Translations under genes and position numbers: made by a program | In this document: positions 1-64,000 of the stretch, in pieces | Layout of the letters: every line of letters starts with the position of its first letter | How positions within the stretch are numbered: the stretch's first letter is position 1 | Assembly (NCBI RefSeq): GCF_004358445.1 | Contig: NZ_CP037951.1 | Coordinates: 3,876,001 to 3,940,000, forward strand | Source: Parashewanella tropica | GTDB lineage: Bacteria > Pseudomonadota > Gammaproteobacteria > Enterobacterales > Shewanellaceae | Reading direction: 5' to 3' | DNA: 64,000 nt | The notes under the pieces: generated by a model | Told to the model about the DNA's origin: nothing | What the model saw: the letters and a program-made list of their open reading frames with translations, nothing else | The model's database searches: none

Positions 1-2120
1 ACCTAACCGTTATCTATCGTGATACCAATGTACCGCTTAAATCAAAGCTAAAGATAAAATCTCCCACTGTAGAACAGTTACTTGCCGAGCAAAAACAAGC
101 CATATCAGCATTAAATGACGTTGTTAGTACGGTTTTATCATCATTGGAAAGTTATCAGCCTAAACGGTTAGGTATCTACACCAAAGATGTTATCGACAAA
201 GAAAAAGTGAAAGGGAAAGTATTCTACAGCGACTTACTAACGCTTTTAGATTATCTGACCAATGGCGAGTGGCAACCCAGAGCCATTACCACTGCTGATA
301 TTTCAAAGTCATTGCCCAGAGCAAGACCATTATTTTCTGATAACACCTTTGCCCTGAAAGGCATTACGCAAACCCGTTTGGGCGCGTGTTTAAGCATTAA
401 GGAGTACCCTGAACACACCGAAGCGGGTTTGCTTAATGCACTTTTATCGGCACCGTTTGAGTTTGTGCTAACTCAAAGTTTTCAGTTTCTATCAAAGCCT
501 GTGGCTACTGAGATTTTATTGCGCCAACAAAAAAGGCTGACCGCCACAGGGGATTTTGCTCATTCCCAAGTGGATGCCATTGATATTGGATTAGATGATT
601 TAACCGCTGGACGCATGGTTTATGGCGAACATCATTTGGTGTTAACCGTATTGACGGACACGACAGAAACCCTTGATAAGCATCTTTCAGCACTAAAATC
701 CGAGCTCGCCGACCAAGCCATAATTCTCACTAGAGATGATTTGTCGATTCAATCAGCGTTCTACTCACAGCTGCCAGCCAACAGTCGCTATCGTCCTCGC
801 CCAGCCCGAATATCTTCTCGTAACTTTGCTGGTTTTTGCAGTTTTCATAATTATCCCTCTGGACAAGTTTGCGGCAATCAATGGGGCGATGCAGTAACGG
901 TATTGCAAACGGCGTCTGGTGCGCCATACTACTTCAACTTTCATGAACCCCACTCTCATCCACAAGAGCTGCGGTTAAACCAAGTCCTAGTTCATGAAAG
1001 TCGTGAAGCTAAGGAAGACTTGCTCAGGGATGAGTATCACGCTTTAGGTAATACCTTAATCATCGGTGCTTCTGGCTCTGGTAAAACGGTACTACAAGGC
1101 TTTTTGATTTCCCAAAGTAAGAAATATGTGCCAACACAAATCATCTTCGATAAAGACCGTGGTTTAGAGATCTATGTTCGTGCTACTCAAGGGTTATATC
1201 TACCACTGCAAATGGGTAAGCCCACTGGTTTTAATCCCTTTCAGCTTGAACCCACAGCCGACAATATACTGTTTATCACCGCTTTGATTACCAAGCTTTG
1301 CGGTGGCGAGTTACCTCACCAACATCAACAAGACTTGGCTGATGCCGTAAAAGGCGTAATGAGTTTACCTAAGCCGCAACGCCGTTTAAGTCGCTGTTTG
1401 GAATTTCTTGACCCAGTAGACCCAAATGGTTGTAGCTCAAGACTACAAAAGTGGTGTCGTGGCGGTGAACTATCCTGGGTTTTGGATAACGAAATTGATG
1501 AACTATCTATCACTAATCAAACTTTGTTTGGCTTTGATGTCACAGAGTTTTTAGATATTGAAGAAATCCGTACGCCTATTGTGATGTATCTGTTTTATCG
1601 CATCGAAAAACTGATTGATGGTCGAAAGCTGCAAATTTTTATGGATGAGTTTTGGAAGCTATTAGCTGACGAATACTTTGAAGATTTGGCTCAAAACAAA
1701 CAGAAAGTCATTCGTAAACAAAACGGCATTATGGTGTATGGCACTCAATCGGTCAGGGATGTCCTTAATTCACCCATAGCTCATACCCTGATTGAGCAAT
1801 GTGCCACTCTAATTTTAATGCCCAACTCCAAAACTCGACGTGATGATTATATGGATGGTTTACATCTTACAGAACGTGAATTTGAGCTTATTAGCACTGA
1901 GCTGCAACCCAACTCTCGACAATTCATCATCAAGCAAGGCCATGAAAGTGTTGTCGCTAAATTAGACTTGAACGGTTTTGATGATGAACTGGCGGTGATC
2001 TCTGGCACCACAGACAAAGTGAACCTGATGTACCAGATAGTGGAAACCGCTGGCAGTGATCCTAAAGACTGGCTCCCTGAATACTTCAATGCCTTGCATG
2101 AGCAACGAGGTGAAGCATGA
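1..2120 (+). CDS. virB4: VirB4-family T4SS ATPase (5' end outside window)
   Basis: This is the motor ATPase that energises pilus assembly and substrate transfer at the inner membrane. The reading frame is open to the left edge (first full codon at position 3), so the N-terminus lies outside the window; about 705 residues are visible. A TTG at 144 is not the true start. Walker A GASGSGKT is encoded at 1065-1088 and the Walker B stretch IFMDEFWK around 1632-1655. The C-terminal part carries the VirB4-typical YGTQS and NSKTRRDDY regions. The TGA overlaps the ATG of virB5 (ATGA), so translation is probably coupled. It is the first visible gene of a virB4-virB11-virD4 operon. Confidence 0.95.
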   Translation, partial: LTVIYRDTNVPLKSKLKIKSPTVEQLLAEQKQAISALNDVVSTVLSSLESYQPKRLGIYTKDVIDKEKVKGKVFYSDLLTLLDYLTNGEWQPRAITTADISKSLPRARPLFSDNTFALKGITQTRLGACLSIKEYPEHTEAGLLNALLSAPFEFVLTQSFQFLSKPVATEILLRQQKRLTATGDFAHSQVDAIDIGLDDLTAGRMVYGEHHLVLTVLTDTTETLDKHLSALKSELADQAIILTRDDLSIQSAFYSQLPANSRYRPRPARISSRNFAGFCSFHNYPSGQVCGNQWGDAVTVLQTASGAPYYFNFHEPHSHPQELRLNQVLVHESREAKEDLLRDEYHALGNTLIIGASGSGKTVLQGFLISQSKKYVPTQIIFDKDRGLEIYVRATQGLYLPLQMGKPTGFNPFQLEPTADNILFITALITKLCGGELPHQHQQDLADAVKGVMSLPKPQRRLSRCLEFLDPVDPNGCSSRLQKWCRGGELSWVLDNEIDELSITNQTLFGFDVTEFLDIEEIRTPIVMYLFYRIEKLIDGRKLQIFMDEFWKLLADEYFEDLAQNKQKVIRKQNGIMVYGTQSVRDVLNSPIAHTLIEQCATLILMPNSKTRRDDYMDGLHLTEREFELISTELQPNSRQFIIKQGHESVVAKLDLNGFDDELAVISGTTDKVNLMYQIVETAGSDPKDWLPEYFNALHEQRGEA

Positions 2121-2752
2121 AACGCCTTTCTTTAATGATAGCGCTACTGATGACACTATCACTGCCATTACCCAGCTTGGCTTTTCCAGTGATAGATATT
2201 GCTAACTTACATCAAAAAATCATTGAAATACGTCATTTATTGGAAGAAATCGACACGCTCAAACAACAGCTTGATACTGCGAAACGCCAGCTCAGTAGCA
2301 TCAACGGTATCACTGGAATGAGTGATGCCATTGATTCTGTTTACGATGTGGCGGTCAAAGTCGATCCCAATCTCACACTCAAACAACAAGGGCTACACAA
2401 TAGCGAATGGCTCAAGCTTGGTGGTGACAGCGCAAGTTTGTTTGATGACATCAATCGTTATCGTGGACGTTGGTTAGGGCAAACCCAATTATCTTTGCAA
2501 GAAACTCAAGTGAGATATGACCAACTGACAAGGCTCATCAATAAGATCACTCAAGCGCCAAAACAAAAAGACATTCAAGACTTACAAGCCCGAATTCAGG
2601 CGGAAAACGCCATGCTTGCCAACGAACAAGCCAAATTGCAGCTAATAAAAGCTCAAGCACAAGCCAGTGATGCATTAGCGCAGCAACGTATTACTCAAAT
2701 GGCGATAGAATCCGCTGGCGAATTACACCCGATTAATGTGAATTGGAACTAG
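2117..2752 (+). CDS. virB5: VirB5-like minor pilus / T4SS periplasmic protein
   Basis: The protein has 211 residues with a clear signal peptide (about residues 1-22, ending SLA). A long helical, Gln-rich mature region follows, with heptad-like stretches at about 35-65 and 125-190, as in VirB5/TraC proteins that sit at the pilus tip. Its position directly after virB4 and before virB6 is the standard VirB order, and its start overlaps the virB4 stop. Sequence conservation in VirB5 is low, so the call rests on signal peptide, length, helical nature and position. Confidence 0.85.
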   Translation: MKRLSLMIALLMTLSLPLPSLAFPVIDIANLHQKIIEIRHLLEEIDTLKQQLDTAKRQLSSINGITGMSDAIDSVYDVAVKVDPNLTLKQQGLHNSEWLKLGGDSASLFDDINRYRGRWLGQTQLSLQETQVRYDQLTRLINKITQAPKQKDIQDLQARIQAENAMLANEQAKLQLIKAQAQASDALAQQRITQMAIESAGELHPINVNWN

Positions 2753-2798
2753 CCACCAAGGACGGCAGAACCCATTAAATCTCCAATGAGGACTCTGC

Positions 2799-3077
2799 AT
2801 GAAACTTATCAATATCTTAGTTATTTCAAGCCTGTTTTGTGTGATGACAGGCTGCTCAAAAATGAGTAGTCGCCATAGCCAACAAAGCCAAGCTCATGAT
2901 GTGGCTTGGTTTAAACAGCATCAGAAAATCTTGATGCAAACCTTAACCCAATGCAGCAACAATCCTGCGAAGTATCGCAATCATCCTGAATGTATCAATG
3001 TTCAACAAGCGGCAAATGACATTGTGACTGGCGATCCTGTGCCGCTACCTGCTGATATGGCTCATCCCAAAGAGTAA
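2799..3077 (+). CDS. eexN: EexN-like entry-exclusion lipoprotein
   Basis: This is a 92-residue lipoprotein. The lipobox VMTGC puts the lipidated Cys at about residue 19. The mature part has the pattern found in EexN proteins of pKM101-like systems: a WFKQH region, a conserved CSNNPAKYRNHPECINVQQA block (two Cys), and a short C-terminus. EexN sits in the recipient envelope and blocks redundant entry of a related element. It lies between virB5 and virB6, the usual place for eex in VirB operons. A GAGGA-like RBS precedes the ATG. The family assignment is from recognised motif spacing, not from a search. Confidence 0.75.
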   Translation: MKLINILVISSLFCVMTGCSKMSSRHSQQSQAHDVAWFKQHQKILMQTLTQCSNNPAKYRNHPECINVQQAANDIVTGDPVPLPADMAHPKE

Positions 3078-3082
3078 TCAAA

Positions 3083-4099
3083 ATGGCGGCTACCAGTAAT
3101 CTGTATCGAAGTATTTTTAGCTTAGTAGATCAAGCCTTGCACAACTACGTGCAACAAGGCTCTGCAAGGCTGATCCAATACCTGATCCCCGTATTTACCA
3201 GCATGATGATTTTATGGGTAGTGATTTGGGGCTATTCAATGATGTTTGGTCGCAGTCAGGAGCCATTACAGGAGGGATTTTTTCGCATCATTCGGATTGG
3301 TTTCATTTTGACTTTGGGATTAACCGTTGGCCATTACAACCACACCGTGGTGCGCTTTTTAAGTGAAACACCACAGTTTTTAGCGGCAGTTGTGTCTGGC
3401 ACCAAAACCCAAAATGCAGCGCAGCTATTAGATCACCTATTCGGCCAAATCCTCATCCTTGCCGATAATGCATGGCGACAAGGTGGCGTCATGAACGGCA
3501 ACTTCGGCATGTACATTTTGGCGATGGGGATATTAACCATTGGTGGCTGCCTGACTTTGTTGGTAGCCTTCTTTATTTTACTCAGCAAAGTCATGGTCAG
3601 TGTGCTGTTGGCTATCGGTCCGGCCTTCTTTGTTCTACTTCTATTTCAAGCCACTCAACGCTTTTTTGAAAGCTGGCTAGGCATGGTACTCAACTTCGGT
3701 TTTATCTTGCTGCTGGGTGTGTCGTCAGGACAACTGATGACCACAGTGGCGTCTAAATATCTCGCACAAATTTCTCACAACCATGCGGCATTAACCACGT
3801 TAAGCGACAGCTCCATGCTGTGCATAGTAATGGGGTTGTGCATTTTAGTGATGAAGCAAATACCCGCAATGGCCTCAGCTCTTGGTGGCGGTGTGGCGAT
3901 TGCCGCGCACGGGGCGATTTCAAACAGTCTTCATGCTATGCGCCCTACGACATTACGCCATCAATACCGAACGCTAAGACGAGATTTGAACTACACAGGT
4001 CAAGCGCTATCGGCACCAATAAAGCCTGTAGGTTCAGGCTATCGTGCTTATCAACAACGCTTTGGTGGTAACAGCATTTCAGGAGAAAGCGACCAATGA
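3083..4099 (+). CDS. virB6: VirB6 polytopic inner-membrane channel protein
   Basis: A 338-residue polytopic membrane protein of the TrbL/VirB6 family, an inner-membrane part of the T4SS translocation path. Hydrophobic segments lie near residues 32-55, 70-90, 140-165, 170-195, 200-220 and 240-265. The C-terminal about 60 residues are basic and cytoplasmic. It starts 5 nt after the EexN-like gene. Its TGA overlaps the ATG of the next small lipoprotein gene. Confidence 0.9.
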   Translation: MAATSNLYRSIFSLVDQALHNYVQQGSARLIQYLIPVFTSMMILWVVIWGYSMMFGRSQEPLQEGFFRIIRIGFILTLGLTVGHYNHTVVRFLSETPQFLAAVVSGTKTQNAAQLLDHLFGQILILADNAWRQGGVMNGNFGMYILAMGILTIGGCLTLLVAFFILLSKVMVSVLLAIGPAFFVLLLFQATQRFFESWLGMVLNFGFILLLGVSSGQLMTTVASKYLAQISHNHAALTTLSDSSMLCIVMGLCILVMKQIPAMASALGGGVAIAAHGAISNSLHAMRPTTLRHQYRTLRRDLNYTGQALSAPIKPVGSGYRAYQQRFGGNSISGESDQ

Positions 4100-4248
4100 A
4101 AAAATGCCTATCAATATGCTTCATCCTATTGCTCACTCACTGCTCAAGCATGCCCAAACCACCGCACTGTAAAGACGATGGCAAAGGACTAAAACCTGTG
4201 AACACTCTGCCTATTGTTATCAAGCCTATTGAGGTACGTCATGGCTGA
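4096..4248 (+). CDS. virB7: VirB7-like short lipoprotein (50 aa)
   Basis: A 50-codon gene that is easily missed. It encodes MKKCLSICFILLLTHC followed by a short mature peptide rich in Pro and Cys (PKPPHC, then DDGKGLKPVN). The lipobox LLTHC places the lipidated Cys at residue 16, and the mature peptide keeps a second Cys, as VirB7/TraN lipoproteins do. VirB7 stabilises VirB9 in the outer-membrane core complex. Its ATG overlaps the virB6 stop and its last 8 nt overlap the virB8 start, so it fits tightly between virB6 and virB8, the canonical virB7 position. Confidence 0.8.
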   Translation: MKKCLSICFILLLTHCSSMPKPPHCKDDGKGLKPVNTLPIVIKPIEVRHG

Positions 4249-4975
4249 ACTTGAGCAGCAATTGACCGATAAGCAGTTACTTCAAAAATACTTTGTCGAA
4301 GCCAGAGGTTGGGATGCTGAGCTGAATGTCAAAATCAAACAATCTGAGCAACGAGCTTGGAAATGCTGTTTGTTACTCGCTTTACTTGCCTCACTTTTGG
4401 CTATCAGCCTTATTACTTTAATGCCACTGAAGTCCATAGAGCCTTTTGTGATTCGAGTGGATAACAACACAGGCTTTGTGGATGTGGTTTCAACCTTAGC
4501 CGGCAAAGGACAAGTCAAACAACAAGCTCAAGAGGTATTAGATAAATATTTCTTAGCACAATACCTACGCCTTCGAGAAGGCTACCAGTGGCAAACTCGC
4601 AGTTATGACCGAAAGCTTATCGGCCTAATGTCCGATGAAAACGTCCAACAAGATTACAGCTTACAAACCAATCCTAAATCCAATCACAATGCACCAATCA
4701 ATTTGTATGGTCAATCTGCACAAGTGTTGATCAAAGTAAATGCCATCAGTTTTATTGGACACGACAAAAATAATGGTGAGAAAACCACTACGGCGTTAGT
4801 GCGTTATACCAAGCAAGTTAAACAAATCGGTGAAAACCATTCGCGAACCCATTGGGTCGCCACCATCACCTTCACTTATCGCAATGCACCAATGTTGGTT
4901 GCTGACAGACAGTTAAATCCTCTTGGTTTTCAAGTGCTGAGCTATCGCAATGATCAAGCCACAGGAGGGGATTAA
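4241..4975 (+). CDS. virB8: VirB8 inner-membrane assembly factor
   Basis: The protein has 244 residues counted from the ATG at 4241. A possible start 27 nt upstream lies inside the virB7-like gene and is not needed. It is bitopic: a cytoplasmic N-terminus of about 40 residues, one membrane segment at about 41-62, then a periplasmic NTF2-like VirB8 domain. The domain contains the family-typical IRVDNNTGFVDV start and a late FTYRNAPM-like strand. VirB8 nucleates T4SS assembly and contacts VirB9 and VirB10. Confidence 0.93.
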   Translation: MAELEQQLTDKQLLQKYFVEARGWDAELNVKIKQSEQRAWKCCLLLALLASLLAISLITLMPLKSIEPFVIRVDNNTGFVDVVSTLAGKGQVKQQAQEVLDKYFLAQYLRLREGYQWQTRSYDRKLIGLMSDENVQQDYSLQTNPKSNHNAPINLYGQSAQVLIKVNAISFIGHDKNNGEKTTTALVRYTKQVKQIGENHSRTHWVATITFTYRNAPMLVADRQLNPLGFQVLSYRNDQATGGD

Positions 4976-4976
4976 T

Positions 4977-5819
4977 ATGAATCGACTTTCTTGGATGAAT
5001 AGGTTGCTCGTCTTATTGGCTATTAGTCAAAACGCATTGGCACTGGAAACGCCTCACATTGGTCATTTTGATAGACGTGTACGCCATATCAATTTTAATC
5101 CTCAGCAAGTAGTGAAGCTAGTCGGTCATTATGGTTTTGCCACCGACATAGCCTTTGCCAGTGGAGAAGCCATCAAACAAATTGCGATGGGTGACAGTGC
5201 CGCTTGGAGTGTAACGCCAGTAGACAATCACATCTTTATCAAACCCAAAGCCCAGCAAGCCATCACCAATATGACGGTACTGACTAATCGCCATGTGTAC
5301 CAATTTGAGTTAAATGCCTCACAGCTGAAAAACACTAACCAAGCCACAAGCCGCAATATGATGTTTGCGATAGATTTTATCTATCCCGATGATCTTAAAA
5401 ATCAGCTACATCAACACAATCAACAGCAGTTACTTGATGATCAACTTAACCGTCACACCACGCCACAGGTGAACAACCAAAACTATTTCTACAAAGGTAA
5501 TAAAGCCTTGTTACCTATAACAGCCTTTGATGATGGTCGTTTTACTTACCTTAAATTCAACCCTAAACAAGACTTACCTGCGGTGTATACCGTCAATAGT
5601 GATGACAGTGAAAGCTTAGTGAATAGCCATATCAATCCTGACTTTCCTAACACCATAGTGATCAGGCGAGTGGTTAGAAGACTGGTACTAAGGCAAGGCA
5701 ATTTAGTTCTATGCCTGTTTAATCAGTCCTTTGATGCAGAACAGCCAGCAAGCTATCAAAAAACACAGATCCCACAAGTGAAGCGAATTGCTAAAAGGCA
5801 TGGAGGTTTGCATGGCTGA
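4977..5819 (+). CDS. virB9: VirB9 outer-membrane core complex protein
   Basis: The protein has 280 residues with a signal peptide (about 1-22, ending NALA). The start at ATG 4977 was chosen because AGGAGG lies 10-15 nt upstream; an in-frame start 27 nt earlier would overlap virB8. The N-terminal VirB9/CagX domain shows the RRVRHINFNPQQV and GYATDI-like (here GFATDI) patterns. A C-terminal beta-rich domain of about 90 residues, expected to sit in the outer-membrane pore with VirB7 and VirB10, follows. It overlaps virB10 by 8 nt. Confidence 0.93.
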   Translation: MNRLSWMNRLLVLLAISQNALALETPHIGHFDRRVRHINFNPQQVVKLVGHYGFATDIAFASGEAIKQIAMGDSAAWSVTPVDNHIFIKPKAQQAITNMTVLTNRHVYQFELNASQLKNTNQATSRNMMFAIDFIYPDDLKNQLHQHNQQQLLDDQLNRHTTPQVNNQNYFYKGNKALLPITAFDDGRFTYLKFNPKQDLPAVYTVNSDDSESLVNSHINPDFPNTIVIRRVVRRLVLRQGNLVLCLFNQSFDAEQPASYQKTQIPQVKRIAKRHGGLHG

Positions 5820-6951
5820 GCAACACACTAACCAAGAACCAGAGCTTTCCAATAACCCCGTTCCAGAGTTAGGTAATCGAGTTCAAAACAATACATGGCT
5901 GACCAAAGCGGTGATGTTTGTTATCGCTGGATTAATAATTGTGTTGTTAGTAGCGATTAACGGTGGTTTTAGTCACGCAAAGTCTGATATCAACCCAACC
6001 CAACATCATTACACCATTGCCGATCATCTCGGTGCGCCACCTGAGCTAGATAAGCACTCAACCCCCACTAAGCCAACAACATCAACCGCAGATAAAAGTT
6101 CAATGATTCATACAGGGAAATTGGACGAACCCAACTCACCGCAGTTTGGTCATTTAGCTCGTTTAAGTGGCCAGAAAAAAACACTCACTCCACAACAACG
6201 CAAACAGTTAGATGGCTTATTGGTACTCAGTAACAGCTCGCAACAGGCTGTTCCAAGAAACATTCAACAACAAGACTCCTTGCCGGACATAAACCAAGAA
6301 CAGCCTAATAGCCACTCACTAAACCAACAATTACAAGCCACTAAAATTCAGGGAAGTATCGCCAGTCGAATCATTGATCCTAACTTGTTTATCACTAAAG
6401 GGGCGTTTCTCGACTGCATTTTAGAAACAGCCATCAGCAGTGATGTGGCTGGTATGACTCGTTGCCAGTTAAGTCGGGATATTTACTCCACTAATGGCAA
6501 GGTGCTGTTAGTGGAAAAAGGCAGTCATATCGTGGGTGAATATCAGGCTGGCATTGAACAAGGGCAAGCACGGATTTTCGTATTGTGGGATCGGATTGAA
6601 ACGCCCACTGGTGTGATCATGGATTTGGCGTCACCGGGAACCGATAGTTTAGGGCGTAGTGGTCACAGCGGCTATGTCGATGGTCATTTTGGGCAGCGTT
6701 TTGGTAGTGCCATGTTACTCAGCCTGATTGGTGATGTCGGCACTTATTACGCCAATAAGTCCAAAGGCAATAGCAATAAAATCCAATTCGGAGACACCAT
6801 TGGCGGCACTAAAGATCTCGCTTCCATAGCTCTGCAAGACTCGATTCATATCAAACCGACTTTGTATAAAAACCAAGGGGAACACATCAATGTTTTTGTG
6901 GCACGAGATTTAGATTTTAGGAGTGTGTATGAGCTTAAACTTAGCCACTAA
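5812..6951 (+). CDS. virB10: VirB10 / TrbI envelope-spanning scaffold
   Basis: The protein has 379 residues from ATG 5812, which has GGAGG at 5802-5806. The short cytoplasmic N-terminus is followed by one membrane segment (about 32-49) and a Pro/Gln-rich periplasmic linker (about 60-180). The conserved C-terminal TrbI/VirB10 beta-barrel domain runs from about 180 to the end (KGAFLDCILET, GSHIVGEYQAG). VirB10 spans both membranes and gates the outer pore in response to VirB4/VirB11/VirD4 ATPases. It overlaps virB9 by 8 nt and virB11 by 23 nt. Confidence 0.95.
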   Translation: MAEQHTNQEPELSNNPVPELGNRVQNNTWLTKAVMFVIAGLIIVLLVAINGGFSHAKSDINPTQHHYTIADHLGAPPELDKHSTPTKPTTSTADKSSMIHTGKLDEPNSPQFGHLARLSGQKKTLTPQQRKQLDGLLVLSNSSQQAVPRNIQQQDSLPDINQEQPNSHSLNQQLQATKIQGSIASRIIDPNLFITKGAFLDCILETAISSDVAGMTRCQLSRDIYSTNGKVLLVEKGSHIVGEYQAGIEQGQARIFVLWDRIETPTGVIMDLASPGTDSLGRSGHSGYVDGHFGQRFGSAMLLSLIGDVGTYYANKSKGNSNKIQFGDTIGGTKDLASIALQDSIHIKPTLYKNQGEHINVFVARDLDFRSVYELKLSH

Positions 6952-7990
6952 CCAAAGTCCTAGATCTGATATCAATATCGAAGATTGCCGTTCTTTGGCT
7001 TTGCTAGAACATTTGAAATTACTGAATGCTTATTTGGTTCAGCCCAGTATTACCGAAATTGTGATTAATCAGCCTAAGCAAGTATTAACGGAATCCAATA
7101 AAGGTTGGAAAAAACATAAATCCAATGCCATTTCACTGGAATACTGCCAACGACTAAGCAAGTTGATTGCGACCTATTCAGGACAAAAACTGGATAGTAC
7201 GCATCCGATTTTATCGGCTACTTTACCTCATGGTGAGCGAGTCCAAATCGCCATTCCGCCTGTGACTTTGATTGGCAAAATCAGCCTAACGATTCGCAAA
7301 CCATCAAGTGTAGTATTTAGCTTGGATGATTATCAACAGCAGGGCTATTTCAGTACTCAGCATATTGAAGCAAATAACCAACATCAGAGTGAAAAACAAC
7401 TGATAGAACTGAAACAACAAGAAGATATTTCCGCTTTCCTAAAGCTTGCTATCAAGCTTCGAAAAAACATCATTGTTTCAGGTGCGACTGGCTCAGGCAA
7501 AACAACGTTTCTGCGTTCATTACTTCAACAAGTCCCAGATTCAGAGCGATTGATCTCCATAGAAAATGTCGATGAGCTTCAGCTTTATAACACCCATTCT
7601 AATACCGTAAGTTTGTTCTACTCCGCAGGTAACCAAGGCATCGCCAATATCACCCAAAAGCAACTGTTAGAAGCCAGTCTTCGAATGAAACCTGACAGAG
7701 TATTTGTTGCAGAGCTTATCCGTGGTGATGAAGCCTTTTATTTTCTGCGCAATATCAACTCAGGGCATCCGGGCAGTATTACCACCATGCATGCTGGCAG
7801 CCCTAAGTTGGCTTTAGAGCAGTTGATGTTGCTACTAAAAGAAAGCCAAGCAGGTTCGTCATTATCCAGAGAAGACATTAAACAGCTTCTGAATCTGTGT
7901 GTCGATGTGATTGTGCAGCTGCAAGTGGTCAACGGCAGGCGCTTTGTCAGTGAAGTCTTGTTTAATCCAAAGACGGTGGAAGCAGAATGA
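6929..7990 (+). CDS. virB11: VirB11 hexameric traffic ATPase
   Basis: A 353-residue secretion ATPase of the GspE/PulE superfamily. The ATG at 6929 lies 5-8 nt after GGAG and is preferred over an upstream GTG. Motifs are Walker A GATGSGKTT (about residues 185-193), an Asp-box region IENVDELQL, a Walker B-like region MKPDRVFVAELIRGDEA, and the His-box SGHPGSITTMHA. The N-terminal domain of about 130 residues matches VirB11. It powers pilus biogenesis and substrate transfer. Its stop overlaps the virD4 start by 4 nt. Confidence 0.96.
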   Translation: MSLNLATNQSPRSDINIEDCRSLALLEHLKLLNAYLVQPSITEIVINQPKQVLTESNKGWKKHKSNAISLEYCQRLSKLIATYSGQKLDSTHPILSATLPHGERVQIAIPPVTLIGKISLTIRKPSSVVFSLDDYQQQGYFSTQHIEANNQHQSEKQLIELKQQEDISAFLKLAIKLRKNIIVSGATGSGKTTFLRSLLQQVPDSERLISIENVDELQLYNTHSNTVSLFYSAGNQGIANITQKQLLEASLRMKPDRVFVAELIRGDEAFYFLRNINSGHPGSITTMHAGSPKLALEQLMLLLKESQAGSSLSREDIKQLLNLCVDVIVQLQVVNGRRFVSEVLFNPKTVEAE

Positions 7991-9840
7991 GCAAACGTGG
8001 CTGGATTATTTTATCAAGCATCATTGGCGTGTTAATCGCAAGCCTGTGGCTCAGTGGCGCCTTGTTCTTATGGTTCGCTAACCTCGATGTAAAACAATCC
8101 AGTCCCTTAACCATTTTCAAGTACGCTTACTACTTTGGCAATCAAAAAATCACTCAGTTTTATCTCATTCTATCCGTTCCCATTGGCTTTGCGCCTGTTA
8201 TCGCCTTTGTTGCTAAAAAGCTTAAAACAAAAAAGCAGCCACTTTATGGCGACGCTAAATTTGCCGATACCAAACAAATCAAACAAGCTGGGTTACTGGC
8301 CAAATCTGGCATCGTCGTGGGAAAAAAACGCTTTGGATTGTCAGAGCAATACCTACTGTTTTCAGGTCAGCAGCATGTATTAATGTCTGCGCCGACTCGA
8401 AGTGGTAAAGGCGTCGGTGTGGTCATTCCTAATCTACTTAGTTGGCAAGATTCCGCTGTAGTGCTGGATATTAAACAAGAGAACTGGCACATCAGCTCCG
8501 GCTTTCGAAAGGCTCATGGCCAGCAATGTTTTCTGCTTAATCTTGCTCCAAGAAACTATCAAAGCCATCGTTGGAATCCGTTGTTTTACATATCTAATGA
8601 CCCCAGTTTTCGAATCAACGATATTCAGAAAATTGGTCAAATGCTATTTCCCAATATCGATAATGAAGCTCCGGTGTGGCAAGCCTCAGCCCGGTCTTTA
8701 TGGTTGGGATTAGTCTTGTATTTGATTGAATCGCCGCCTTTACCTGTAACCATGGGAGAAGTATTAAGACTGCTTACTCAAGGCGATGAATATCTGGCTC
8801 AGCAGTTAGAGTTGAGACTAGATTCAAACGTCAGTTTATCTAGCCAATGCCTGTTAGCTCTTAAAGAATACCTCGACACACCAGAGCGTACTCGTGGCTC
8901 TGTGCGGAAAAGTTTTACTTCGGCTTTAGAGCTGTTTTATAACCCAGTAATTGATGCCGTCACCGCAGGTAATGACTTTGATTTACGACAAATACGCCAG
9001 CAAAAGATGTCGATTTATGTCGGTGTGACACCCGATGATTTAAGTCGTTTATCACCACTAATTAACTTGTTCTTTCAACAGCTGATTGACCTCAACACTC
9101 GTGAGCTGCCAGAGCAAAATCCACAACTCAAATATCAAGTCCTATTGCTAATGGACGAGTTTGCTGCCATTGGCAAAGTTGGCATTTTATGCAAGGGGAT
9201 CAGCTATGTGGCAGGTTATGGCTTGCGTCTACTCACTATTATTCAATCGCCAGCACAGCTAAGAGAAATCTACGGTCATGATGGTGCTGAAACGCTTGCG
9301 GATAACCATGCGCTGCAAATTGTGTTTGCACCGAAAAATCCCAAAGTGGCGAGAGAGATCTCCGATAGCCTTGGTACTTCTACCATCAATAACCGCAGTC
9401 GTAGTCGTCAGTTATCAGGCAAAGGCGGTAAAAGTGAAAGTATTAGTGATCACGGCAGAGCTTTAATGCTGCCACAAGAGCTGATGCAAATGGGTGCTGA
9501 TAATGCCATCTTACTCCTTGAAAACTGCCCTCCTGTGAAATGCCAAAAGCTGCGTTGGTATCAAGATAAACAGCTAACTGTTCGTGGCAATCATCCAGAT
9601 AGAAATCATTTCTCAATACCAGACATCCCAAAAGTTAAACCCAAGCAGCACTCAATCACTATCACTCAAATTCGCTGCGCTGAGGATGGCGATACAACAA
9701 GTGTTGAGCAATCTGAACCTGACAATAGTGTTGCAAAGCAACCGAGCCAAACAGAACCCAAACCTATATCTCAAAAAACACCAATGAACGACTTGGTTAC
9801 TGATTTCAAAAATGTAGTTGGAGATGAAAACTATGAGTAA
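7987..9840 (+). CDS. virD4: VirD4/TraG type IV coupling protein
   Basis: A 617-residue coupling ATPase that links the relaxosome to the VirB channel. Two N-terminal membrane segments (about 6-30 and 58-78) precede the soluble domain. Walker A PTRSGKGVG (about 136-144) is the TraG/VirD4 form. Walker B is LLLMDEFAAIGK (about 386-397). The C-terminal about 70 residues are polar and probably variable. It ends in an ATGAGTAA overlap with the next gene. Its location at the end of the virB cluster is typical of ICEs and IncP-like plasmids. Confidence 0.95.
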   Translation: MSKRGWIILSSIIGVLIASLWLSGALFLWFANLDVKQSSPLTIFKYAYYFGNQKITQFYLILSVPIGFAPVIAFVAKKLKTKKQPLYGDAKFADTKQIKQAGLLAKSGIVVGKKRFGLSEQYLLFSGQQHVLMSAPTRSGKGVGVVIPNLLSWQDSAVVLDIKQENWHISSGFRKAHGQQCFLLNLAPRNYQSHRWNPLFYISNDPSFRINDIQKIGQMLFPNIDNEAPVWQASARSLWLGLVLYLIESPPLPVTMGEVLRLLTQGDEYLAQQLELRLDSNVSLSSQCLLALKEYLDTPERTRGSVRKSFTSALELFYNPVIDAVTAGNDFDLRQIRQQKMSIYVGVTPDDLSRLSPLINLFFQQLIDLNTRELPEQNPQLKYQVLLLMDEFAAIGKVGILCKGISYVAGYGLRLLTIIQSPAQLREIYGHDGAETLADNHALQIVFAPKNPKVAREISDSLGTSTINNRSRSRQLSGKGGKSESISDHGRALMLPQELMQMGADNAILLLENCPPVKCQKLRWYQDKQLTVRGNHPDRNHFSIPDIPKVKPKQHSITITQIRCAEDGDTTSVEQSEPDNSVAKQPSQTEPKPISQKTPMNDLVTDFKNVVGDENYE

Positions 9841-11710
9841 TGAGCAATTGAAGCACAAAACCTATTTGGCCGTGGGTTATGACGATAGAGCGCAAGCCCA
9901 AGAAGAAATAGGCAGACTCAACAATGGTGTTGCTGCCATCAGCTTTGATGGTGAACAAGGCTTGTGGTATGCCAAAGCTGGAACCGAAAAACGCAGAGTA
10001 GAACCTTGGCTGCCCGATCCCAATATGATGAAACAGCACAGTGATAAAGATCCCCTGCTTGAATTTAATAATGTGCTGGAAACCGCAGGCTTTTTACTTA
10101 AAGAGCCACCGCTGATGGACGGTCAAATTCATCGTGTTGCGACACAAGATGACAAACGAGGTCAAAAGAGTGGTGTCTATGCGGTGTTTAATGATGGCCA
10201 TCCAGTTGGCTGGTATCAAGATCACCGGAATCACAGCGAACCGCAAAAATGGCATGCTAGCTTTGAACAAGCCGATCCAACCGCACGTCTCCATCAAAAA
10301 GCACACATGGCCAATATTCGTTATCAACGGGAACAAAGCCTTAATCAAAAGCAGCAACATCACGCCAAACGCTGTGCTCAGTTGTATCGACAACTGCCTA
10401 TGGCATATTCAGGTCAAGGCTATTCAAGTCGCAAAGGCGTACAAGCTTATCCCGGGGTATGTCAGGATAAAAAAGGCCGATTGGTGATCCCGCTTTATGA
10501 TACTGAACAAAATACCCATAGCCTCCATAGGATCAGCCCTAATGGTTTTAAATGCCTTAAAAAAGGCGCGCAAAAATCAGGACACTTCTTCGTGGTTGGC
10601 GATAGACCACTGAATGCCAATGAACCTATTCTCTACGCTGAAGGCTACTCAACAGCAGCGAGTATTGCCGAAGCCACAGGCCGCAGCGTAGTGATGACGG
10701 TAGATGCGGGTAATATGCCCAAGGTTGCCGAAAAAATCAGTGCCAAGTATCCCAATGCAAAACATCTGTTTCTTGCCGACAATGACCATAAAAACCAAAT
10801 CAACAAAGGCATACAAAAAGCTAGAGAGTCAGCCAATTTAGTCGGTGGGCATTGGCTAACCCCTAAATTTTCTACCGAACAAATTCAACATGGCTTAACC
10901 GACTTTAATGACTTACATATGAGTAACAGCGTATTCAGAGTAAAAAAGCAAATCGAAGGCTATATTGAACGCTGTTGGCCAGAGCTTAAATATCAAAAAC
11001 CAGAACGATTACAGCCAGCGCTTAATAGCATTATGCCTGTCAGTCCCACACTCAAAACCATAGCTACGCAGCCGCAAAAAACTGCGTTTGAACGCGTAAA
11101 AGCACCAGAAACTGAATTAGAGACAAAGCCAGACAATCCGACACAGCCTACGAAACCAAACAAGGAACAACCTGAGCAAGAAGCATCAAAAATGCCGATG
11201 CCCAAGCATCTGTATATGCGCTATACCTCTGCCAATGGCAAAAGCTATTTCCCCAATCGGAACTCAGCAGCACTTGCCTTTATCGACAAAGGCAACAAGC
11301 TCCAAACACGGCTTGAACACAGCAAAATCATTATGGATTTATTGGCCATTGCCGAACATCGTGGCTGGCAACAAATTAAGCTAAAAGGCAGTCAGAACTT
11401 TAAACGTGAAGCATGGCTTCAAGCCAAAATCAAAGGAATGGAAGTCACAGGCTACAAACCGCAACCACTGGACTATCAACGTTTGGCACAGCAAGGGATC
11501 AAAGTAGACAAGCAATCTCAACAAACTAAAGCGATAAAGACCCAAACTCAATCAACCACTTCACCACCAATGCAGCAAGCTACCATACAAGCCAAACCAC
11601 AATCCGCATTAGAACGATTTAAGGAAAGATTTACCCCACAAAACTCAATTACCAAATCCCGTTTTGCACCAAATAAGGAAACCCATTATGAACACCAACT
11701 TGAACACTAA
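9833..11710 (+). CDS. DUF5710/TOPRIM/LPD7 conjugation-associated primase-like protein
   Basis: The protein has 625 residues from ATG 9833. The N-terminal about 60 residues form a KTYLAVGYDDRAQAQ module typical of DUF5710-type heads in conjugative proteins. About residues 185-380 resemble a TraC/TOPRIM primase core, with the acidic TOPRIM motifs in LYAEGYSTAASI and LFLADNDHK. A Gln/Pro-rich linker follows. The C-terminal block at about 460-540 (YMRYTSANGKSYFPNRN to REAWLQAKIKG) matches the LPD7 polyvalent-protein domain. It may prime the incoming strand or travel into the recipient. No zinc ribbon is visible, so primase activity is inferred. Confidence 0.8.
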   Translation: MSNEQLKHKTYLAVGYDDRAQAQEEIGRLNNGVAAISFDGEQGLWYAKAGTEKRRVEPWLPDPNMMKQHSDKDPLLEFNNVLETAGFLLKEPPLMDGQIHRVATQDDKRGQKSGVYAVFNDGHPVGWYQDHRNHSEPQKWHASFEQADPTARLHQKAHMANIRYQREQSLNQKQQHHAKRCAQLYRQLPMAYSGQGYSSRKGVQAYPGVCQDKKGRLVIPLYDTEQNTHSLHRISPNGFKCLKKGAQKSGHFFVVGDRPLNANEPILYAEGYSTAASIAEATGRSVVMTVDAGNMPKVAEKISAKYPNAKHLFLADNDHKNQINKGIQKARESANLVGGHWLTPKFSTEQIQHGLTDFNDLHMSNSVFRVKKQIEGYIERCWPELKYQKPERLQPALNSIMPVSPTLKTIATQPQKTAFERVKAPETELETKPDNPTQPTKPNKEQPEQEASKMPMPKHLYMRYTSANGKSYFPNRNSAALAFIDKGNKLQTRLEHSKIIMDLLAIAEHRGWQQIKLKGSQNFKREAWLQAKIKGMEVTGYKPQPLDYQRLAQQGIKVDKQSQQTKAIKTQTQSTTSPPMQQATIQAKPQSALERFKERFTPQNSITKSRFAPNKETHYEHQLEH

Positions 11711-11861
11711 GCTCGATGAAAAGTTAGCTCTACTCAACACACCACAAAATATTGTAGAAGTAACGAAAGCAGAAGCCGATGAACTAGGCGCATTTGAGGA
11801 AGATGCGCTATCTGAACAAGACGCATGGGGAGCAGTAGAAGTTGATACTGATGAGGACTAA
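11688..11861 (+). CDS. Small acidic conjugation-associated protein
   Basis: The protein has 57 residues from ATG 11688, nested over the end of the TOPRIM gene (23-nt overlap) with AAGGAAA upstream. It is strongly acidic in its second half (ADELGAFEEDALSEQDAW). Short proteins with this ELGAFEEDAL pattern recur next to antirestriction and primase genes in ICEs, where they are often labelled TraD-like. That label carries no known function, and this is not the F-plasmid coupling protein. It is 3 nt from ardC, so the two are probably co-translated. Confidence 0.7.
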   Translation: MNTNLNTKLDEKLALLNTPQNIVEVTKAEADELGAFEEDALSEQDAWGAVEVDTDED

Positions 11862-11864
11862 ACC

Positions 11865-12857
11865 ATGCAAACGAATCAAAAGAACAAAGTCCCATACCAT
11901 GAGCAAATCGCCAACAAGCTTATTGAACAATTAAAACAAGGCACTGCACCTTGGCAACTTCCGTGGAAGCCGGGCGAACCAAGAATGCCTCACAATCCAG
12001 TCAGTGGCACTAAATATAAAGGTTCCAATGCGATATGGTTAGCTATGCAAGGCCGAGAAGATCCAAGGTGGATGACTTTTAAACAAGCCAATAGCTTAGA
12101 TGCCAAGGTGATGAAAGGGCAACACGGCACCATAGTCCAATATTGGAAGCTGTTCGATAAGGTAGACAAGACTGACAGTAATGGTAAAAAAATCTTAGGT
12201 GCGGACGGTAAACCTATAAAAGAAACCATCAAGCTAGAAAAACCAAGAGTATTCAGTGCTGTTGTTTTTAATGCCGCACAAATTGAAGGTTTACCAGAGC
12301 TGAAAATCAAAAAAGAACCCGACTGGCAACGACATGAACGAGCTGAGAAAATCATCAATAATCTTGGTGTTAGCGTTCATCATGACCAACACGATAATGC
12401 CTACTACAGCCCTTCTTCTGATAGCATTCATTTACCCGCCAAATCCCAATTCGAAACCGCAGACCGTTATCTGGCGACCATTTTTCATGAGACAGCCCAC
12501 AGCACAGGCCATTCAAGCCGATTAGATCGAGATCTGTCAGGCCGCTTCGGTGATGAGTCCTACGCCAAAGAAGAACTCAGAGCCGAAATCGCCTCGCTAA
12601 TGATCGGTGATGAACTGCAAATAGGCCACGACTTCGGGCAACATGCCGCCTATGTTGGTGCATGGATACAGGTACTCCAAGACGACCCCAAAGAAATTTT
12701 AAGGGCATCCAGAGATGCAGAGAAGATTCAGCAGTTTGTGATGGGATTGGAATATGAAAATATCTCTGATAAAACGGTAGTCTCAAGTGATAAGAAAAAG
12801 ACGAAGCCTCAAGTAAGAAGCTCAAGATTACCTCAGGATATGGAGTGTGAGCGCTGA
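11865..12857 (+). CDS. ardC: ArdC-type antirestriction / ssDNA-binding zincin
   Basis: The protein has 330 residues. The N-terminal about 130 residues form the ArdC N-domain (KVPYHEQIANKLIEQL, GSNAIWLAMQ) known to bind single-stranded DNA. The C-terminal metallopeptidase-like domain carries HETAH (His208, Glu209, His212) and a downstream KEELRAEIASLMIG that supplies the third ligand. ArdC proteins protect incoming element DNA from host restriction. It is the last gene of the rightward backbone operon. The DNA beyond 12857 belongs to inserted cargo, with convergent genes meeting here. Confidence 0.92.
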   Translation: MQTNQKNKVPYHEQIANKLIEQLKQGTAPWQLPWKPGEPRMPHNPVSGTKYKGSNAIWLAMQGREDPRWMTFKQANSLDAKVMKGQHGTIVQYWKLFDKVDKTDSNGKKILGADGKPIKETIKLEKPRVFSAVVFNAAQIEGLPELKIKKEPDWQRHERAEKIINNLGVSVHHDQHDNAYYSPSSDSIHLPAKSQFETADRYLATIFHETAHSTGHSSRLDRDLSGRFGDESYAKEELRAEIASLMIGDELQIGHDFGQHAAYVGAWIQVLQDDPKEILRASRDAEKIQQFVMGLEYENISDKTVVSSDKKKTKPQVRSSRLPQDMECER

Positions 12858-12908
12858 AAGGTGGCCTGTTCAATAAACCAGACCACGTTGCTTTCTAAAT
12901 CATAACAT

Positions 12909-13658
12909 TTAGTTAGCGTGACACTCCTGTTTTTCAACTAACTTTAATTTAGCTCTTTTTTTATCTTCAGCCTCAAGAGCTTTAAAGTTTCGGATATCTT
13001 TTAATATTGATTTATAAGAAAAAAATGTACACATAACTTCATCTACAACTCTGTCTTCGATATCTGTATATTTTTTATCTTCATAAAGCCCCCATACACT
13101 AGAGCCACATTCAAACCTTTTACCCGGTTGATATTTGTTCAATATGTCATTTTTTGCTTTTGGGTATAAATAGTCACTCTTACAATTGAACGATACTAAT
13201 GCTAATTGCGACAAATCTAGTACCCTGAGTTCATTTTGAAAAATAAAAGCATCCGAATTTGAAAGAATATTATAACGTTTGAAAAGCTCAAAAAGGACAG
13301 GAACATCTGAAGATGTAATTCCAATACCACATAACACTGATGAATGCCTACCTTGATGAGATTTCCTAACTAGCTCTGATTCTCTTTTAATAAACCTAAA
13401 AATATCAACTAATAGTTCTCTTTCAGAATTATAATTCCAAATCAAAAAGGACTTAACCTCGCTTCTATTTTTGTGATCAGTTTGAGCAAAGTTTACTTGA
13501 GGGTTTACAGACAAAAACGAGCCCCCAATAAGTGTATTTTTTTTATCCCAAGGATTGTAATTTAAACCTACATCTTTTCGATTACATTCAGGAACATAAA
13601 ACTCAAGATCAAAAAAGATAGTGCGACACTTCCATGGTCTAAGCTTTACAAAACTCAT
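12909..13658 (-). CDS. Putative DEDD-fold 3'-5' exonuclease-like protein
   Basis: The protein has 249 residues. I see an exonuclease-like set of motifs: TIFFDLEFY (Asp17-x-Glu19), a helix ERELLVDIFRFI, GIGITSSDVPVLFEL (Asp118), and KYTDIEDRVVDEV (acidic cluster 199-207). This order and spacing fit the DnaQ/RNase H-like DEDD exonuclease fold. Activity is inferred. It is the last gene of a leftward cluster and starts on the stop codon of the preceding 47-residue gene (1-nt overlap). A transposase or RNase H role is less likely given the helix after the first motif. Confidence 0.6.
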   Translation of the reverse strand: MSFVKLRPWKCRTIFFDLEFYVPECNRKDVGLNYNPWDKKNTLIGGSFLSVNPQVNFAQTDHKNRSEVKSFLIWNYNSERELLVDIFRFIKRESELVRKSHQGRHSSVLCGIGITSSDVPVLFELFKRYNILSNSDAFIFQNELRVLDLSQLALVSFNCKSDYLYPKAKNDILNKYQPGKRFECGSSVWGLYEDKKYTDIEDRVVDEVMCTFFSYKSILKDIRNFKALEAEDKKRAKLKLVEKQECHAN

Positions 13659-13801
13659 TATTTCCCCTTTTGGTTAGGGTTTTGTTGCTTACCACGATTA
13701 CCATGAACTTGGTCATATTGGCGATTAGTACCAGAAGAACCTTTGTTTCCATTTTTCATGTTTGAGCTATTATCTTGAGGCTTGATAGTAAGTGTATTCA
13801 T
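13658..13801 (-). CDS. Small basic Asn/Gly/Lys-rich protein (47 aa)
   Basis: The protein has 47 residues from the ATG at 13801, which has AAGGGA 7 nt upstream; an in-frame start further upstream lacks an RBS. It is low in complexity, rich in Asn, Gly, Lys and Gln, basic, and likely disordered. Its stop overlaps the start of the exonuclease-like gene, which suggests coupled translation. Function unknown; it could be an accessory or nucleic-acid-binding tail protein. Confidence 0.55.
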   Translation of the reverse strand: MNTLTIKPQDNSSNMKNGNKGSSGTNRQYDQVHGNRGKQQNPNQKGK

Positions 13802-13935
13802 TTCTATATCCCTTAAATTATTTCTCGGCCAATCAACATGATTGGTTATCAAGAGTTAAAGTTGTTCTCTAAAGTTACCTTTGTTCGAACGCGATACAGA
13901 TTGAATGAGTGCACTGCACTCACAACCCCAAAAAA

Positions 13936-14604
13936 TTAAATATTTTCTAAAAGATGATCAAAATCTACAGCCTCTTGATACTCAGAAGCAATAAGCAATT
14001 GATACTTATTGATAACTTCGTTTGTCGAACGGATTGAAAGAGAGGTTTGATAAGCAAGCTCCAAATCACCATTAAGGTAATGCATCATCATTTTTTCTCC
14101 CTGAGAAATTGCAGCGCTTTGCACAAGTATGCCCTGTACCAAACTTGAACCAGACAATATAGGTAATTGTTCAAATGGATTTGGAAGCTTTACTTCATCT
14201 AGCGGATTATTAGAGAATAGTATTTCAACCAATCGGCAACTTTTGTCTGCAGATAAACTAATACCAATAACTGATTGCCTATCAATCAAGAGCATTTGAA
14301 TAAACTCTGCTGCCAGTGTGCGCTTTTTTCTCTCGACAAAAATATCTTTCACTTTTTTTGTGTCTGCGAAGATACACTGCAGAATCATTGCATTATGCAG
14401 TTTTATCAAACTAGCATGAGGTACTAGGATATTGTATTTATCACTGTACTCGATTTTTTCTCGAACAACATTTAAAAAGTTCTTTGCTGGACTCGACTTC
14501 GGAAATCGAGCTAACGGATAAACAAGATCTTTTAATGCCTTATTTTCCGACAGCTCAACACCGAATAGCTTTTTTATTGCTTGCGGTAGCGATAGATAAT
14601 CCAT
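13936..14604 (-). CDS. Hypothetical protein (222 aa), cytoplasmic
   Basis: The protein has 222 residues with no signal peptide or membrane segment. It is largely helical, with two hydrophobic stretches (LHNAMILQCIFAD at about 70-82 and LVQGILVQSAAISQG at about 152-166). I do not recognise a family. It starts one nucleotide after the stop of the secreted protein gene, so it belongs to the same leftward operon. The 134-bp gap after it (13802-13935) may hold a separate promoter for the last two genes. Confidence 0.6.
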   Translation of the reverse strand: MDYLSLPQAIKKLFGVELSENKALKDLVYPLARFPKSSPAKNFLNVVREKIEYSDKYNILVPHASLIKLHNAMILQCIFADTKKVKDIFVERKKRTLAAEFIQMLLIDRQSVIGISLSADKSCRLVEILFSNNPLDEVKLPNPFEQLPILSGSSLVQGILVQSAAISQGEKMMMHYLNGDLELAYQTSLSIRSTNEVINKYQLLIASEYQEAVDFDHLLENI

Positions 14605-14605
14605 G

Positions 14606-14944
14606 TCAGATTTTGCAAGATTGCTTCAGGATAGTTGTCTCAGAAAGACGATCCCTTTCATCATAAAATTTTGCAATGAATTTAGCCCTATCGAACCAGT
14701 CAGAGTGACAATCTTTAGTTCTAGCATACTCTGCAATAACCCCTAAACAATAACCTGCTCGGAGAGACTCGGATAAAGAAGTTGTTTGTGCTGCAAGTAA
14801 TCGTCTTTCATTTTTGTTTTTCTGAATATTCACTAGTTCATGACAGCCTTCAATCAGAGACATTTTGGGCTCCTTTGCCTGAACGTTAGCAATAAACATG
14901 TTAGTCACTATTGCACTAAACAGCAGAGTTTTTAGCAGTTTCAT
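14606..14944 (-). CDS. Secreted Rap1a/Tai immunity-like small protein
   Basis: The protein has 112 residues with a signal peptide of about 23 residues ending VQA. The mature part is small and keeps three Cys. Its pattern, SLRAGYCLGVIAEYA then a Cys and a C-terminal KQSCKI, resembles Rap1a/Tai-type immunity proteins (GYCxGxxxG... C... PC). In characterised cases these neutralise T6SS amidase effectors in the periplasm. No amidase is present here, so either this is an orphan immunity gene or the fold is used for something else. It overlaps the upstream membrane gene by 29 nt. Confidence 0.5.
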   Translation of the reverse strand: MKLLKTLLFSAIVTNMFIANVQAKEPKMSLIEGCHELVNIQKNKNERRLLAAQTTSLSESLRAGYCLGVIAEYARTKDCHSDWFDRAKFIAKFYDERDRLSETTILKQSCKI

Positions 14945-15590
14945 TTACTTCTTCCTTGGCAGTATGTTCGTTTGTATCTTTTGATTCTGTGTTTTGTTTA
15001 GATTGGGACTCAGAAGTGTTTTGCATCTTGGCTACGTTTGCTGAACCTTCAACCTCTTCATTGTTAACCTCATCATCAATAATAAGTTTTTGACTTGGTA
15101 CTGAGATATAAAGGCTGAATAAAAACGTAACCATCAAAATCAGTTGAAGATGGTGCTCTTGTGTTTGAAGGTAGAGCTCTAGCTTTTCTTTTGCACCTTG
15201 AATTTCACTCAGCAAGATGAGGCTCATCATTGACCACCCCAATAAAACGAATATTCCAAACCAAAAGAATGGGGTTGCATAAGTTCTCCAACTAGAAACA
15301 CTGGTAATTGATGAGTAAATCAATAATCGGCAAACTAAGATCACTGCTAACACAATAAAGCCAATTTCAGCATTAGAAAGTTCAGCCAAGCCTTCTCCGT
15401 ATTCACTAATCCCAATCAGCCCTTTTCGCACTAGTAAAAAACTCACTATTGCAATTATCGCCATTAATAAGAATTGAATTGATTTAGCTAGAATTCGGCT
15501 AAGCCCCCAGTCAAGCTGAACGAATACACCTTTGATGAGCATTCCCCAAGATAAATTATCTTTTGAGGATTGATTTGAATTACCTTCCAT
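14916..15590 (-). CDS. Polytopic membrane protein with charged C-tail
   Basis: The protein has 224 residues. Hydrophobic segments lie at about 36-56, 74-94, 106-128 and 146-164. A Glu/Asn/Ser/Thr-rich soluble tail fills the last 55 residues. It is the first gene of the leftward operon that runs through the secreted protein to the exonuclease-like gene. No family recognised. A GGGATC/AAGG-like RBS lies just upstream. Confidence 0.6.
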   Translation of the reverse strand: MEGNSNQSSKDNLSWGMLIKGVFVQLDWGLSRILAKSIQFLLMAIIAIVSFLLVRKGLIGISEYGEGLAELSNAEIGFIVLAVILVCRLLIYSSITSVSSWRTYATPFFWFGIFVLLGWSMMSLILLSEIQGAKEKLELYLQTQEHHLQLILMVTFLFSLYISVPSQKLIIDDEVNNEEVEGSANVAKMQNTSESQSKQNTESKDTNEHTAKEEVNETAKNSAV

Positions 15591-15896
15591 AGAAAAGATC
15601 CCTAATTACAACAAGGCGTATATTATATATGCGGAGATACGTAACGTCTGTTTGCTATTTAGCCAACTCATTATTTTTGTTGTTGAAGTCACAATAGATG
15701 ACAATTATTAAGATTATGTCTTCAAACCTTTATAACTTTTTCAGTCACTAAAATAACCCTCAATGAACGATACTGTTTTAGTATTTTTCACATAAAAAGA
15801 ACTTCATATGGTAAAGTAAGATTTTCAAAACTGGAAAGTCGTTGCAGCCAAGGAGAATGCTGCAAAAGTAATGGATTACAACGTAAAGGAGTGTAT
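15591..15896. promoter_or_regulatory. Divergent AT-rich intergenic region
   Basis: About 300 bp between the leftward membrane-protein operon and the rightward DUF952 remnant. It is AT-rich and contains TATATTATATATG near 15618-15630, which could hold a leftward -10 element. The last 80 bp encode a short open stretch (FQNWKVVAAKENAAKVM) without a start codon, which may be the tail of a lost gene. Nothing else is recognisable. Confidence 0.35.
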
Positions 15897-16223
15897 GTGA
15901 ACAAGCTGTATCACATCTTAAAAGCCGAAGAGCTTTATCAATTCAATATTCAAGACCATTATCAACCCAGTTCACTGAAAACAAAGGGCTTTATTCACTT
16001 AGCATACGAGCGTCAGCTACAAAAAATTATTACATCCTTCTTTAAAGACTCTAGAGAGGTCTATCTACTGGAAATTGAAAAAGATTTGGTTCGAAATAGT
16101 ATCAAAGATTAGGCACCTGATGGCATTGAGGATACAGATAAATATCCAAATTTGTACCAAGCACTACCTAAAAGTGCTGTTAGAAATATTGAGTATCTAG
16201 AACTAAAATATCAGAATTATTAA
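15897..16223 (+). pseudogene. DUF952-like gene interrupted by an in-frame TAG
   Basis: From GTG 15897 (AAAGGAG at about 15884-15890) the frame encodes NKLYHILKAEELY, KGFIHLAYERQLQ and VYLLEIEKDLV, which match the DUF952 family. A TAG at 16110-16112 stops it after about 71 residues. The same frame then continues with the family's C-terminus (PNLYQALPKSAV, VRNIEYLEL) to a TAA at 16221-16223. The damage is a single nonsense codon and no frame change is needed. DUF952 proteins have an ADP-ribosyltransferase-like fold. Readthrough cannot be excluded. Confidence 0.75.
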
Positions 16224-16256
16224 ACATAAAATTTCTTTAATCAAGGATGTGAATGC

Positions 16257-17417
16257 ATGTTAGTATCTTCTGATAATCAATTACCACTCCCGTTTATGAT
16301 TTATCTAGATACAGCAGCTTCTTATCCTGTTTTACCTGAAGTTCAACAAGCACTTTTTGATGCTTTTAAGTTTTCTTTTGCTAACTCAGCATCTAGTCAC
16401 AAATTGGGAGTTGAAGTCTCGGATGAAATACAGCGTGTTAGAGAGCTAATTGCAGATGAAATCGGGGCGTATCCAAGTGAGATAGTGTTTACCAGTGGTG
16501 CGACAGAATCAAATAACATAGCGTTTAAAAGCTTGTTGTTTGGTGGAAGTGTTCCAAGCAATAAAAAGCACATTGTTACCTCACAAATTGAGCATAAATG
16601 TATCTTTGCAATTTGTTCGTATCTCGAAACTCAAGGATTTGAAATTACTTATATCAAGCCAAATGAGAATGGGATCATTACTGCAGAAGCTGTTTCTGAA
16701 TCACTACGTGAGGATACCGCTATAGTTTCAATCATGCATGCGAATAATGAGCTAGGAACAATCAATCCGATTACCGAAATTGGTGAGCTTTGTTTTTCAA
16801 AAGGAGTTTTGTTTCATAGTGATTGTGCTCAGAGTTTTATGAAAGAAGAGATTGATGTCGATGATATGAATATTGATGTTCTTTCGTTGTCGGCACACAA
16901 AATTGCTGGACCAAAAGGAATTGGAGCTGTCTACATTCGTGATTTACGAAAGAAACACTTACAACCTGTAATTCATGGTGCAGGGCAAGAAGATGGCCTG
17001 AGAGGTGGAACCGTTGCTGCGCCATTAATCATTGGGTTTGGTAAGGCGGTTGAGTTATTCCCACGATACTATAGCGATTTTAAAAAGACTGAAGCAAAAG
17101 ACTATTTAATTAATAAGCTAGATTCAAATGACATTCGTTTTTCTGTTAATGGTAACTCGACCACATTGCCAAGCTGTATGTCACTCACTCTTCATGACAC
17201 AAACACTTCCCTGTTGATCAGACAACAAGATGATCAATTTTGTATTGCCCAAGGTTCTGCTTGTACTTCTAAAACGATTGAACCTTCTCATGTATTAACT
17301 GCACTAGGTATGCCGAGGGAGCAGGCAGATAAAACGTTTAGAGTAAGTTTTCCTCTAGATATTACCCGTGATGAGATTTCTACTTTTGTTGAGGCCATAA
17401 AAAAAGCGACAATTTAG
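16257..17417 (+). CDS. sspA: SspA/DndA-type cysteine desulfurase
   Basis: A 386-residue class V aminotransferase-fold, PLP-dependent cysteine desulfurase that supplies sulfur for DNA phosphorothioation. Visible features are MIYLDTAASYPVLPEV at the N-terminus, FTSGATESNN (phosphate binding), IMHANNELG, the PLP lysine in LSAHKIAGPKG (Lys215), and the sulfur-accepting cysteine in AQGSACTS (Cys336). A later ATG (16296) would remove 13 extra residues, but AAGGA sits before 16257. It is convergent with sspD and ends in a shared terminator. A housekeeping IscS is unlikely given the context and the divergent N-terminus. Confidence 0.92.
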   Translation: MLVSSDNQLPLPFMIYLDTAASYPVLPEVQQALFDAFKFSFANSASSHKLGVEVSDEIQRVRELIADEIGAYPSEIVFTSGATESNNIAFKSLLFGGSVPSNKKHIVTSQIEHKCIFAICSYLETQGFEITYIKPNENGIITAEAVSESLREDTAIVSIMHANNELGTINPITEIGELCFSKGVLFHSDCAQSFMKEEIDVDDMNIDVLSLSAHKIAGPKGIGAVYIRDLRKKHLQPVIHGAGQEDGLRGGTVAAPLIIGFGKAVELFPRYYSDFKKTEAKDYLINKLDSNDIRFSVNGNSTTLPSCMSLTLHDTNTSLLIRQQDDQFCIAQGSACTSKTIEPSHVLTALGMPREQADKTFRVSFPLDITRDEISTFVEAIKKATI

Positions 17418-17425
17418 TCGCTTTT
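17402..17425. terminator. Bidirectional terminator between sspA and sspD
   Basis: A perfect 9-bp stem AAAAGCGAC / GTCGCTTTT with loop AATTTA. It includes the sspA stop codon, with A and T tracts on the two sides, so it can end transcription of both convergent units. Confidence 0.8.
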
Positions 17426-17448
17426 CAAGTAATAGGCTTTGTTGAAGC

Positions 17449-18342
17449 TTATTTGTAGCAAGTTACGCAAGCGCCGCCACCTTCAACTTCATCGTAGATA
17501 TCATCGAGATCACCAAATTCACAAGTGCCCCCAAAATCACCAAGTAAAGCATTGCGGCGCTTTTTCTTGTAAAAACGAGCGACTTGTTTTTCATGGTTAA
17601 GAATAATTCTTTGCTTAACTTCGGGGTCTTCCAAAGTTTCTAAAGGTTGTCCCTGCCCCATCCAATAGAATTTTTCACCGACAACAGTATTATCATCCCC
17701 TTTTTCAAAGGCTTTTGCTTCTTCAAAAAGTTGAGGGTGCTTTTCTTTTAATCGAATCCACTCAATTTTGCGTTGATAAAAACAGAAAGTACAACCCGAA
17801 CGAGAACGCCACTCATAGTAAGCAGGAAGCTCAAGGCCATTCCTTTGTAGGATGTTTTCAATGTCGCTTTTTACAATGCCACCTTCACGAAATGGAAACA
17901 CAGAAGTAATTGGCTTCTCAATGGTCATGTAACCAGTACGTTCAGGTTCATCAGCTCTTATACCAACATAGTTCATGATTTTATAGCCATCAGCAATAAA
18001 GCCATCAACCCAACGTTCAAAAGGTTTTAGTTTCATTTGAACGGTACACCAGCGATCTCGTTGTGAAGGTAAGTAGTTGCCATGCTCTTTGAGAAGGCTA
18101 GAAAACTCTTTCTCTCCACGACCTTCAATACCATTGAGAGACCTTGAATTTAAGCGATGTATGAAGCCAAGCTTTTCCTCAAGCTGATCAATAAAATCAT
18201 TGGTTTCTGGTAATTCATAACCTGTATCAGTAAAGAAATACTCGATATCCAAATCTGGTCGGGTTTCCTTTACATACAGAGCAAGAGCACTACTGTCTTT
18301 TCCCCCAGACAAGCCTAAGACATGTTTAACTTTATCTGTCAT
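17449..18342 (-). CDS. sspD: SspD/DndC-like PAPS-reductase-fold ATP pyrophosphatase
   Basis: The protein has 297 residues from ATG 18342; AGGAGG lies 11 nt upstream, inside an 8-residue in-frame extension. The PP-loop LSGGKDSS (residues 11-18) binds and activates ATP. Cys residues likely to hold an Fe-S cluster lie in DRWCTVQ, SGCTFCFYQRK and the C-terminal ACVTCYK. In ssp systems this enzyme adenylates the DNA backbone so that sulfur can be inserted. It overlaps sspC by 11 nt. Housekeeping CysH is excluded by the C-terminal CxxC and the neighbours. Confidence 0.92.
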   Translation of the reverse strand: MTDKVKHVLGLSGGKDSSALALYVKETRPDLDIEYFFTDTGYELPETNDFIDQLEEKLGFIHRLNSRSLNGIEGRGEKEFSSLLKEHGNYLPSQRDRWCTVQMKLKPFERWVDGFIADGYKIMNYVGIRADEPERTGYMTIEKPITSVFPFREGGIVKSDIENILQRNGLELPAYYEWRSRSGCTFCFYQRKIEWIRLKEKHPQLFEEAKAFEKGDDNTVVGEKFYWMGQGQPLETLEDPEVKQRIILNHEKQVARFYKKKRRNALLGDFGGTCEFGDLDDIYDEVEGGGACVTCYK

Positions 18343-21300
18343 TGCTTTCAGTGCCTCCTGTTTCATCCATTAATTCTGTCAAAAGATTAGTTGCAACATT
18401 CAACTTTTCATCTTTAGACATTGTAGCTAATTCCTTTTTCAACTCTTCAATCTTGTTTGTGACACGTTGCTCACTTTCAGAAGATAGCTTCATGTAAGCG
18501 GAATACTCTTTGTAGTTGCCTTTGCTATCAGTTGTGATGAATGCCAAAGGCTTCGAACCAGAGTTGTTTTCGAAGTTACTGAAGGATTCAATTCTTCTAA
18601 ACTGCACACATAAGTTTAATAGTTCATCAAAACCATTTCTTAAATGCTTATCCGTCCAGTTTCTTTCAGGTGTACCCGCTGCTAAGTTAATAATTTGCTC
18701 AAATTTAGCCTTATTCTCTATAAACTTAATAAGTCTAAGTGCTAATTCTTTTACATTCGGTCTTTGCGCAGCTTTCGCTACTCGCTCACAGCGTGCTTTT
18801 AACTCTTCATCAAACTCAGCTGACAAATTGGCTTTAATTAATTCTTTAAATCCTGTCAGTAACATATCGTGTTGAGCCGATAAGTCTTCAATTGCTGTTT
18901 TTAATCGACTTGCAAGTTTAGAGTCAGCATCATCTTGATCTTTAGATATATCAAAAATTGCAGGCAGATCTTCTAAAATCAGTTTGTATGGATCATTAGC
19001 TGCAATAACCTTGTTTCTGAATGCTTTTGCTTCTCTGGTTAATCCTGATTTTTGACCATTATCGGTAAAGCTCTCACCACTGGTTTTCTTAACCCAAGCG
19101 GGCAAACCATGCACGATCCTGACTATGTGTTTGGCAATTCCAAGTATGTCATCATTATTTTTCAGCGAACCGATTGTTGCTTGAGCTAATGTACTGAGCA
19201 AATGGGTCTGAATTTCAGACATTTCAAAATAACGTACACCGGCTTCTTTTGGGTGCTTATAAATCTTATTGACTAACTCTTCGTCCAGCTCAGGAATGAA
19301 AATGAACTGCTGACTCGAATCATAATCATAGAACGCTATTTTCCCTTCAAGTGACTTAAGCAGAGCTAATGCGTAAAGTCGGCAAAGACCTGTTGTTAAG
19401 CCAAATGGCGGTTTCATCCATCTGTCATACAAATCTGCAATAGTCACCATCGTATTGCTGTCTTTGATGAAGTTAAAACCATCTAGCCATAAGGCATACA
19501 TATCTGGGTTACGTTTTTGTTCTTCATCAGACCAAGCACCAGGGAAACCAAAGCCCTCATCAGTTTTGCAGTGCCAACCTTTATTCTTTAAGCATGATAA
19601 GTAAACGCCCTTTTCAGGAGGAAATGAGTCATTGTCAAAACCTAGATCCTCCTCATCTCCATCATTAAGCATTGCATTCATCAATTTGCGAATTGCACTG
19701 TTTGCACTGCCAGAAGGTTTCGTTCGATTTACAAGTTCGTTGATGACTTTAAGATGCAATTTCTCTTCGCTTTTAAGAGGTAAACCTTTTATACCGTATT
19801 CTTTATGATTTAAATTAAATACGGTGTCTGCAATACTAGAAGTTGCAAATGACAAACTTGATTGACGAACAGGGTTACCTTGATGCTCCCAATCTGCAAA
19901 AGCAAACAGTTTATTAAGCTCTGACTCTACATTTCGAGAAGCTGTGATTATTCTTGTTTCAAGCTCTTTTTGAGCAATGAGATCATGTTTAATCTTAACT
20001 TCTTCTTTGGTGACTTTTTGTAAAGCAATCAATTCAATAGCGGCTTCTTTAAGATTATTAACAGACTTAAAGCCAGCAATGGCAATATGCTTTTCTTCAG
20101 TAATCTCACTATCTTTTAAAGCTTTTTCGATTGTTGAGTCAATTGGCATTAAAAACGTCAAAAATGACTCACTTGATGTCGGTTCGTTTTTAAAAGCGTT
20201 AATAAAAGCTGCATCGACTTTGCTCACCAACTGCGTTTTAGCCCATCGCATAGTGCCTGTTTGGTGATAATGCGCTGTCGCTAAAATGTTTTGTGGCATA
20301 TCACAAACAGATGTCCAATCTACGCCATCACTTATTGACTCAATTTTTTCAAGTATGAGGTTGTGAATATCGACATCACTGCCTTGAAAGATAAACAAGG
20401 CATTGTGCTTGTTTCTGAAAATGACTACAGACCAAGCTTCTAAATCATCAATAGCCTTTTTAATTTCATTTACAGACACACCTCTAGCTTTAAAGTACGC
20501 AACGAGGAACTCTTTACTTGCATGCAAATGATGGTGGAACCCAAAAATAGTTAATAAGGCGATGACCTTAGTTATCGAATCATGAAGATCTGTGCCTTTC
20601 TGGCTTGCTCTATGAATCGCATCACATCCTTCAAGCCAAGCTTTACTATCATGAGAGGTAACAATGAGATGGTGTAAATTATGATGTAAGTAATCCCAGA
20701 ATTGTTCAGGAGAATATAAAGCATTGGTCGATACTGACTCACTGTAATTCTCTGATAAAAACTCTCTAAATCCATACTTTTCATGTGATGCAAGGAAGCC
20801 GAATAAACTCCTTTCATTCTGAGAAAAACGTCTTCTTGAGATTGGGCCAAGTAGCAAGCTCACTAACGGATCAATTGGTAATGTTTTTATTAATGCTCTT
20901 ACATTACGATTCTGATTAGAAAAGTGACATGCCACATTTTCAACTAATGAAGAGTAGTTATCTTCTAATGTGGTAGCCGTCGCTTCGTCTTTCTTAATTG
21001 AATCACCGACTAGAACTAAAGACTCATCAATAGATGGATTGAAGCTTAGATCACGATATCGACCTTGTACCTTTGCCCACTCTTGTTGTGCTTTTGTATC
21101 TTTGTTTTTGGCGTAATCGATAAATGCCTGATGCAAAAAACCTATTAATACTACTGGTGTGGAAGATTGTTGGCATATGTCGGCTAAAGACTGAAACAAA
21201 TGCAGGTCTTTATTGGCTCGGGATTGAAAATCTAAAGCCTTGCCCATCTCGTCAAGCAGAACAACAATTCCATCATGCTGCTTAGCATTAAATGTGAAGG

Positions 21301-21793
21301 CTGATTTAATTTGCTCTAGACACTCTTCGTCATTTAGTTGAGCAATCTGTTTTACATCGTATTCAATGCTTAAAGACTCACTAACACTTACTAGAATTGA
21401 GTGCGCAGGCGACTCTAAGCCACATACATGCTTGACTATATGCCAGCCTTTTTTAACGTTCAATCTTGATTGAAAGTCTTTCAAAGCTTCACTGTGTTGA
21501 TTTAACTTTGATTGTGCATATTGGCGCTCATCTACATTTTTTGATAGAAGTGAAGATAGAAATAGCGCAATAGTAGATTTACCAGAGCCATAAGGACCAG
21601 TTAAAGTATAAGTTCTTTGAGCACTTCCAGAGATATCTCGACTGATAGTATCAAGAACATTTATCGCTGTACCGTGAACGATAAAGCTATCAACAAATTC
21701 TTGATAATCATGTGCTTCGCTATCAATCCTTGTTGAACTTTTGTATCTCTGGTTAATTGTAATGAGTTCTTGTGCCATGCGATCAGTTGCCAT
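18332..21793 (-). CDS. sspC: SspC-like large P-loop ATPase of the phosphorothioation system
   Basis: The protein has 1153 residues. Walker A GPYGSGKST is at 66-74 and Walker B VVLLDEMG at 177-184, inside an N-terminal AAA-like module. The remaining about 850 residues are mostly helical with no recognisable second motif. In ssp gene clusters a protein of this size and architecture sits between SspB and SspD and is required for single-strand phosphorothioation. It overlaps sspB by 11 nt and sspD by 11 nt, so sspBCD is one translationally coupled operon. Confidence 0.88.
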   Translation of the reverse strand: MATDRMAQELITINQRYKSSTRIDSEAHDYQEFVDSFIVHGTAINVLDTISRDISGSAQRTYTLTGPYGSGKSTIALFLSSLLSKNVDERQYAQSKLNQHSEALKDFQSRLNVKKGWHIVKHVCGLESPAHSILVSVSESLSIEYDVKQIAQLNDEECLEQIKSAFTFNAKQHDGIVVLLDEMGKALDFQSRANKDLHLFQSLADICQQSSTPVVLIGFLHQAFIDYAKNKDTKAQQEWAKVQGRYRDLSFNPSIDESLVLVGDSIKKDEATATTLEDNYSSLVENVACHFSNQNRNVRALIKTLPIDPLVSLLLGPISRRRFSQNERSLFGFLASHEKYGFREFLSENYSESVSTNALYSPEQFWDYLHHNLHHLIVTSHDSKAWLEGCDAIHRASQKGTDLHDSITKVIALLTIFGFHHHLHASKEFLVAYFKARGVSVNEIKKAIDDLEAWSVVIFRNKHNALFIFQGSDVDIHNLILEKIESISDGVDWTSVCDMPQNILATAHYHQTGTMRWAKTQLVSKVDAAFINAFKNEPTSSESFLTFLMPIDSTIEKALKDSEITEEKHIAIAGFKSVNNLKEAAIELIALQKVTKEEVKIKHDLIAQKELETRIITASRNVESELNKLFAFADWEHQGNPVRQSSLSFATSSIADTVFNLNHKEYGIKGLPLKSEEKLHLKVINELVNRTKPSGSANSAIRKLMNAMLNDGDEEDLGFDNDSFPPEKGVYLSCLKNKGWHCKTDEGFGFPGAWSDEEQKRNPDMYALWLDGFNFIKDSNTMVTIADLYDRWMKPPFGLTTGLCRLYALALLKSLEGKIAFYDYDSSQQFIFIPELDEELVNKIYKHPKEAGVRYFEMSEIQTHLLSTLAQATIGSLKNNDDILGIAKHIVRIVHGLPAWVKKTSGESFTDNGQKSGLTREAKAFRNKVIAANDPYKLILEDLPAIFDISKDQDDADSKLASRLKTAIEDLSAQHDMLLTGFKELIKANLSAEFDEELKARCERVAKAAQRPNVKELALRLIKFIENKAKFEQIINLAAGTPERNWTDKHLRNGFDELLNLCVQFRRIESFSNFENNSGSKPLAFITTDSKGNYKEYSAYMKLSSESEQRVTNKIEELKKELATMSKDEKLNVATNLLTELMDETGGTESNDR

Positions 21794-22724
21794 AGTACTT
21801 ATTTAAAAATGCTTGAGGTTCTTTAAGTAATGAATCTGAGATTTTCACCTGTCTTAAGCCGAGTGAGTCAATCCAAGATATATCGCTATTGGTAATCTCT
21901 TGAGCTTCATCCAGTTTTTGACCTAAGCCCGTTTCCGATAATCTAAAAATTCGTCCGGGAGAACATGGCTTTGTCAGTAAAGAATCAAAGTCGATGGTAT
22001 TTATCTTAGATTCAGCAGTCTCTACTCTCATAAAATGGAGCAATGAGTAGATAAAAATTTCAATAGGTAAACTCTCACGTTCATCTAACTTACTGATGTA
22101 AAAACCACCACCCAGTTCTTGAACTAAATCAAGTTCCGCTAAAGGAGAGGTAAAATGATCTTCGTTAACAGTTTCTTTCTTTTTAGAAGAGGTGTTTTTA
22201 ATCTTTTTACAGTATGTATTTAGAAAACAATCTACATCTTTTTTGATGGTATTCGGATTACCAATATCGTTTGTAACCATCAAGCTGCAATCGTCAATTG
22301 CATCCGAAATTAATTTTGATTTTTCAAAATGCTGTACATTTGAAAAGTTAAAAAAGTAGCGATAACTTGTAAGTGTTTCGAAGTTAAAATTCAACCAAAA
22401 ATGAATCAGCCAAACCGAACCAATTTGTTCAAGGTAAGGATCTCTTCCGTTACCTTCGTGGTCTTTATCTTCAAAAAGGTAGTTCCCTAGCAATGTGACG
22501 GATTGCTCAGACTTAGTATTAGTAGACATTACGTTACAAGCTTCAGCCCAATAACGAATGGCATTAACCATGTTTTTACCAACACCGAGGTTTACAATGG
22601 CTTTTCTTACTGACTCTTCATTAGAAGTCTGAATTTTTCCACCTAAATTCAAGTGGTTAACAGCTTTATAAAGCCAACCATATCTAAGAGGGAAGGTATC
22701 GTGTCCCGTAAATTTTGCTTTCAT
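21783..22724 (-). CDS. sspB: SspB-like DUF4007 protein
   Basis: The protein has 313 residues from the ATG at 22724. The DUF4007 hallmark FTGHDTFPLRYGWLYKA starts at residue 4, so the 18-residue in-frame extension upstream looks superfluous. GVGKNMVNAIRYWAEA follows, also typical. SspB nicks one DNA strand at the target motif in the characterised ssPT system and so defines strand specificity. It is the first gene of the leftward sspBCD operon and is divergent from the helicase gene. Confidence 0.9.
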   Translation of the reverse strand: MKAKFTGHDTFPLRYGWLYKAVNHLNLGGKIQTSNEESVRKAIVNLGVGKNMVNAIRYWAEACNVMSTNTKSEQSVTLLGNYLFEDKDHEGNGRDPYLEQIGSVWLIHFWLNFNFETLTSYRYFFNFSNVQHFEKSKLISDAIDDCSLMVTNDIGNPNTIKKDVDCFLNTYCKKIKNTSSKKKETVNEDHFTSPLAELDLVQELGGGFYISKLDERESLPIEIFIYSLLHFMRVETAESKINTIDFDSLLTKPCSPGRIFRLSETGLGQKLDEAQEITNSDISWIDSLGLRQVKISDSLLKEPQAFLNKYYGN

Positions 22725-23037
22725 GCTTCTGCTGTTTTGGAGGATTTGTCCAGAAATGAAGTGTATACGGGTTTTCACTGAGATAAAAGTATGAACATCA
22801 TATTTATGGATATTTATACAGTGAGTCCATATTTTGAATGACTTGAATTATATGCACTAATTTAATGTATAAAAAAATTAATAATTTGATGCGAAGTTGT
22901 TATGTTTTCGTACAGCTAAATATGTGATAAATAGCGTTTTTTTTATACATCCTAGATGTTATCATAATTATCATAAGAAATTACTTAGATCTAATTATTA
23001 TAAGTATTATTTTTGAACTTAATAGTGAGTAACGTTT
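22725..23037. promoter_or_regulatory. Divergent promoter region of the two PT modules, with a 9-bp tandem repeat
   Basis: This 313-bp, very AT-rich region separates sspB (leftward) from the helicase gene (rightward). At 22959-22976 the 9-mer TTATCATAA occurs twice head-to-tail with no spacer, a likely regulator or RNA-polymerase-associated site. TATAAG/TATTAT near 23000-23010 could be the rightward -10. No candidate regulator is encoded directly alongside; the 57-residue HTH protein at 32122-32295 is the nearest in the island. Confidence 0.5.
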
Positions 23038-24654
23038 GTGCTAAGAACTTTAGTTTATAGGTGTCCGGAACATTCATTGATACCTTTACTATCAGAAAAT
23101 GCAATAAAAATTGCTGAATCTTATTTGAACAGAGAGTTAACGAAAAAAGAAATTGTAGACTCCTTGATCAATAAAGATGCTATCAATTTTATAGAAAACA
23201 ATAAGCTCAGAAATCTGATCATAAAAAGCTTGAGTGAAAATGAAGCACGAAATCTTATTGATAATAAACTTGGTCTCGAAAAGTTAGGATTAAAAAAAGA
23301 AGATTACTGGACTTTCCTACAGGAATATATTCCAAATACTTTGACTGAATGGGCTGAATTTTTAGGGCTCAAAGACGAGTATTCAGCAGCAAATCAATCA
23401 TCACAAAAAACTGTCGATACTTTGTATTCGCAGCCTAGCTATTCACTTTACCCTTATCAAAGAGATATTGTTAGAAAAGTAAATACATTAATATCTGACC
23501 CTGAGAAAGACCGCCTTCTGATTCATTTACCCACAGGAGCAGGAAAAACAAGAACAGCTATGAGTATTGCTTCAGCACACTTGTCAAATCGAGAAGACGG
23601 ATTAGTGCTTTGGTTGGCCGATACAGAAGAGCTATGTGCGCAAGCGACTATAGAGTTTCATAAATCTTGGAGTGCACTCGGTAATCGAGGTGTAAGTGTA
23701 TATTCATATTATTCTGACTCCAATAAAACTTTGAGCTCTGTAGAATCCGGTTTCATTTCAGCAGGATTGCAGCGGTTAAATTCAAGAAGAAATGGAAGCG
23801 AAAAGGCTTATTTTCAAAAACTTTTAGATAAAGTCTCATTGATTATTTTTGATGAGGCTCATAAGGCTATAGCTAAAACTTATAAAGAAACCGTCAATGA
23901 ATTACTGAATAATGGTAGAGAAAAGTTTTTAATAGGTTTATCAGCAACCCCCGGGAGAAAGTTCTCATTAGACGATGAAACGGAAGATAGGCAGCTGTCA
24001 AAATTTTTCTCAGAAAATAAAATTACTATGGCAGTTGAAGGTTACAGATCACCTATACAATATTTGATAGATGAGAGGTATCTTGCTGAGCCTCAGTATT
24101 TACCCATCGATTACGAGGGAAGTACTAATTTAGAGTTTACAACAAAACAAGTGAAGGAAGAGCTCAATCAGCTATTGAAAAATCTTTCTACGGTTGAATC
24201 TAGAAACTCAGCGATTATCAAACAAGCAATTCTAGAATATGAAAATGAGGCTTCAATTATTATTTTTGCATGTAACGTTGAGCATGCTATAGCACTATCT
24301 GAAACACTTAATTGCTTAGGTTATCCTTCTGCCTCGGTCACATCTTCAGAAGATACAGTGCAGTCGAGGCGGTTTAAAATTCAACAGTTTAAGCACAGAA
24401 AGCTAAGAATATTAATAAATTTTGGAATCCTAACCACAGGCTTTGATGCACCATGTACGAACGTGGCGATTATTGCAAGACCAACGATGTCGTTAGTTTT
24501 ATATTCTCAGATGGCTGGTAGAGCTATGAGAGGGAAAAAAAGCGGTGGTAACGAATCATGCAAAATTTATACGGTATTAGATAACATTCCAGAATTCACA
24601 AGTCTATGTAAAGCTTTTGGTCATTGGAATGATAACTGGAACGAAGTAGAGTAA
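23038..24654 (+). CDS. Superfamily 2 DEAH-type helicase of the PT restriction module
   Basis: The protein has 538 residues. An N-terminal helical domain (about 1-125) without a known family precedes an SF2 core: a Q-like motif YPYQRDIV, motif I LPTGAGKTRT (164-173), DEAH (272-275), LSATPGR (301-307) and motif VI QMAGRAMRG. It ends 2 nt before the GHKL gene. Helicase, GHKL and nuclease together resemble the SspFGH three-gene cassette reported to restrict unmodified DNA beside sspBCD; which letter it matches I cannot settle from memory. The start is GTG 23038, the only one after the upstream in-frame stop; no clear RBS. Confidence 0.82.
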   Translation: MLRTLVYRCPEHSLIPLLSENAIKIAESYLNRELTKKEIVDSLINKDAINFIENNKLRNLIIKSLSENEARNLIDNKLGLEKLGLKKEDYWTFLQEYIPNTLTEWAEFLGLKDEYSAANQSSQKTVDTLYSQPSYSLYPYQRDIVRKVNTLISDPEKDRLLIHLPTGAGKTRTAMSIASAHLSNREDGLVLWLADTEELCAQATIEFHKSWSALGNRGVSVYSYYSDSNKTLSSVESGFISAGLQRLNSRRNGSEKAYFQKLLDKVSLIIFDEAHKAIAKTYKETVNELLNNGREKFLIGLSATPGRKFSLDDETEDRQLSKFFSENKITMAVEGYRSPIQYLIDERYLAEPQYLPIDYEGSTNLEFTTKQVKEELNQLLKNLSTVESRNSAIIKQAILEYENEASIIIFACNVEHAIALSETLNCLGYPSASVTSSEDTVQSRRFKIQQFKHRKLRILINFGILTTGFDAPCTNVAIIARPTMSLVLYSQMAGRAMRGKKSGGNESCKIYTVLDNIPEFTSLCKAFGHWNDNWNEVE

Positions 24655-24656
24655 AT

Positions 24657-26459
24657 ATGAAAAATAACATCATCCCAGCATCCCTTGCTATCACTTCGAT
24701 GAGAGATAGTGGTTATAAAACAGCTGCTCATGCAATTGCTGAATTAATTGATAATAGTATTCAAGCAACAGCTACAAATGTTCAATTGTTGTGTATTGAT
24801 AAATCAAAACAAGGTGGCCTACGAGCAGTTAAGCATGTTGACCAAGTAGCTATATTCGATGATGGTAAAGGTATGGCAAAGCATGTTTTACAACAAGCGC
24901 TTCAATTCGGCGGAGGCTTACATAGAGAAGATTCCTCAGGGATTGGGAAGTTTGGCATGGGCTTACCAAGTGCAACTATTTCCCAGTGCAGGAGATTAGA
25001 TGTTTATAGTTGGCAAAATGGCATTTGCCACTATACATATTTAGATGTGAATGAAATTGAAGCTGGTAATTTAGAAAATGTTCCAGAGCCTATTGAAAAG
25101 CCAGTGCCAGAGGTTTGGCGAGAAGCAATTGGTGAAGATTACAACCCAGAGCACGGTACCATAGCTATTTGGAGTGATCTTGATAGAATTTCTTGGAAAA
25201 CGAGTAAATCTTTATACATTCATTCTGAAAAACTCATTGGGAGAATGTATCGATATTTCATTAATGATAATCGAGTCAAAATTCGTTTCAAATCATTTAC
25301 CAATGAAATCAGTCTAACACGAACTGATAATAAGCTTTTTAAAGCGAACGATCCTTTATTTTTAATGAAAAATACTGTCTTACCAGATCTTCCCGGTAAT
25401 TATATTAATGAAACTTTTTTTGAACCTTTTGGGGAAGAACAAGTTATTCACGTTGAAAGCTCCTCTGGACTAAGGGGTGTTGTCAAAATTAAGTATTCTC
25501 GCGTTCAAAGAAGTATTCATCAAGAGTTACAGAGAGTTGCTTCTGTAGCCGTAGGCTCGACTAAATGGGGTAAGATAGCTGCTGAGAACCAAGGCGTTTC
25601 CATAGTAAGATCTGGTCGAGAACTAAAAGTAACGGAAATTTTTTCGTCAGTATCAGAGCCTCGTGAAAGATGGTTTGGTGTTGAGGTTTCATTTTCTCCA
25701 GAACTAGACGAGCTATTCGGTGTAACGTTTGATAAGCAAGATGTTGTTAACTTTGAAAGAATTGACTTAAAAGTTGAAGCAGAGAATGAAGGCTATGATT
25801 CTGAAAACTCAAAAGAATACTCAGAATTTGTTGATATATTTGAGAGAGAGAAGTCGGATCGCTATTGGATTTATTTCATTGGTAAAGAAATTCAAGCTAA
25901 CTTAAAAGACCTCAAAAGTTACGTCAAAACATTAGCCGAATCAAAACCTCAGAACAACAACCCTGATGAGCAACCAACTTTAAGCAAAGCAGAGCATACT
26001 GCGAAGAAAATAGCTGAAAAAAGGATTGCGGAAAAAAGACCTACAAATTCAGATCGAAAGTTTCATGATCCAGAAACTCCTGCGAAGGAAAAAATTGATA
26101 AGATTAAAGAAACTCTTTCTAGAGAAGGGGTAGATGTTGTAGAAGCAGAGACAGTTGCAAGGACCTTGGTTACAAGTGATTGTAACGTCAAATTTATGGA
26201 GCAACCTCTAAAAGGTAATATTTTGTTCGATGTTGCTAGAGAGGCAGGCACGATTATTGTTTTGCTCAATTCAAACCACGAATTCTACCAGTTTTATGAT
26301 TCTGTTGATGATGATAAAAAAGAGCTTCTAAAGTTAGTTTTGATTGCTTGGGCTCAGGTCGAGGATAACAGTTCAGAAACAGAAAGATCTGATATGGAAG
26401 ATATCCGAAGTCGTTGGGGCAAAGAAGTTAAAAAATATCTTTTTGAACTCAATAACTAA
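24657..26459 (+). CDS. GHKL (HATPase_c_3-like) ATPase with C-terminal partner domain
   Basis: The protein has 600 residues. The Bergerat fold is clear: N-box ELIDNS (29-34), G1 box DDGKGM (68-73) and G2 box GKFGMGLPS (97-105), followed by a transducer-like half. No histidine-kinase H-box or response regulator is present, so this is a MORC/Hsp90-like mechanical ATPase. A basic Lys/Glu linker (about 440-480) leads to a C-terminal domain (about 505-600, LKGNILFDV region) that recurs as a free-standing protein in the next gene. It starts 2 nt after the helicase stop. In context it should work with the helicase and PLD protein against unmodified DNA. Confidence 0.82.
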   Translation: MKNNIIPASLAITSMRDSGYKTAAHAIAELIDNSIQATATNVQLLCIDKSKQGGLRAVKHVDQVAIFDDGKGMAKHVLQQALQFGGGLHREDSSGIGKFGMGLPSATISQCRRLDVYSWQNGICHYTYLDVNEIEAGNLENVPEPIEKPVPEVWREAIGEDYNPEHGTIAIWSDLDRISWKTSKSLYIHSEKLIGRMYRYFINDNRVKIRFKSFTNEISLTRTDNKLFKANDPLFLMKNTVLPDLPGNYINETFFEPFGEEQVIHVESSSGLRGVVKIKYSRVQRSIHQELQRVASVAVGSTKWGKIAAENQGVSIVRSGRELKVTEIFSSVSEPRERWFGVEVSFSPELDELFGVTFDKQDVVNFERIDLKVEAENEGYDSENSKEYSEFVDIFEREKSDRYWIYFIGKEIQANLKDLKSYVKTLAESKPQNNNPDEQPTLSKAEHTAKKIAEKRIAEKRPTNSDRKFHDPETPAKEKIDKIKETLSREGVDVVEAETVARTLVTSDCNVKFMEQPLKGNILFDVAREAGTIIVLLNSNHEFYQFYDSVDDDKKELLKLVLIAWAQVEDNSSETERSDMEDIRSRWGKEVKKYLFELNN

Positions 26460-26481
26460 CTTTCGCTCAGCACCATAATTT

Positions 26482-26503
26482 AAAAGGGCTTTCGAGCTCT
26501 TTT
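26482..26503 (+). terminator. Hairpin with UUCG tetraloop and T-tract
   Basis: The stem AAAAGGGCT / AGCTCTTTT (one G-T wobble) is closed by the stable TTCG loop and followed by further Ts. It is a good intrinsic terminator or attenuator between the GHKL gene and the small gene, and may lower expression of the downstream half of the module. Confidence 0.65.
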
Positions 26504-26537
26504 TTACTTAACAACGCATGTTATTGTTGGGTTTCAT

Positions 26538-26918
26538 ATGTTTAGTTTTCTAAAAAATATTAGAACTTTTTTTAAGACAAAATCAGAATTAGAGCCTCAG
26601 GTTAAGAATGAAGTACTCCCTATAGACTTCTCTGAATTTGATGTCAAATTTGAGTTTCGCGAGCTTAAAGGAAACACTTTGTTCGAAATTGAAAGGCTTA
26701 GCGGGTTAACCATAATCATTTTGAACATCAAATCCTCATTTATTGAACAGTTAAAAGATGCTTCACAAGAGACTAAGAATACTGTGTTTACTCTTATTTA
26801 CTCGATGGCGAATATTGAACAAAAAAGCTCAGATTATGAACAAGAGGTTCTTGAGCGCTTTAGGTTGAGGGTTGGTAAGACATTATCTTCTTTACCAATG
26901 TATTCTAAGGAAAAATAA
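26538..26918 (+). CDS. Free-standing copy of the GHKL C-terminal domain (126 aa)
   Basis: The protein has 126 residues. Residues about 40-120 align by eye with the last about 90 residues of the preceding GHKL protein: LKGNTLFEI matches LKGNILFDV, LTIIILN matches TIIVLLN, and the pattern of the following two helices is kept (MANIEQKSS versus WAQVEDNSS). The N-terminus is short, hydrophobic-basic (FSFLKNIRTFF), and could bind a membrane or partner. It ends 1 nt before the GTG of the PLD gene. I infer an adaptor that bridges GHKL and nuclease, or a dominant regulator of GHKL dimers. Confidence 0.7.
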   Translation: MFSFLKNIRTFFKTKSELEPQVKNEVLPIDFSEFDVKFEFRELKGNTLFEIERLSGLTIIILNIKSSFIEQLKDASQETKNTVFTLIYSMANIEQKSSDYEQEVLERFRLRVGKTLSSLPMYSKEK

Positions 26919-26919
26919 A

Positions 26920-27864
26920 GTGAATTTAATCACTGCGGATCACCTGAGTAATGAATTAGAAGCACAGTTTTCTAGTGCACAATCAATAAAAATTATTACC
27001 GGTTATTTAACGCTATCTGCAGCAGAGTTTTTGCTGAACTCAATCAGTGACGAGACAACAGTTCAATTGATTGTAAGAGCGAGGCCGCAGGATCTCATAT
27101 CAGGTGCCACGGATATTGATGCAATTAAGCTTTTATTCAAAAATGGAGTAAGGTGCCATATTCATAGAACCTTACATGCGAAATTGTACGTAATCGATAA
27201 TAAATACGGTTTTATAGGCAGTGCAAACTTTACTTCTAACGGCTTAAAGCTCTCTGGTTATGGCAATTTTGAACTATCGACAAAAACAAAGCTAACCGAT
27301 AAAGATAATGGGCTCATTAGAGAAGTTTTTAATGATTCGATTATGGTTACTAAGCGAGTAATAGAGACTCTAGAAGGGTTTGTATCAAGTAGCTCTGCTA
27401 CACCTGAACTAGACAGCTCTACCAAGGGATGGTGGAATGAATTGATTGCTCCAGAGGCTTCATATACTTGCGATAGACTGTATATTTCTGATTTACCTTG
27501 GGTGAACCTAGAACAAGATTTGTCATCTCTTGATGAGTCATCAGAAAATTTTTTGCATGATGTTGATGTCTTTGGTTTAGAAGTCGACAAAAATGGTAAT
27601 GCTAGAGCATTGAACTTCCAAAAAAGTAAGATTTATCAATTTTTAACAAGAGAGTTAAGTTCTAAAGAAAATAAAGAACTTTACTTTGGGGAACTAACAT
27701 CAAAAGTTCATGATTTGCTTGTTGATGAACCCATGCCATATCGTTCAGATATAAAACAACTTGTTTTTAATTTACTCATTTATTGTAAGGTTTTTTCTAT
27801 GGGTATTTTAACTATTGATACACCAAGTTATTCTACAAGAATAAAGTTAGCAAACCGAATTTAA
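26920..27864 (+). CDS. Phospholipase-D-superfamily nuclease of the PT restriction module
   Basis: The protein has 314 residues from GTG 26920, preceded by AAGGA and 1 nt after the previous stop; an in-frame ATG 48 nt upstream lies inside the small gene. One HKD motif is visible: HAK at 86-88, Asp93, then GSANFTSNG (100-108). A single HKD implies an active dimer, as in Nuc/BfiI-like nucleases. The C-terminal about 170 residues are unassigned. As the only obvious nuclease of the three-gene cassette, it is the likely DNA-damaging effector. Confidence 0.82.
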   Translation: MNLITADHLSNELEAQFSSAQSIKIITGYLTLSAAEFLLNSISDETTVQLIVRARPQDLISGATDIDAIKLLFKNGVRCHIHRTLHAKLYVIDNKYGFIGSANFTSNGLKLSGYGNFELSTKTKLTDKDNGLIREVFNDSIMVTKRVIETLEGFVSSSSATPELDSSTKGWWNELIAPEASYTCDRLYISDLPWVNLEQDLSSLDESSENFLHDVDVFGLEVDKNGNARALNFQKSKIYQFLTRELSSKENKELYFGELTSKVHDLLVDEPMPYRSDIKQLVFNLLIYCKVFSMGILTIDTPSYSTRIKLANRI

Positions 27865-27874
27865 AGGGATATTT

Positions 27875-30007
27875 ATGGCTATTGAAAACCTAGAACGCGA
27901 ACTAGGGGTAATTTACAACGAAATTGATAACGACAAGTTAGTTCTACCTAACTTTCAAAGAAGTTTCGTTTGGACTCGTGATATGCAAAAGAAGTTACTT
28001 GCTTCAACTTTAGTAGACTTACCCATAGGAAGTTTGTTGACTTTAGAAGGTGAAAGTAGTGACTTTTGTAAGCGGAAACTTTGTTTCCCTGATGACTTAG
28101 AATTAACGATAAAGTATTGTGAGTACGTTTTAGATGGACAACAACGCCTTACAACTTTGAGAGCTATACTCTTTGATCTCTTTTCTGGTTCAAATTGGGA
28201 GTCCAATTGGAATAATATGTTTGGCTCACTTAGAACACGCTGGTTCTTAAGTTTGAAAGTAAATGGTAGTGATATTTTTGGCTATAACAACTTGAATTTC
28301 AGGAGTCTAAGTAAGTTTACAGATTCTGAAATAGAACCTCATATCGAGTTTAAAGCAGTACATAAAACCAAAACTGAGGAGTTACATCATCCTGCTAATA
28401 CTAAAGTCTTTAGGGGCAAAGCAAGCGATAAATATACTAAATCTCAGCTAGCTTCAAAGTTTGCAGATCAATTCTTAGTTCCATTATGGGAAGTTTACGA
28501 AGGCGATAAAGGAATTCATAAACGGATTATTGATAAAATTGCAGAACAAAGATGTATCGAATTAAAAGATGAATTAATAGATAATTTAACACTTGATAAT
28601 GTTAAATGTATGTTTGCTCCATTAGAAATTGATGATGATGATTTGAATGAAATATTTCAAGAGAACAAAGAGAAAGATGGCAGCTCAATGTTCCAAAAAG
28701 AGTTTTCTGATCTTAGAGCAGCTTGGGTCAAAGCATTTACTACTGAATTGAATAATTTGGTCAAAAGAAAAGTTCCTATTGTTCAATTAAAAAGAGGCGA
28801 AATTGATAGAGCAGTTTCAATTTTTGAAGCAATCAATAGAGGCGGTGAACCTTTAAGTGTTTACGATTTAATTGTTGCAAAGTCTGCACGCAACAGAGAG
28901 CAGCATAATCTGACTCAAATGTTATTAAATGGCTTGTCAGAAGAAATTAAACTACATGATGAATTAATTTGCTCTACGAACCTCATAAAAGACAAAAGTG
29001 ACAGCTTAACATGGAACTCTGTAGAGTTTGGTGCTGTAAAAGGTAATGAACCAACGAAAATCGTTAAAGATTGGTTCGTCAATCTTCTAACACTCTTAGC
29101 ATATACGAAGTCCAGCAAAGAGCCCGTTGATATCGAACATATAAAACGTGAGAAAGCACTTAGACTCACAGCAGATCAAGTTAATGCTCATATTGAAATA
29201 ACAATTACAGCTATAAATAGAGCATTAGCCTTCTTAAACATAAGATGCGGTGTTGTGAGCTGTAAAGATGTTCAATATAAGTTGATGCTTGTAGTATTAG
29301 GTTATTTTCTTTCTGATGATGACGTATGGACAGATAAGTCAAAGTTAAACAAGCTTGAATATTGGTACTGGGTTATTGTTTTTGGAGGCGGATATGCAAA
29401 AGCTCAGAACACTCGATGCATAAAGGATATCACTGATGTTGAAAGGCTGTTGTCAGGTAAAAACTTATATGAAGTATATCAAGATAGGATGCTAAATGTA
29501 CCTGACTATGTTACAAAAGATATTCTCTTGAGAAGAGATGATGCAACGGATAAAGAATCTAAATCAGTTAGAAACACTATTCTACAATTTGTTCTATCTA
29601 AGAGCCCACTTGATCTATTTCCTGAGCAAGGTAAGACAAGTACTTTAAATGCCTGGGATGTGGCTTTCAATGGATTATTATTAGAATTACACCATTTAAT
29701 CCCACTTGCTAATGTCAAAAAAATTGGAGAAACCTCTTCTAAATTGCGTAAAGATTCACAGAATGTACTGAATAGTACTCTTAATTTGAGTTATATATCA
29801 AAGGATGCTAATAGGAAAATCTCCAGTTATGCGCCTGATGTTTATTTCCAAGAAATTAAACAAACAGAATTATCAAGTCACTTCATAAAGCCTGAGCTTG
29901 TTAGTTTCGAAAACTGTAATAAAGCAGAGGGATGCATTCAAAATCTTGAAGATAGGTTTTCATTACTACAAAACGCAATCAATAATCATGTTCGTGGTTT
30001 AATTTGA
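27875..30007 (+). CDS. sspE: SspE-like DUF262/GmrSD-family PT-sensing restriction protein
   Basis: The protein has 710 residues. The N-terminal DUF262 (ParB/Srx-like) domain shows PNFQRSFVWTRDMQKKLLAS (26-45) and the signature DGQQRLTTLRA (87-97). AINRGGEPLSVYDLIVA is the second family hallmark. The C-terminal DUF1524-like HNH region has LELHHLIPLA at about 602-611, followed by an Asn-rich LNSTLNLSYIS stretch. In characterised systems SspE uses PT sensing to activate NTP hydrolysis and nicks unmodified phage DNA. It starts 10 nt after the PLD gene with AAAGGGA as RBS, so it shares that transcript. GmrSD-type Type IV restriction is the alternative, less likely here. Confidence 0.82.
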   Translation: MAIENLERELGVIYNEIDNDKLVLPNFQRSFVWTRDMQKKLLASTLVDLPIGSLLTLEGESSDFCKRKLCFPDDLELTIKYCEYVLDGQQRLTTLRAILFDLFSGSNWESNWNNMFGSLRTRWFLSLKVNGSDIFGYNNLNFRSLSKFTDSEIEPHIEFKAVHKTKTEELHHPANTKVFRGKASDKYTKSQLASKFADQFLVPLWEVYEGDKGIHKRIIDKIAEQRCIELKDELIDNLTLDNVKCMFAPLEIDDDDLNEIFQENKEKDGSSMFQKEFSDLRAAWVKAFTTELNNLVKRKVPIVQLKRGEIDRAVSIFEAINRGGEPLSVYDLIVAKSARNREQHNLTQMLLNGLSEEIKLHDELICSTNLIKDKSDSLTWNSVEFGAVKGNEPTKIVKDWFVNLLTLLAYTKSSKEPVDIEHIKREKALRLTADQVNAHIEITITAINRALAFLNIRCGVVSCKDVQYKLMLVVLGYFLSDDDVWTDKSKLNKLEYWYWVIVFGGGYAKAQNTRCIKDITDVERLLSGKNLYEVYQDRMLNVPDYVTKDILLRRDDATDKESKSVRNTILQFVLSKSPLDLFPEQGKTSTLNAWDVAFNGLLLELHHLIPLANVKKIGETSSKLRKDSQNVLNSTLNLSYISKDANRKISSYAPDVYFQEIKQTELSSHFIKPELVSFENCNKAEGCIQNLEDRFSLLQNAINNHVRGLI

Positions 30008-30039
30008 TATGTTCTACATCTATGTAGCATAGAGAGCAC

Positions 30040-30076
30040 GATGTCTGAGAAAAAACTTTAGTAAATCTCAGACATC
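30040..30076. terminator. Bidirectional hairpin between sspE-like gene and methyltransferase gene
   Basis: An 11-bp perfect inverted repeat, GATGTCTGAGA at 30040-30050 and TCTCAGACATC at 30066-30076, with a 15-nt A/T-rich loop. It sits between two convergent genes and overlaps the stop codon of the methyltransferase gene. Confidence 0.65.
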
Positions 30077-32114
30077 AACTTTTACTAAACCTATACCCTT
30101 TAACAGCCAAACCCTCATTAGCCAGTACGAGCCCTAGCGCAGGCTTCGTAAGGTTAGGCTCAGGTAAGAGCTCATACTTTGCTAACTCTACTAAAAGGCG
30201 TTTATTAAACGCCTTTTGCTTTTTGAAATCAGCAAAGGAATCATCAATAAACTCGCATTTGTTCAGTAACAAAGGTCGCTTTTCTGGGATCAAATAGTCA
30301 AAAAAGTCGACTTCTTGATCCGCCATTTTGATTTTGATTCGCTCTTCAAGTTGAGGTAAAGGTGAATCATCAAAGCCTTTATAACTCAACAAAGTAACTT
30401 TACCTGAATGAATGTGGATTTTAATTAGCTGGACAGTCTCTAGTTCTCCATACATTTGAAGTGCTGCACCAACATATACTCGAAGCAGCAATGGCAAATC
30501 ATCTACAAATTTTTTATGGAAGGTAAAAGAGTGAGGTTGAGCATGTTCGTAGTTAATGAGGCCAGCTGGGAGTGACTTGTGGCTATCAATACATAGCTCT
30601 TCGATCAGGCTCGGCTCTGCAATCTTAAATAGTATTTCTTTAGCCTCATTGATACAGATATTGTAGTTGTCGAAAAAGGCTTTGATGTCACGCTTTAGGT
30701 TCTCTGGCTGCTTAGTATAAGGTTTTCTTTTTTCGAACAACCCCATAGCAAACAACAAAAGTAAGTCTTCTTTCCTTGATTGCTGTGCTTCTGTGAATGC
30801 TTGAGTGTCATACATTTCACACAATAAGCTGAAGACTTTTTTGTGAGAGCCAATTAATTGTCTGATCTCTTCAGACTTTGAAAACTCTTCATTTACAGGT
30901 ATACGGCCAAGCTCAAGGCACACGTTCCAAAAATCAGTGAATAAATCTGAATTCTGGGTAATAATGAGTTTGGCTTTATCTTTCGCTTGTATTGGCTCGG
31001 GAGAAGTGAGTTGTTGCCATTGATGGTGACGGCTGTATTTAGCAATCAGGTAATTTTGCTCTTCTATTTTGTCTTTGAAGATAATGAAAATACCCGGCGC
31101 TAGTGTTACTACATTTTCTTGGAGGATTCTCTCTATATAAGCCTTGATTTCTGACTGCGCATAATATTTTTGGAACGTATTTCTTGAGGTGATCACGCCA
31201 TCCTTATATGGCGTGAACTGTGCAATATAAGAATTCGCTGCCAACATGACGGAAACAACTAAAAATTTATCAGTAAGTTCCCATGCATTGATTAATGCCT
31301 CTATGCGTTCATCTTGGTCTTCAATAACATTTAGGACAAACCCTAGATTTACAATATCAGAGTTAATTTTTTCATTATCAGGTTGATAGTTTGGATCCCA
31401 ACCTAGAGCATCTAGGCCATGAGCTTGAAGCTCTCGTAAATCATCACCTCTACCGCAACCATAATCAAAAATAGAATAATCACCACTTAAAAAGCCATGT
31501 TTTGCCAATAACTTCATTGGCGCGGAAAGCTCATGACGGACAATGGCGGTTTTATGTCTATCTATTTTTTCTGAGTTATCATCATCCGTTATAATAGAAG
31601 AGCTTCTAAACAACCTGCCATCAATAAGCTCATAGCCTTTACTTTGGATCAAGTTTTGCCACGTTCGTTTAAATCCGATGATCCTCGTGTTCTCATACAA
31701 ACCTGCGTTCTCGCCTTCTTGGGTAATATCAACAAAGTGCTGATAGTGCTCACTGTTAGGTAAAACCATCGTTTCTTTACGGTGTAATATCGGAGGGTTT
31801 TCAGAACCATCGTAAGACGTTATTTTATGCTGGAGTTTAACAAGGTCGACGTTGATGCTTTGTTGCAGAGAAGGATAGGAGTCTGTATAGAAAGTCGGAT
31901 AAGAGAGCAGAGAGACCCGGAATTCTTTCTTAAAGAGCTTTACTAAGTCCCATTGCTCTTCATGAACAGATAACGCTTTTGCAACTGCAGGAATAAAGTC
32001 TTGTAATTGCTTAGGAATAGCTGAAAATGCATCTTTATGGATGTATATGGCATCGGGTAAATGCTTTCCAGCTTTAACTAATGAAGTAAGTTGCTTAAAG
32101 GTAGCTGCGTCCAT
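30075..32114 (-). CDS. DNA phosphorothioation-associated methyltransferase (TIGR04096-like)
   Basis: The protein has 679 residues from ATG 32114; an 18-residue extension upstream runs into the preceding small gene and is unlikely. The N-terminal about 180 residues form a domain specific to this family (RHKTAIVRHELSAPMKLL). The SAM-binding motif IFDYGCGRGDDLR lies at about 213-225, and GWDPNYQPD supplies the acidic end of strand 2. Proteins of this type recur next to dnd/ssp genes, where they are annotated as putative methyltransferases; the substrate is unknown. It converges on the sspE-like gene and is co-directional with a 57-residue HTH gene 7 nt upstream. Confidence 0.85.
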   Translation of the reverse strand: MDAATFKQLTSLVKAGKHLPDAIYIHKDAFSAIPKQLQDFIPAVAKALSVHEEQWDLVKLFKKEFRVSLLSYPTFYTDSYPSLQQSINVDLVKLQHKITSYDGSENPPILHRKETMVLPNSEHYQHFVDITQEGENAGLYENTRIIGFKRTWQNLIQSKGYELIDGRLFRSSSIITDDDNSEKIDRHKTAIVRHELSAPMKLLAKHGFLSGDYSIFDYGCGRGDDLRELQAHGLDALGWDPNYQPDNEKINSDIVNLGFVLNVIEDQDERIEALINAWELTDKFLVVSVMLAANSYIAQFTPYKDGVITSRNTFQKYYAQSEIKAYIERILQENVVTLAPGIFIIFKDKIEEQNYLIAKYSRHHQWQQLTSPEPIQAKDKAKLIITQNSDLFTDFWNVCLELGRIPVNEEFSKSEEIRQLIGSHKKVFSLLCEMYDTQAFTEAQQSRKEDLLLLFAMGLFEKRKPYTKQPENLKRDIKAFFDNYNICINEAKEILFKIAEPSLIEELCIDSHKSLPAGLINYEHAQPHSFTFHKKFVDDLPLLLRVYVGAALQMYGELETVQLIKIHIHSGKVTLLSYKGFDDSPLPQLEERIKIKMADQEVDFFDYLIPEKRPLLLNKCEFIDDSFADFKKQKAFNKRLLVELAKYELLPEPNLTKPALGLVLANEGLAVKGYRFSKS

Positions 32115-32121
32115 TTTGTTG

Positions 32122-32295
32122 TTACTTTTTAAAATTTTTATTGAGTAAGTAGTAATAAGCCCTACCAACTTTCTTGAAAGTTAATTTGCCAGATTCTCTC
32201 AAATGCATCAACTGACAATCACTCACCTTTAACACGGACTTGGCCTCTTTGCTTGTAAGCCACTGAGTTTCACTCTGAGTAGTTGTTTTATCCAT
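32122..32295 (-). CDS. Small HTH_17/excisionase-type DNA-binding protein (57 aa)
   Basis: The 57-residue protein contains TQWLTSKEAKSVLKVSDCQL then MHLRESGKLTFKKVGRAYYY, a winged-helix/MerR-like HTH of the excisionase or DNA-binding family (HTH_17). The stop lies 7 nt before the methyltransferase ATG, so the two form an operon. Since an integrase is not near, a regulatory or recruitment role in the PT island is more likely than excision. It may act on its own promoter in the 90-bp gap shared with the divergent NYN gene. Confidence 0.7.
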   Translation of the reverse strand: MDKTTTQSETQWLTSKEAKSVLKVSDCQLMHLRESGKLTFKKVGRAYYYLLNKNFKK

Positions 32296-32385
32296 ATAAA
32301 TTTAAGTATAAATTTCAGCCAAATTGCACTTTGAATGTAGTTTCAAATATTACGTCTGATATGATAAAACCTCAATTCGTAAAAA

Positions 32386-32973
32386 ATGAACGTATACAAG
32401 GATCGTCATTTGAAGTTTATTTTTGTTGATGCAGAGAACATTGGTCTGCAAAAAGTTTCTGAGATTGAAGCTACGTTAACAGATAAAGTGTTTGTTTTTA
32501 GTAAACATGAGTCTGTGATTGAATTATGTGAACGTAAGTTATTTCAAGTCTTTTCTTGTTACCCTACTGGATCCAATCAAGCTGATTTTCATATCATAGG
32601 AAATCTCGTCGGAGTATTGGCATCATTAGATACAACTCAAAAGCAAAGCTGCGAATTTGTATTATGGAGCCAAGATAACGCGTTGGTCATGGCTTTTAAG
32701 TTCCAATGCAGGCTTCACAAAGCTACCTGTTTCGTTACTTTACCTTCAAAAGAAATAACAAAAATCTCAGTTGTGATCGAAAAAGCAACTGGTTCTGATG
32801 CAAAAATTCTTAATTATTTCAAAAGACCAAGGTTAGCAGAATCCGTTAGGGCTATGGTGCAGTTCGAAAAACCTGACTTCAACAGAGTTTTAAATGAGTT
32901 CATTAGAAAAGGGCTTATTGTCAGAGCGCACAATAACAAAAAGAAATGGGTGCTGAAAACAAGCGTTTGTTAA
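32386..32973 (+). CDS. NYN/PIN-like domain protein (195 aa)
   Basis: The N-terminal motif FIFVDAENIGL (Asp15, Glu17, Asn18) is that of NYN/PIN-fold ribonucleases. A GSNQADFHIIGNLVGVLASL helix supplies another acidic residue, and VLWSQDNALV resembles the usual SxDxDF acidic turn, but with Asn in place of the second Asp. The C-terminal about 60 residues look like a winged-helix or nucleic-acid-binding unit (FNRVLNEFIRKGLIVR). Divergent from the HTH/methyltransferase pair. Probably an RNase-type accessory, but catalytic residues are incomplete. Confidence 0.6.
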   Translation: MNVYKDRHLKFIFVDAENIGLQKVSEIEATLTDKVFVFSKHESVIELCERKLFQVFSCYPTGSNQADFHIIGNLVGVLASLDTTQKQSCEFVLWSQDNALVMAFKFQCRLHKATCFVTLPSKEITKISVVIEKATGSDAKILNYFKRPRLAESVRAMVQFEKPDFNRVLNEFIRKGLIVRAHNNKKKWVLKTSVC

Positions 32974-33019
32974 ATTCCATTTCTTTGCTTAATTAATTTC
33001 TTAAATATTTTCATCTATT

Positions 33020-33051
33020 AGACATCTAGTGTCTGTCCTCTACCTTATTAT
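33020..33051 (+). promoter_or_regulatory. Promoter with AGACATCTAGTGTCT operator and TATTAT -10
   Basis: The inverted repeat AGACA-N5-TGTCT occupies 33020-33034, and TATTAT is at 33046-33051, 26 nt from the start of the repeat. The repeat therefore covers the -35 position. The transcript begins in a CTCATCGAAACA-like leader with a 10-bp hairpin (GTGGCTT / AAGCCAT) and runs to the gene at 33126. The same layout with the same 26-nt spacing occurs before 34131. Confidence 0.65.
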
Positions 33052-33125
33052 TTCTCTCATCGAAACAAGGTGGCTTAGCAAGCCATCTTCATGAACATTT
33101 TATTGGATGTCCTAAGAGGAACATA

Positions 33126-33509
33126 ATGGGAACAATCATTGGCGTTTTGGCTTTATTGATAGCGAGTTTGCAACTACACCTTCAACGCGTAGAACTCAAG
33201 AAAGGTAACGAGCTGGAAGAAAGCAGTAACGAGCTAGATAAACTTAAAGCAACGCTTGATGCAATAAAAAGTGAGATCGAATTTCGTGAAAAAATCATCA
33301 GTGATGAAAAAGCGAAAAGTAAAGCAGACTGGGATAAAATCAAAAAAATTGCATGTGTGATCAACAAGAAATTACGCCCAGCTCAAAGAGAGATTCAACA
33401 AAAAATTATTCGTCTGTACGGCGGTGAGTATTCCGATATCATCGATCTAACAAAAAATTCAAAACAGCCTCAACAACTGGACAATCAAGTTTTACAAAAA
33501 GCGGCTTAA
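33126..33509 (+). CDS. Membrane-anchored coiled-coil protein (127 aa)
   Basis: An N-terminal hydrophobic segment (about residues 2-20) is followed by a long charged coiled coil (about 25-85, ELEESSNELDKLKATLDAI) and a basic segment (INKKLRPAQREIQQK). It is probably anchored in the inner membrane with its helix in the cytoplasm. No family recognised. AAGAGGA is present 5 nt before the ATG. Its stop overlaps the end of the convergent ParS-like gene. Confidence 0.6.
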   Translation: MGTIIGVLALLIASLQLHLQRVELKKGNELEESSNELDKLKATLDAIKSEIEFREKIISDEKAKSKADWDKIKKIACVINKKLRPAQREIQQKIIRLYGGEYSDIIDLTKNSKQPQQLDNQVLQKAA

Positions 33510-33519
33510 ACGGCCGCTT
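33499..33519. terminator. Bidirectional terminator-like hairpin overlapping two convergent stop codons
   Basis: The stem AAGCGGC / GCCGCTT has loop TTAAACG and includes both stop codons of the convergent genes. It is GC-rich within an AT-rich region, with A-run and T-rich flanks. Confidence 0.65.
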
Positions 33520-33883
33520 CCTTCAGCGAAAAGTGATTTTTCAACACTTCAAAAACCGTCTTCAAGTCCACCACCCTACCAGAGCGAATCAACTCAATAG
33601 GCGCCCTACCAGCAAAGAAAGCACTATGATTTTTAAAGGTCATAAACCCTTTGATGTTTTCTGGGTTTTCAAATGTGCTTCTTAGTAAAGCATGAATATT
33701 GAGTATGTAGCTGACTCTAACCAGCTGCTCGCTAGAAAGCACAATAGCTTCGGGCTGGCTATGCAATAAGGTATCAGTTGGTTCACTTATACCGATTATC
33801 GTTTGTATTCCACTATTCGAGCAGCCCCACCTTTTTAAAATATTTGAGCAGACCTTGATTGCAACATAGTCTTTTCCCGCCAT
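33506..33883 (-). CDS. Xre/MbcA/ParS-type antitoxin-domain protein, no toxin nearby
   Basis: The protein has 125 residues from ATG 33883, with AAGGGAG 6 nt upstream. The C-terminal half (VSYILNIHALLRSTF to FFAGRAPIELIRSGRVVDLKTVFEVL) matches the toxin-binding domain of MbcA/ParS antitoxins: a helix pair followed by GR-x-P-I-E-L-I/L and a final helix. The N-terminal half is compact and helical and could bind DNA. Normally the partner is a RES or related toxin immediately downstream; here the gene runs into a convergent coiled-coil gene, so it is an orphan. Confidence 0.65.
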   Translation of the reverse strand: MAGKDYVAIKVCSNILKRWGCSNSGIQTIIGISEPTDTLLHSQPEAIVLSSEQLVRVSYILNIHALLRSTFENPENIKGFMTFKNHSAFFAGRAPIELIRSGRVVDLKTVFEVLKNHFSLKEAAV

Positions 33884-33961
33884 AACATCTCCCTTACTTA
33901 TCAGAGCATTTAGGCTAATCACTGGTTCACATTTGAATCAATAATCAGCCTTTATTACTGA

Positions 33962-34029
33962 AGACTTTTTTGTCTTTTTCAAAATAATTCCTCAATGAGA
34001 CATATGATGTCTACTCCCTCCCCTATTAT
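33962..34029 (+). promoter_or_regulatory. Promoter with two AGAC...GTCT repeats and TATTAT -10
   Basis: A proximal inverted repeat AGACATATGATGTCT (33998-34012) has its start 26 nt before TATTAT (34024-34029), as in the promoter at 33020-33051. A second, upstream repeat AGAC-N6-GTCT lies at 33962-33975. The leader CTCGTCAACAAACA resembles the leader of the twin promoter. It drives the small membrane protein gene at 34131. Confidence 0.65.
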
Positions 34030-34130
34030 GCTCGTCAACAAACAGAGGCGCTGTTCAAAATACGGATTTTCCCCCTAATTAAGCACATTAATTTGTGCAA
34101 ATGAGATTCGAATTGAAGTGAGAGGTAAAG

Positions 34131-34409
34131 ATGTTTCTAGGTTATAGTTCTGCTGATGGTGTTGGTGAATGGCTGGCTGAGACACTGGCTATATTGTTTG
34201 CACCAATTCCAATTGTCTGTTTGATATTAGTCGCGACAAGAAGCAATCACTTGGAACGTAACTGGGTGCTGTGGACATTCTCTACTGCCTTAGTCACATT
34301 CCTACTTGGTGAGTTCGTATATTTCATGTTCTTCTATGCAACACCTTTCCTTGTATCTTTGTTCTTGGCAGATCGAGTACGTAAAAAAAACGAAAGAGAA
34401 TCATATTAA
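34131..34409 (+). CDS. Small membrane protein (92 aa)
   Basis: The protein has 92 residues with two or three hydrophobic segments (about 18-36, 46-65 and 65-82) and a very basic C-terminus (DRVRKKNERES). No family recognised. AGAGG lies 6-10 nt before the ATG. It stands alone, with its own AGAC-type promoter upstream and a convergent regulator gene downstream. Confidence 0.6.
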   Translation: MFLGYSSADGVGEWLAETLAILFAPIPIVCLILVATRSNHLERNWVLWTFSTALVTFLLGEFVYFMFFYATPFLVSLFLADRVRKKNERESY

Positions 34410-34498
34410 CTTTGGCGATTCTAAAGCAAATGCTGGCTTACCAAGAAAATTGAATGCCTTATTTAACATTAATTGTTCTTGGCAAGGTAAAAGCAATA

Positions 34499-35635
34499 TC
34501 AGAAATTGGGTTCGAAAACAGGTAATTGCTCTAATGGAATTCCTCTAATAGAAATATCATTGCTGCTTTCATAAAGCGCATAGGCGACTTGACAACGAAT
34601 GCTTTCCTGCACGCCCAAATCTGTTTCTGTTAATAGGACAAATTTAGCTCCAAGTGCTAATCCAAGACCAGTGTATTTGTGACGTGCCTTTTGGCTATCA
34701 GTGTCTTTACCCATGACAAAGCAAGCGATAAGAGGGTCACCTGTAACATCGTAAACCATAATGTCACAGCTGATATTTTGCTCCGAGGTAATTTGCAGTT
34801 GCACATCTTCTTTAATAAAAGTTGGTGAGTAATCCAGTTCATTGGATAGTAGATTCAATAATTCATTAATAGCGTCTTTTTTCTCTACAAATGCGGGTAG
34901 AGTAAATTGATTTTGCAGTAACTTCCTAGCGCAAAGGCAATGTAACTGATGAGCAAGCTCTTGTTGAATGTATTCAATTTTTTCATTCTTTATTCTGGAT
35001 ATAGTGGATTGTTCGACACCAAGTTCTAAGGCTAATAAGGACTGATTTGTGATTGGAGTTCCAACTTCCGCTTCTCTAACTAATTTTGTGAGATGTAATT
35101 GACAATCATCTTTATGAAGCAGTGTTGTAATCATCACTGGATAGGACTTTTTCAACGCACTCACTACGGCATCACAGCAATCATCGCAGGTATATATCTG
35201 AGAGAAGCTATTAAGATCATATGTAGGACTCTCGATGTACAGTTTCGATACATGAGGATTGATATGGAATGATGTGTTCGGTTGTTTACTTAAACATATT
35301 TGACAACTGCCACCAGAAGCAATATTCCGTGCCGATTGCTCTGAATAATCCTGAGGTATTTCAGAATCTGGATCAGAAGATAGATATGAGAATGCAAGTG
35401 ATTCATTCACCAATTTGTCTTTACTAGACATGTATTTAACTTTAAATGCTTTCTCAAGCTTTTCAATGGTTGATTGTCTCGGAAGTGCTGTATTGTCTTC
35501 TGAAAGTAAGCGGTAGAGAGTCGCTACTGACACACCTGACATTTTAGATAAGCTTTCAACACTATGAGGTAACTGATGCTCTACATTCTTTTTATTTTTA
35601 TCTATAAGGTTGTAGATCCAGGATGCTAACGACAT
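34499..35635 (-). CDS. Composite HTH / Cys-rich / nuclease-like regulator (378 aa)
   Basis: Four parts can be seen. Residues 22-66 form an HTH of the LacI/XRE type (SVESLSKMSGVSVATLYRLL). Residues about 107-165 form a Cys/His block with two CxxC pairs (CQIC, CDDC) and a His-x-Asn-Pro-His between them, like a decayed HNH/treble-clef. Residues about 195-225 hold a second HTH (NQSLLALELGVEQSTISRI). The C-terminus (VYDVTGDPLIACFVMGKD, then LGLALGAKFVLLT) resembles the beta-rich core of type I R-subunit N-terminal or other restriction-fold domains. Role inferred: a DNA-binding sensor or regulator. Confidence 0.6.
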   Translation of the reverse strand: MSLASWIYNLIDKNKKNVEHQLPHSVESLSKMSGVSVATLYRLLSEDNTALPRQSTIEKLEKAFKVKYMSSKDKLVNESLAFSYLSSDPDSEIPQDYSEQSARNIASGGSCQICLSKQPNTSFHINPHVSKLYIESPTYDLNSFSQIYTCDDCCDAVVSALKKSYPVMITTLLHKDDCQLHLTKLVREAEVGTPITNQSLLALELGVEQSTISRIKNEKIEYIQQELAHQLHCLCARKLLQNQFTLPAFVEKKDAINELLNLLSNELDYSPTFIKEDVQLQITSEQNISCDIMVYDVTGDPLIACFVMGKDTDSQKARHKYTGLGLALGAKFVLLTETDLGVQESIRCQVAYALYESSNDISIRGIPLEQLPVFEPNF

Positions 35636-35655
35636 ACTTTAAATCCTTTCATATT

Positions 35656-35735
35656 AAGCATAAAGACTATCAATTCACGCATAATAAAACTAACACTGCC
35701 AAACGATCAATCCGAATTATCATATTACGCATAAT
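35656..35735. promoter_or_regulatory. Repeated GCATAA operators upstream of the composite regulator
   Basis: ACGCATAAT occurs at 35677-35685 and again at 35727-35735, exactly 50 bp apart in the same orientation. A weaker AAGCATAA lies at 35656-35663, close to the regulator start. Spacing near five helical turns puts the copies on one DNA face, which fits binding by the divergent regulator with two HTH domains. The region also feeds the rightward gene at 35838. Confidence 0.5.
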
Positions 35736-35837
35736 TATGACCAAATATTGATAATGAGAATAACAGTAAGTATATTTGCGCTCATCAACAGGAACACAGC
35801 ATCCACCTTGCTTTAACGTTTTTTAAAGGGAATAAAG

Positions 35838-36314
35838 ATGGCATTAATTACTGATAAAACTGCACGTATTGAGTTTATTGAATCTATTCTACCTAGTGAG
35901 AAATCAAAAGGACTTTCAGTCACTGAAATTCAATCTAAATGCGAATCTAATGGTTTTTATGTAAGTCGTAAAACCACAGAAAGAGATATCAGTCGATTAG
36001 AGCTTGAGTTAAAAGCTAAAGTTATACGAGCAGAAGGTAGAACCAAGTTTTACGCTAAAGTAGTTTCACAAACGATTAATATGCCTAAAGAGTTAGCATT
36101 TGTGCTCAGCTTTTACGCTGACAGTGTAAATGAAACCTTTCCATCTCATGTAACTTCAGAATTAAGTGATTATTTTAAAAGTGCCGAAAAAATAGTGAAA
36201 AAAATAGAAATGTGTAAACCAAATGATCAATTAAATTCCATCATAAGGCAAGTGAAACCATGCAAAGAAAGAAGTAAGGACGTTATTTTTTATGGTAACG
36301 AACTTGCAGCCTAA
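35838..36314 (+). CDS. Short WYL-family-like HTH protein lacking the WYL domain
   Basis: The protein has 158 residues. The N-terminal winged HTH (SEKSKGLSVTEIQSKCESNG, then SRKTTERDISRL) is of the type found at the front of WYL-domain regulators (YafY/DriD-like). The protein stops before a WYL domain would be complete, and the C-terminal half is helical and unrelated to WYL by eye. AAAGGGA lies 8-14 nt before the ATG. It may be a dimeric repressor of the following membrane-protein operon or of its own promoter. Confidence 0.6.
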   Translation: MALITDKTARIEFIESILPSEKSKGLSVTEIQSKCESNGFYVSRKTTERDISRLELELKAKVIRAEGRTKFYAKVVSQTINMPKELAFVLSFYADSVNETFPSHVTSELSDYFKSAEKIVKKIEMCKPNDQLNSIIRQVKPCKERSKDVIFYGNELAA

Positions 36315-36374
36315 ACAGCACTGCATTAGCTACAAAATCAAAAATACAAATAAAAAACAATTAAGGGTTTAATC

Positions 36375-37064
36375 ATGGGAAGTAATGAAGTAAATGATGA
36401 TAAAAGCGGTTTAAATACTTTCGGTATCTCAATAATCATTCTTTTATTCATAGGCTATGGGTTTTCAGGGCTTTGTTCACTATATGCTGAACTATATCTT
36501 GAAAAATGGTTTGACATAACCCAATTATCAAGTGGAATAAAAGGTGTTTATTTCGATTTTTATATTCATCTGTCTGGCTTAGCTCTATCATACTTTTTCG
36601 CAGGGCTGCTTATAGGTTTTTTCACTTCAGAAAATACTGGCGTAACTTTGTTTGTTGGCATAATTGTTACTTATGTCGTCTTTCTTCTCTCTGCAACCTT
36701 GGGAATAATGGGGGCACCTACGCATAACAATATGGATCCATGGCTACTTAAGTATTGGTACTATGTTCTTTTTTTAATCATTATGGTTGTTTTCGGGTTT
36801 CTAGGTTCTACTTTGATTACAAAAATCAAATATGCACTAGGATGGGAAGAATTCGGCATCTACGTTATCTTTGGATTAATAGGTTTTATTGTTCATTGCT
36901 TAATTAGATTACTTATCAAACCTTTTACTTATTTATTTTTAGTCTTATGGTTAGCTTTTATACCAACAATGATATTAGCGAGCCATTATCAAGCAAACTA
37001 CCGTACATTTTATTGGACTAAAGCTCATATACATTGGTGGGAATTTTTAATCAGCTTTTTTTAA
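36375..37064 (+). CDS. Polytopic membrane protein (229 aa)
   Basis: The protein has 229 residues with about six hydrophobic segments (near 18-40, 58-80, 88-110, 130-152, 160-180 and 185-205). The N-terminus is short and polar; the C-terminus ends in Trp/His-rich residues. No family recognised. AAGGGT lies 8-13 nt upstream. It follows the HTH gene by 60 bp. Confidence 0.6.
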   Translation: MGSNEVNDDKSGLNTFGISIIILLFIGYGFSGLCSLYAELYLEKWFDITQLSSGIKGVYFDFYIHLSGLALSYFFAGLLIGFFTSENTGVTLFVGIIVTYVVFLLSATLGIMGAPTHNNMDPWLLKYWYYVLFLIIMVVFGFLGSTLITKIKYALGWEEFGIYVIFGLIGFIVHCLIRLLIKPFTYLFLVLWLAFIPTMILASHYQANYRTFYWTKAHIHWWEFLISFF

Positions 37065-37151
37065 AGATAAAAAAAACCATATGATTTTCTATAAGACACT
37101 TTTGTTCCATTGATATAAAAGTGCTTATTCTTTCATTCAGGTAATGCTCCA

Positions 37152-37529
37152 ATGTATAAGATAAAAAATTTAGAGTTGATTAGACTCTTAATTAAAGAGC
37201 TATATTCGATTGATAATTCTATTGGCTGTCCTGACTGTATTTGTGATCTTCAAATACAATTCTTCATTGATAATCAGAATAACCCGGAGCAAAGTATGTT
37301 AATTGGTGAAATTAATAGAGTTGGAGAAATTGAAGATTGTGTTCCTGTAGCGGAATATGAAAAGCATGATGTGTCTTGTTTTATTTTTAAGATCTGGTTT
37401 CAGTGCACAAGCATTTACGACAGAAATATACCGGAGTACGACGTATGCCCAAATTCATGCTGGCATGCTTTTCATGGCTCGCTATATGAGATCAAAAACC
37501 AAGCTAGAGATTTTTGGAATATTCATTGA
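37152..37529 (+). CDS. Cys-rich hypothetical protein (125 aa)
   Basis: The protein has 125 residues with a GCPDCICD cluster at about 25-32 and further Cys at DVSCF, FQCTS and VCPNSCWHAF, so a metal-binding or disulphide role is possible. No signal peptide is visible, which favours metal. It lies 35 nt before the HipA-like gene, where one would expect a HipB antitoxin, but it has no HTH. Function unknown. Confidence 0.5.
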   Translation: MYKIKNLELIRLLIKELYSIDNSIGCPDCICDLQIQFFIDNQNNPEQSMLIGEINRVGEIEDCVPVAEYEKHDVSCFIFKIWFQCTSIYDRNIPEYDVCPNSCWHAFHGSLYEIKNQARDFWNIH

Positions 37530-37564
37530 TGTATCCCAAACAAACTTAAAAAGGATAAATCAGA

Positions 37565-38881
37565 ATGGTGAAGGAAGTTGTTACCGTTAAATATCAAAAT
37601 ACTGATGTCGGCACTATAAGTTTTGATACTGATAAATATGCCAGCACCTTTGAGTATGACCATGACTTTATAGGAGCAGGAATTGAACTTTCACCAATTG
37701 AAATGCCATTATCTGAGCGCCATTATAGCTTCTCTAGGTTAAATTTTGATACCTATAAAGGATTACCGGGCTTGCTGTCTGACTCTTTCCCTGACGATTT
37801 TGGTAACAAGGTACTCAACTCATGGCTACTAACCCAAAATCTGTCTTTACAAGATATTACTCCAATACAAAGACTGAAATATATTGGAACCATAGGCATG
37901 GGCGCTTTGGAATACACGCCTGAATTAAAGCTGGCAAGCGACAATTCAATAGAACACATAGATTTCTCATCGCTAATTTCAGCCACACAACAAGTATTGA
38001 ATTCAACTGCTTTATTTGAAATAGATCTAAACCCTCAGCGCAAAGTGAAACAAGAGGCCATAGCATCATTACTCTCTGTTGGTATCAGCGCAGGTGGCGC
38101 AAGACCTAAAGCTATCGTCGCTTTCAATAATGATTTGACCCAAGTTTGTTCTGGTCACGCAGACATTCCAGATGGGTTTACTCATTACTTAATGAAATTT
38201 GATGGTGTTACTGAGCACAATAAAAATCAAGAAACCTATGGTGATCCTCTTGGCTTTGGTGCTATGGAGTACGTTTATCATTTAATGGCCACAAGATGTG
38301 GGATAGACATGATGCCATGTTCACTATTTGAAGAGGGCAGTCGAAGGCACTTTATCACTCAACGCTTTGACCGTGACCATAATCATAAAATACACGTTCA
38401 AAGCCTCAATGCTATTGCACATGTGGATTACAAAAAACCAGGATCATTTTCTTACAATGAATTATTCGATATAGCCAAGAAGCTAGAGCTTTCTTATGTT
38501 GAACTCGAACAATTATTAAGACGAATGATCTTTAATATCGTCGCCCGTAACCATGACGATCATTCTAAAAACTTTGCCTTTATGTTGAACAATAACAAAT
38601 GGGCATTAGCACCCGCCTATGATTTAGCTTATAGCTATAAGCCCAACAGTATATGGGTTAATAGCCATTGGATGAGCTTAAATGGCAAAAGAGACCGCTT
38701 TAATCGGGCTGATTTTTACTCCATTGAAAAGCTCATTCCAGTATTTGATAAAACAAAAATCGATTGCATTATTGATGAAACGATTGAGCATGTATCGTGC
38801 TGGCGTCAACTCGCTAAAGAGTGGGAAGTGCCGAATGAATTAACAGCTGAAATTAACAGTAATCTTCGTCTATATATTTAA
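37565..38881 (+). CDS. hipA: HipA-family Ser/Thr kinase toxin (full length)
   Basis: The protein has 438 residues, the length of HipA. The N-subdomain has GLPGLLSDSFPDDFGN. The ATP-binding loop SAGGARPKAIVAF (about 176-188) follows. The catalytic loop is NIVARNHDDHSKNFAF with the conserved Asp, and the Mg-binding motif is LAPAYDLAYS. HipA phosphorylates GltX or related targets and is normally silenced by HipB. There is no HipB-like XRE gene directly beside it, so it may be controlled elsewhere or be a kinase with a different partner. AAAAGGA lies 10 nt before the ATG. Confidence 0.88.
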   Translation: MVKEVVTVKYQNTDVGTISFDTDKYASTFEYDHDFIGAGIELSPIEMPLSERHYSFSRLNFDTYKGLPGLLSDSFPDDFGNKVLNSWLLTQNLSLQDITPIQRLKYIGTIGMGALEYTPELKLASDNSIEHIDFSSLISATQQVLNSTALFEIDLNPQRKVKQEAIASLLSVGISAGGARPKAIVAFNNDLTQVCSGHADIPDGFTHYLMKFDGVTEHNKNQETYGDPLGFGAMEYVYHLMATRCGIDMMPCSLFEEGSRRHFITQRFDRDHNHKIHVQSLNAIAHVDYKKPGSFSYNELFDIAKKLELSYVELEQLLRRMIFNIVARNHDDHSKNFAFMLNNNKWALAPAYDLAYSYKPNSIWVNSHWMSLNGKRDRFNRADFYSIEKLIPVFDKTKIDCIIDETIEHVSCWRQLAKEWEVPNELTAEINSNLRLYI

Positions 38882-38913
38882 AACTTAATGACAGTCTAAA
38901 ACCACATATTTTC

Positions 38914-38956
38914 AGAAACTTCCGTAAAAAACAATCGGCAGATACTTCGTTATAAT
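38914..38956 (+). promoter_or_regulatory. AGAA-box promoter 1 (before the 26-aa peptide)
   Basis: AGAAACTTCC at 38914-38923 is one of four AGAANNTTCT-type boxes in this cassette. TATAAT stands at 38951-38956, so the box starts 37 nt before the -10 hexamer and ends near -40, an activator-like position. It leads into the 26-residue membrane peptide at 38990. Confidence 0.65.
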
Positions 38957-38989
38957 CAGAGTCTCTTATAGCTAAAAATAAGGTAAACA

Positions 38990-39070
38990 ATGAACGAAAA
39001 AATACTCTGGGTTATTCCTGCCTTAATCATGACGATTGGACTGATTTGGATATTAAAGAAAAATAAATAG
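38990..39070 (+). CDS. Micro-membrane peptide (26 aa)
   Basis: A short gene starting MNEKILWV, with one hydrophobic helix (about residues 5-21) and a KKNK basic end. AAGGT lies 6 nt before the ATG, and a consensus TATAAT lies 34 nt upstream. It is independent of the ORFs around it and resembles type I toxin or small stress peptides in architecture. No antisense RNA could be verified. Confidence 0.55.
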   Translation: MNEKILWVIPALIMTIGLIWILKKNK

Positions 39071-39126
39071 CATTTGATTTAATAACTATTTCTGTTCCTC
39101 TAACTATGCGCGGTGATAGCTATTTA

Positions 39127-39170
39127 AGAAGTTTCTGAAAATAAAAATCACTGTTCATTTAAGTTAAAAT
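39127..39170 (+). promoter_or_regulatory. AGAA-box promoter 2 (before 39202)
   Basis: AGAAGTTTCT at 39127-39136 is a perfect AGAANNTTCT palindrome. A TAAAAT-like -10 lies at 39165-39170, 38 nt from the start of the box, matching the other three sites. It precedes the gene pair at 39202 and 39389. Confidence 0.65.
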
Positions 39171-39201
39171 TTTAATTATTAGAGTTGATAAGGTTATTTA
39201 A

Positions 39202-39402
39202 ATGGGATTCTTGGTATTTTTGTTACCCATGGCAGTCTTGGTGGGCGGAAGTTTGTGGATGGTCAAAAGAGGAACGCAGCAGAAAGAGAACGACTGTAAA
39301 GGAAAAGAAGAACAATTAGCCAAAATGAGAGAGTTAGAAAAAAGAATAACTGCATTAGAAGAAAAGTCTAAAGAAGTGGAGATTAAAAATGATAAAGTTT
39401 AA
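39202..39402 (+). CDS. Small TM plus coiled-coil protein (66 aa), PspB-like architecture
   Basis: An N-terminal membrane helix (about 3-20) is followed by a charged coiled coil (about 28-62, EEQLAKMRELEKRITALEE). PspB of the phage-shock response has the same architecture and length, but I see no specific sequence match and no pspA/pspC neighbours. Its end overlaps the next gene by 14 nt, so the pair is co-translated. Confidence 0.6.
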   Translation: MGFLVFLLPMAVLVGGSLWMVKRGTQQKENDCKGKEEQLAKMRELEKRITALEEKSKEVEIKNDKV

Positions 39403-39982
39403 AAGTCATGACACCAGCATATTTGCTTTGCTACTGACAATTACTATCGCTCTGCTTGTGGGGTTTATAGGTATTCAATTAATTGGCATTTATTCCAACA
39501 ATGCTGATGAACTTTACTCTATCGGTGGTCTTGTCTTCTTTTTAGCAGGTATTTCTTCTTGCATTACAGCCATGAGCTATAGCAACAATCATGTGTCAGA
39601 AGCTAAAAGATGTTGGTCTTACTATTCAAAAGAAAAACTATCAAAGCTAAGAAGATTGATCGGATTAGAAGCCAGTCTACACGCTTTTATTTGCTATTGC
39701 TCAGTGGTGTTTACTGTCGCAATAACCCTCTCAATTATTTATATAACAGAAAATCGTCACCTTGCTCAAATTAGTTTGTTATTTATATTGTGTTCACAAT
39801 TACTTTTTTTAATTCTAATCAAATTCTTATTAAATCTCCGAAACAAGGCTAGAACAGATATTCTACGTTTGCATTTTAAGGAAATAGATGACGCAGAGGT
39901 AAAGAAGGAGCAATTTCGAGATGATAAGGGAAGAGAACGTTTTTCTAATAAGTTTTTGAATTGGTTGAAGGGTGACTTTTAA
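39389..39982 (+). CDS. Four-TM membrane protein (197 aa)
   Basis: The protein has 197 residues with hydrophobic segments at about 12-32, 42-62, 95-118 and 125-150. A helical, charged C-terminus (about 155-197) is probably cytoplasmic. No family recognised. Overlap with the coiled-coil gene suggests a two-protein complex. Confidence 0.6.
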   Translation: MIKFKSHDTSIFALLLTITIALLVGFIGIQLIGIYSNNADELYSIGGLVFFLAGISSCITAMSYSNNHVSEAKRCWSYYSKEKLSKLRRLIGLEASLHAFICYCSVVFTVAITLSIIYITENRHLAQISLLFILCSQLLFLILIKFLLNLRNKARTDILRLHFKEIDDAEVKKEQFRDDKGRERFSNKFLNWLKGDF

Positions 39983-40084
39983 AAAATATATTTTTTAGTC
40001 ACATGTAGGCTAGCCTGACTGCTTTTGAATAACCATAAGTGGTAAGTTTAAATAAAAATCATTCGTTATATGGTGGGGATTGAA

Positions 40085-40573
40085 ATGACTAATATGCTTC
40101 TTTTCTGCATTCTAATGGCAATTATTGCAACGGGTATCTATTTATACGCACTATATATACGTGCAAAGGCACGGACTCAATGTTCGGAAATCAAGCAAAA
40201 AAACAAATTAGTTTATACAAAAGTTAGGGATCATAAAGGTAATCGTGAGGTCTATGACTCTAACATCAATCAGTGGCTCTTATGGAAGTTGGCTATGCCT
40301 GATTGTAAACCAGATGAAAAAGCAATCATTGAAGACATGTTTAATATGGAAGACGACATCAATTCTGAAGAAGGCATCAATATCAACTCTATTTCACCAG
40401 ATGTGAGTTCAAATAGCTCAGAAATGCCAGACTCATCAAGCATCAGTAGTCATGACACAGGTAGTAGTTATGATTCAGGTAGTAGCAGCTATGATTCAGG
40501 TAGTAGCAGCTATGATTCAGGTAGTAGCAGCTATGATTCAGGTGATAGTGGTTCGGATTCAGGTGGTTATTAG
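40085..40573 (+). CDS. Tandem paralogue 1: TM protein with Ser/Gly/Asp repeat tail
   Basis: The protein has 162 residues from ATG 40085 (GGGG 6 nt upstream; ATGACT matches the starts of its two paralogues). One N-terminal TM helix precedes a conserved module: YTKVRDHKGNREVYDSNI, QWLLWKL, a Cys-x-x-Asp pair, and EGINI. The tail of about 55 residues is nearly all Ser, Gly, Asp and Tyr, made of repeated SSSYDSG units. Such tails act as flexible tethers or low-complexity scaffolds. Family not recognised. Confidence 0.7.
   Translation: MTNMLLFCILMAIIATGIYLYALYIRAKARTQCSEIKQKNKLVYTKVRDHKGNREVYDSNINQWLLWKLAMPDCKPDEKAIIEDMFNMEDDINSEEGININSISPDVSSNSSEMPDSSSISSHDTGSSYDSGSSSYDSGSSSYDSGSSSYDSGDSGSDSGGY
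40460..40540 (+). repeat. 21-bp tandem coding repeat (SSSYDSG units)
   Basis: One 18-bp unit (40460-40477) is followed by three identical 21-bp units at 40478-40498, 40499-40519 and 40520-40540. Each 21-bp unit encodes a seven-residue (GSSSYDS) repeat. Units are identical at DNA level, so this tract can change length by slippage or recombination. Confidence 0.85.
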
Positions 40574-40618
40574 TAAGTAACTGAACTATAGACTTTATTA
40601 TTTAATGGTTGGATCAAA

Positions 40619-40981
40619 ATGACTGCTGAAGCATTTATTATTGGTTTAATTTTTACTGCTATGGGTATTCTCTTTACATATTATATGAGTCGAAGTACAA
40701 ATGTCCTCGCTAAAAACAAATCAGTTTATACAAAAGTTAGGAAACAAAATGGTCAGCGAGAGGTCTATGATCTAAGCATCAATCAGTGGCTTTTATGGGA
40801 GTTGGTTAAATCAGATTGTACATCTGATGAAAAAATCATAATTGAAATTATGTTTCATATGCAAGATGAATTCAATTCTGTAGAAGGCATCAACATCAAC
40901 TCTATTACATCAGACATGAGTTCAAATAGCTCAGGAATGTCGAACTCATCAAGCGGTAGTAGCTATGATTCAGGTTGTTAG
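40619..40981 (+). CDS. Tandem paralogue 2 of the TM/Ser-rich family
   Basis: The protein has 120 residues with one N-terminal TM (about 5-23), then the shared module YTKVRKQNGQREVYDLSI, QWLLWEL and SDCTSDEKIII. The tail is short (SSGSSYDSGC) and ends in Cys. Its core is identical at DNA level to that of paralogue 3 for 213 bp, while the TM regions differ. The sequence upstream (TTTAATGGTTGGATCA) is also shared. Confidence 0.7.
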   Translation: MTAEAFIIGLIFTAMGILFTYYMSRSTNVLAKNKSVYTKVRKQNGQREVYDLSINQWLLWELVKSDCTSDEKIIIEIMFHMQDEFNSVEGININSITSDMSSNSSGMSNSSSGSSYDSGC

Positions 40982-41367
40982 TAATTCACTTAACTATAAA
41001 TTTTATTATTTAATGGTTGGATCACAATGACTGCTGAAGGATTTATCATTGGTTTAATTTTATTAGCTGCAAGTTTTCTCACTACATTTTATTTGAAGCG
41101 AAGTCCAGATAGTGAGGATCAAAGTGAAGAAATCGAGCTTACAAACAAGTCAGCTTATACAAAAGTTAGGAAACAAAATGGTCAGCGAGAGGTCTATGAT
41201 CTAAGCATCAATCAGTGGCTTTTATGGGAGTTGGTTAAATCAGATTGTACATCTGATGAAAAAATCATAATTGAAATTATGTTTCATATGCAAGATGAAT
41301 TCAATTCTGTAGAAGGCATCAACATCAACTCTATTACATCAGACATGAGTTCAAATAGCTCAGGAAT
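40726..41367 (+). repeat. 213-bp identical direct repeat in paralogues 2 and 3
   Basis: Positions 40726-40938 and 41155-41367 are base-for-base identical (213 bp). They encode the conserved core, from the YTKVRKQ stretch to the SSNSSG stretch. Both sides of this block diverge, including the TM-coding 5' ends. The unit spacing of the two genes is 408 bp. Confidence 0.9.
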
Positions 41368-41422
41368 TTCATATTCATCAAATAGTAGTAGCAATGACAC
41401 TAATAGTGATGGTTCGGATTGA
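41027..41422 (+). CDS. Tandem paralogue 3 of the TM/Ser-rich family
   Basis: The protein has 131 residues. The N-terminal TM (about 5-23) is followed by an extra acidic spacer (SEDQSEEIELTN) absent from paralogue 2. The identical core follows, then a Ser/Asn/Asp tail (SNSSSNDTNSDGSD) without SYDSG repeats. It is the last of the array. The three copies probably assemble together or are alternative forms. Confidence 0.7.
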   Translation: MTAEGFIIGLILLAASFLTTFYLKRSPDSEDQSEEIELTNKSAYTKVRKQNGQREVYDLSINQWLLWELVKSDCTSDEKIIIEIMFHMQDEFNSVEGININSITSDMSSNSSGISYSSNSSSNDTNSDGSD

Positions 41423-41502
41423 GTTGGTTGTAAGTAACTGTCCTTAAAACAGATAAAGCTAGCTTTGCTATATGCTGAAAATATAGAATTACCCATCTAT
41501 TT

Positions 41503-41546
41503 TTAGAAACTTCTAAAAAAATACAATCGTTTTTTTTTCATTAAAT
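41503..41546 (+). promoter_or_regulatory. AGAA-box promoter 3 (before the lipoprotein operon)
   Basis: TTAGAAACTTCTAA (41503-41516) is the longest form of the box, a perfect palindrome with a 2-bp centre; its AGAA core starts at 41505. TTAAAT at 41541-41546 is the likely -10, 36-38 nt from the box start, as at the other sites. It controls the lipoprotein operon at 41576. Confidence 0.68.
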
Positions 41547-41575
41547 TTGCTCCCAACTTAATAAGGAGTAGTTAA

Positions 41576-42226
41576 ATGAAAATTCAAAATTCACACATTA
41601 ACCTAACAAACATCAAGAAAGCACTATTGGTTTTAGCACCATTTATTTTATCTGCGTGCAGCAATACGAGCGGCGTTGGTGAAGATTATAGAAAACAAAA
41701 AGCAGAGCAATTCGAACGTGAGGTTGAGTTACAGCAGCAAACACTTAACACCATCCCTGATTGGTTTTTAACACCTTTAAAGTCAGATGAAAATGGCTTC
41801 TATGCTGTTGCTTCTGGCCAAGCAAAATCCTTAAACTCTGCAATTAGAAAAGCTGAATTAAGAGCGCAAACAAGCCTAGCAGGGAATATAAGTCAGCTAA
41901 TCTCTGCACAAGAGAAGTTGTTTAATAAGTCTACCGCAGTCGATGAAGGGGATACTCTACAATCTGCGATTGATAGCTTTATTCAAGAGCAAAATGTTGC
42001 CGGAACAGAATTCGACAAAAAGGTAATCGCGCAAATTGGTAATGAATTTATTGTTTACGTTCGTGCCTACCTACCAGTAAAAGAAATCCAACGAGCAAAA
42101 CAAAAATTAGATTTTGCAAAAGATCTAGATTTAGCGTCAGCAGAAGCACAGCGCGAATTAATGAATCGTGTACATCAAGCTAAGAAGCTTCAGTCACAAG
42201 TTAATCAAACCCCTACAAATAAATAA
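41576..42226 (+). CDS. LPP20-like outer-membrane lipoprotein
   Basis: The protein has 216 residues. The signal sequence ends in a lipobox (about 22-31, LSAC), giving a lipidated Cys. A Gln/Glu-rich helix (KAEQFEREVELQQQT) follows. The LPP20-type domain (about 58-165) shows IPDWFLTPLKSDENGFYAVA, SGQAKSLNSAIRKAEL and ANAQTSLA-like features. FlgP in Vibrio flagellar H-rings is an LPP20 protein with a similar N-terminus. It is the first gene of the AGAA-box-3 operon. Confidence 0.72.
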   Translation: MKIQNSHINLTNIKKALLVLAPFILSACSNTSGVGEDYRKQKAEQFEREVELQQQTLNTIPDWFLTPLKSDENGFYAVASGQAKSLNSAIRKAELRAQTSLAGNISQLISAQEKLFNKSTAVDEGDTLQSAIDSFIQEQNVAGTEFDKKVIAQIGNEFIVYVRAYLPVKEIQRAKQKLDFAKDLDLASAEAQRELMNRVHQAKKLQSQVNQTPTNK

Positions 42227-42245
42227 AGTAGACAAGAACACTAAT

Positions 42246-43595
42246 ATGAAAAATACAATTATAAATTTACTACTGATCTTTGTGGCTTGTAGTTTTACTG
42301 CGCAGGCTCAGGCTGTAGGTACAACAAAAACACAATCTCAAAAAATAAAAGCGGTCATTAGCACTGGTGAACAAGTGCTTGGAGAAAAACACACGCTAGA
42401 AGAAGCTTATGTCATAGCGGAAAAAGTCGCTAAGGCCAAAGTCGTTAAAAAAATGGGCGAGTATTTTGAAACCGTTAGCATTACTAACAGTAAAACAAAT
42501 AGCCTAAAGCAGTATCACGCAAGTATTAGTGCTTCGGTCTTAAAATACGAAGTGATTAGCAAGAAAAAAATTCTGGTAGATGATGAGTTGGTGGTACAGG
42601 TAACAATCAAGGCTTTTCCTGAACCTGCAAAATTAAAATCAGCAATGAAACGTTTTCAGAATAATGAGCGTACAAAAAACGAATTGAAGAGAATAAATGC
42701 TCAGTTTAAAAGGCTGAGCGCCAAGCTCAAAGAACGTGATGATCTCGTAGCTAAATTGACGAAATTGCAAAACGACAAAGCGAGTGAAATACACAAAGCC
42801 AATACCAAAGTAAGAAGCCGAGATCGAGAAATCAACCGCTTGAAGATCAAACTGTCTGAAAAGCGAAAGCAAATTGCATCATCAGCGAGTTTATTTGACG
42901 ACAAGGTCATGGTTTTCGCCAAAACGCATTTTACTAATAGTGGCTCAGAAAGAATGAGCAAGCTTGAAAAAAGAAAACAAGAAGCTCTTAGAATGGAACC
43001 TGCTTACATCGAGACTTTGAAATCAATCATTAGCAAATTCGAACATGATATCTATGTTTGGGTTACAGAAGATGTAACTGAAGAAACCATTACTGTATCT
43101 ATCTCTCCCTATTGGAAGGTGCCTGAAAATATGGCTCAAATGCCATTCAATGGTGGCAAAATTGATGAAAAATTTAGGAATAGATATAAGTGGAGGAGTA
43201 CTCACGTTAAAATTAATTCGAAGTGGTTAGGCTCAAAAGCGCAGGATCTACTGCACCTCAAGTACGCCATCTTTTATGTCGTCAACGTTAACGATGAAAA
43301 AATCGAAATTCCAGTTTTACTTCCTGTTGAGCATCACGAAGACTTGGCATACAACGAACAATGTTCTTATGCGGATAATCTAGGCTCTCGAAAAAAGTGG
43401 AAGTTCTTATGTTTCAATTACAGCTTTAACTCGTCTGCAATTGAAGATAGAAGTGCAATTGCCTTTGATGAATACCTAAATAAATCATCTTTTAAATTAG
43501 AATTTCCTATAGATGAAGATGTTGATGTAAAAAGTAGATTTGAAATTAGGGAAGTGAAAAGTGGCAAAAAGGTATTCACTAAGACCAATGGATAA
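42246..43595 (+). CDS. Secreted FlgT_N-like coiled-coil protein (449 aa)
   Basis: The protein has 449 residues from ATG 42246; a longer start would run into the previous lipoprotein gene. The signal peptide is about 1-22 (ending AQA). Residues about 30-130 resemble the FlgT N-terminal/LPP20-like fold (LEEAYVIAEKVAKAK, EYEVISKKKILVDDEL-type). A long coiled coil (about 145-225) follows. The C-terminal about 200 residues (IISKFEHDIYVWVTEDV onwards) are not recognised. In context it should lie in the periplasm between two lipoproteins. Confidence 0.62.
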   Translation: MKNTIINLLLIFVACSFTAQAQAVGTTKTQSQKIKAVISTGEQVLGEKHTLEEAYVIAEKVAKAKVVKKMGEYFETVSITNSKTNSLKQYHASISASVLKYEVISKKKILVDDELVVQVTIKAFPEPAKLKSAMKRFQNNERTKNELKRINAQFKRLSAKLKERDDLVAKLTKLQNDKASEIHKANTKVRSRDREINRLKIKLSEKRKQIASSASLFDDKVMVFAKTHFTNSGSERMSKLEKRKQEALRMEPAYIETLKSIISKFEHDIYVWVTEDVTEETITVSISPYWKVPENMAQMPFNGGKIDEKFRNRYKWRSTHVKINSKWLGSKAQDLLHLKYAIFYVVNVNDEKIEIPVLLPVEHHEDLAYNEQCSYADNLGSRKKWKFLCFNYSFNSSAIEDRSAIAFDEYLNKSSFKLEFPIDEDVDVKSRFEIREVKSGKKVFTKTNG

Positions 43596-44034
43596 GCTCT
43601 TATCATTAATAATCCTGTCATGCTTAATTACTGGTTGTGCGACCAATAAAGAAGGTATAGAACACAAAGGTGTTGTAACAAAGAAAAACCATACAACACC
43701 AGAAATTCCCAGTTGGGTTTTAAACGCTGAACATTCACATCTTTATCCAACAGGTGTGTCTTGTGCAGAAATCCGAGGAAAGGGCTATCAGGATAAATTG
43801 AATGCAATCGAAGTGGCAAAAAATGGTGCAAGATTAAATCTATTCAAAAAGTTGGGCGGCAAGCAAGAAATTTCAGCCGTCGAAGGAATGGAAATTAAAG
43901 GAAGCAAAGCGCAGTACTCAGCAATTATCACCCATAAATCAGCAGGTGAGATTGGCAAAAACCGAACGCTAAACGAAGGCATTTATAGGTTGAATGGTGT
44001 TAACAACTACTGTGTTGAGATTGCTCTTATTTAA
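43588..44034 (+). CDS. Second LPP20-like lipoprotein (148 aa)
   Basis: The ATG at 43588 overlaps the previous stop (ATGGATAA), preferred over an upstream in-frame start. Lipobox LITGC gives a lipid at about Cys16. The mature domain has EIPSWVLNAEHSHLYPTGVSC, then a KNGARLNLFKKLGGKQEIS helix, in the LPP20 pattern. Most likely a partner of the lipoprotein encoded at 41576, in one envelope complex. Confidence 0.68.
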   Translation: MDKLLSLIILSCLITGCATNKEGIEHKGVVTKKNHTTPEIPSWVLNAEHSHLYPTGVSCAEIRGKGYQDKLNAIEVAKNGARLNLFKKLGGKQEISAVEGMEIKGSKAQYSAIITHKSAGEIGKNRTLNEGIYRLNGVNNYCVEIALI

Positions 44035-44045
44035 GGACAAATAAA

Positions 44046-44480
44046 ATGTTAGATCTATTTTCAAAAATATTCCGATTTGGAAGAGTTAGTAATACTCAAA
44101 AAGCAAAGAAGCAAAACTCAAGCTCAAATAATGAAGTTAAAAATATTGAGCCACCTTCGGAAAAAGCCGAGGTCGAGTCATTAACCCAACAGTTTTTTGA
44201 ACCACTAGAAAAAGCAATGGCTTCTGTGGAAGGCAATGATACACCTAAAGAATGTTATTACCTCCCATTATTGCCAACCGTACTTGAATGGCTTGGGTAT
44301 AGCATTTCAGCATCTGCTAGTGAGCTGCATTTTGGAATATATTACAACAATTGCCACTGTGAGGTAGTTGCAGCTAATACTGAGGTGTGGTTTGTGCCTG
44401 TAGGGAAGTTAAGCGGATGTAAACTTGAATATAAATACACTCATTCTTCGATGATGAAACTGTGCGCAGAGTATTTGTAA
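44046..44480 (+). CDS. Hypothetical protein (144 aa), cytoplasmic
   Basis: The protein has 144 residues. A basic, low-complexity N-terminus (about 1-50) precedes a compact domain (about 50-144) with two Cys in NNCHCEV and a C-terminal Cys at MKLCAEYL. No signal peptide. It follows the LPP20 gene by 11 nt, so it is part of the same operon. Family not recognised. Confidence 0.55.
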   Translation: MLDLFSKIFRFGRVSNTQKAKKQNSSSNNEVKNIEPPSEKAEVESLTQQFFEPLEKAMASVEGNDTPKECYYLPLLPTVLEWLGYSISASASELHFGIYYNNCHCEVVAANTEVWFVPVGKLSGCKLEYKYTHSSMMKLCAEYL

Positions 44481-44582
44481 AACCAAAATCGAAACTAACA
44501 CGAAATTGAGTATCCAACTTAACGCATAAGAATTACTTTGACATTTACATTGCTGAATTTACAGTATAAAAATATAACTTTC

Positions 44583-44625
44583 AGAAGATTCTAAAAAAAT
44601 AAAAAGGTAAAATTATCATTAATAT
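44583..44625 (+). promoter_or_regulatory. AGAA-box promoter 4 (before 44671)
   Basis: AGAAGATTCT at 44583-44592 is a perfect AGAANNTTCT box. TAATAT at 44620-44625 starts 37 nt from the box start, the same architecture as the other three. It opens a new transcription unit at 44671 after the 190-bp gap 44481-44670, which otherwise holds nothing recognisable. Confidence 0.65.
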
Positions 44626-44670
44626 TCTTTATCAACTTAACGAGATACACAAAAGATAGAGGACTTAACC

Positions 44671-45279
44671 ATGAAAATTTTAAAAGCAATAGAAACTATC
44701 TCAAACCTGTTTAGTAACCAAAAAGAAGCGTCTGCACCAGAAGTGAGCGACTATGTGAAAGCCGTTTACCCACTGATTTGCTTGACCAAGAAATCAATAG
44801 CAGATAACCAGTTGCAAAGGGAGTTTGGCGAAGATCCAATAGAAGAGCTAAAGCGTCTTGCGTATAGAATGAGTTATGCAAAAGACATCAAACTGGACCT
44901 AGCCATTGAATGTGCAACAGCAATGGCTAGCATGAAAAAAGGTTATACGATTAAGCCGCTATTTAACGGTGACTTTATTGCCAAAAGGGACGGCGTAAAA
45001 GCCTATGTGCGAGTTCTACCTTATATTGATTCGCTTCTATATAAAAGTGCAGATGGCATCACTAGAGAAGATATCGATGAGTTGATTCTTCAAAAAAATG
45101 AACATGGTTGCAGCGCCGCCATCTACCTTAGTTTTGGGCGTACTACATTAGACACTCGCTTTTATTCCAAAGCGAATGAAGTTTTTGGTGTTGACGCATT
45201 ATCGCTTTTGTCGCTTTTGAAAGTGAATAGAACAAACACGAATCACAATAGAATAGTAGGCGAGCTAGTCGCTGCTTAA
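44671..45279 (+). CDS. Hypothetical protein (202 aa)
   Basis: The protein has 202 residues with a short, basic-amphipathic N-terminus (MKILKAIETISNLFSN) also seen in the paralogue-like start of the protein encoded at 44046, then a helical body. The middle holds KPLFNGDFIAKRDGVKAYVR, and there is a central helix LQREFGEDPIEELKRLAY. No family recognised. RBS GAGG at about 44660. Controlled by AGAA-box 4. Confidence 0.55.
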   Translation: MKILKAIETISNLFSNQKEASAPEVSDYVKAVYPLICLTKKSIADNQLQREFGEDPIEELKRLAYRMSYAKDIKLDLAIECATAMASMKKGYTIKPLFNGDFIAKRDGVKAYVRVLPYIDSLLYKSADGITREDIDELILQKNEHGCSAAIYLSFGRTTLDTRFYSKANEVFGVDALSLLSLLKVNRTNTNHNRIVGELVAA

Positions 45280-45298
45280 AACGGAGTATGTATTTAAA

Positions 45299-46891
45299 AT
45301 GTTAGCCCCTGAATATCAACCCAAGAAACTTTTAATCTGCAATGCTTTTACTAAAGGGTATGAAGCTTATGAAGTTTGCCAACATTTAATATTAAATGAT
45401 TGTGATTGGTATGATGTTAAATATATTGAGCTAATTGTTATTTTATTAGAAGGTAGTGTTTCTGAAGATAAGTTCATAAGAGACTTAAAAAAATGGGTTA
45501 AGATTTTTTCTCAATATAAAAAATACGAAAATATTAGTCATATTTTTTCATGTTTAAATACATCTTCTATACATGTCAATTTTGTAAAAGGTAATACTTT
45601 GAAAGTACAAGAAAAGGATTTGTATGAAGTTCTAAATGTGCATCTCTTTGATTTTTCGATTAAAGCTGAAAAGGGTAGTGAACTCCTCGATGTGACCGAT
45701 ATTAAAAAAGAACATATTATAAACTCAAAAATGTACCCTAATAACCCTCGCTTTTCAAATCCAGCAAGTGCACACCTATTAATGGAGGAGGAGCCATTCT
45801 TTAACAAGGCTATTAAATCACAAGAGAAACCTAATAAATATATTGTGTTTTATGATGAGTACTCTATTATCCTATCTTTTTCTTGCGATAAATCGGTAAA
45901 TGATAATACGTCTAAATCAAAGCGGTTACATCGTAAAAATAAAGAGTTCAAGTCGAATTTAAAACTACTGATGGGAAGATATTCACGTTATCACGATCGT
46001 ATCTCCTTATTTGATTTTGGTAATGAAATATATAAAACTAGTTTTTGTGATTTTGCTGACGCAGGCTGTAAAAAATTACATGACTATAACCTTGTAGAGC
46101 CAGTAAAGTCTGAACTAGATGAAATTATTTTGATGATTGGCTGCTTACAACTAGAAAGTAACTTTTTTGCAGGTGAATATTTAAAATATGAACGATTACC
46201 AAAAAAATTAAACCATACAAATCAGGTGCGAGACTTTAATCAAATACCTGTTTTAAAAGAATCCAATACATTTGATATAAAATTAAAAAAAGGCAATAAA
46301 TTTGATAGTGAATTAAAAAAAGACGATATATCAATCAAATTTTATTGCCGAGCTATCAAAGGTGTAAGCGAAGGTGCAAGCGACTTAAAGCCAAAATATC
46401 AATTTAAAATATACGAAAAGAGTAAAAAGCTATTCGAAGGAATGTTAAATCTAAGGTCTGCTATGTATTTGTACACTTGGCTTGATAACGTAGGAAAGCC
46501 ATTTTTTCTCAAAGACAATATTGAATTAGGCAAATTGAAGGCCACAAACTTATATTACCTTTTCACGGGTGAAAAATTAGATGCTGCTAAAAATGAAAAA
46601 TCAATTAGTGATCAATTGAAAGGCGAAATTGATAATCTATGCCCTAAGGCAGTTGAAATCCTATTTGGTAATACTGAAAAAGGTGGAGTACTTGGGGGGC
46701 AAAGCGAGAGTAAAGATAAATTTATGTTTAAAGCATACCTGAAGGAAATTAATATGCCAAAAACTTTAATCGATTGTTTAGAGCCAATAAGTGATAAGAG
46801 CAGTAAAGCTAAAGTAATCAGTAATTCAAGTAAGCCCCGAAGGCCTTATGTATTAAATATAAAGAAAGAAAATATTAAGATTATTAGGTAG
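45299..46891 (+). CDS. Large unknown protein (530 aa), strongly AT-rich
   Basis: The protein has 530 residues with no membrane segment. Its DNA is more AT-rich than the surrounding genes. Lys and Asn are very frequent. A repeat-like stretch KLKKGNKFDSELKKDDI and a C-terminal half that includes KYQFKIYEKSKKLFEGMLN look structured. No domain recognised. The gene starts 20 nt after the preceding gene, so it is in the same transcript as 44671. Confidence 0.55.
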   Translation: MLAPEYQPKKLLICNAFTKGYEAYEVCQHLILNDCDWYDVKYIELIVILLEGSVSEDKFIRDLKKWVKIFSQYKKYENISHIFSCLNTSSIHVNFVKGNTLKVQEKDLYEVLNVHLFDFSIKAEKGSELLDVTDIKKEHIINSKMYPNNPRFSNPASAHLLMEEEPFFNKAIKSQEKPNKYIVFYDEYSIILSFSCDKSVNDNTSKSKRLHRKNKEFKSNLKLLMGRYSRYHDRISLFDFGNEIYKTSFCDFADAGCKKLHDYNLVEPVKSELDEIILMIGCLQLESNFFAGEYLKYERLPKKLNHTNQVRDFNQIPVLKESNTFDIKLKKGNKFDSELKKDDISIKFYCRAIKGVSEGASDLKPKYQFKIYEKSKKLFEGMLNLRSAMYLYTWLDNVGKPFFLKDNIELGKLKATNLYYLFTGEKLDAAKNEKSISDQLKGEIDNLCPKAVEILFGNTEKGGVLGGQSESKDKFMFKAYLKEINMPKTLIDCLEPISDKSSKAKVISNSSKPRRPYVLNIKKENIKIIR

Positions 46892-46942
46892 TGTTAGCAG
46901 TAAAGTATCAATAGTAATTTATCAACAGTTTCAGGATGAAAA

Positions 46943-47653
46943 ATGAAAGACAAGGAAAAAATTGCGCTTTTTATCGACGCAGACAATGCGCCAGCCAAAA
47001 AAATTGATGTAGTGCTATCTGAACTCGCCAAGTTTGGCGTTGTGAACATTCGTAAAGCCTATGGCAACTGGAAAAGTGCGAACCTTAAAGGCTGGGAAGA
47101 GGTACTACATGAGTTTGCCATTCAGCCAATTCAACAGTTTGACTTAACCAAAGGAAAAAACGCCACTGACATTGCTCTTGTAATAGACGCAATGGACGTG
47201 CTGTATACCAAAAACGTAGACACTATTTGCCTAGTTTCGTCAGATTGTGATTTTACCCCACTTGTTACCAGAGCTTTGGCTGACGGTAAATTTGTCATCG
47301 GCTTTGGTGAACGCAAAGCACCGCCAGCTTTTGTGAATTCTTGTTCAAGGTTTTTGTATCTTGATGCTGAAGTTGAACAAGAGGAAGAAGTAAAATTACT
47401 CAATGGTGATGATTTAAAGCGTGAAACAAAGCTCATCAATTTATTGCGACAAGCAATAGAAGCGGTTGAGGAAGAAGACGGCTGGGCACAGCTTGGAGGA
47501 ATTGGAAGTCACATATCAAATCATGCTTCATTCGATCAACGTAATTATGGCTTTAAAAAGTTAAGCGACTTACTGATGGCTATTGACCTTTTTGAAATGA
47601 AAAAAACCAATGGTACAGCTTATTGGGTGAGAGAAAAGAATAAATCATGTTAA
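46943..47653 (+). CDS. NYN-LOTUS (LabA/DUF88-like) RNase protein
   Basis: The protein has 236 residues. The N-terminal NYN domain has IALFIDADNAP (Asp12, Asp14, Asn15), KGKNATDIALVIDAMD and CLVSSDCDFTPLVTRAL, which supply the full acidic site of NYN RNases. A linker leads to a C-terminal OST-HTH/LOTUS-type winged helix (about 165-230) ending in AYWVREK. Homologues are annotated LabA-like. AGGATG lies 6-10 nt upstream. It is the second NYN-type protein of cargo 1. Confidence 0.82.
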   Translation: MKDKEKIALFIDADNAPAKKIDVVLSELAKFGVVNIRKAYGNWKSANLKGWEEVLHEFAIQPIQQFDLTKGKNATDIALVIDAMDVLYTKNVDTICLVSSDCDFTPLVTRALADGKFVIGFGERKAPPAFVNSCSRFLYLDAEVEQEEEVKLLNGDDLKRETKLINLLRQAIEAVEEEDGWAQLGGIGSHISNHASFDQRNYGFKKLSDLLMAIDLFEMKKTNGTAYWVREKNKSC

Positions 47654-47674
47654 AAATAATCTGTATTAATCCAG

Positions 47675-48026
47675 ACAAGAAGGCATCCATGAATCAGGCA
47701 TTCAAGAGGGGTCTTTAACCCTTCGTGTAATTTGTGGAGCATCTTAATATCAAGCCTCTTTGATATTTTAGGATTTCAGTCGCACCGTTGCGCTGTCCCA
47801 AAGATGGCACAAGGTCTACACCTGTAGACCTTGCTGCTCCATACGAAATTTAATCGCTTAAACAGGATCTGGAGCTTCAATTGGATAAGCTTTTTGTTCA
47901 AAGTCTTCAACAAGCGTAAGCAAAGCTTCTAATTCCTCACCCTCTTTTGTATCCGGCTCAGCAACTGTCATTAAATATTCGATACGAGCTAATGCGTTTT
48001 CATTATCTGCTTCTTTTCATATCCAT
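47675..48026 (-). pseudogene. higA: Decayed HigA antitoxin gene
   Basis: Read leftward, the frames encode recognisable HigA pieces: ADNENALARIEYLM, DTKEGEELEALLTLVEDFE, then YPIEAPDPV followed by TAA where HigA has Glu, then AIKFRMEQQGL. After a frame change come LVPSLGQ and, after another, IKMLHKLHEGL (the helix pair of HigA). A lesion near the start codon at 48026 shifts the frame again. No higB toxin reading frame is intact beside it. It is a remnant of a lost toxin-antitoxin pair. Confidence 0.75.
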
Positions 48027-48172
48027 TAAACCACGTCAGTTTGAGTTGGTTATAGTTGTTGCACTGGGTTTATCAGGGATGTGATCTCAAATGCAATAAG
48101 TTAAACCTGTAGTTTTGTGCTGTATGAGTTTTTTTGAACATTCAATGAGCCTATTACCTTGAGTATACAGAT

Positions 48173-48319
48173 CTAAACGGAAGTAGGTTTTTCTGCGGAA
48201 GCAGATACGTCATTGATGAATTCTATAATTTCAGGCAATTGATCTTCATAAGCACTTATTGTATTTGCAATCAATTCAACGATACGACCGTTACGAACAT
48301 TATCTTCTTTAGTAGACAT
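48173..48319 (-). CDS. Small acidic protein (48 aa)
   Basis: The 48-residue reading frame begins MSTKEDNVRNGRIVELI and ends in ASAEKPTSV. It may be the C-terminal fragment of a longer protein, since the same frame is open upstream (TVIRNVQELESL) with no start codon. It lies in the 1.1-kb gene-poor gap between the NYN/LOTUS gene and the relaxase operon. Confidence 0.35.
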   Translation of the reverse strand: MSTKEDNVRNGRIVELIANTISAYEDQLPEIIEFINDVSASAEKPTSV

Positions 48320-48791
48320 TATATCGGCCAATAAATCAGTTAAAGATTCCAGTTCTTGAACATTACGGATTACAGTCGGACTTTAATAACCACACCGCTA
48401 GAAAGCGTATGGCTTTGATGGCTCATAATCCTTCCAATAATTCATTGTTTCTACCAGAATACTGAATATACCTGGCGGCACAACAACTTGATTTTAAATA
48501 TATTTTAGATATACAAAGTTGGCTCAGAGCCATATCTATAACTCTAGTATTTGTCGTACTTATAACTATCAAGAGGCGGAAAATCCCGCCTAAACTAACT
48601 GGATATTTTTCCATTTGGCCTATCAAATTGGGAATAAGACTCCACCAAATAGTGGAGAAATTTGTGCATTAACTCAACTCAGAAAAGGGATAAATAAAAA
48701 GTTTTGCCGAATGGTAATCAAAGGTGTTGACTATAATGACGTGGTATATCTCTTGGTTAATCATATCAACGAATGCTGATTGAGATGGCTC
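48320..48791. other. Gene-poor junction between cargo 1 and the mob operon
   Basis: I see no convincing gene here. Two hairpins stand out: AGGCGG / CCGCCT at 48574-48591 and CTCCAC / GTGGAG at 48640-48657. Both are downstream of the leftward relaxase gene and the second has a T-rich tail in that direction, so they may end the mob transcript. An ORF at 48423-48626 on the minus strand has no RBS or recognisable content. Confidence 0.5.
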
Positions 48792-49442
48792 TTAATGGCA
48801 ATCTAAAACCTGCATATCGTGGGTTTGGGCTTTAATTGGTGTATTTATTAATTTTGCGGCTCTTAAACTAGGCGTAGCCTCAGCTGCTATGCCTTGCCTT
48901 TCCATTTCTTTAGCAAAACGTTCACGCCATATCTGCGGCAACCCTTTGCGAACATGTAAGCGTTTACCATCAAACCCAAGATTCTTAACGGTTAGGTGAA
49001 CGTGTGGACTGTCGGTATCAGTGTGCAGCGCCATAACGTATTGGTGATTGTTGGCGAATGTCTTTTTTGCGAACTCTCTTACGGCTTTTTTTACGGCTTT
49101 GGGTTCGGTACCATCAGGCATGGATAGAACAATGTGAGTACTATGACGAGTGTGTCTTTTGGTTTCGCTCTGCGGTTCTTCCCAGTCTTTAGCTAAAAGA
49201 TGGAGTGACTGTTTATCTTGGTAGACCTGACCACATTCATCTTCAATTTCCAGCTTTCCATTACGACTGATGTAATCAAAATGGCTTTGGGTATGAGCTG
49301 CTGTGTAGCAATAACCGCTTATTTTCACCATGACTTCTGGCGGCTTTTTGCTGTATCGAGAAAGTGACTTGATGCGGTTGGATTTGTATCTAACATCACC
49401 TGATAATAGCCCTGAGATAGTGTCGTTAGTTAGGCTACTCAT
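48792..49442 (-). CDS. MOBP-type relaxase (short, single domain)
   Basis: The protein has 216 residues. The catalytic Tyr candidate is Tyr57 (SHFDYISRNG, motif I). The three-His motif is HTDTDSPHVHLTV (His140, His147, His149), and RHSTHIVLSM precedes it as motif II. These are MOBP/VirD2-like relaxase signatures. It nicks oriT and leads the strand into the recipient. It is shorter than most relaxases, with no helicase or primase tail; those are on the separate primase-like proteins of the element. Its operon comes from the oriT side. Confidence 0.85.
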   Translation of the reverse strand: MSSLTNDTISGLLSGDVRYKSNRIKSLSRYSKKPPEVMVKISGYCYTAAHTQSHFDYISRNGKLEIEDECGQVYQDKQSLHLLAKDWEEPQSETKRHTRHSTHIVLSMPDGTEPKAVKKAVREFAKKTFANNHQYVMALHTDTDSPHVHLTVKNLGFDGKRLHVRKGLPQIWRERFAKEMERQGIAAEATPSLRAAKLINTPIKAQTHDMQVLDCH

Positions 49443-49535
49443 TGCAGTTACCTCTCTTTCTGCACATTATAGCTGTCTGTATCGGCTTTCTTTTTGATAG
49501 TTAGCAAATTACGGTACGAACTCAATGCACACTGG

Positions 49536-49871
49536 TTATAAAAAACAACTCACTTTTCTATCCAGCTCAGCGACTAAGCTATCCGACATAAATTGATATT
49601 TATCTTCAATTTCTAGATTAATGATCTTATGCAGGTATTTATCGTTAGTATATTGCTGTATGCGTTTGATATGTTCAGGCTCCATCACAAACACAATATC
49701 TGCCCAATCGAGCATTTCTTCACTGCAAATTTGGCTATTGTACTTCTCACACAATTTAAAGCTTAACCCTGCTGACTTATAAGTGTTATTCGGTTTTGTT
49801 TCGGTAAAGTAAACCTCAGCGGTCTTACTTCTTTGTATGTTCGCAGTGCAAAGAAAGAGTATTTTTTTCAT
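49536..49871 (-). CDS. Low-molecular-weight tyrosine-phosphatase-like protein
   Basis: The protein has 111 residues. The N-terminal P-loop FLCTANIQRSKTAE carries Cys8 and Arg14 (C-x5-R), the active-site signature of LMW-PTPases. Later DKYQFM-type residues supply the possible general-acid Asp. It is shorter than the usual about 150 residues, as in a compact subfamily. It is the middle gene of the leftward mobC-phosphatase-relaxase operon; a role in conjugation is unproven. Confidence 0.8.
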   Translation of the reverse strand: MKKILFLCTANIQRSKTAEVYFTETKPNNTYKSAGLSFKLCEKYNSQICSEEMLDWADIVFVMEPEHIKRIQQYTNDKYLHKIINLEIEDKYQFMSDSLVAELDRKVSCFL

Positions 49872-49882
49872 AAGTCCATTTG

Positions 49883-50458
49883 TTATTCAGCTATAACACT
49901 CTCGTTATTAGCTATTCGATAGTCATTGATAGTATATATTTCTTCGCTCTCAAGTTGCCAACGGTGATAGCTTTGATGAATAAGCTTGTTCACTTTCGTT
50001 CTGTGGCCATTAAGACGTTTGGTTAGCATTTCTATCATGTCTTTGGTGACTTTGTTGCTTTCCCTAAATTCGATATTGAGCACTCTGGCGATTTGATTCA
50101 GGTTACGCCCAATAGCAGCCAGTTGACGGTTTGATTCTCTGAGTGCATTTACTTCTGAGTCAGTGATGATTGGATTGCGCTGAAGACTTGCAGTAACCGA
50201 AGCCTTTACCCAACTTGTTGGATTTATATAGCCCTCAGCTTTGGCTTGGGATTCCAGCTTTACAAATTCATGGCTGGATAGCCGAATGGTGATTTTATTG
50301 GTTTTGGCTTGTTTGAAAGGTTCATTATAAGCAATGTCAGGAACAGAGTGTTTGATGAGTTGTCGCATCATGCCAGATTCAGAAACACCTTGGCTTTTAC
50401 AGTATGATTTCCAGTTAGATTTTTCATCGTCCGTTAAACGAATTTCAACCCTCGCCAT
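49883..50458 (-). CDS. mobC: MobC-like relaxosome protein with two RHH-like repeats
   Basis: The protein has 191 residues from ATG 50458 (GGAGG 5 nt upstream). Two similar DNA-binding units are visible: ARVEIRLTDDEKSNWKSYCK (2-21) and NKITIRLSSHEFVKLESQAK (about 51-70), each with a ribbon and a helix. A MobC-like segment (about 103-121, LRESNRQLAAIGRNLNQIA) follows. It should bind the repeats of the oriT lying immediately beside it and recruit the relaxase. Confidence 0.82.
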   Translation of the reverse strand: MARVEIRLTDDEKSNWKSYCKSQGVSESGMMRQLIKHSVPDIAYNEPFKQAKTNKITIRLSSHEFVKLESQAKAEGYINPTSWVKASVTASLQRNPIITDSEVNALRESNRQLAAIGRNLNQIARVLNIEFRESNKVTKDMIEMLTKRLNGHRTKVNKLIHQSYHRWQLESEEIYTINDYRIANNESVIAE

Positions 50459-50579
50459 TACGACCTCCAACATAGTGAAGAACAACCGCACATTGTAAGT
50501 CTGAGATTATCGCCATGATGGATATTTGTACAGTTAAAAGTCAGTCTTTTAGGGTTTTCAAACGATTAAATTTACTTGT

Positions 50580-50654
50580 ACGGCAAATGCTGGCAAAGGT
50601 TACGGCATTTGCTGGCAGAAGCTACGGCAAACGCCATCAGTTTGCGAATCCTGC
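50580..50654 (+). other. oriT: Candidate oriT with iterons, inverted repeat and nic-like site
   Basis: Three 22-bp direct repeats (each beginning ACGGCA) run at 50580-50601, 50602-50623 and 50624-50645. Inside the third, GCAAAC (50627-50632) and GTTTGC (50640-50645) form an inverted repeat. Eight nt later the core ATCCTG|C (50648-50654) matches the nic consensus of RP4/MOBP elements, with nicking expected between 50653 and 50654. The 8-nt distance is the one found in RP4-like oriTs. The site is next to mobC and the relaxase operon. Confidence 0.78.
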
Positions 50655-50915
50655 ACTAGTTTTTAGAGAGGACTTTTCACTTTTACCGTATTCATCTCTT
50701 TTAGGGTGAAGAACATAAACAATCCACCAGCAAGTAAAAACTGTAAGTGAGATGAGCTTTCTTAAACCAAGATTAAGACTCTTAAATGTGTGAATTACCA
50801 CGTTCTGTGATAATTTATCTCGATTCGGGAAAACAAAAGTTTAATCTTTACTATTTTTTGAGTAGCTATCCATTTTTCTACACTTTCACTTGTTTAGATG
50901 ATTTTAGGTTTGAGT

Positions 50916-51551
50916 ATGAATACACTTGCAGAACGGCTTGATTTTGTCATGAAAGAGGCTGGTATTAATCAGTCTGAACTTGCATCTCGTATTGGGATCA
51001 GGCAACAAGCAATCAGTCGTATGCTCACTGGCATTACTAAAAATTCTCGTTACTTCTTGCCTATATGTAATGAACTAAGCGTTAGTCCTAAATGGTTGAT
51101 GGAAGGCATTGGTGATACTTATTCAAGAGATCTCAAAACCAATGCAGTTATCCGTCGTGTTCCATTATTAACGCTCAAGCAAGTGATTAATTGGCCACGA
51201 AACAGAGATGAAATCACAGATGATATGATTGATGCTTGGTGGGAAGTATCCAGCACAAATGTCGGTGAAGATGGCTACGCGATTAAAGTTCGTGGTGACG
51301 GAATGGAAGGTCAAGGACATCGCTGTATTTCTGAGGGCTGTATTCTCATTGTTGAGTCCACATCAGAATACGAATCGGGTGACTTGGTTATCGCTAAACT
51401 ACCAACTTCATCATCTGCTTGTTTTAAGCAAATTGTCGATGAAGCTGATGCCACTTATTTGAAGTCTTTTAATCCAAACTACCCATTGATCAAGTTTGAA
51501 GATGGACAAGTGCTGGGTGTCGTTAAGCAGGCTATTTATGAGTATTACTAA
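50916..51551 (+). CDS. CI/LexA-like S24-fold repressor lacking the catalytic Ser
   Basis: The protein has 211 residues from ATG 50916 (earlier start lacks an RBS). The N-terminal XRE HTH is NQSELASRIGIRQQAISRML (about 19-38). The C-terminal S24 fold has RGDGMEGQGH where LexA/CI repressors have GDSM: the active-site Ser is Gly (residue 129). The partner Lys in ACFKQIV is kept. It should regulate the element but cannot self-cleave by the usual mechanism. It faces away from the mob operon across oriT. Confidence 0.85.
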   Translation: MNTLAERLDFVMKEAGINQSELASRIGIRQQAISRMLTGITKNSRYFLPICNELSVSPKWLMEGIGDTYSRDLKTNAVIRRVPLLTLKQVINWPRNRDEITDDMIDAWWEVSSTNVGEDGYAIKVRGDGMEGQGHRCISEGCILIVESTSEYESGDLVIAKLPTSSSACFKQIVDEADATYLKSFNPNYPLIKFEDGQVLGVVKQAIYEYY

Positions 51552-51640
51552 GTTACTGAAGGCTAATTTATATTAACCTAATGGGTTTTAACTTTACGTG
51601 AACATGCTAATTCAAAGTTAATTGTTTGTACCTTGCAACT

Positions 51641-52579
51641 CTAATTGCATTTTTTATAATCAGATTCATAGCATTGACTAGCCAGTTCTTGGCTTTTCTC
51701 TATTTGAGTAGGAGACATCTTCCTTTCAAGACTTAATACTGCTTTTTCGGACTCACTATATCCATTAGCAATAGCAAGAATAAACCACTGTTTAGCTTTA
51801 ATGTAATTCTTAGGCATACCTTTACCTTTGTAATACATCACACCTATATTATGTTGAGCCATAGCAAAGCCTTGTTTAGCAGACTTGGTATACCACTTTA
51901 ATGCTATTTTGTAGCTTTGCGGCGTGCCTTGACCTCTTTCGTACATCAACCCTAAATTGTTTTGAGACGCTAAATTTCCTTGATTTGCCGCCTTGGTGAA
52001 CCATTGAAGAGAAATTCTATAGTTTTTAGGTGTACCTATACCCTTTTGATATATCAGTGCTAGATTATGTTGAGCATTAGAATAACCTTGATTTGCGGCC
52101 TTGGTATACCACCGTCTCGCTATTTTATAATTTTCAATTAAAGGTTCGGAGTTCTCATATATTACACCAAGATTAAATTGTGCTAAAACATCACCTTGAT
52201 ACGCTGCTTTGGTGTACCAATGGATAGCTTTAGTTTCATTTATTGGTATACCTTTACCTTTTTGATACATCACTCCTAGATTATATTGAGCAACTGAAAG
52301 ACCTTGATTAGCGGCGCGAGTAAACCATTTAAAAGCAACAAGATTATTTTTGGGCGTACCTTGCCCACTTTCATTCATAATACCTAAATTGTGTTGAGCA
52401 TCTGCATCACCCTTATTAGCAGCTTTGGTAAACCACTCTAAGGCTATTTCATAGTTTTGTGATTTATAATTTTCTAAGCCTATTTTAAAGTCCGCTTTAG
52501 ATGATTTTTGTACAGTATCTGCTAATACGGTATTAGTAAAAACAAAGAATAAGATTAATATCGGTGTAATTTTAAGCAT
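51641..52579 (-). CDS. Secreted Sel1-repeat protein (312 aa)
   Basis: A signal peptide (about 1-20, ending VLA) is followed by seven tandem 36-residue Sel1-like repeats (about 30-280), each following the pattern A-x-x-W-[FY]-T-[KR]-A-A-x-x-G and A-Q-x-N-L-G. The C-terminus (MSPTQIEKSQELASQC) is the common closing helix. Sel1 proteins mediate protein-protein contact, often with envelope or secretion machinery. No partner can be named. Confidence 0.85.
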   Translation of the reverse strand: MLKITPILILFFVFTNTVLADTVQKSSKADFKIGLENYKSQNYEIALEWFTKAANKGDADAQHNLGIMNESGQGTPKNNLVAFKWFTRAANQGLSVAQYNLGVMYQKGKGIPINETKAIHWYTKAAYQGDVLAQFNLGVIYENSEPLIENYKIARRWYTKAANQGYSNAQHNLALIYQKGIGTPKNYRISLQWFTKAANQGNLASQNNLGLMYERGQGTPQSYKIALKWYTKSAKQGFAMAQHNIGVMYYKGKGMPKNYIKAKQWFILAIANGYSESEKAVLSLERKMSPTQIEKSQELASQCYESDYKKCN

Positions 52580-52648
52580 TGTTCGTCCATAAAAATGCTA
52601 GTAATTAAGTTTCTTAATAATAAAGAATTTTTATCTTTATGTAATCTT

Positions 52649-53167
52649 TTAAGGATAAGCCGCTAAATACATCTTACTTTTCAATACCTGCTGAGCACGC
52701 CTGACGGTCTGTTTTTCTGAGTACAAAGGTTCAATACTCAGCTGTTTTAATTCTTGCTGCTTTAACCTTGTTGGGTTCAGTACAAACCAATCGGTGAAGT
52801 AAATGCCATCAGCTATTCGCCATTCAGAGCCTTGCTGATCTTCTATTTTGATATTGTGTAAGAGATCTGCGGCTATGTAGGTTAAGGCTTCAAAAAATCT
52901 ATCGCACACACATTCATCGCCTTGCAGCTCTGAACCCTCATCACTTTTGATGGCTTGTGCTAAACAGATCCCAAACAGTGATTCATCGAACACTCTGAGA
53001 GCATCAGAAAGGTAATAGGCAAACAGTTTTAGAGGGATTTTGGCTTCTGGGAATTCGATTAAAAATAGGGTTAGTGTGGACGATAGATTTGGATATGTTG
53101 TTCGCCATTGCTCTAGCATTTCATCAACGCTGCAGGTTGATGGTACTAACTGGATTATTTGAGTCAT
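52649..53167 (-). CDS. Hypothetical protein (172 aa)
   Basis: The protein has 172 residues from ATG 53167 (GAGGTGG 4-10 nt upstream), preferred over a start 78 nt earlier. No membrane or signal features. A Cys pair in ECVCDRFF, and a C-terminal helix (KQTVRRAQQVLKSKMYLAAYP). No family recognised. The gene stands alone between the Sel1 gene and the MFS gene. Confidence 0.5.
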   Translation of the reverse strand: MTQIIQLVPSTCSVDEMLEQWRTTYPNLSSTLTLFLIEFPEAKIPLKLFAYYLSDALRVFDESLFGICLAQAIKSDEGSELQGDECVCDRFFEALTYIAADLLHNIKIEDQQGSEWRIADGIYFTDWFVLNPTRLKQQELKQLSIEPLYSEKQTVRRAQQVLKSKMYLAAYP

Positions 53168-53469
53168 AGACCACCTCGTATAGTGAGTCCATTCTGTTTC
53201 TGCTGTTAACCCTTTTCTTACCACTTCACAATCAAAGTTAACCAAAGATTAATTTCTAGCTCATTGACTAAAAGGAACGCTAACTTTTAAGCTGACTGAA
53301 TTTCACTAACAATGGCTAGATTTAATTCATAACCTATTAATTCGTTGAATGAATTTAGTTAACGAAACCAACTATTTTATAAGCCATTGAAAACTATGTT
53401 AGTTAAATTTGTTATCAAGATTAAGGTGATTGACGGAATAAGACTCTTAACAAAAACAAGGTAATAGTT

Positions 53470-54744
53470 ATGACAGCATTGAAGTTAAACGCTGCTTACG
53501 AGTCTAAAAACATCACTTTCAAAAAAGCCTTTGCTATCGTTTTTTTACCGTTTGCTCTCGCCTTTATCCTCAGCTGCTTGTTTCGAACAATGAATGCGGT
53601 TTTAGTGCCTACTCTACTGCAATTAACTAAAGCTACTCCGTCTGAACTTGGGTTATTAAATGCCACCTATTTTCTTGCTTACGCCCTATTTCAGATCCCA
53701 CTCGGAACATTGCTTGATAACTATGGTTCTAAGAAAGTTCAGTCTTGCCTATTCGTTATCGGAGGGCTTGGGTTGTTGATATCCGGGATCACAAATCGCA
53801 TTGAGATAATCGCTATCGGTCACGCTTTGCTAGGCATTGGAATGTCAGGTGGGTTAATGGCAGCATTTAAAATGATCGTGCAGTGGTTTCCAAGTGAAAA
53901 GATCCCGATGCTGAATGGGATCATGATGACTTTTGGTGGTGTTGGCATCCTTTTATCAGCCACTCCTACTGATTATCTGGTAACGCATTTGGGATGGCAA
54001 GCTTTAAACGTCGGCTTTAGTTTATTGGCGTTCGGTGTTGCCTTACTTATCATTCTCATTGTGCCAGAGAGCAAAATCGCTACTGAGAAATCCAGCGTTG
54101 CTAGCCAACTAAAAGGCATTGCCGTAATTTTTAAATCTAAATACTTTTGGACGATTGCGATAATTACCACAGGTGTTTTACCTAGCTTTATGGCGATTCA
54201 TGGGCTTTGGGTTGAGAACTGGCTACAGACAGTTTCAAATGCTAAACAAAGCACAATTGATGATTATCTAATGCTAATGGGCATAGCAATGACTGTTAGC
54301 CTATTATCGACTGGCTTTATAGCTAAAATTGCACGCTATTATGAAAAACCACTTGAGAATATTTTGGCTGGTCTGGTGATCATTTATATCGTTATTGAGC
54401 TGATGATCATCACTGTTCATGGTCAATACGAGTGGATATGGTGGGTGTTGTTAAGTTTGGTATCACAAATTTTTAATTTGTCCTATGCAGCAATGACTAA
54501 ACATTTCCAAAAGACACATTCTGGCAGGGCAAATACGGCATTGAATGTTGTAGTGTTTACTTCGGTTTTTCTAATCCAGTTCCTGATTGGGTTAATTGTC
54601 ACTCTATCAAATCAGTACCTTTCTTTAGCTAACAGCTATAAAGTGAGTTTTATGCTGCCCGTTGTAATTCAGGTCGTTTGCCTTGGTTTGTTTTGGGTTT
54701 TGCGTAAAAAGGATACTTGTAAGGCTTGTATTAAGATTACTTAA
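53470..54744 (+). CDS. MFS transporter (12 TM)
   Basis: The protein has 424 residues with 12 predicted membrane segments. The loop 2-3 motif GTLLDNYGSKKVQS is an MFS motif A variant, and PESKIATEKSS marks the central loop. Substrate cannot be told from sequence. TTG/GTG alternatives are not needed: AAGGTAATAG precedes the ATG. Not adjacent to a regulator on the same strand. Cargo of the second accessory region. Confidence 0.85.
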   Translation: MTALKLNAAYESKNITFKKAFAIVFLPFALAFILSCLFRTMNAVLVPTLLQLTKATPSELGLLNATYFLAYALFQIPLGTLLDNYGSKKVQSCLFVIGGLGLLISGITNRIEIIAIGHALLGIGMSGGLMAAFKMIVQWFPSEKIPMLNGIMMTFGGVGILLSATPTDYLVTHLGWQALNVGFSLLAFGVALLIILIVPESKIATEKSSVASQLKGIAVIFKSKYFWTIAIITTGVLPSFMAIHGLWVENWLQTVSNAKQSTIDDYLMLMGIAMTVSLLSTGFIAKIARYYEKPLENILAGLVIIYIVIELMIITVHGQYEWIWWVLLSLVSQIFNLSYAAMTKHFQKTHSGRANTALNVVVFTSVFLIQFLIGLIVTLSNQYLSLANSYKVSFMLPVVIQVVCLGLFWVLRKKDTCKACIKIT

Positions 54745-55017
54745 GATAAGTCTCCAATGTAAAAATACATCTGCCTTTTTCAATAGTAACTCCACTCCAA
54801 ACGTCTCAATATTCCACCAAGTTATAGCTCAAAATATTTTGCCAAAAAAGCCTTTTTTACGTGAGACAGCTCGAAGTGAGTTTTAGAGTGAAGACGTGGA
54901 TTGTCTTTATGAAAACTTTATTTGGTTGAGAAAACAGCGATGTGTAGTACTATTGAACACCTGATTAAAACAAGTAACAAATTATTACTTCTGTATAAAT
55001 TGTGATTGAGAATAAAA

Positions 55018-56247
55018 ATGAGCAATGTTCAAACGGATGCTAAACTTGCTAAGGTTGAAGAGTTTATCTACAACGATTTAGTTCAAGACTCTCTAACTGA
55101 ACTGCTAAATTCAGTTAAAAATACAAATGTTTTTGAAATTGTTGGGATTTCACATTATGAAACCAAACATTCAAATACATTGTCATGGTTATTTAATAAC
55201 TCAAATGAAGTATTGTCAAAATATTTTTTTGAAAGCTTTTTAAAAGAAACAATAAATATAACTAAAAATAATAGCAGACATGGATATGCATTTGAAAATG
55301 AAAACCTGATTACAAAGTTACAAAAATACATATATCTCCCTGAACAAGATAGAGACATAGAAATATTAAGAGAGAAAAATGATATTGACTTATTGATTAT
55401 AGATAAAAGTAATAAGTTCGTATTTGCGATAGAAAACAAAATTAATCATATAGAAAGTAATGGTCAGCTTAAAAAGTATAGAAAATATGTAGACAGAACA
55501 TATAAAAGTTACAGTAACTATTTTATATTTTTGACAAAAGATGAGTCATGGCCTTCAAATGACTTTAAAGGTGGAGAAGAAAATAATAAACAATATCTTC
55601 TTTCTAGTTATTCAGCTGTTTCAAATTCAATAGCAAAAATTTTAAACAGAAAAGAAGCGGACTCAAACTTAACAAGTGAAGAGAAATTTATATTAGAACA
55701 TTACCTTGACATGTTAGTAAGGAAGAACATTGTGCCAAATGAGAAATTATCTGACTTATGTGAAAAAATTTGGAAGAATCATAGTGAAGCTCTACAAATA
55801 CTGATAGACCATCAGCCATCTGGATTACAATTATTCAAAGAAAATTTATTTTCTAAGATTGAAAACTGTAATACATTAAAATTAGAAAAATTCACTGATT
55901 ATAACGGCACTCAGTCAGATAGAAGACTAGATACTCTTAACTGGAAAGAGTTTCACTTAAATAGAAGCCATAAAAAGTATAACGATAAGCCCCTAATATA
56001 TTTTGGAATTTATAATATCAAATCAGATATGAAAGTATGGGTTATTCGGAGTGATAAGAGTTACTGTCCTGAACTATGGAAATCCATTGGTGGCGATAAA
56101 AATAAAACCAGATATTATCCTTACAGTGTTCCAAAAGCTAATAGAGAAAAAATAATTACAAATGTCAACGAAGATGTTATTGAGAAAGAAACTAATAATA
56201 TTTTGGAATGTATTAATAAGATCAATGACAAGCTAAAGGCTCTATAA
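55018..56247 (+). CDS. PD-(D/E)XK nuclease-superfamily protein (409 aa)
   Basis: The protein has 409 residues from ATG 55018. The N-terminal half has the family pattern: KHSNTLSWLF (51-60, with His51), then IDLLII (Asp124), FVFAIENKIN (Glu139-x-Lys141) and a following GQLKKYRKY (Gln150). These match the PD-(D/E)XK core of the PDDEXK_9-like family. The C-terminal half, rich in Lys/Asn/Trp, is unassigned. DNA composition is very AT-rich, unlike its neighbours. Such proteins occur as solitary defence genes. Confidence 0.72.
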   Translation: MSNVQTDAKLAKVEEFIYNDLVQDSLTELLNSVKNTNVFEIVGISHYETKHSNTLSWLFNNSNEVLSKYFFESFLKETINITKNNSRHGYAFENENLITKLQKYIYLPEQDRDIEILREKNDIDLLIIDKSNKFVFAIENKINHIESNGQLKKYRKYVDRTYKSYSNYFIFLTKDESWPSNDFKGGEENNKQYLLSSYSAVSNSIAKILNRKEADSNLTSEEKFILEHYLDMLVRKNIVPNEKLSDLCEKIWKNHSEALQILIDHQPSGLQLFKENLFSKIENCNTLKLEKFTDYNGTQSDRRLDTLNWKEFHLNRSHKKYNDKPLIYFGIYNIKSDMKVWVIRSDKSYCPELWKSIGGDKNKTRYYPYSVPKANREKIITNVNEDVIEKETNNILECINKINDKLKAL

Positions 56248-56254
56248 ATCTTTT

Positions 56255-57052
56255 TTAATTAAGAATATTGGCTACAACTTCACTGATGAGTAGCCAAAAT
56301 TCATCAGGCTGTTCCCGCATCGGCCAGTGCCCTACCTCTTTTATCCTAACTCTCTCATACTTAGCTTTTTCTACACGTTCAAGCTCAAGCCTAGACATGC
56401 TATGTTCACCATAAACATATAGCTTTTCACACTTCAAATTTCGATAGATTAAATCAACAACATTTCCGGCTAACAACTCTGTAGAGGACTTTGCCCATGC
56501 ATGAATAATCTCAGGATCAGCTTTTTTAACATTTTCCAGATAACGTTTGATAAACCTATCTAACTCAGCACCTATTTTTAATCGAGAACACATATATTCA
56601 ACAAATTCATTTGGGCGTTCGAACTCACAAGCTTTAGTTAGAGAACGGGCGTTAATTTTGTCTTCGACCAGCATCCCTTCAACATTTAAAAATAACACTA
56701 CATTATCTAATTTAGATGTGAGAATGGTGGCTAAGGTGGCTCCCAATGAGTGACCAAGAATGATGAGTTGTCTGTCTGCTGAGTGCCTTGATATTAGCTG
56801 TTCAAGTAAAGCTATCACATTGCTTAAATCTCGATATTGTTCTTCAAATCGGCTTTTACCAAATCCAGGGAGATCGGGAATGAATATGTTCAGTTGTTCA
56901 GTGATTGATGTTTCGAATACTCCCAATAAGCTATCACTGCATTCAGTGAAGCCATGTATCAACCACATATCAGCAACGGCGTTCTGATTTTGTTGGTAGA
57001 CAATATTAATGCCTGTGCCTTCATCGAGCATTTCTTGTGGCATTTGGATCAC
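56255..57052 (-). CDS. Alpha/beta hydrolase-fold enzyme
   Basis: The protein has 265 residues. The oxyanion/His-Gly motif IHGF is followed by DLPGFGKS, and the nucleophile elbow GHSLGATLAT places the catalytic Ser. Late His in KEVGHWPMREQP completes the triad. It overlaps the methyltransferase stop (ATGA), so the pair is co-translated. Substrate unknown; esterase or peptidase of the BioH/epoxide-hydrolase group are options. Confidence 0.82.
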   Translation of the reverse strand: MIQMPQEMLDEGTGINIVYQQNQNAVADMWLIHGFTECSDSLLGVFETSITEQLNIFIPDLPGFGKSRFEEQYRDLSNVIALLEQLISRHSADRQLIILGHSLGATLATILTSKLDNVVLFLNVEGMLVEDKINARSLTKACEFERPNEFVEYMCSRLKIGAELDRFIKRYLENVKKADPEIIHAWAKSSTELLAGNVVDLIYRNLKCEKLYVYGEHSMSRLELERVEKAKYERVRIKEVGHWPMREQPDEFWLLISEVVANILN

Positions 57053-57738
57053 CTTAGTCTTTTCTTGATTTGCAACATCTGATTTGCGCCTTTGGTAAAG
57101 TGATAATTGACCTTAACAATTCGATATTCAACGGGTAGCTTATCAAGTGCTTTAAGAACATGATTTAACTGCATCGGTGTTTTTCTATCATTACCAATCA
57201 ACGGAAAAATCCGTACTTCTTTTGCGACTCTTACCAACTCAAGTATTGATTTGATATGGAGGTCTGTCGACAAAATCTCTGAGTATAAAAATAAGAAATT
57301 GCCACATAGTGCTAGGTCAAAGCTATTGTCTTTGAACGGTAGTCTTGGCAGCTTTGCATTAATGAATCTTCCACTATCTCCACTTTTCGAAAAATCATCT
57401 AAGAAGGTCTTTGATGCCAATAGCCGTCTGGCTTTTAACTCTTGGGGATCTTTAAAGTAGTTCCAATTGAAATCATCGGCACAGCTGACAATTTTGGGAT
57501 AGATTAACTCGCAAGATGTCTTGATTTTGTTAGCTACTTCTTTCGGCTCTAAGCCGTACAAGGGATCGCAAGAAGTAACATTAAATCCTAATGATGTTGC
57601 TGTAACATTGAATGACGCCGCGCCATCAGCACAACCTAAGATTTTTTTGCCTAAGTCATCATTAGTGAGTGAAAATATCTTTTGGTACTCATTAAATGAG
57701 CGACTCCAAATTAATACATGATCCAGTAAAAAAGGCAT
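57049..57738 (-). CDS. SAM-dependent methyltransferase-like protein
   Basis: The protein has 229 residues. SAM motif ILGCADGAASFNVTAT (about 33-48) and the acidic end VTSCDPLYG are visible. A conserved LPFKDNSFDLALCGNF block follows, as in class I methyltransferases. The usual GxGxG is replaced by GCADGA. Upstream of and coupled to the hydrolase; substrate unknown. Confidence 0.72.
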   Translation of the reverse strand: MPFLLDHVLIWSRSFNEYQKIFSLTNDDLGKKILGCADGAASFNVTATSLGFNVTSCDPLYGLEPKEVANKIKTSCELIYPKIVSCADDFNWNYFKDPQELKARRLLASKTFLDDFSKSGDSGRFINAKLPRLPFKDNSFDLALCGNFLFLYSEILSTDLHIKSILELVRVAKEVRIFPLIGNDRKTPMQLNHVLKALDKLPVEYRIVKVNYHFTKGANQMLQIKKRLR

Positions 57739-57746
57739 AAACTTCT

Positions 57747-58673
57747 CTATCGTCCTTGTTGTTCAAGCTGTATTGATGGCACTGATAAGTTCTCGAATAC
57801 AAAATCAATAAAGCATCGTATTCGTTTGGGTAAGTTCTTGTTGGTATGAGGGTGGATCAGATAAATTGAGTTTGTGATTGTTTTATACTGGCTCAGTAAT
57901 GGAACTAACAAGCCAGCATTAATGGCATCGGCAACAATAAAGGTCGGAGCATAAGTCAAAGCCACGCCACTCAAAGCAAGGTGTTTTACAAAGAGCGCAT
58001 TATTGGTGAACACATTGGTTTTGACTGGAATATTATAGGCTTCATCACCATCAAAAAATGTCCAAACTCTTTCTTTCAGTTGAATACCATGATGACAATC
58101 GAGGCAGTTGTGCTTTGTAAGCTCATTGAGGGTTTTCGGTGTGCCATTTCGCTGCAAGTATGACTTACTGGCACAAACGGTATAGCCGTGTGTAAACACC
58201 AATCTTGATATCGCTGATGAATCTTCTAAGCGCCCACATCTAAAGGCAATATCATATTCACCTATGGGTGGTAGAGGTCCGAGTGCGCCATCGAGTGTGA
58301 TTTCAAGTTCAACATCACTGTACTTAGCTAAGAACTTTTCCAGTATGTCTGATAGCACTAGGTTACTAAAATTTTGTAACGCTGATATCTTGATCTTGCC
58401 TTTAGGGTTGTTATGAACGTCAATAACTTGATCACATACAGAGCCAAGTTCCAACTGAATATTCGCACACTGCCGATAGAGAATTTCACCTGCTTCTGTC
58501 GGTGCTAAATTTCGAGTTGTGCGCTTTAACAGCTCAACACCTAGAGAAGCTTCTAACTGTGAGATGCGTTTACTGACAGCTGCTGCCGTTTTGTCATTTT
58601 TCTCTGCCGCTGCGGTGAAGCTTTTGTACTTAACCACATCGACAAACAGCATCATATCGTTTACTGGAAGCAT
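57747..58673 (-). CDS. LysR-type transcriptional regulator
   Basis: The protein has 308 residues from ATG 58673. The N-terminal winged HTH is FVDVVKYKSFTAAAEKNDKT then ISQLEASLGVELLKRTTRN, typical of LysR/CrgA-type. The effector-binding domain fills the rest. It starts 28 nt after the frameshifted transporter gene, so it is probably its regulator, in one transcript rather than divergent as is usual. Confidence 0.9.
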   Translation of the reverse strand: MLPVNDMMLFVDVVKYKSFTAAAEKNDKTAAAVSKRISQLEASLGVELLKRTTRNLAPTEAGEILYRQCANIQLELGSVCDQVIDVHNNPKGKIKISALQNFSNLVLSDILEKFLAKYSDVELEITLDGALGPLPPIGEYDIAFRCGRLEDSSAISRLVFTHGYTVCASKSYLQRNGTPKTLNELTKHNCLDCHHGIQLKERVWTFFDGDEAYNIPVKTNVFTNNALFVKHLALSGVALTYAPTFIVADAINAGLLVPLLSQYKTITNSIYLIHPHTNKNLPKRIRCFIDFVFENLSVPSIQLEQQGR

Positions 58674-58701
58674 GTTGACTCCACGGCTCAAAAAAGATGG
58701 T

Positions 58702-59984
58702 TCAATAAAGCTTGTTTGGCTTTATCGTTAATGTTCCTAACAAACCTAGCACTGCAAGTAGCATCAAGTAATATGCTGGCATTAAAGGGTTCTTGGTGAC
58801 TTTTATCAAGTAAGTGACAATGAGTGGCGTAGTTCCACCAAACGCAGCAAAAGCAAGATTGTAAGCAAGACCAACGCCTGTATATCTTACTTTTGCAGGA
58901 AAGAGTTCGGCTAACATTGCACCGTAACTTGATGCCACTAAAGAAAAAGAAACACCAAAAATAATGAGTGAAACCAATACCGCTTTAGTCGAACTACTAA
59001 GCAAGATATTAAACATTGGATAAGGTAAAAGAATTAACAGCATCGAGCCAATAAGGATCAGCTTTTTTCTGCCAAGATGATCTGAAAGGTAGCCAAATAG
59101 CAGCATAAATACTGAGAATACACCTAAGCTGATACTGTTTATTAGATGCACCTCATCAGCCGCAATTGGCTGATGCACTTTAAAATTCACTAAATAGGTG
59201 GGCATGTAAAGGAACAGTATGAACATGCTGACAGCATCCAAGCATAAGATCGACAAGCCCTGTAACAATTGTGAGGAATGATTTTTGATTAGATGTAAAG
59301 CAGGGATATAGCTTTCTTTTCGCTGACTTTTGATTGAGTTAAAAAAGGTGTTTCTGATACGTTCTTCCTCATATATCCACCCACAACACCCAAAATCGCA
59401 CCGATTAGAAAGGCTATGCGCCAGCCCCAAAGGTAAAATTGCGCTTGGGTTAACAATGAATGCAGCAAAGCTGTGACACTTTGAGCGAACAAGACCGCTA
59501 GGCTGAGAGCAAAGAACACAATAACGATAGCTCGACCTCGTTTGCTTGCATCTACATGCTCAAACGTAAAGGTTATCGCTCCGGGAATTTCACCGCCCAC
59601 AGCTAGCCCTTGTATTATTCGCAGTAAAACAAGAACGACAGGTGCTATGAATCCAATATGTTGATAACTAGGTAGGGTTGCTATCAGTAAAGACGGAACA
59701 GCCATTAATAGAATGGAGACATAAAATGCTTTTTTTCGACCTCGTAAATCTCCGTAATGACTGAATACCAAGCCACCTATTGGTCTTGCAAGATACCCAA
59801 CTGTAAAGGCACTAAAGAGCCCTAATAGTGAGTTGATGTGTTGTGTGGCTGGGAAGAATTGTGGGCTGATGGTATTGGCAAGAAAAACAAAGATCATAAA
59901 GTCGTAAAACTCTAATGCACCACCCAGTGCAGCAATGCCTACAACCTTCAACTCTGACGGTTTTAACTTAGATAATGTCGTCAT
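58702..59984 (-). pseudogene. MHS-family (ProP-like) MFS transporter with a frameshift
   Basis: The N-terminal part (59289-59984) has GALEFYDFMIFVFLA, GYLARPIGG and DLRGRKKAF, the MHS metabolite:H+ symporter pattern, and is lost in LLYI-stop. The C-terminal part (58702 to about 59330) continues in the next frame as SYIPALHLIKNH and FGYLSDHLGRKKL. The frames overlap near 59305-59335 at GCGAAAAGAAAGC on the coding strand. One missing A in an A-run restores a continuous 427-residue protein. Whether this is real or a sequencing slip cannot be decided from one sequence. Confidence 0.8.
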
Positions 59985-60295
59985 GGCAACACCGCCAAGA
60001 CAAAACGAATTATGCCCCTGACAAAGTGAGGTTTAAATCGAACACCTAGCCTATATAACGCAAAAAGATTAATAGCTTTAACACCTTACCTACCGTTCAT
60101 TGATGGTATTAAGGCTAATTTCTACAAGCTTAATAGAAGCTGTCTAAAACTCATTCTCTACACGGTAAATCAAGTAGTTAGCGCACTTTGGGGTAAATGA
60201 GGTCGTTTTAGGTAAAAGTGGACTTTACAAGTAATTGGTCATCATGTACTCATACCAACCATTAAATACAACTTAAATTGTATAAAGGTGTTTTT
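59985..60295. promoter_or_regulatory. Intergenic region with palindrome before the AlpA-like gene
   Basis: This 311-bp stretch is otherwise empty. ATACAA-CTTAAA-TTGTAT (60266-60283) is a perfect 6+6 palindrome ending 12 nt before the AlpA-like start codon, next to AAAGGTG. It is a good operator for the small DNA-binding protein itself or for the element's repressor. Confidence 0.5.
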
Positions 60296-60493
60296 ATGAG
60301 AGCAAAACCAACAATTATCGTCAGGCAAATTTGGTTTACTAATTCTCAGCTATGTGATCACTTTGGCATCCATAGAGCAACGCTCTGGCGATGGAAAAGA
60401 CACAGAAAGTTTCCTCGCCCCGAGGGAAAGTATATTGGACTTGTTAGATACGATGTCCGCAAAGTCGAATTATTTTTACAATCAAAATTGTAA
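60296..60493 (+). CDS. AlpA-like HTH regulator (65 aa)
   Basis: The protein has 65 residues from ATG 60296 with AAAGGTG 6 nt upstream. WFTNSQLCDHFGIHRATLWR followed by WKRHRKFPRP is the AlpA/Xis-type winged HTH (HTH_17 family). Such proteins activate excision genes or regulate integrase in prophages and ICEs. It precedes the primase-helicase gene by 32 bp. Confidence 0.8.
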   Translation: MRAKPTIIVRQIWFTNSQLCDHFGIHRATLWRWKRHRKFPRPEGKYIGLVRYDVRKVELFLQSKL

Positions 60494-60525
60494 TTTCCAT
60501 TTATCGTTAGCTGTGGAGTATTGAG

Positions 60526-63204
60526 ATGTATCCAGAGTTATATCAAGAAGTGTTACGCCGATTACCGAGAGACTTTGATTTCAAAAAGCAAAGTACCGAC
60601 TTTTTACAACAAGGCATTTGCCCTAACTGCGGTAAAAGAGAATTCTATACTTCTAAAAATGAACCTTGGTTACTTCGCTGTGGACGATTAAACAAATGCG
60701 GACATGAGCTGCATATCAAACAACTTTACCCTGATCTATTTAACTCTTGGAGCGAACGCTTTCCTGTCAATGATGAAAATCAGGGTTCAACCGATACCGC
60801 TGATGCTTACTTAAAATACGGACGAGGTTTCACACTCAGCCTTATCAAAGATTGGTATCAACAGGGCTCTTATACTGATAAAACTACTGGCTTTAGTAGT
60901 TCGACGGTCAAATTCACGTTAACCAATGGCACCACTTGGGAAAGGTTAATTGATAAACCTGAGTGTTTTGGCAGTAAAAAAGCGGTATTCAAAGGCAAGT
61001 ACCAAGGGGAGTGGTGGCAAGCTCCCAATTTTTGCGTCGATACCCTGCCTCAAGAGTTATGGCTAACTGAGGGAATATTTGATGCCATTGCCCTGATCCA
61101 TTCTGGCGTAACTGCCGTTAGTACCATGAGCTGTAATAACTTTCCTGAAAAAGCACTCCAACACCTTGAGGTGTTACTAGCTGGTAAGCCCAAACCTACT
61201 TTAGTCTTCGCCTTTGATACGGGTAATGCTGGCGAATCCTTTACTCAAAAGTTTGTTGATAAAGCAAGAAAACTGGGTTGGCAAGCCACAGCTGCTCAAC
61301 CCTACACAGCCAAAATAAAACTGGATTGGAATGAACTGCTTTTAAGGGAAAAGATGACAGCTGAACATCTTGAGCATTACCGACACCTTGGCAAATTACT
61401 GGTCACAAGATCAGCTATGGATAAGGCTTTATTGATCTATCAAAAGCAGGGTTATACCGAATTTACTTTTGATTTTAACTGCTCTTTGTACTGGTTCACC
61501 ATTGATGTGAAAAACTGCCGTAAGGTAGAAGAACAACTTGCAGAAAATGATTTGAATAAAAGCAATCAAGCTGAAATTAAAGCTCAGGCAATGAGAGAGT
61601 CCAGCAAAATAAAGCTGCTATCCAAGTGCTTTCCAAAAGCACTTTACTCATACCAAGTTAATGATACCAAAGAAGTTCGCTATGCTTTTCGAATTGACTT
61701 TCCTCACCAAAACTACTCGATAAAAACGACGTTTACAGGCTGCCAACTCAGCTCAAGCTATGAGTTTAAAAGGCGCTTATTAACAGTAGCATCAGGTGCG
61801 ATTTTTCGTGGGAATACGCATCAGCTCGATCACTTAGTAGAAAAGCAGCTTTATGATATCAAGCAAGTTCAAGCTCTGGATTACATGGGCTACAGCGTTG
61901 AGCACGAGTCCTATATTTTTAATGACATTGCCGTTAAGAAAGGACGGATTTATCACCTCAATGAAGATGAATACTTCGACATTCCACCACTCACCGTTAA
62001 ATCCATTTACTCACTACAACTAAATATTAATATCGACCTTGAGCAGTTCAATTCCGACTGTTTTAACAAGCTATGGCAAGCCTTTGGAGCAAAGGCATTT
62101 GTCACTCTGGTATTTTGGTTTGGAAGTCTATTTGCTGAGCAGATCCGCAAGCTACAAAAAACTTACTGCTTTTTCGAGTTATCGGGTGAACCCGGTGGCG
62201 GTAAAACCACTCTTATTGAGTTTTTATGGAAGTGTTGTGGTCGCTCAGACTATGAGGGCTTTGATCCCAATAATGCTACACCATCAGGTAGAGCGAGGAC
62301 ATTAGCACAAGTGGGGAATCTTCCTTTGGTGATCAGTGAAGCCGAAAGAGATCCCAGTAAAGATTCCAAGTTTGCTCGCTTTGATTGGGAAGAGTTCAAG
62401 ATGTTGTACAACGGGCGACCTACATGCACTCGTGGAATAAAAAGTAACGACAATGAAACTCGTAACCCTAAATTTCGTGGTGCCATTCTTATTGAGCAAA
62501 ACTTTGATGTGCAAGCCGACAAAGCCATATTGCAGCGGATTGTAAAACTACCTGTTGATGGCAAAAGCCAAACTTCTGAAAGCCTTGAAGCAGCTGAGTG
62601 GTTAGAGTCAGCTGAAATCGAGCAGGTATCAGGATTTATGCTCAAAGCCATTTTGAATGAAGATCAGGTTCTTTCTATTGTTAAAGAAAGAATGCCTTTA
62701 CATCGAAAGCGGCTTAAACAAGAGTGCAATATTCGCAGTAATCGCATCGCTAAAAATCATGCTCAACTCTGCTCACTAATGGAAGCCATGGCAAGCATAT
62801 TTCAGCTCCCTCAATGGCAAGTAGAAGAAACTCAACAGTTACTTGAAGCCATAGCCAAAGAAAGACAGCAAGCGACCAGTCGTGATCACCCCCAACTGCA
62901 ATTGTTTTGGGACGTTTATGAATTTTTAGAATCAGAGCAAGTTAACTCTGTTAATCACGCAAGAGATCCGCAGCTTATCGCCATTAATCTGAACCAATTT
63001 GCCGAAGCCGCAGCGGCAAGAAAACAACATATCCCTCTGCTCAGTGAGCTAAAACGGCTACTCAAAATAAGCCGTATTCATTCCTTTGTAGGGCAAAAAA
63101 CAGTAAACAGTGCGGTGAACCATCGCTTAAATCAATCATTCCCAACCATGAAAAAATCGAACTGTGTGAAATGTTGGGTATTTCAACGAGGAGATTTACT
63201 ATGA
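60526..63204 (+). CDS. Primase-helicase (zinc ribbon, TOPRIM, helicase-like ATPase)
   Basis: The protein has 892 residues. CPNCGKREFY followed by CGRLNKCGHE forms a gp4-type zinc ribbon (about 33-60). The TOPRIM-like core (about 175-270) has LWLTEGIFDAIALIHSG and LVFAFDTGNAG. The second ATPase is FFELSGEPGGGKTTLIEF (about 549-566), with a likely Walker B LPLVISEAERDP (about 604-615). It would replicate or prime the element after transfer. It ends in an ATGA overlap with the Xis-like gene. Confidence 0.82.
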   Translation: MYPELYQEVLRRLPRDFDFKKQSTDFLQQGICPNCGKREFYTSKNEPWLLRCGRLNKCGHELHIKQLYPDLFNSWSERFPVNDENQGSTDTADAYLKYGRGFTLSLIKDWYQQGSYTDKTTGFSSSTVKFTLTNGTTWERLIDKPECFGSKKAVFKGKYQGEWWQAPNFCVDTLPQELWLTEGIFDAIALIHSGVTAVSTMSCNNFPEKALQHLEVLLAGKPKPTLVFAFDTGNAGESFTQKFVDKARKLGWQATAAQPYTAKIKLDWNELLLREKMTAEHLEHYRHLGKLLVTRSAMDKALLIYQKQGYTEFTFDFNCSLYWFTIDVKNCRKVEEQLAENDLNKSNQAEIKAQAMRESSKIKLLSKCFPKALYSYQVNDTKEVRYAFRIDFPHQNYSIKTTFTGCQLSSSYEFKRRLLTVASGAIFRGNTHQLDHLVEKQLYDIKQVQALDYMGYSVEHESYIFNDIAVKKGRIYHLNEDEYFDIPPLTVKSIYSLQLNINIDLEQFNSDCFNKLWQAFGAKAFVTLVFWFGSLFAEQIRKLQKTYCFFELSGEPGGGKTTLIEFLWKCCGRSDYEGFDPNNATPSGRARTLAQVGNLPLVISEAERDPSKDSKFARFDWEEFKMLYNGRPTCTRGIKSNDNETRNPKFRGAILIEQNFDVQADKAILQRIVKLPVDGKSQTSESLEAAEWLESAEIEQVSGFMLKAILNEDQVLSIVKERMPLHRKRLKQECNIRSNRIAKNHAQLCSLMEAMASIFQLPQWQVEETQQLLEAIAKERQQATSRDHPQLQLFWDVYEFLESEQVNSVNHARDPQLIAINLNQFAEAAAARKQHIPLLSELKRLLKISRIHSFVGQKTVNSAVNHRLNQSFPTMKKSNCVKCWVFQRGDLL

Positions 63205-63410
63205 ACCATAAACTTATGCGTGCTTCTGCATGGGCAAAACGAGAATTTGACCAAGGCTCTATGCCAACAGCAAAAACTATCCGTAGCTGGATAAAATCTG
63301 GCATTATTGAGGGGCGCTTTATTGATGGCAAAGCTTACGTCTTTGCCAACGAAAGAGCCGGAATGATGTCTAAAGTTTCAGATGATGTGAGTGCATTGTT
63401 GAGGGCGTAA
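63201..63410 (+). CDS. xis: Excisionase-like small protein (69 aa)
   Basis: The protein has 69 residues from ATG 63201 (GGAG 7 nt upstream); a longer start lies in the primase gene. The HTH (ASAWAKREFDQGS, TAKTIRSWIKSGIIEGRFID, then GKAYVF) matches the excisionase family used by ICE integrases. It overlaps the primase stop (4 nt) and the integrase ATG (1 nt), so it controls excision together with the integrase. Confidence 0.75.
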   Translation: MNHKLMRASAWAKREFDQGSMPTAKTIRSWIKSGIIEGRFIDGKAYVFANERAGMMSKVSDDVSALLRA

Positions 63411-64000
63411 TGGCTGATGTTCGCAAACGTAAACTAACTAAACATTTACCAGAGCATGTGTACTATGATGCTCGACGTGGTAGTTATCGCATTAAATTAG
63501 TTGACGGTCGCTACAAGCAGTTAGGAAAAGACAGAGAAGTTGCCATTTCTGTTGCTAAAGAATACAACCGTATTGCTCGACCTAAAGTGGGCATCACGGT
63601 TGATAAATTGCTTAATGCTGACAGTGAAACGGAAAGCTACTTTGGTCATCATGTGGATGGACTACTAAAACGGATTTTTAAAGAAGAACAGCCATCTGAT
63701 GACTTTAAACGTACCATGGAAAAAGATGCACTTAGAGTTAAAGAGTTCTTCATCAATGTGCCAGCGTCTGAGATCAGCCTGCAACACGTTAACGACTACC
63801 TTGCTGAATATCACCCTGAAGCCAGTCCCAATGTTCAGAACCGCAAGGTAGCATGGCTTAAAAAGCTGTTTTCTTATGCCATTGACGAAAGCTTAATGAC
63901 GGTGAATCCCGCTTCATTTAAAAAACGTAAACGTCTCAATGAGAAAAAGCGCCAACGGTTAAAGTTAGATTGGTATCACGAGATCCATGCTGCAGCACCT
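63410..64000 (+). CDS. int: Tyrosine recombinase integrase (3' end outside window)
   Basis: The gene is open to the right edge; 197 residues are visible. The N-terminus (YYDARRGSYRIKLVDGRYKQ) is an Arm-type DNA-binding domain. A SAM-like core-binding domain follows (EKDALRVKEFFI, LQHVNDYLAEYHPE, KLFSYAIDESLMTVNPAS). The catalytic R-H-R-Y domain lies outside the window. It starts at the TAATG overlap of the Xis-like gene. It should recombine the element's att sites beyond 64 kb. Confidence 0.88.
   Translation, partial: MADVRKRKLTKHLPEHVYYDARRGSYRIKLVDGRYKQLGKDREVAISVAKEYNRIARPKVGITVDKLLNADSETESYFGHHVDGLLKRIFKEEQPSDDFKRTMEKDALRVKEFFINVPASEISLQHVNDYLAEYHPEASPNVQNRKVAWLKKLFSYAIDESLMTVNPASFKKRKRLNEKKRQRLKLDWYHEIHAAAP

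Follow-up and report, generated by a model that had tools for sequence, protein, structure and literature searches.

The divergent operon at 23038-30007, which lies beside an SspABCD phosphorothioate (PT) modification module, probably encodes a PT-coupled restriction module that has not been described previously. It was found in a window of 64,000 nucleotides of Parashewanella tropica (the whole stretch of DNA that was analysed), and our literature search found no paper describing a helicase-GHKL-nuclease module. The novelty is the module itself rather than the completeness of the gene set, which the preliminary description had called unusual, since a helicase-GHKL pair together with a DUF262-HNH protein recurred in 12 of 80 genome loci selected by GHKL match. 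Nine of these 12 loci carried SspE (in one case a contig-edge fragment), and three carried a protein of the family that we denoted 'dufW'.

All window genes of the Ssp/restriction locus were genuine open reading frames (Table 1). Judged by its protein families, the locus at 16257-32295 encodes an SspABCD PT modification module, with all four proteins SspA, SspB, SspC and SspD recognized by PADLOC. In reported Ssp systems, the PT modification is 5'-CPSCA-3'. The family searches and the recurrence of the arrangement elsewhere support the earlier description of a single SspABCD modification module with adjacent restriction-type genes. A promoter scan listed no site in the gap that separates sspB from the helicase gene, and the combined promoter and terminator scan was uninformative, as it returned fewer sites than shuffled sequences.

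Table 1 Features of the Ssp/restriction locus, in positions of the window.
Feature	Position	Strand	Evidence
sspA, cysteine desulfurase (sulfur donor)	16257-17417	+	PADLOC SspA 436 bits, DndA 407 bits; Aminotran_5
sspD, PAPS-reductase-like sulfurtransferase	17449-18366	-	PADLOC SspD 365 bits; PF01507
sspC, AAA+ ATPase	18332-21793	-	PADLOC SspC 1633 bits
sspB, DUF4007 protein	21783-22778	-	PF13182 261 bits; PADLOC SspB 293 bits
A+T-rich divergent intergenic region, sspB/helicase operon	22779-23037	.	Sequence
SF2 helicase/translocase	23038-24654	+	ResIII, DEAD, Helicase_C (Pfam)
GHKL (MORC/MutL-like) ATPase with C-terminal domain	24657-26459	+	HATPase_c_3 81.6 bits
126-aa protein resembling GHKL C-terminal domain	26538-26918	+	31% identity to GHKL residues 506-592, E 8e-8
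PLD (HKD) nuclease	26872-27864	+	PLDc_2, RE_NgoFVII, PLDc (Pfam)
DUF262-HNH protein (dufW family), final operon gene	27875-30007	+	GmrSD_N 85.7 bits
TIGR04096 phosphorothioation-associated putative methyltransferase	30075-32168	-	696 bits, residues 201-695, cut-off 150

Among solved chains, the window helicase was closest in sequence to RadD (80 bits) and SauUSI (67 bits), and its top PADLOC model was PbeA, aligned across the helicase part of PbeA. A tblastn search of the helicase against phages returned 1824 records, 0 of which covered 80% of the query, and a megablast search with 10 kb of the locus against E. coli genomes returned no match. The GHKL protein has the nucleotide-binding residues and the GHKL-transducer fold of a MORC-like ATPase. 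Residues E29, N33, D68, G72, G97, G100 and G102 were invariant in 51 sequences, and profile searches matched MORC2/3/4 and SMCHD1, leaving MORC proper and paraMORC1-5 as candidate families. Its AlphaFold model (pLDDT 90.9) gave SMCHD1, MORC2 and MutL as best Foldseek matches; the ten top matches had TM-scores of 0.31-0.38, normalised to query length. The C-terminal domain of the GHKL protein recurs also as a separate gene, whose 126-aa product is a possible adaptor; comparable genes were found downstream of GHKL in five other loci. The preliminary description had overlooked this 126-aa open reading frame.

The PLD nuclease, whose true start may be near 26914, belongs to an alignment of 36 sequences in which H, K, S and N are invariant. 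The top Foldseek match of its model (pLDDT 90.6) was SauUSI, followed by Nuc and NucT; the NgoAVII R protein came tenth. A search of solved structures with the single PLD sequence found nothing. Across the GHKL-selected loci (the best 80 of 235 found), the PLD family was present in 42 and a QxK-type nuclease family in 12, and no locus contained both. Neither family was found in the stretches of the other 26 loci, in some of them because the contig ended. Two candidate replacements were rejected. An HTH-HNH family was dropped as a PLD substitute in cyanobacteria because it also occurred in two PLD loci and in SspBCD loci lacking the helicase-GHKL pair. A role of SspE as a substitute for the absent nuclease was unsupported (5/26 versus 4/54 loci, p 0.14).

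We infer that the module forms a complex that clamps and cuts DNA. The RadD/SauUSI-type SF2 helicase would load and translocate, and the MORC/MutL-like GHKL ATPase would undergo ATP-driven dimerisation and then clamp or loop DNA. The PLD nuclease, probably a dimer because it has one HKD motif per chain, would cut the DNA. The C-terminal domain of GHKL, along with its solo relative, would hold the complex together or read DNA. On self DNA, PT marks would keep this complex in check, in line with reports on the multi-subunit PT effectors SspFGH and DndFGH. With moderate confidence, we favour such restraint by PT over activation by PT. A module that is activated by PT and cuts only upon sensing PT-marked host DNA seems somewhat unlikely, even though SspE, the best-studied Ssp effector, is described as working in this way (PMC8092258) and is combined with the helicase-GHKL pair in the nine loci mentioned above. 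Besides the precedent of SspFGH and DndFGH, a cursory look at the helicase, GHKL and PLD proteins noticed no PT-sensing pocket, which also speaks against activation.

The module recurred next to PT genes well beyond the window. The preliminary description had named best matches of the PLD and helicase proteins to a non-PT system as evidence against its reading. This was not what we found, as GHKL relatives accompanied SspBCD genes on plasmids and in most genome loci, nearly always together with a helicase of the module family. Each of the 12 plasmids whose GHKL match covered at least 80% of the query also contained SspC, against a background of 66 of 72,556 plasmids (Fisher p ~1e-37). For partial GHKL matches on plasmids (28 listed of 40), one shared a record with a listed SspC match (60 of 66 listed), and this record was a GHKL/helicase/PLD/SspBCD locus. 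The partial match from Treponema had DUF4007 beside helicase, GHKL and PLD genes, and that from Roseivivax had neither SspC nor DUF4007.

The genome loci were scored with home-made profiles, which had the window and the plasmid loci as seeds; their rebuilding drew mainly on the 80 GHKL-selected loci. A helicase of the module family was found in 78 of the 80 loci (79 with earlier profiles, which included the Pbe-like helicase of one locus) and adjoined GHKL in 77. Any SspB, SspC or SspD gene was present in 68 of the 80 loci, and in 42 of the 49 with full flanks. When these 68 loci and the window were taken together, the helicase and sspD genes on one strand were the closest pair in 33 of 69 stretches; the gap to the nearest sspB/C/D gene had a median of 870 bases and exceeded 3 kb in 10 stretches, a linkage that is often loose. 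Twelve GHKL-selected loci had no nearby SspBCD, with DUF4007 elsewhere in five of the genomes and no match in seven. Four related Chloroflexi loci had the helicase-GHKL pair without either nuclease, SspBCD, or a genomic DUF4007 match; in locus L066 the neighbours were sugar genes. The nearest GHKL relative found (45% identity) was in a Pbe-like locus of Psychromonas without SspBCD. One Ssp locus of Acinetobacter baumannii had no helicase-GHKL module within 14 kb.

The association was also seen from the opposite direction. Among 70 loci picked by DUF4007 (SspB) alone, the helicase-GHKL pair occurred in 22, covering all five phyla sampled, and was absent from 48. The other partners were a Pbe-like pair in 9, SspFGH in 7 to about 11 and SspE in 1; SspFGH and SspE may be undercounted because their profiles were built from one locus and ten sequences, respectively. 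DUF4007 matches came from 11 of 398 genomes of the window's phylum, 45 of 386 of cyanobacteria, 18 of 296 of Bacteroidota, 7 of 296 of Actinomycetota and 24 of 299 of Bacillota, counts that include the centre genomes and take their phylum labels from four centre loci. From these phyla, 10, 20, 14, 6 and 20 loci were fetched, respectively. The 70 loci leave out the window's own genome, four centre genomes reached via GHKL loci, one cyanobacterial match at a contig edge, 23 lower-ranked or partial cyanobacterial matches, and three weak or partial matches each in Bacteroidota and Bacillota. The stretches were 7.9-19.9 kb long, and 35 of the 70 genomes had a second, shifted stretch, mostly where the first was blank or cut, so that search depth was uneven. 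A pair was scored when the stretches from a single genome contained a helicase of at least 120 bits together with a GHKL of at least 150 bits. In 30 genomes scored as 'none', several with a stretch ending on a short contig, PADLOC was run on 57 of 124 larger unassigned open reading frames and gave SspG 4, SspF 3, SspH 3 and BrxL 3; SspE was absent among the 25 families listed of 131. The BrxL matches suggest that some DUF4007 loci are BREX type 4.

These counts bear on an alternative in which the module would defend the cell autonomously, as a DISARM-like or MORC-type restriction system, having no more than islands in common with SspBCD and not reading PT. GHKL-helicase pairs are described from restriction-modification neighbourhoods generally (PMC2292703), seven of the 12 SspBCD-less loci came from genomes without a DUF4007 match, and the PLD had weak DrmC-type matches. 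Autonomy is nevertheless quite unlikely, given the presence of SspBCD genes with GHKL in each of the 12 plasmids and in 68 of the 80 genome loci, the helicase and sspD as closest neighbours on one strand in nearly half of the stretches, and the pair in 22 of 70 DUF4007-selected loci. As in MORC/paraMORC restriction-modification operons, the GHKL ATPase of the module stands by an SF2 helicase and a nuclease (PMC2292703), but the term phosphorothioat is absent from that paper, and the window GHKL differs in having a C-terminal domain that is found as a separate gene too. Since GHKL-helicase pairs are known from restriction-modification islands generally (PMC2292703), part of the association between the pair and SspBCD could be island clustering.

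It is very improbable that the module serves, in place of restriction, the repair or processing of DNA that has been damaged at its PT sites, for instance by oxidative attack. RadD, the nearest solved helicase by sequence, is named as a repair helicase, and the GHKL fold matches MutL; however, the nuclease is swapped for an unrelated family, and SauUSI (PDB 7clg), an ATP-dependent restriction enzyme, was the top structural match of the PLD model and the second-best sequence match of the helicase. SauUSI, which cleaves modified-cytosine DNA, likewise combines a PLD nuclease with an SF2 helicase, but in a single chain, whereas the window has separate genes. We know of no GHKL partner or PT link for SauUSI.

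The earlier identification of the helicase/GHKL/PLD cassette as SspFGH and of the DUF262 protein as SspE, favoured by the position beside SspBCD and by a DUF262 domain accompanied by DGQQR and HNH-like motifs, is refuted at the level of sequence families and can practically be discarded, since PADLOC was negative in the window and positive in true loci, and the dufW and SspE profiles aligned over 101 N-terminal columns only. No SspF, SspG or SspH match was listed for ten window proteins at E<=0.01 (for the helicase, the best 25 of 28 matches were listed, the last at E 0.0013 and the remaining three weaker), whereas the same library gave 787, 726 and 2427 bits for the true SspF, SspG and SspH of an Agrobacterium plasmid. 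SspABCD-SspFGH resembles the window in having SspABCD modification beside a multi-gene restriction set (Wang 2021, PMC8092258), but the window helicase, GHKL and PLD have no relationship to SspF (Walker A), SspG or SspH (FtsK-like). Both sets occurred together in one locus by PADLOC, and in six further loci by a home-made profile.

Other named systems were also rejected. PbeABCD/CxC-ABC shares with the module an SF2 helicase, an HKD nuclease and linkage to PT genes, but as described it has nuclease and helicase fused in one chain, an ABC ATPase and a DndE relative, whereas the window has split genes and a GHKL ATPase (PMC10853773). No PbeC was among the PADLOC matches listed for the ten proteins. 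In hhalign comparisons, the helicase profile matched one part of the Pbe-like PLD-helicase proteins (probability 99.6) and the PLD profile the other (85.3). For the same ten proteins, DISARM gave no DrmA or DrmB among the listed matches and DrmC-type PLD matches of at most 27 bits, and BREX type 4 (defined by PglZ and BrxL with BrxC, PAPS reductase and DUF4007) gave no listed PglZ or BrxL match.

The dufW protein has the domains of an SspE-type protein, namely DUF262 with DGQQR and an HNH-type C-terminus. The DGQQR motif and the HNH-like HHLIP...N were recognized by eye, and Pfam GmrSD_C scored 16.7 bits, below the cut-off of 23. SspE and DndI are likewise described beside PT genes with DUF262, DGQQR and an HNH-like end (PMC8092258, PMC11662687). 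However, dufW reached 21.5 bits with the PADLOC SspE model compared with 709 for a true SspE, and the hhalign match to SspE was confined to the N-terminal domain. A single-sequence search of solved chains found none at E 0.1. Relatives of dufW were found in three loci, four further genomes and Vibrio scophthalmi pVS127. The protein would be a second, probably independent effector acting like SspE or DndI.

The TIGR04096-type methyltransferase claimed earlier was confirmed, with about 200 additional N-terminal residues. The claimed HTH-methyltransferase pair was not, as Pfam detected no HTH in either the methyltransferase or its neighbour at 32386-32973, whose PIN7 match fell under the Pfam cut-off; HTH genes lie farther along (33506-33922 and 34499-35635). 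The integrative and conjugative element proposed earlier was likewise not confirmed. The window contains conjugation genes (VirB4/TrbE, TrbL/VirB6, a coupling protein and a 216-aa relaxase-like open reading frame), but no integrase match was found among 40 window proteins scanned with Pfam, leaving either such an element or an integrated plasmid.

Taken more broadly, a helicase and a MORC-like ATPase, combined with interchangeable nucleases (PLD or QxK-type) and an exchangeable adaptor derived from the ATPase C-terminal domain, could form a new Ssp effector class, commoner than SspFGH or SspE in this sample and present in at least five phyla, a proposal that we advance tentatively. Wang et al. 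reported 2,211 of 2,678 sspBCD loci (printed as 83.9%) without neighbouring SspE or SspFGH, and offered unknown restriction partners as one explanation (PMC8092258). The helicase-GHKL pair was the commonest partner among those looked for in our SspB-selected sample, and the question of orphan sspBCD is therefore directly testable with one cloned operon. If the proposal is true, the new class would account for a considerable share of the SspBCD loci that the literature gives as orphans, and a bacterial protein related to the eukaryotic MORC/SMCHD1 silencers would be a reader of a DNA backbone mark. The locus also places MORC-type ATPases in a defined bacterial setting next to a DNA mark.

In the window, which comes from a genome of 4.22 Mb, the helicase gene set starts 259 bases from sspB in divergent orientation, and of the four junctions between its five genes, three are gaps (2, 78 and 10 bases) and one is a 47-base overlap. 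We call the stretch from helicase to DUF262 an operon because of this spacing, its sole basis.

Ssp genes, associated genes and other genes in the window
Feature	Position	Strand	Remarks
sspA	16257-17417	+	PADLOC SspA 436 bits
sspBCD	22778 down to 17449	-	PADLOC SspB 293, SspC 1633, SspD 365 bits
Five-gene set, in order: helicase, GHKL ATPase, 126-aa protein, PLD nuclease, DUF262-HNH protein		+	
TIGR04096 methyltransferase	after DUF262-HNH gene	-	696 bits, cut-off 150
HTH_3 protein	34499-35635		Just outside Ssp/restriction locus; weak HsdR N-terminal-like domain (HSDR_N_2 just below cut-off)
Xre/MbcA-like antitoxin-type protein	33506-33922		Both Pfam matches slightly below cut-off
OST-HTH/LOTUS domain fused to NYN nuclease domain	46943-47653		
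HipA-like kinase	37565-38881		
ArdC-type antirestriction protein	11865-12857		Adjoins conjugation genes

The preliminary description had read the helicase-GHKL-PLD genes and the DUF262 protein as two restriction modules beside SspABCD, namely SspFGH and an SspE-like one. The genes are present and both sets look like restriction modules, but the two labels fail on PADLOC scores and on an alignment limited to 101 N-terminal columns. No SspF, SspG or SspH was among the PADLOC matches listed for ten window proteins at E ≤ 0.01 (for the helicase, the best 25 of 28), while the positive control, an Agrobacterium plasmid locus (L007), gave 787, 726 and 2427 bits, respectively. Against the SspE model, the window DUF262 protein scored 21.5 bits, compared with 709 bits for the SspE directly behind helicase-GHKL-PLD in locus L033, and hhalign aligned the profile of its family with that of SspE over those N-terminal columns only. 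The observation was partly right and its labels partly wrong, and the actual content is more interesting than that description suggested.

A GHKL alignment search of a genome collection found 235 relatives, the best 80 of which were kept, with genes called by home-made profiles. Among these 80 loci, a helicase was found in 78 and adjoined the GHKL gene in 77; any of SspB, SspC and SspD occurred in 68 (42 of the 49 with full flanks) and all three in 51. Helicase and sspD on one strand formed the closest pair in 33 of 69 stretches, and the median gap between module and Ssp genes was 870 bases, exceeding 3 kb in 10 of the 69. For the 12 loci without nearby SspBCD, DUF4007 (SspB) was found elsewhere in five genomes and not in seven. 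The nearest GHKL relative found (45% identity), in Psychromonas marina (L017:4475-18364), has a Pbe-like helicase and ATPase and a DndB-like gene beside it but no SspBCD; this locus may be a hybrid between both types of module. Four Chloroflexi loci (L056, L062, L066, L080) had an adjacent helicase-GHKL pair without SspBCD or either nuclease family, with rhamnose-type sugar genes upstream in L066.

In 72,556 plasmids, tblastn with the GHKL protein matched 52 records, 12 of them with coverage of at least 80%. SspC lay on the same record in all 12, versus 66 plasmids overall (Fisher p ~1e-37). Eleven of the 12 neighbourhoods were examined, leaving out a Trichormus plasmid (H6) with match values identical to those of H5; all 11 had a helicase by profile, with a PLD nuclease in nine and the QxK family in two.

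The reverse test started from 70 loci in five phyla, chosen by DUF4007 alone, whose flanks were examined. Helicase plus GHKL occurred in 22 (5/10 in the window's phylum, 10/20 in cyanobacteria, 4/14 in Bacteroidota, 1/6 in Actinomycetota and 2/20 in Bacillota), a Pbe-like ATPase in nine, SspFGH by home-made profile in seven, the window's DUF262 family in four (two with the pair), and SspE in one, which also had the pair. None of these was found in 30 loci. A PADLOC recheck of those 30, covering 57 of 124 larger unassigned ORFs, matched SspG in four proteins, SspF in three and SspH in three, adding up to four SspFGH loci; as far as it reaches, SspFGH thus rises to about 11 of 70, still below 22 for the pair. 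BrxL was matched by three proteins, which places some of the DUF4007 loci in BREX type 4, and SspE was not among the 25 of 131 families listed.

A second recurrent neighbour of SspBCD in nine of these 70 genomes was a PLD-fused Pbe-like SF2 helicase with a PbeC/DndD-like ABC ATPase (L141, L176, L181, L188, L192, L194, L198, L209, L210; PADLOC PbeC matches checked for L141 and L198). Pbe has been reported with Dnd in archaea, whereas these Pbe-like genes accompany Ssp in bacteria. Many cyanobacterial SspBCD loci carry an HTH-HNH protein of ~370-465 aa (L035:7388-8776 and similar), which precedes the helicase or lies close to sspC/sspD; some of these loci have the helicase-GHKL pair and others do not.

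The GHKL nucleotide-binding residues were kept across 51 sequences. Its profile matched MORC2/3/4 and SMCHD1 in the PDB, and the predicted model (pLDDT 90.9) was closest in fold to SMCHD1, MORC2 and MutL. The GHKL C-terminal part, the last ~90 residues after a helical stretch, has a diverged relative (31% identity) in the 126-aa ORF. Comparable extra genes with differing N-terminal parts follow GHKL in L018, L019, L023, L028 and L072 (the last with weak winged-helix matches), and one in L029 is borderline (E 0.005); the profile that finds the former five misses the window's ORF. Four residues of the HKD-type PLD motif (H, K, S, N) were invariant in 36 aligned sequences. The PLD model matched SauUSI best, followed by Nuc and NucT; the NgoAVII R protein ranked tenth. 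The best solved relatives of the helicase were RadD and SauUSI.

In 12 of the best 80 of 235 GHKL-selected loci, PLD was replaced by another family, the QxK one, and the two never occurred together. Its conserved K-V-D-I ... Q-V-K-S-S pattern, which we read as that of a putative PD-(D/E)xK-type nuclease, was accompanied in the L007 member by a weak PADLOC "effector endonuclease" match. The helicase profile (hhalign 99.6) and, weakly, the PLD profile (85.3) each matched one part of Pbe-like PLD-helicase proteins, most of which lie beside SspBCD in the sampled loci. Pbe-like systems fuse PLD and helicase and use an ABC ATPase, whereas the window module has separate genes and a MORC-type ATPase. 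Judging by these two-part matches, the module resembles a Pbe/SauUSI-type engine that has been split and in which a MORC-type ATPase replaces the ABC ATPase.

The DUF262 protein has a DGQQR motif and an HHLIP...N ending, and its family occurred at seven further loci in the two samples. Eight plasmid records matched it, only one at 80% or more: on Vibrio scophthalmi pVS127, 74 bases separate the gene from sspD, sspABCD is present, and no helicase-GHKL-PLD was found in the 26 kb examined. Given this arrangement, the protein probably acts alone, like SspE or DndI. Since the seven loci were drawn from samples already linked to Ssp or the module, pVS127 is the sole independent DUF262-Ssp association.

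We propose that SspABCD would place phosphorothioate (PT) marks on DNA, and that GHKL would clamp DNA, the helicase travel along it and PLD cut it, unless the complex meets PT. That the module clamps and cuts DNA and responds to PT is inferred; DndFGH and SspFGH have been described as restrained by PT. The main alternative is that the module is activated by PT, in the mode of SspE.

No description of a helicase-GHKL set beside Ssp was found in the results and discussion of PMC8092258, or in passages of PMC10853773, PMC12839542, PMC2292703 (also its section 5), PMC12137116, PMC8011034, PMC8569181, PMC11662687, PMC13251355, PMC12904381 and PMC12421847. The literature covered was the running text of published papers, few of them behind subscription, and the PADLOC release was that of 2023; the set may therefore already bear a name elsewhere. 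The helicase-GHKL(-nuclease) set recurs and is most likely an effector module of Ssp phosphorothioation, apparently one not described before.

In the survey by Wang et al. (PMC8092258), neither SspE nor SspFGH accompanied 2,211 of 2,678 sspBCD loci. The module does not fill this whole gap, because 5,518 of 5,530 Acinetobacter baumannii genomes having Ssp lacked sspE, according to a 2025 paper, and the module was absent from the one A. baumannii Ssp locus examined. In that locus, a 637-aa protein with no Pfam match (L249:18154-20067) faces sspD. Given its frequency in the DUF4007-selected loci and the count of Wang et al., the helicase-GHKL module is a good candidate to account for part of the sspBCD loci without SspE or SspFGH.
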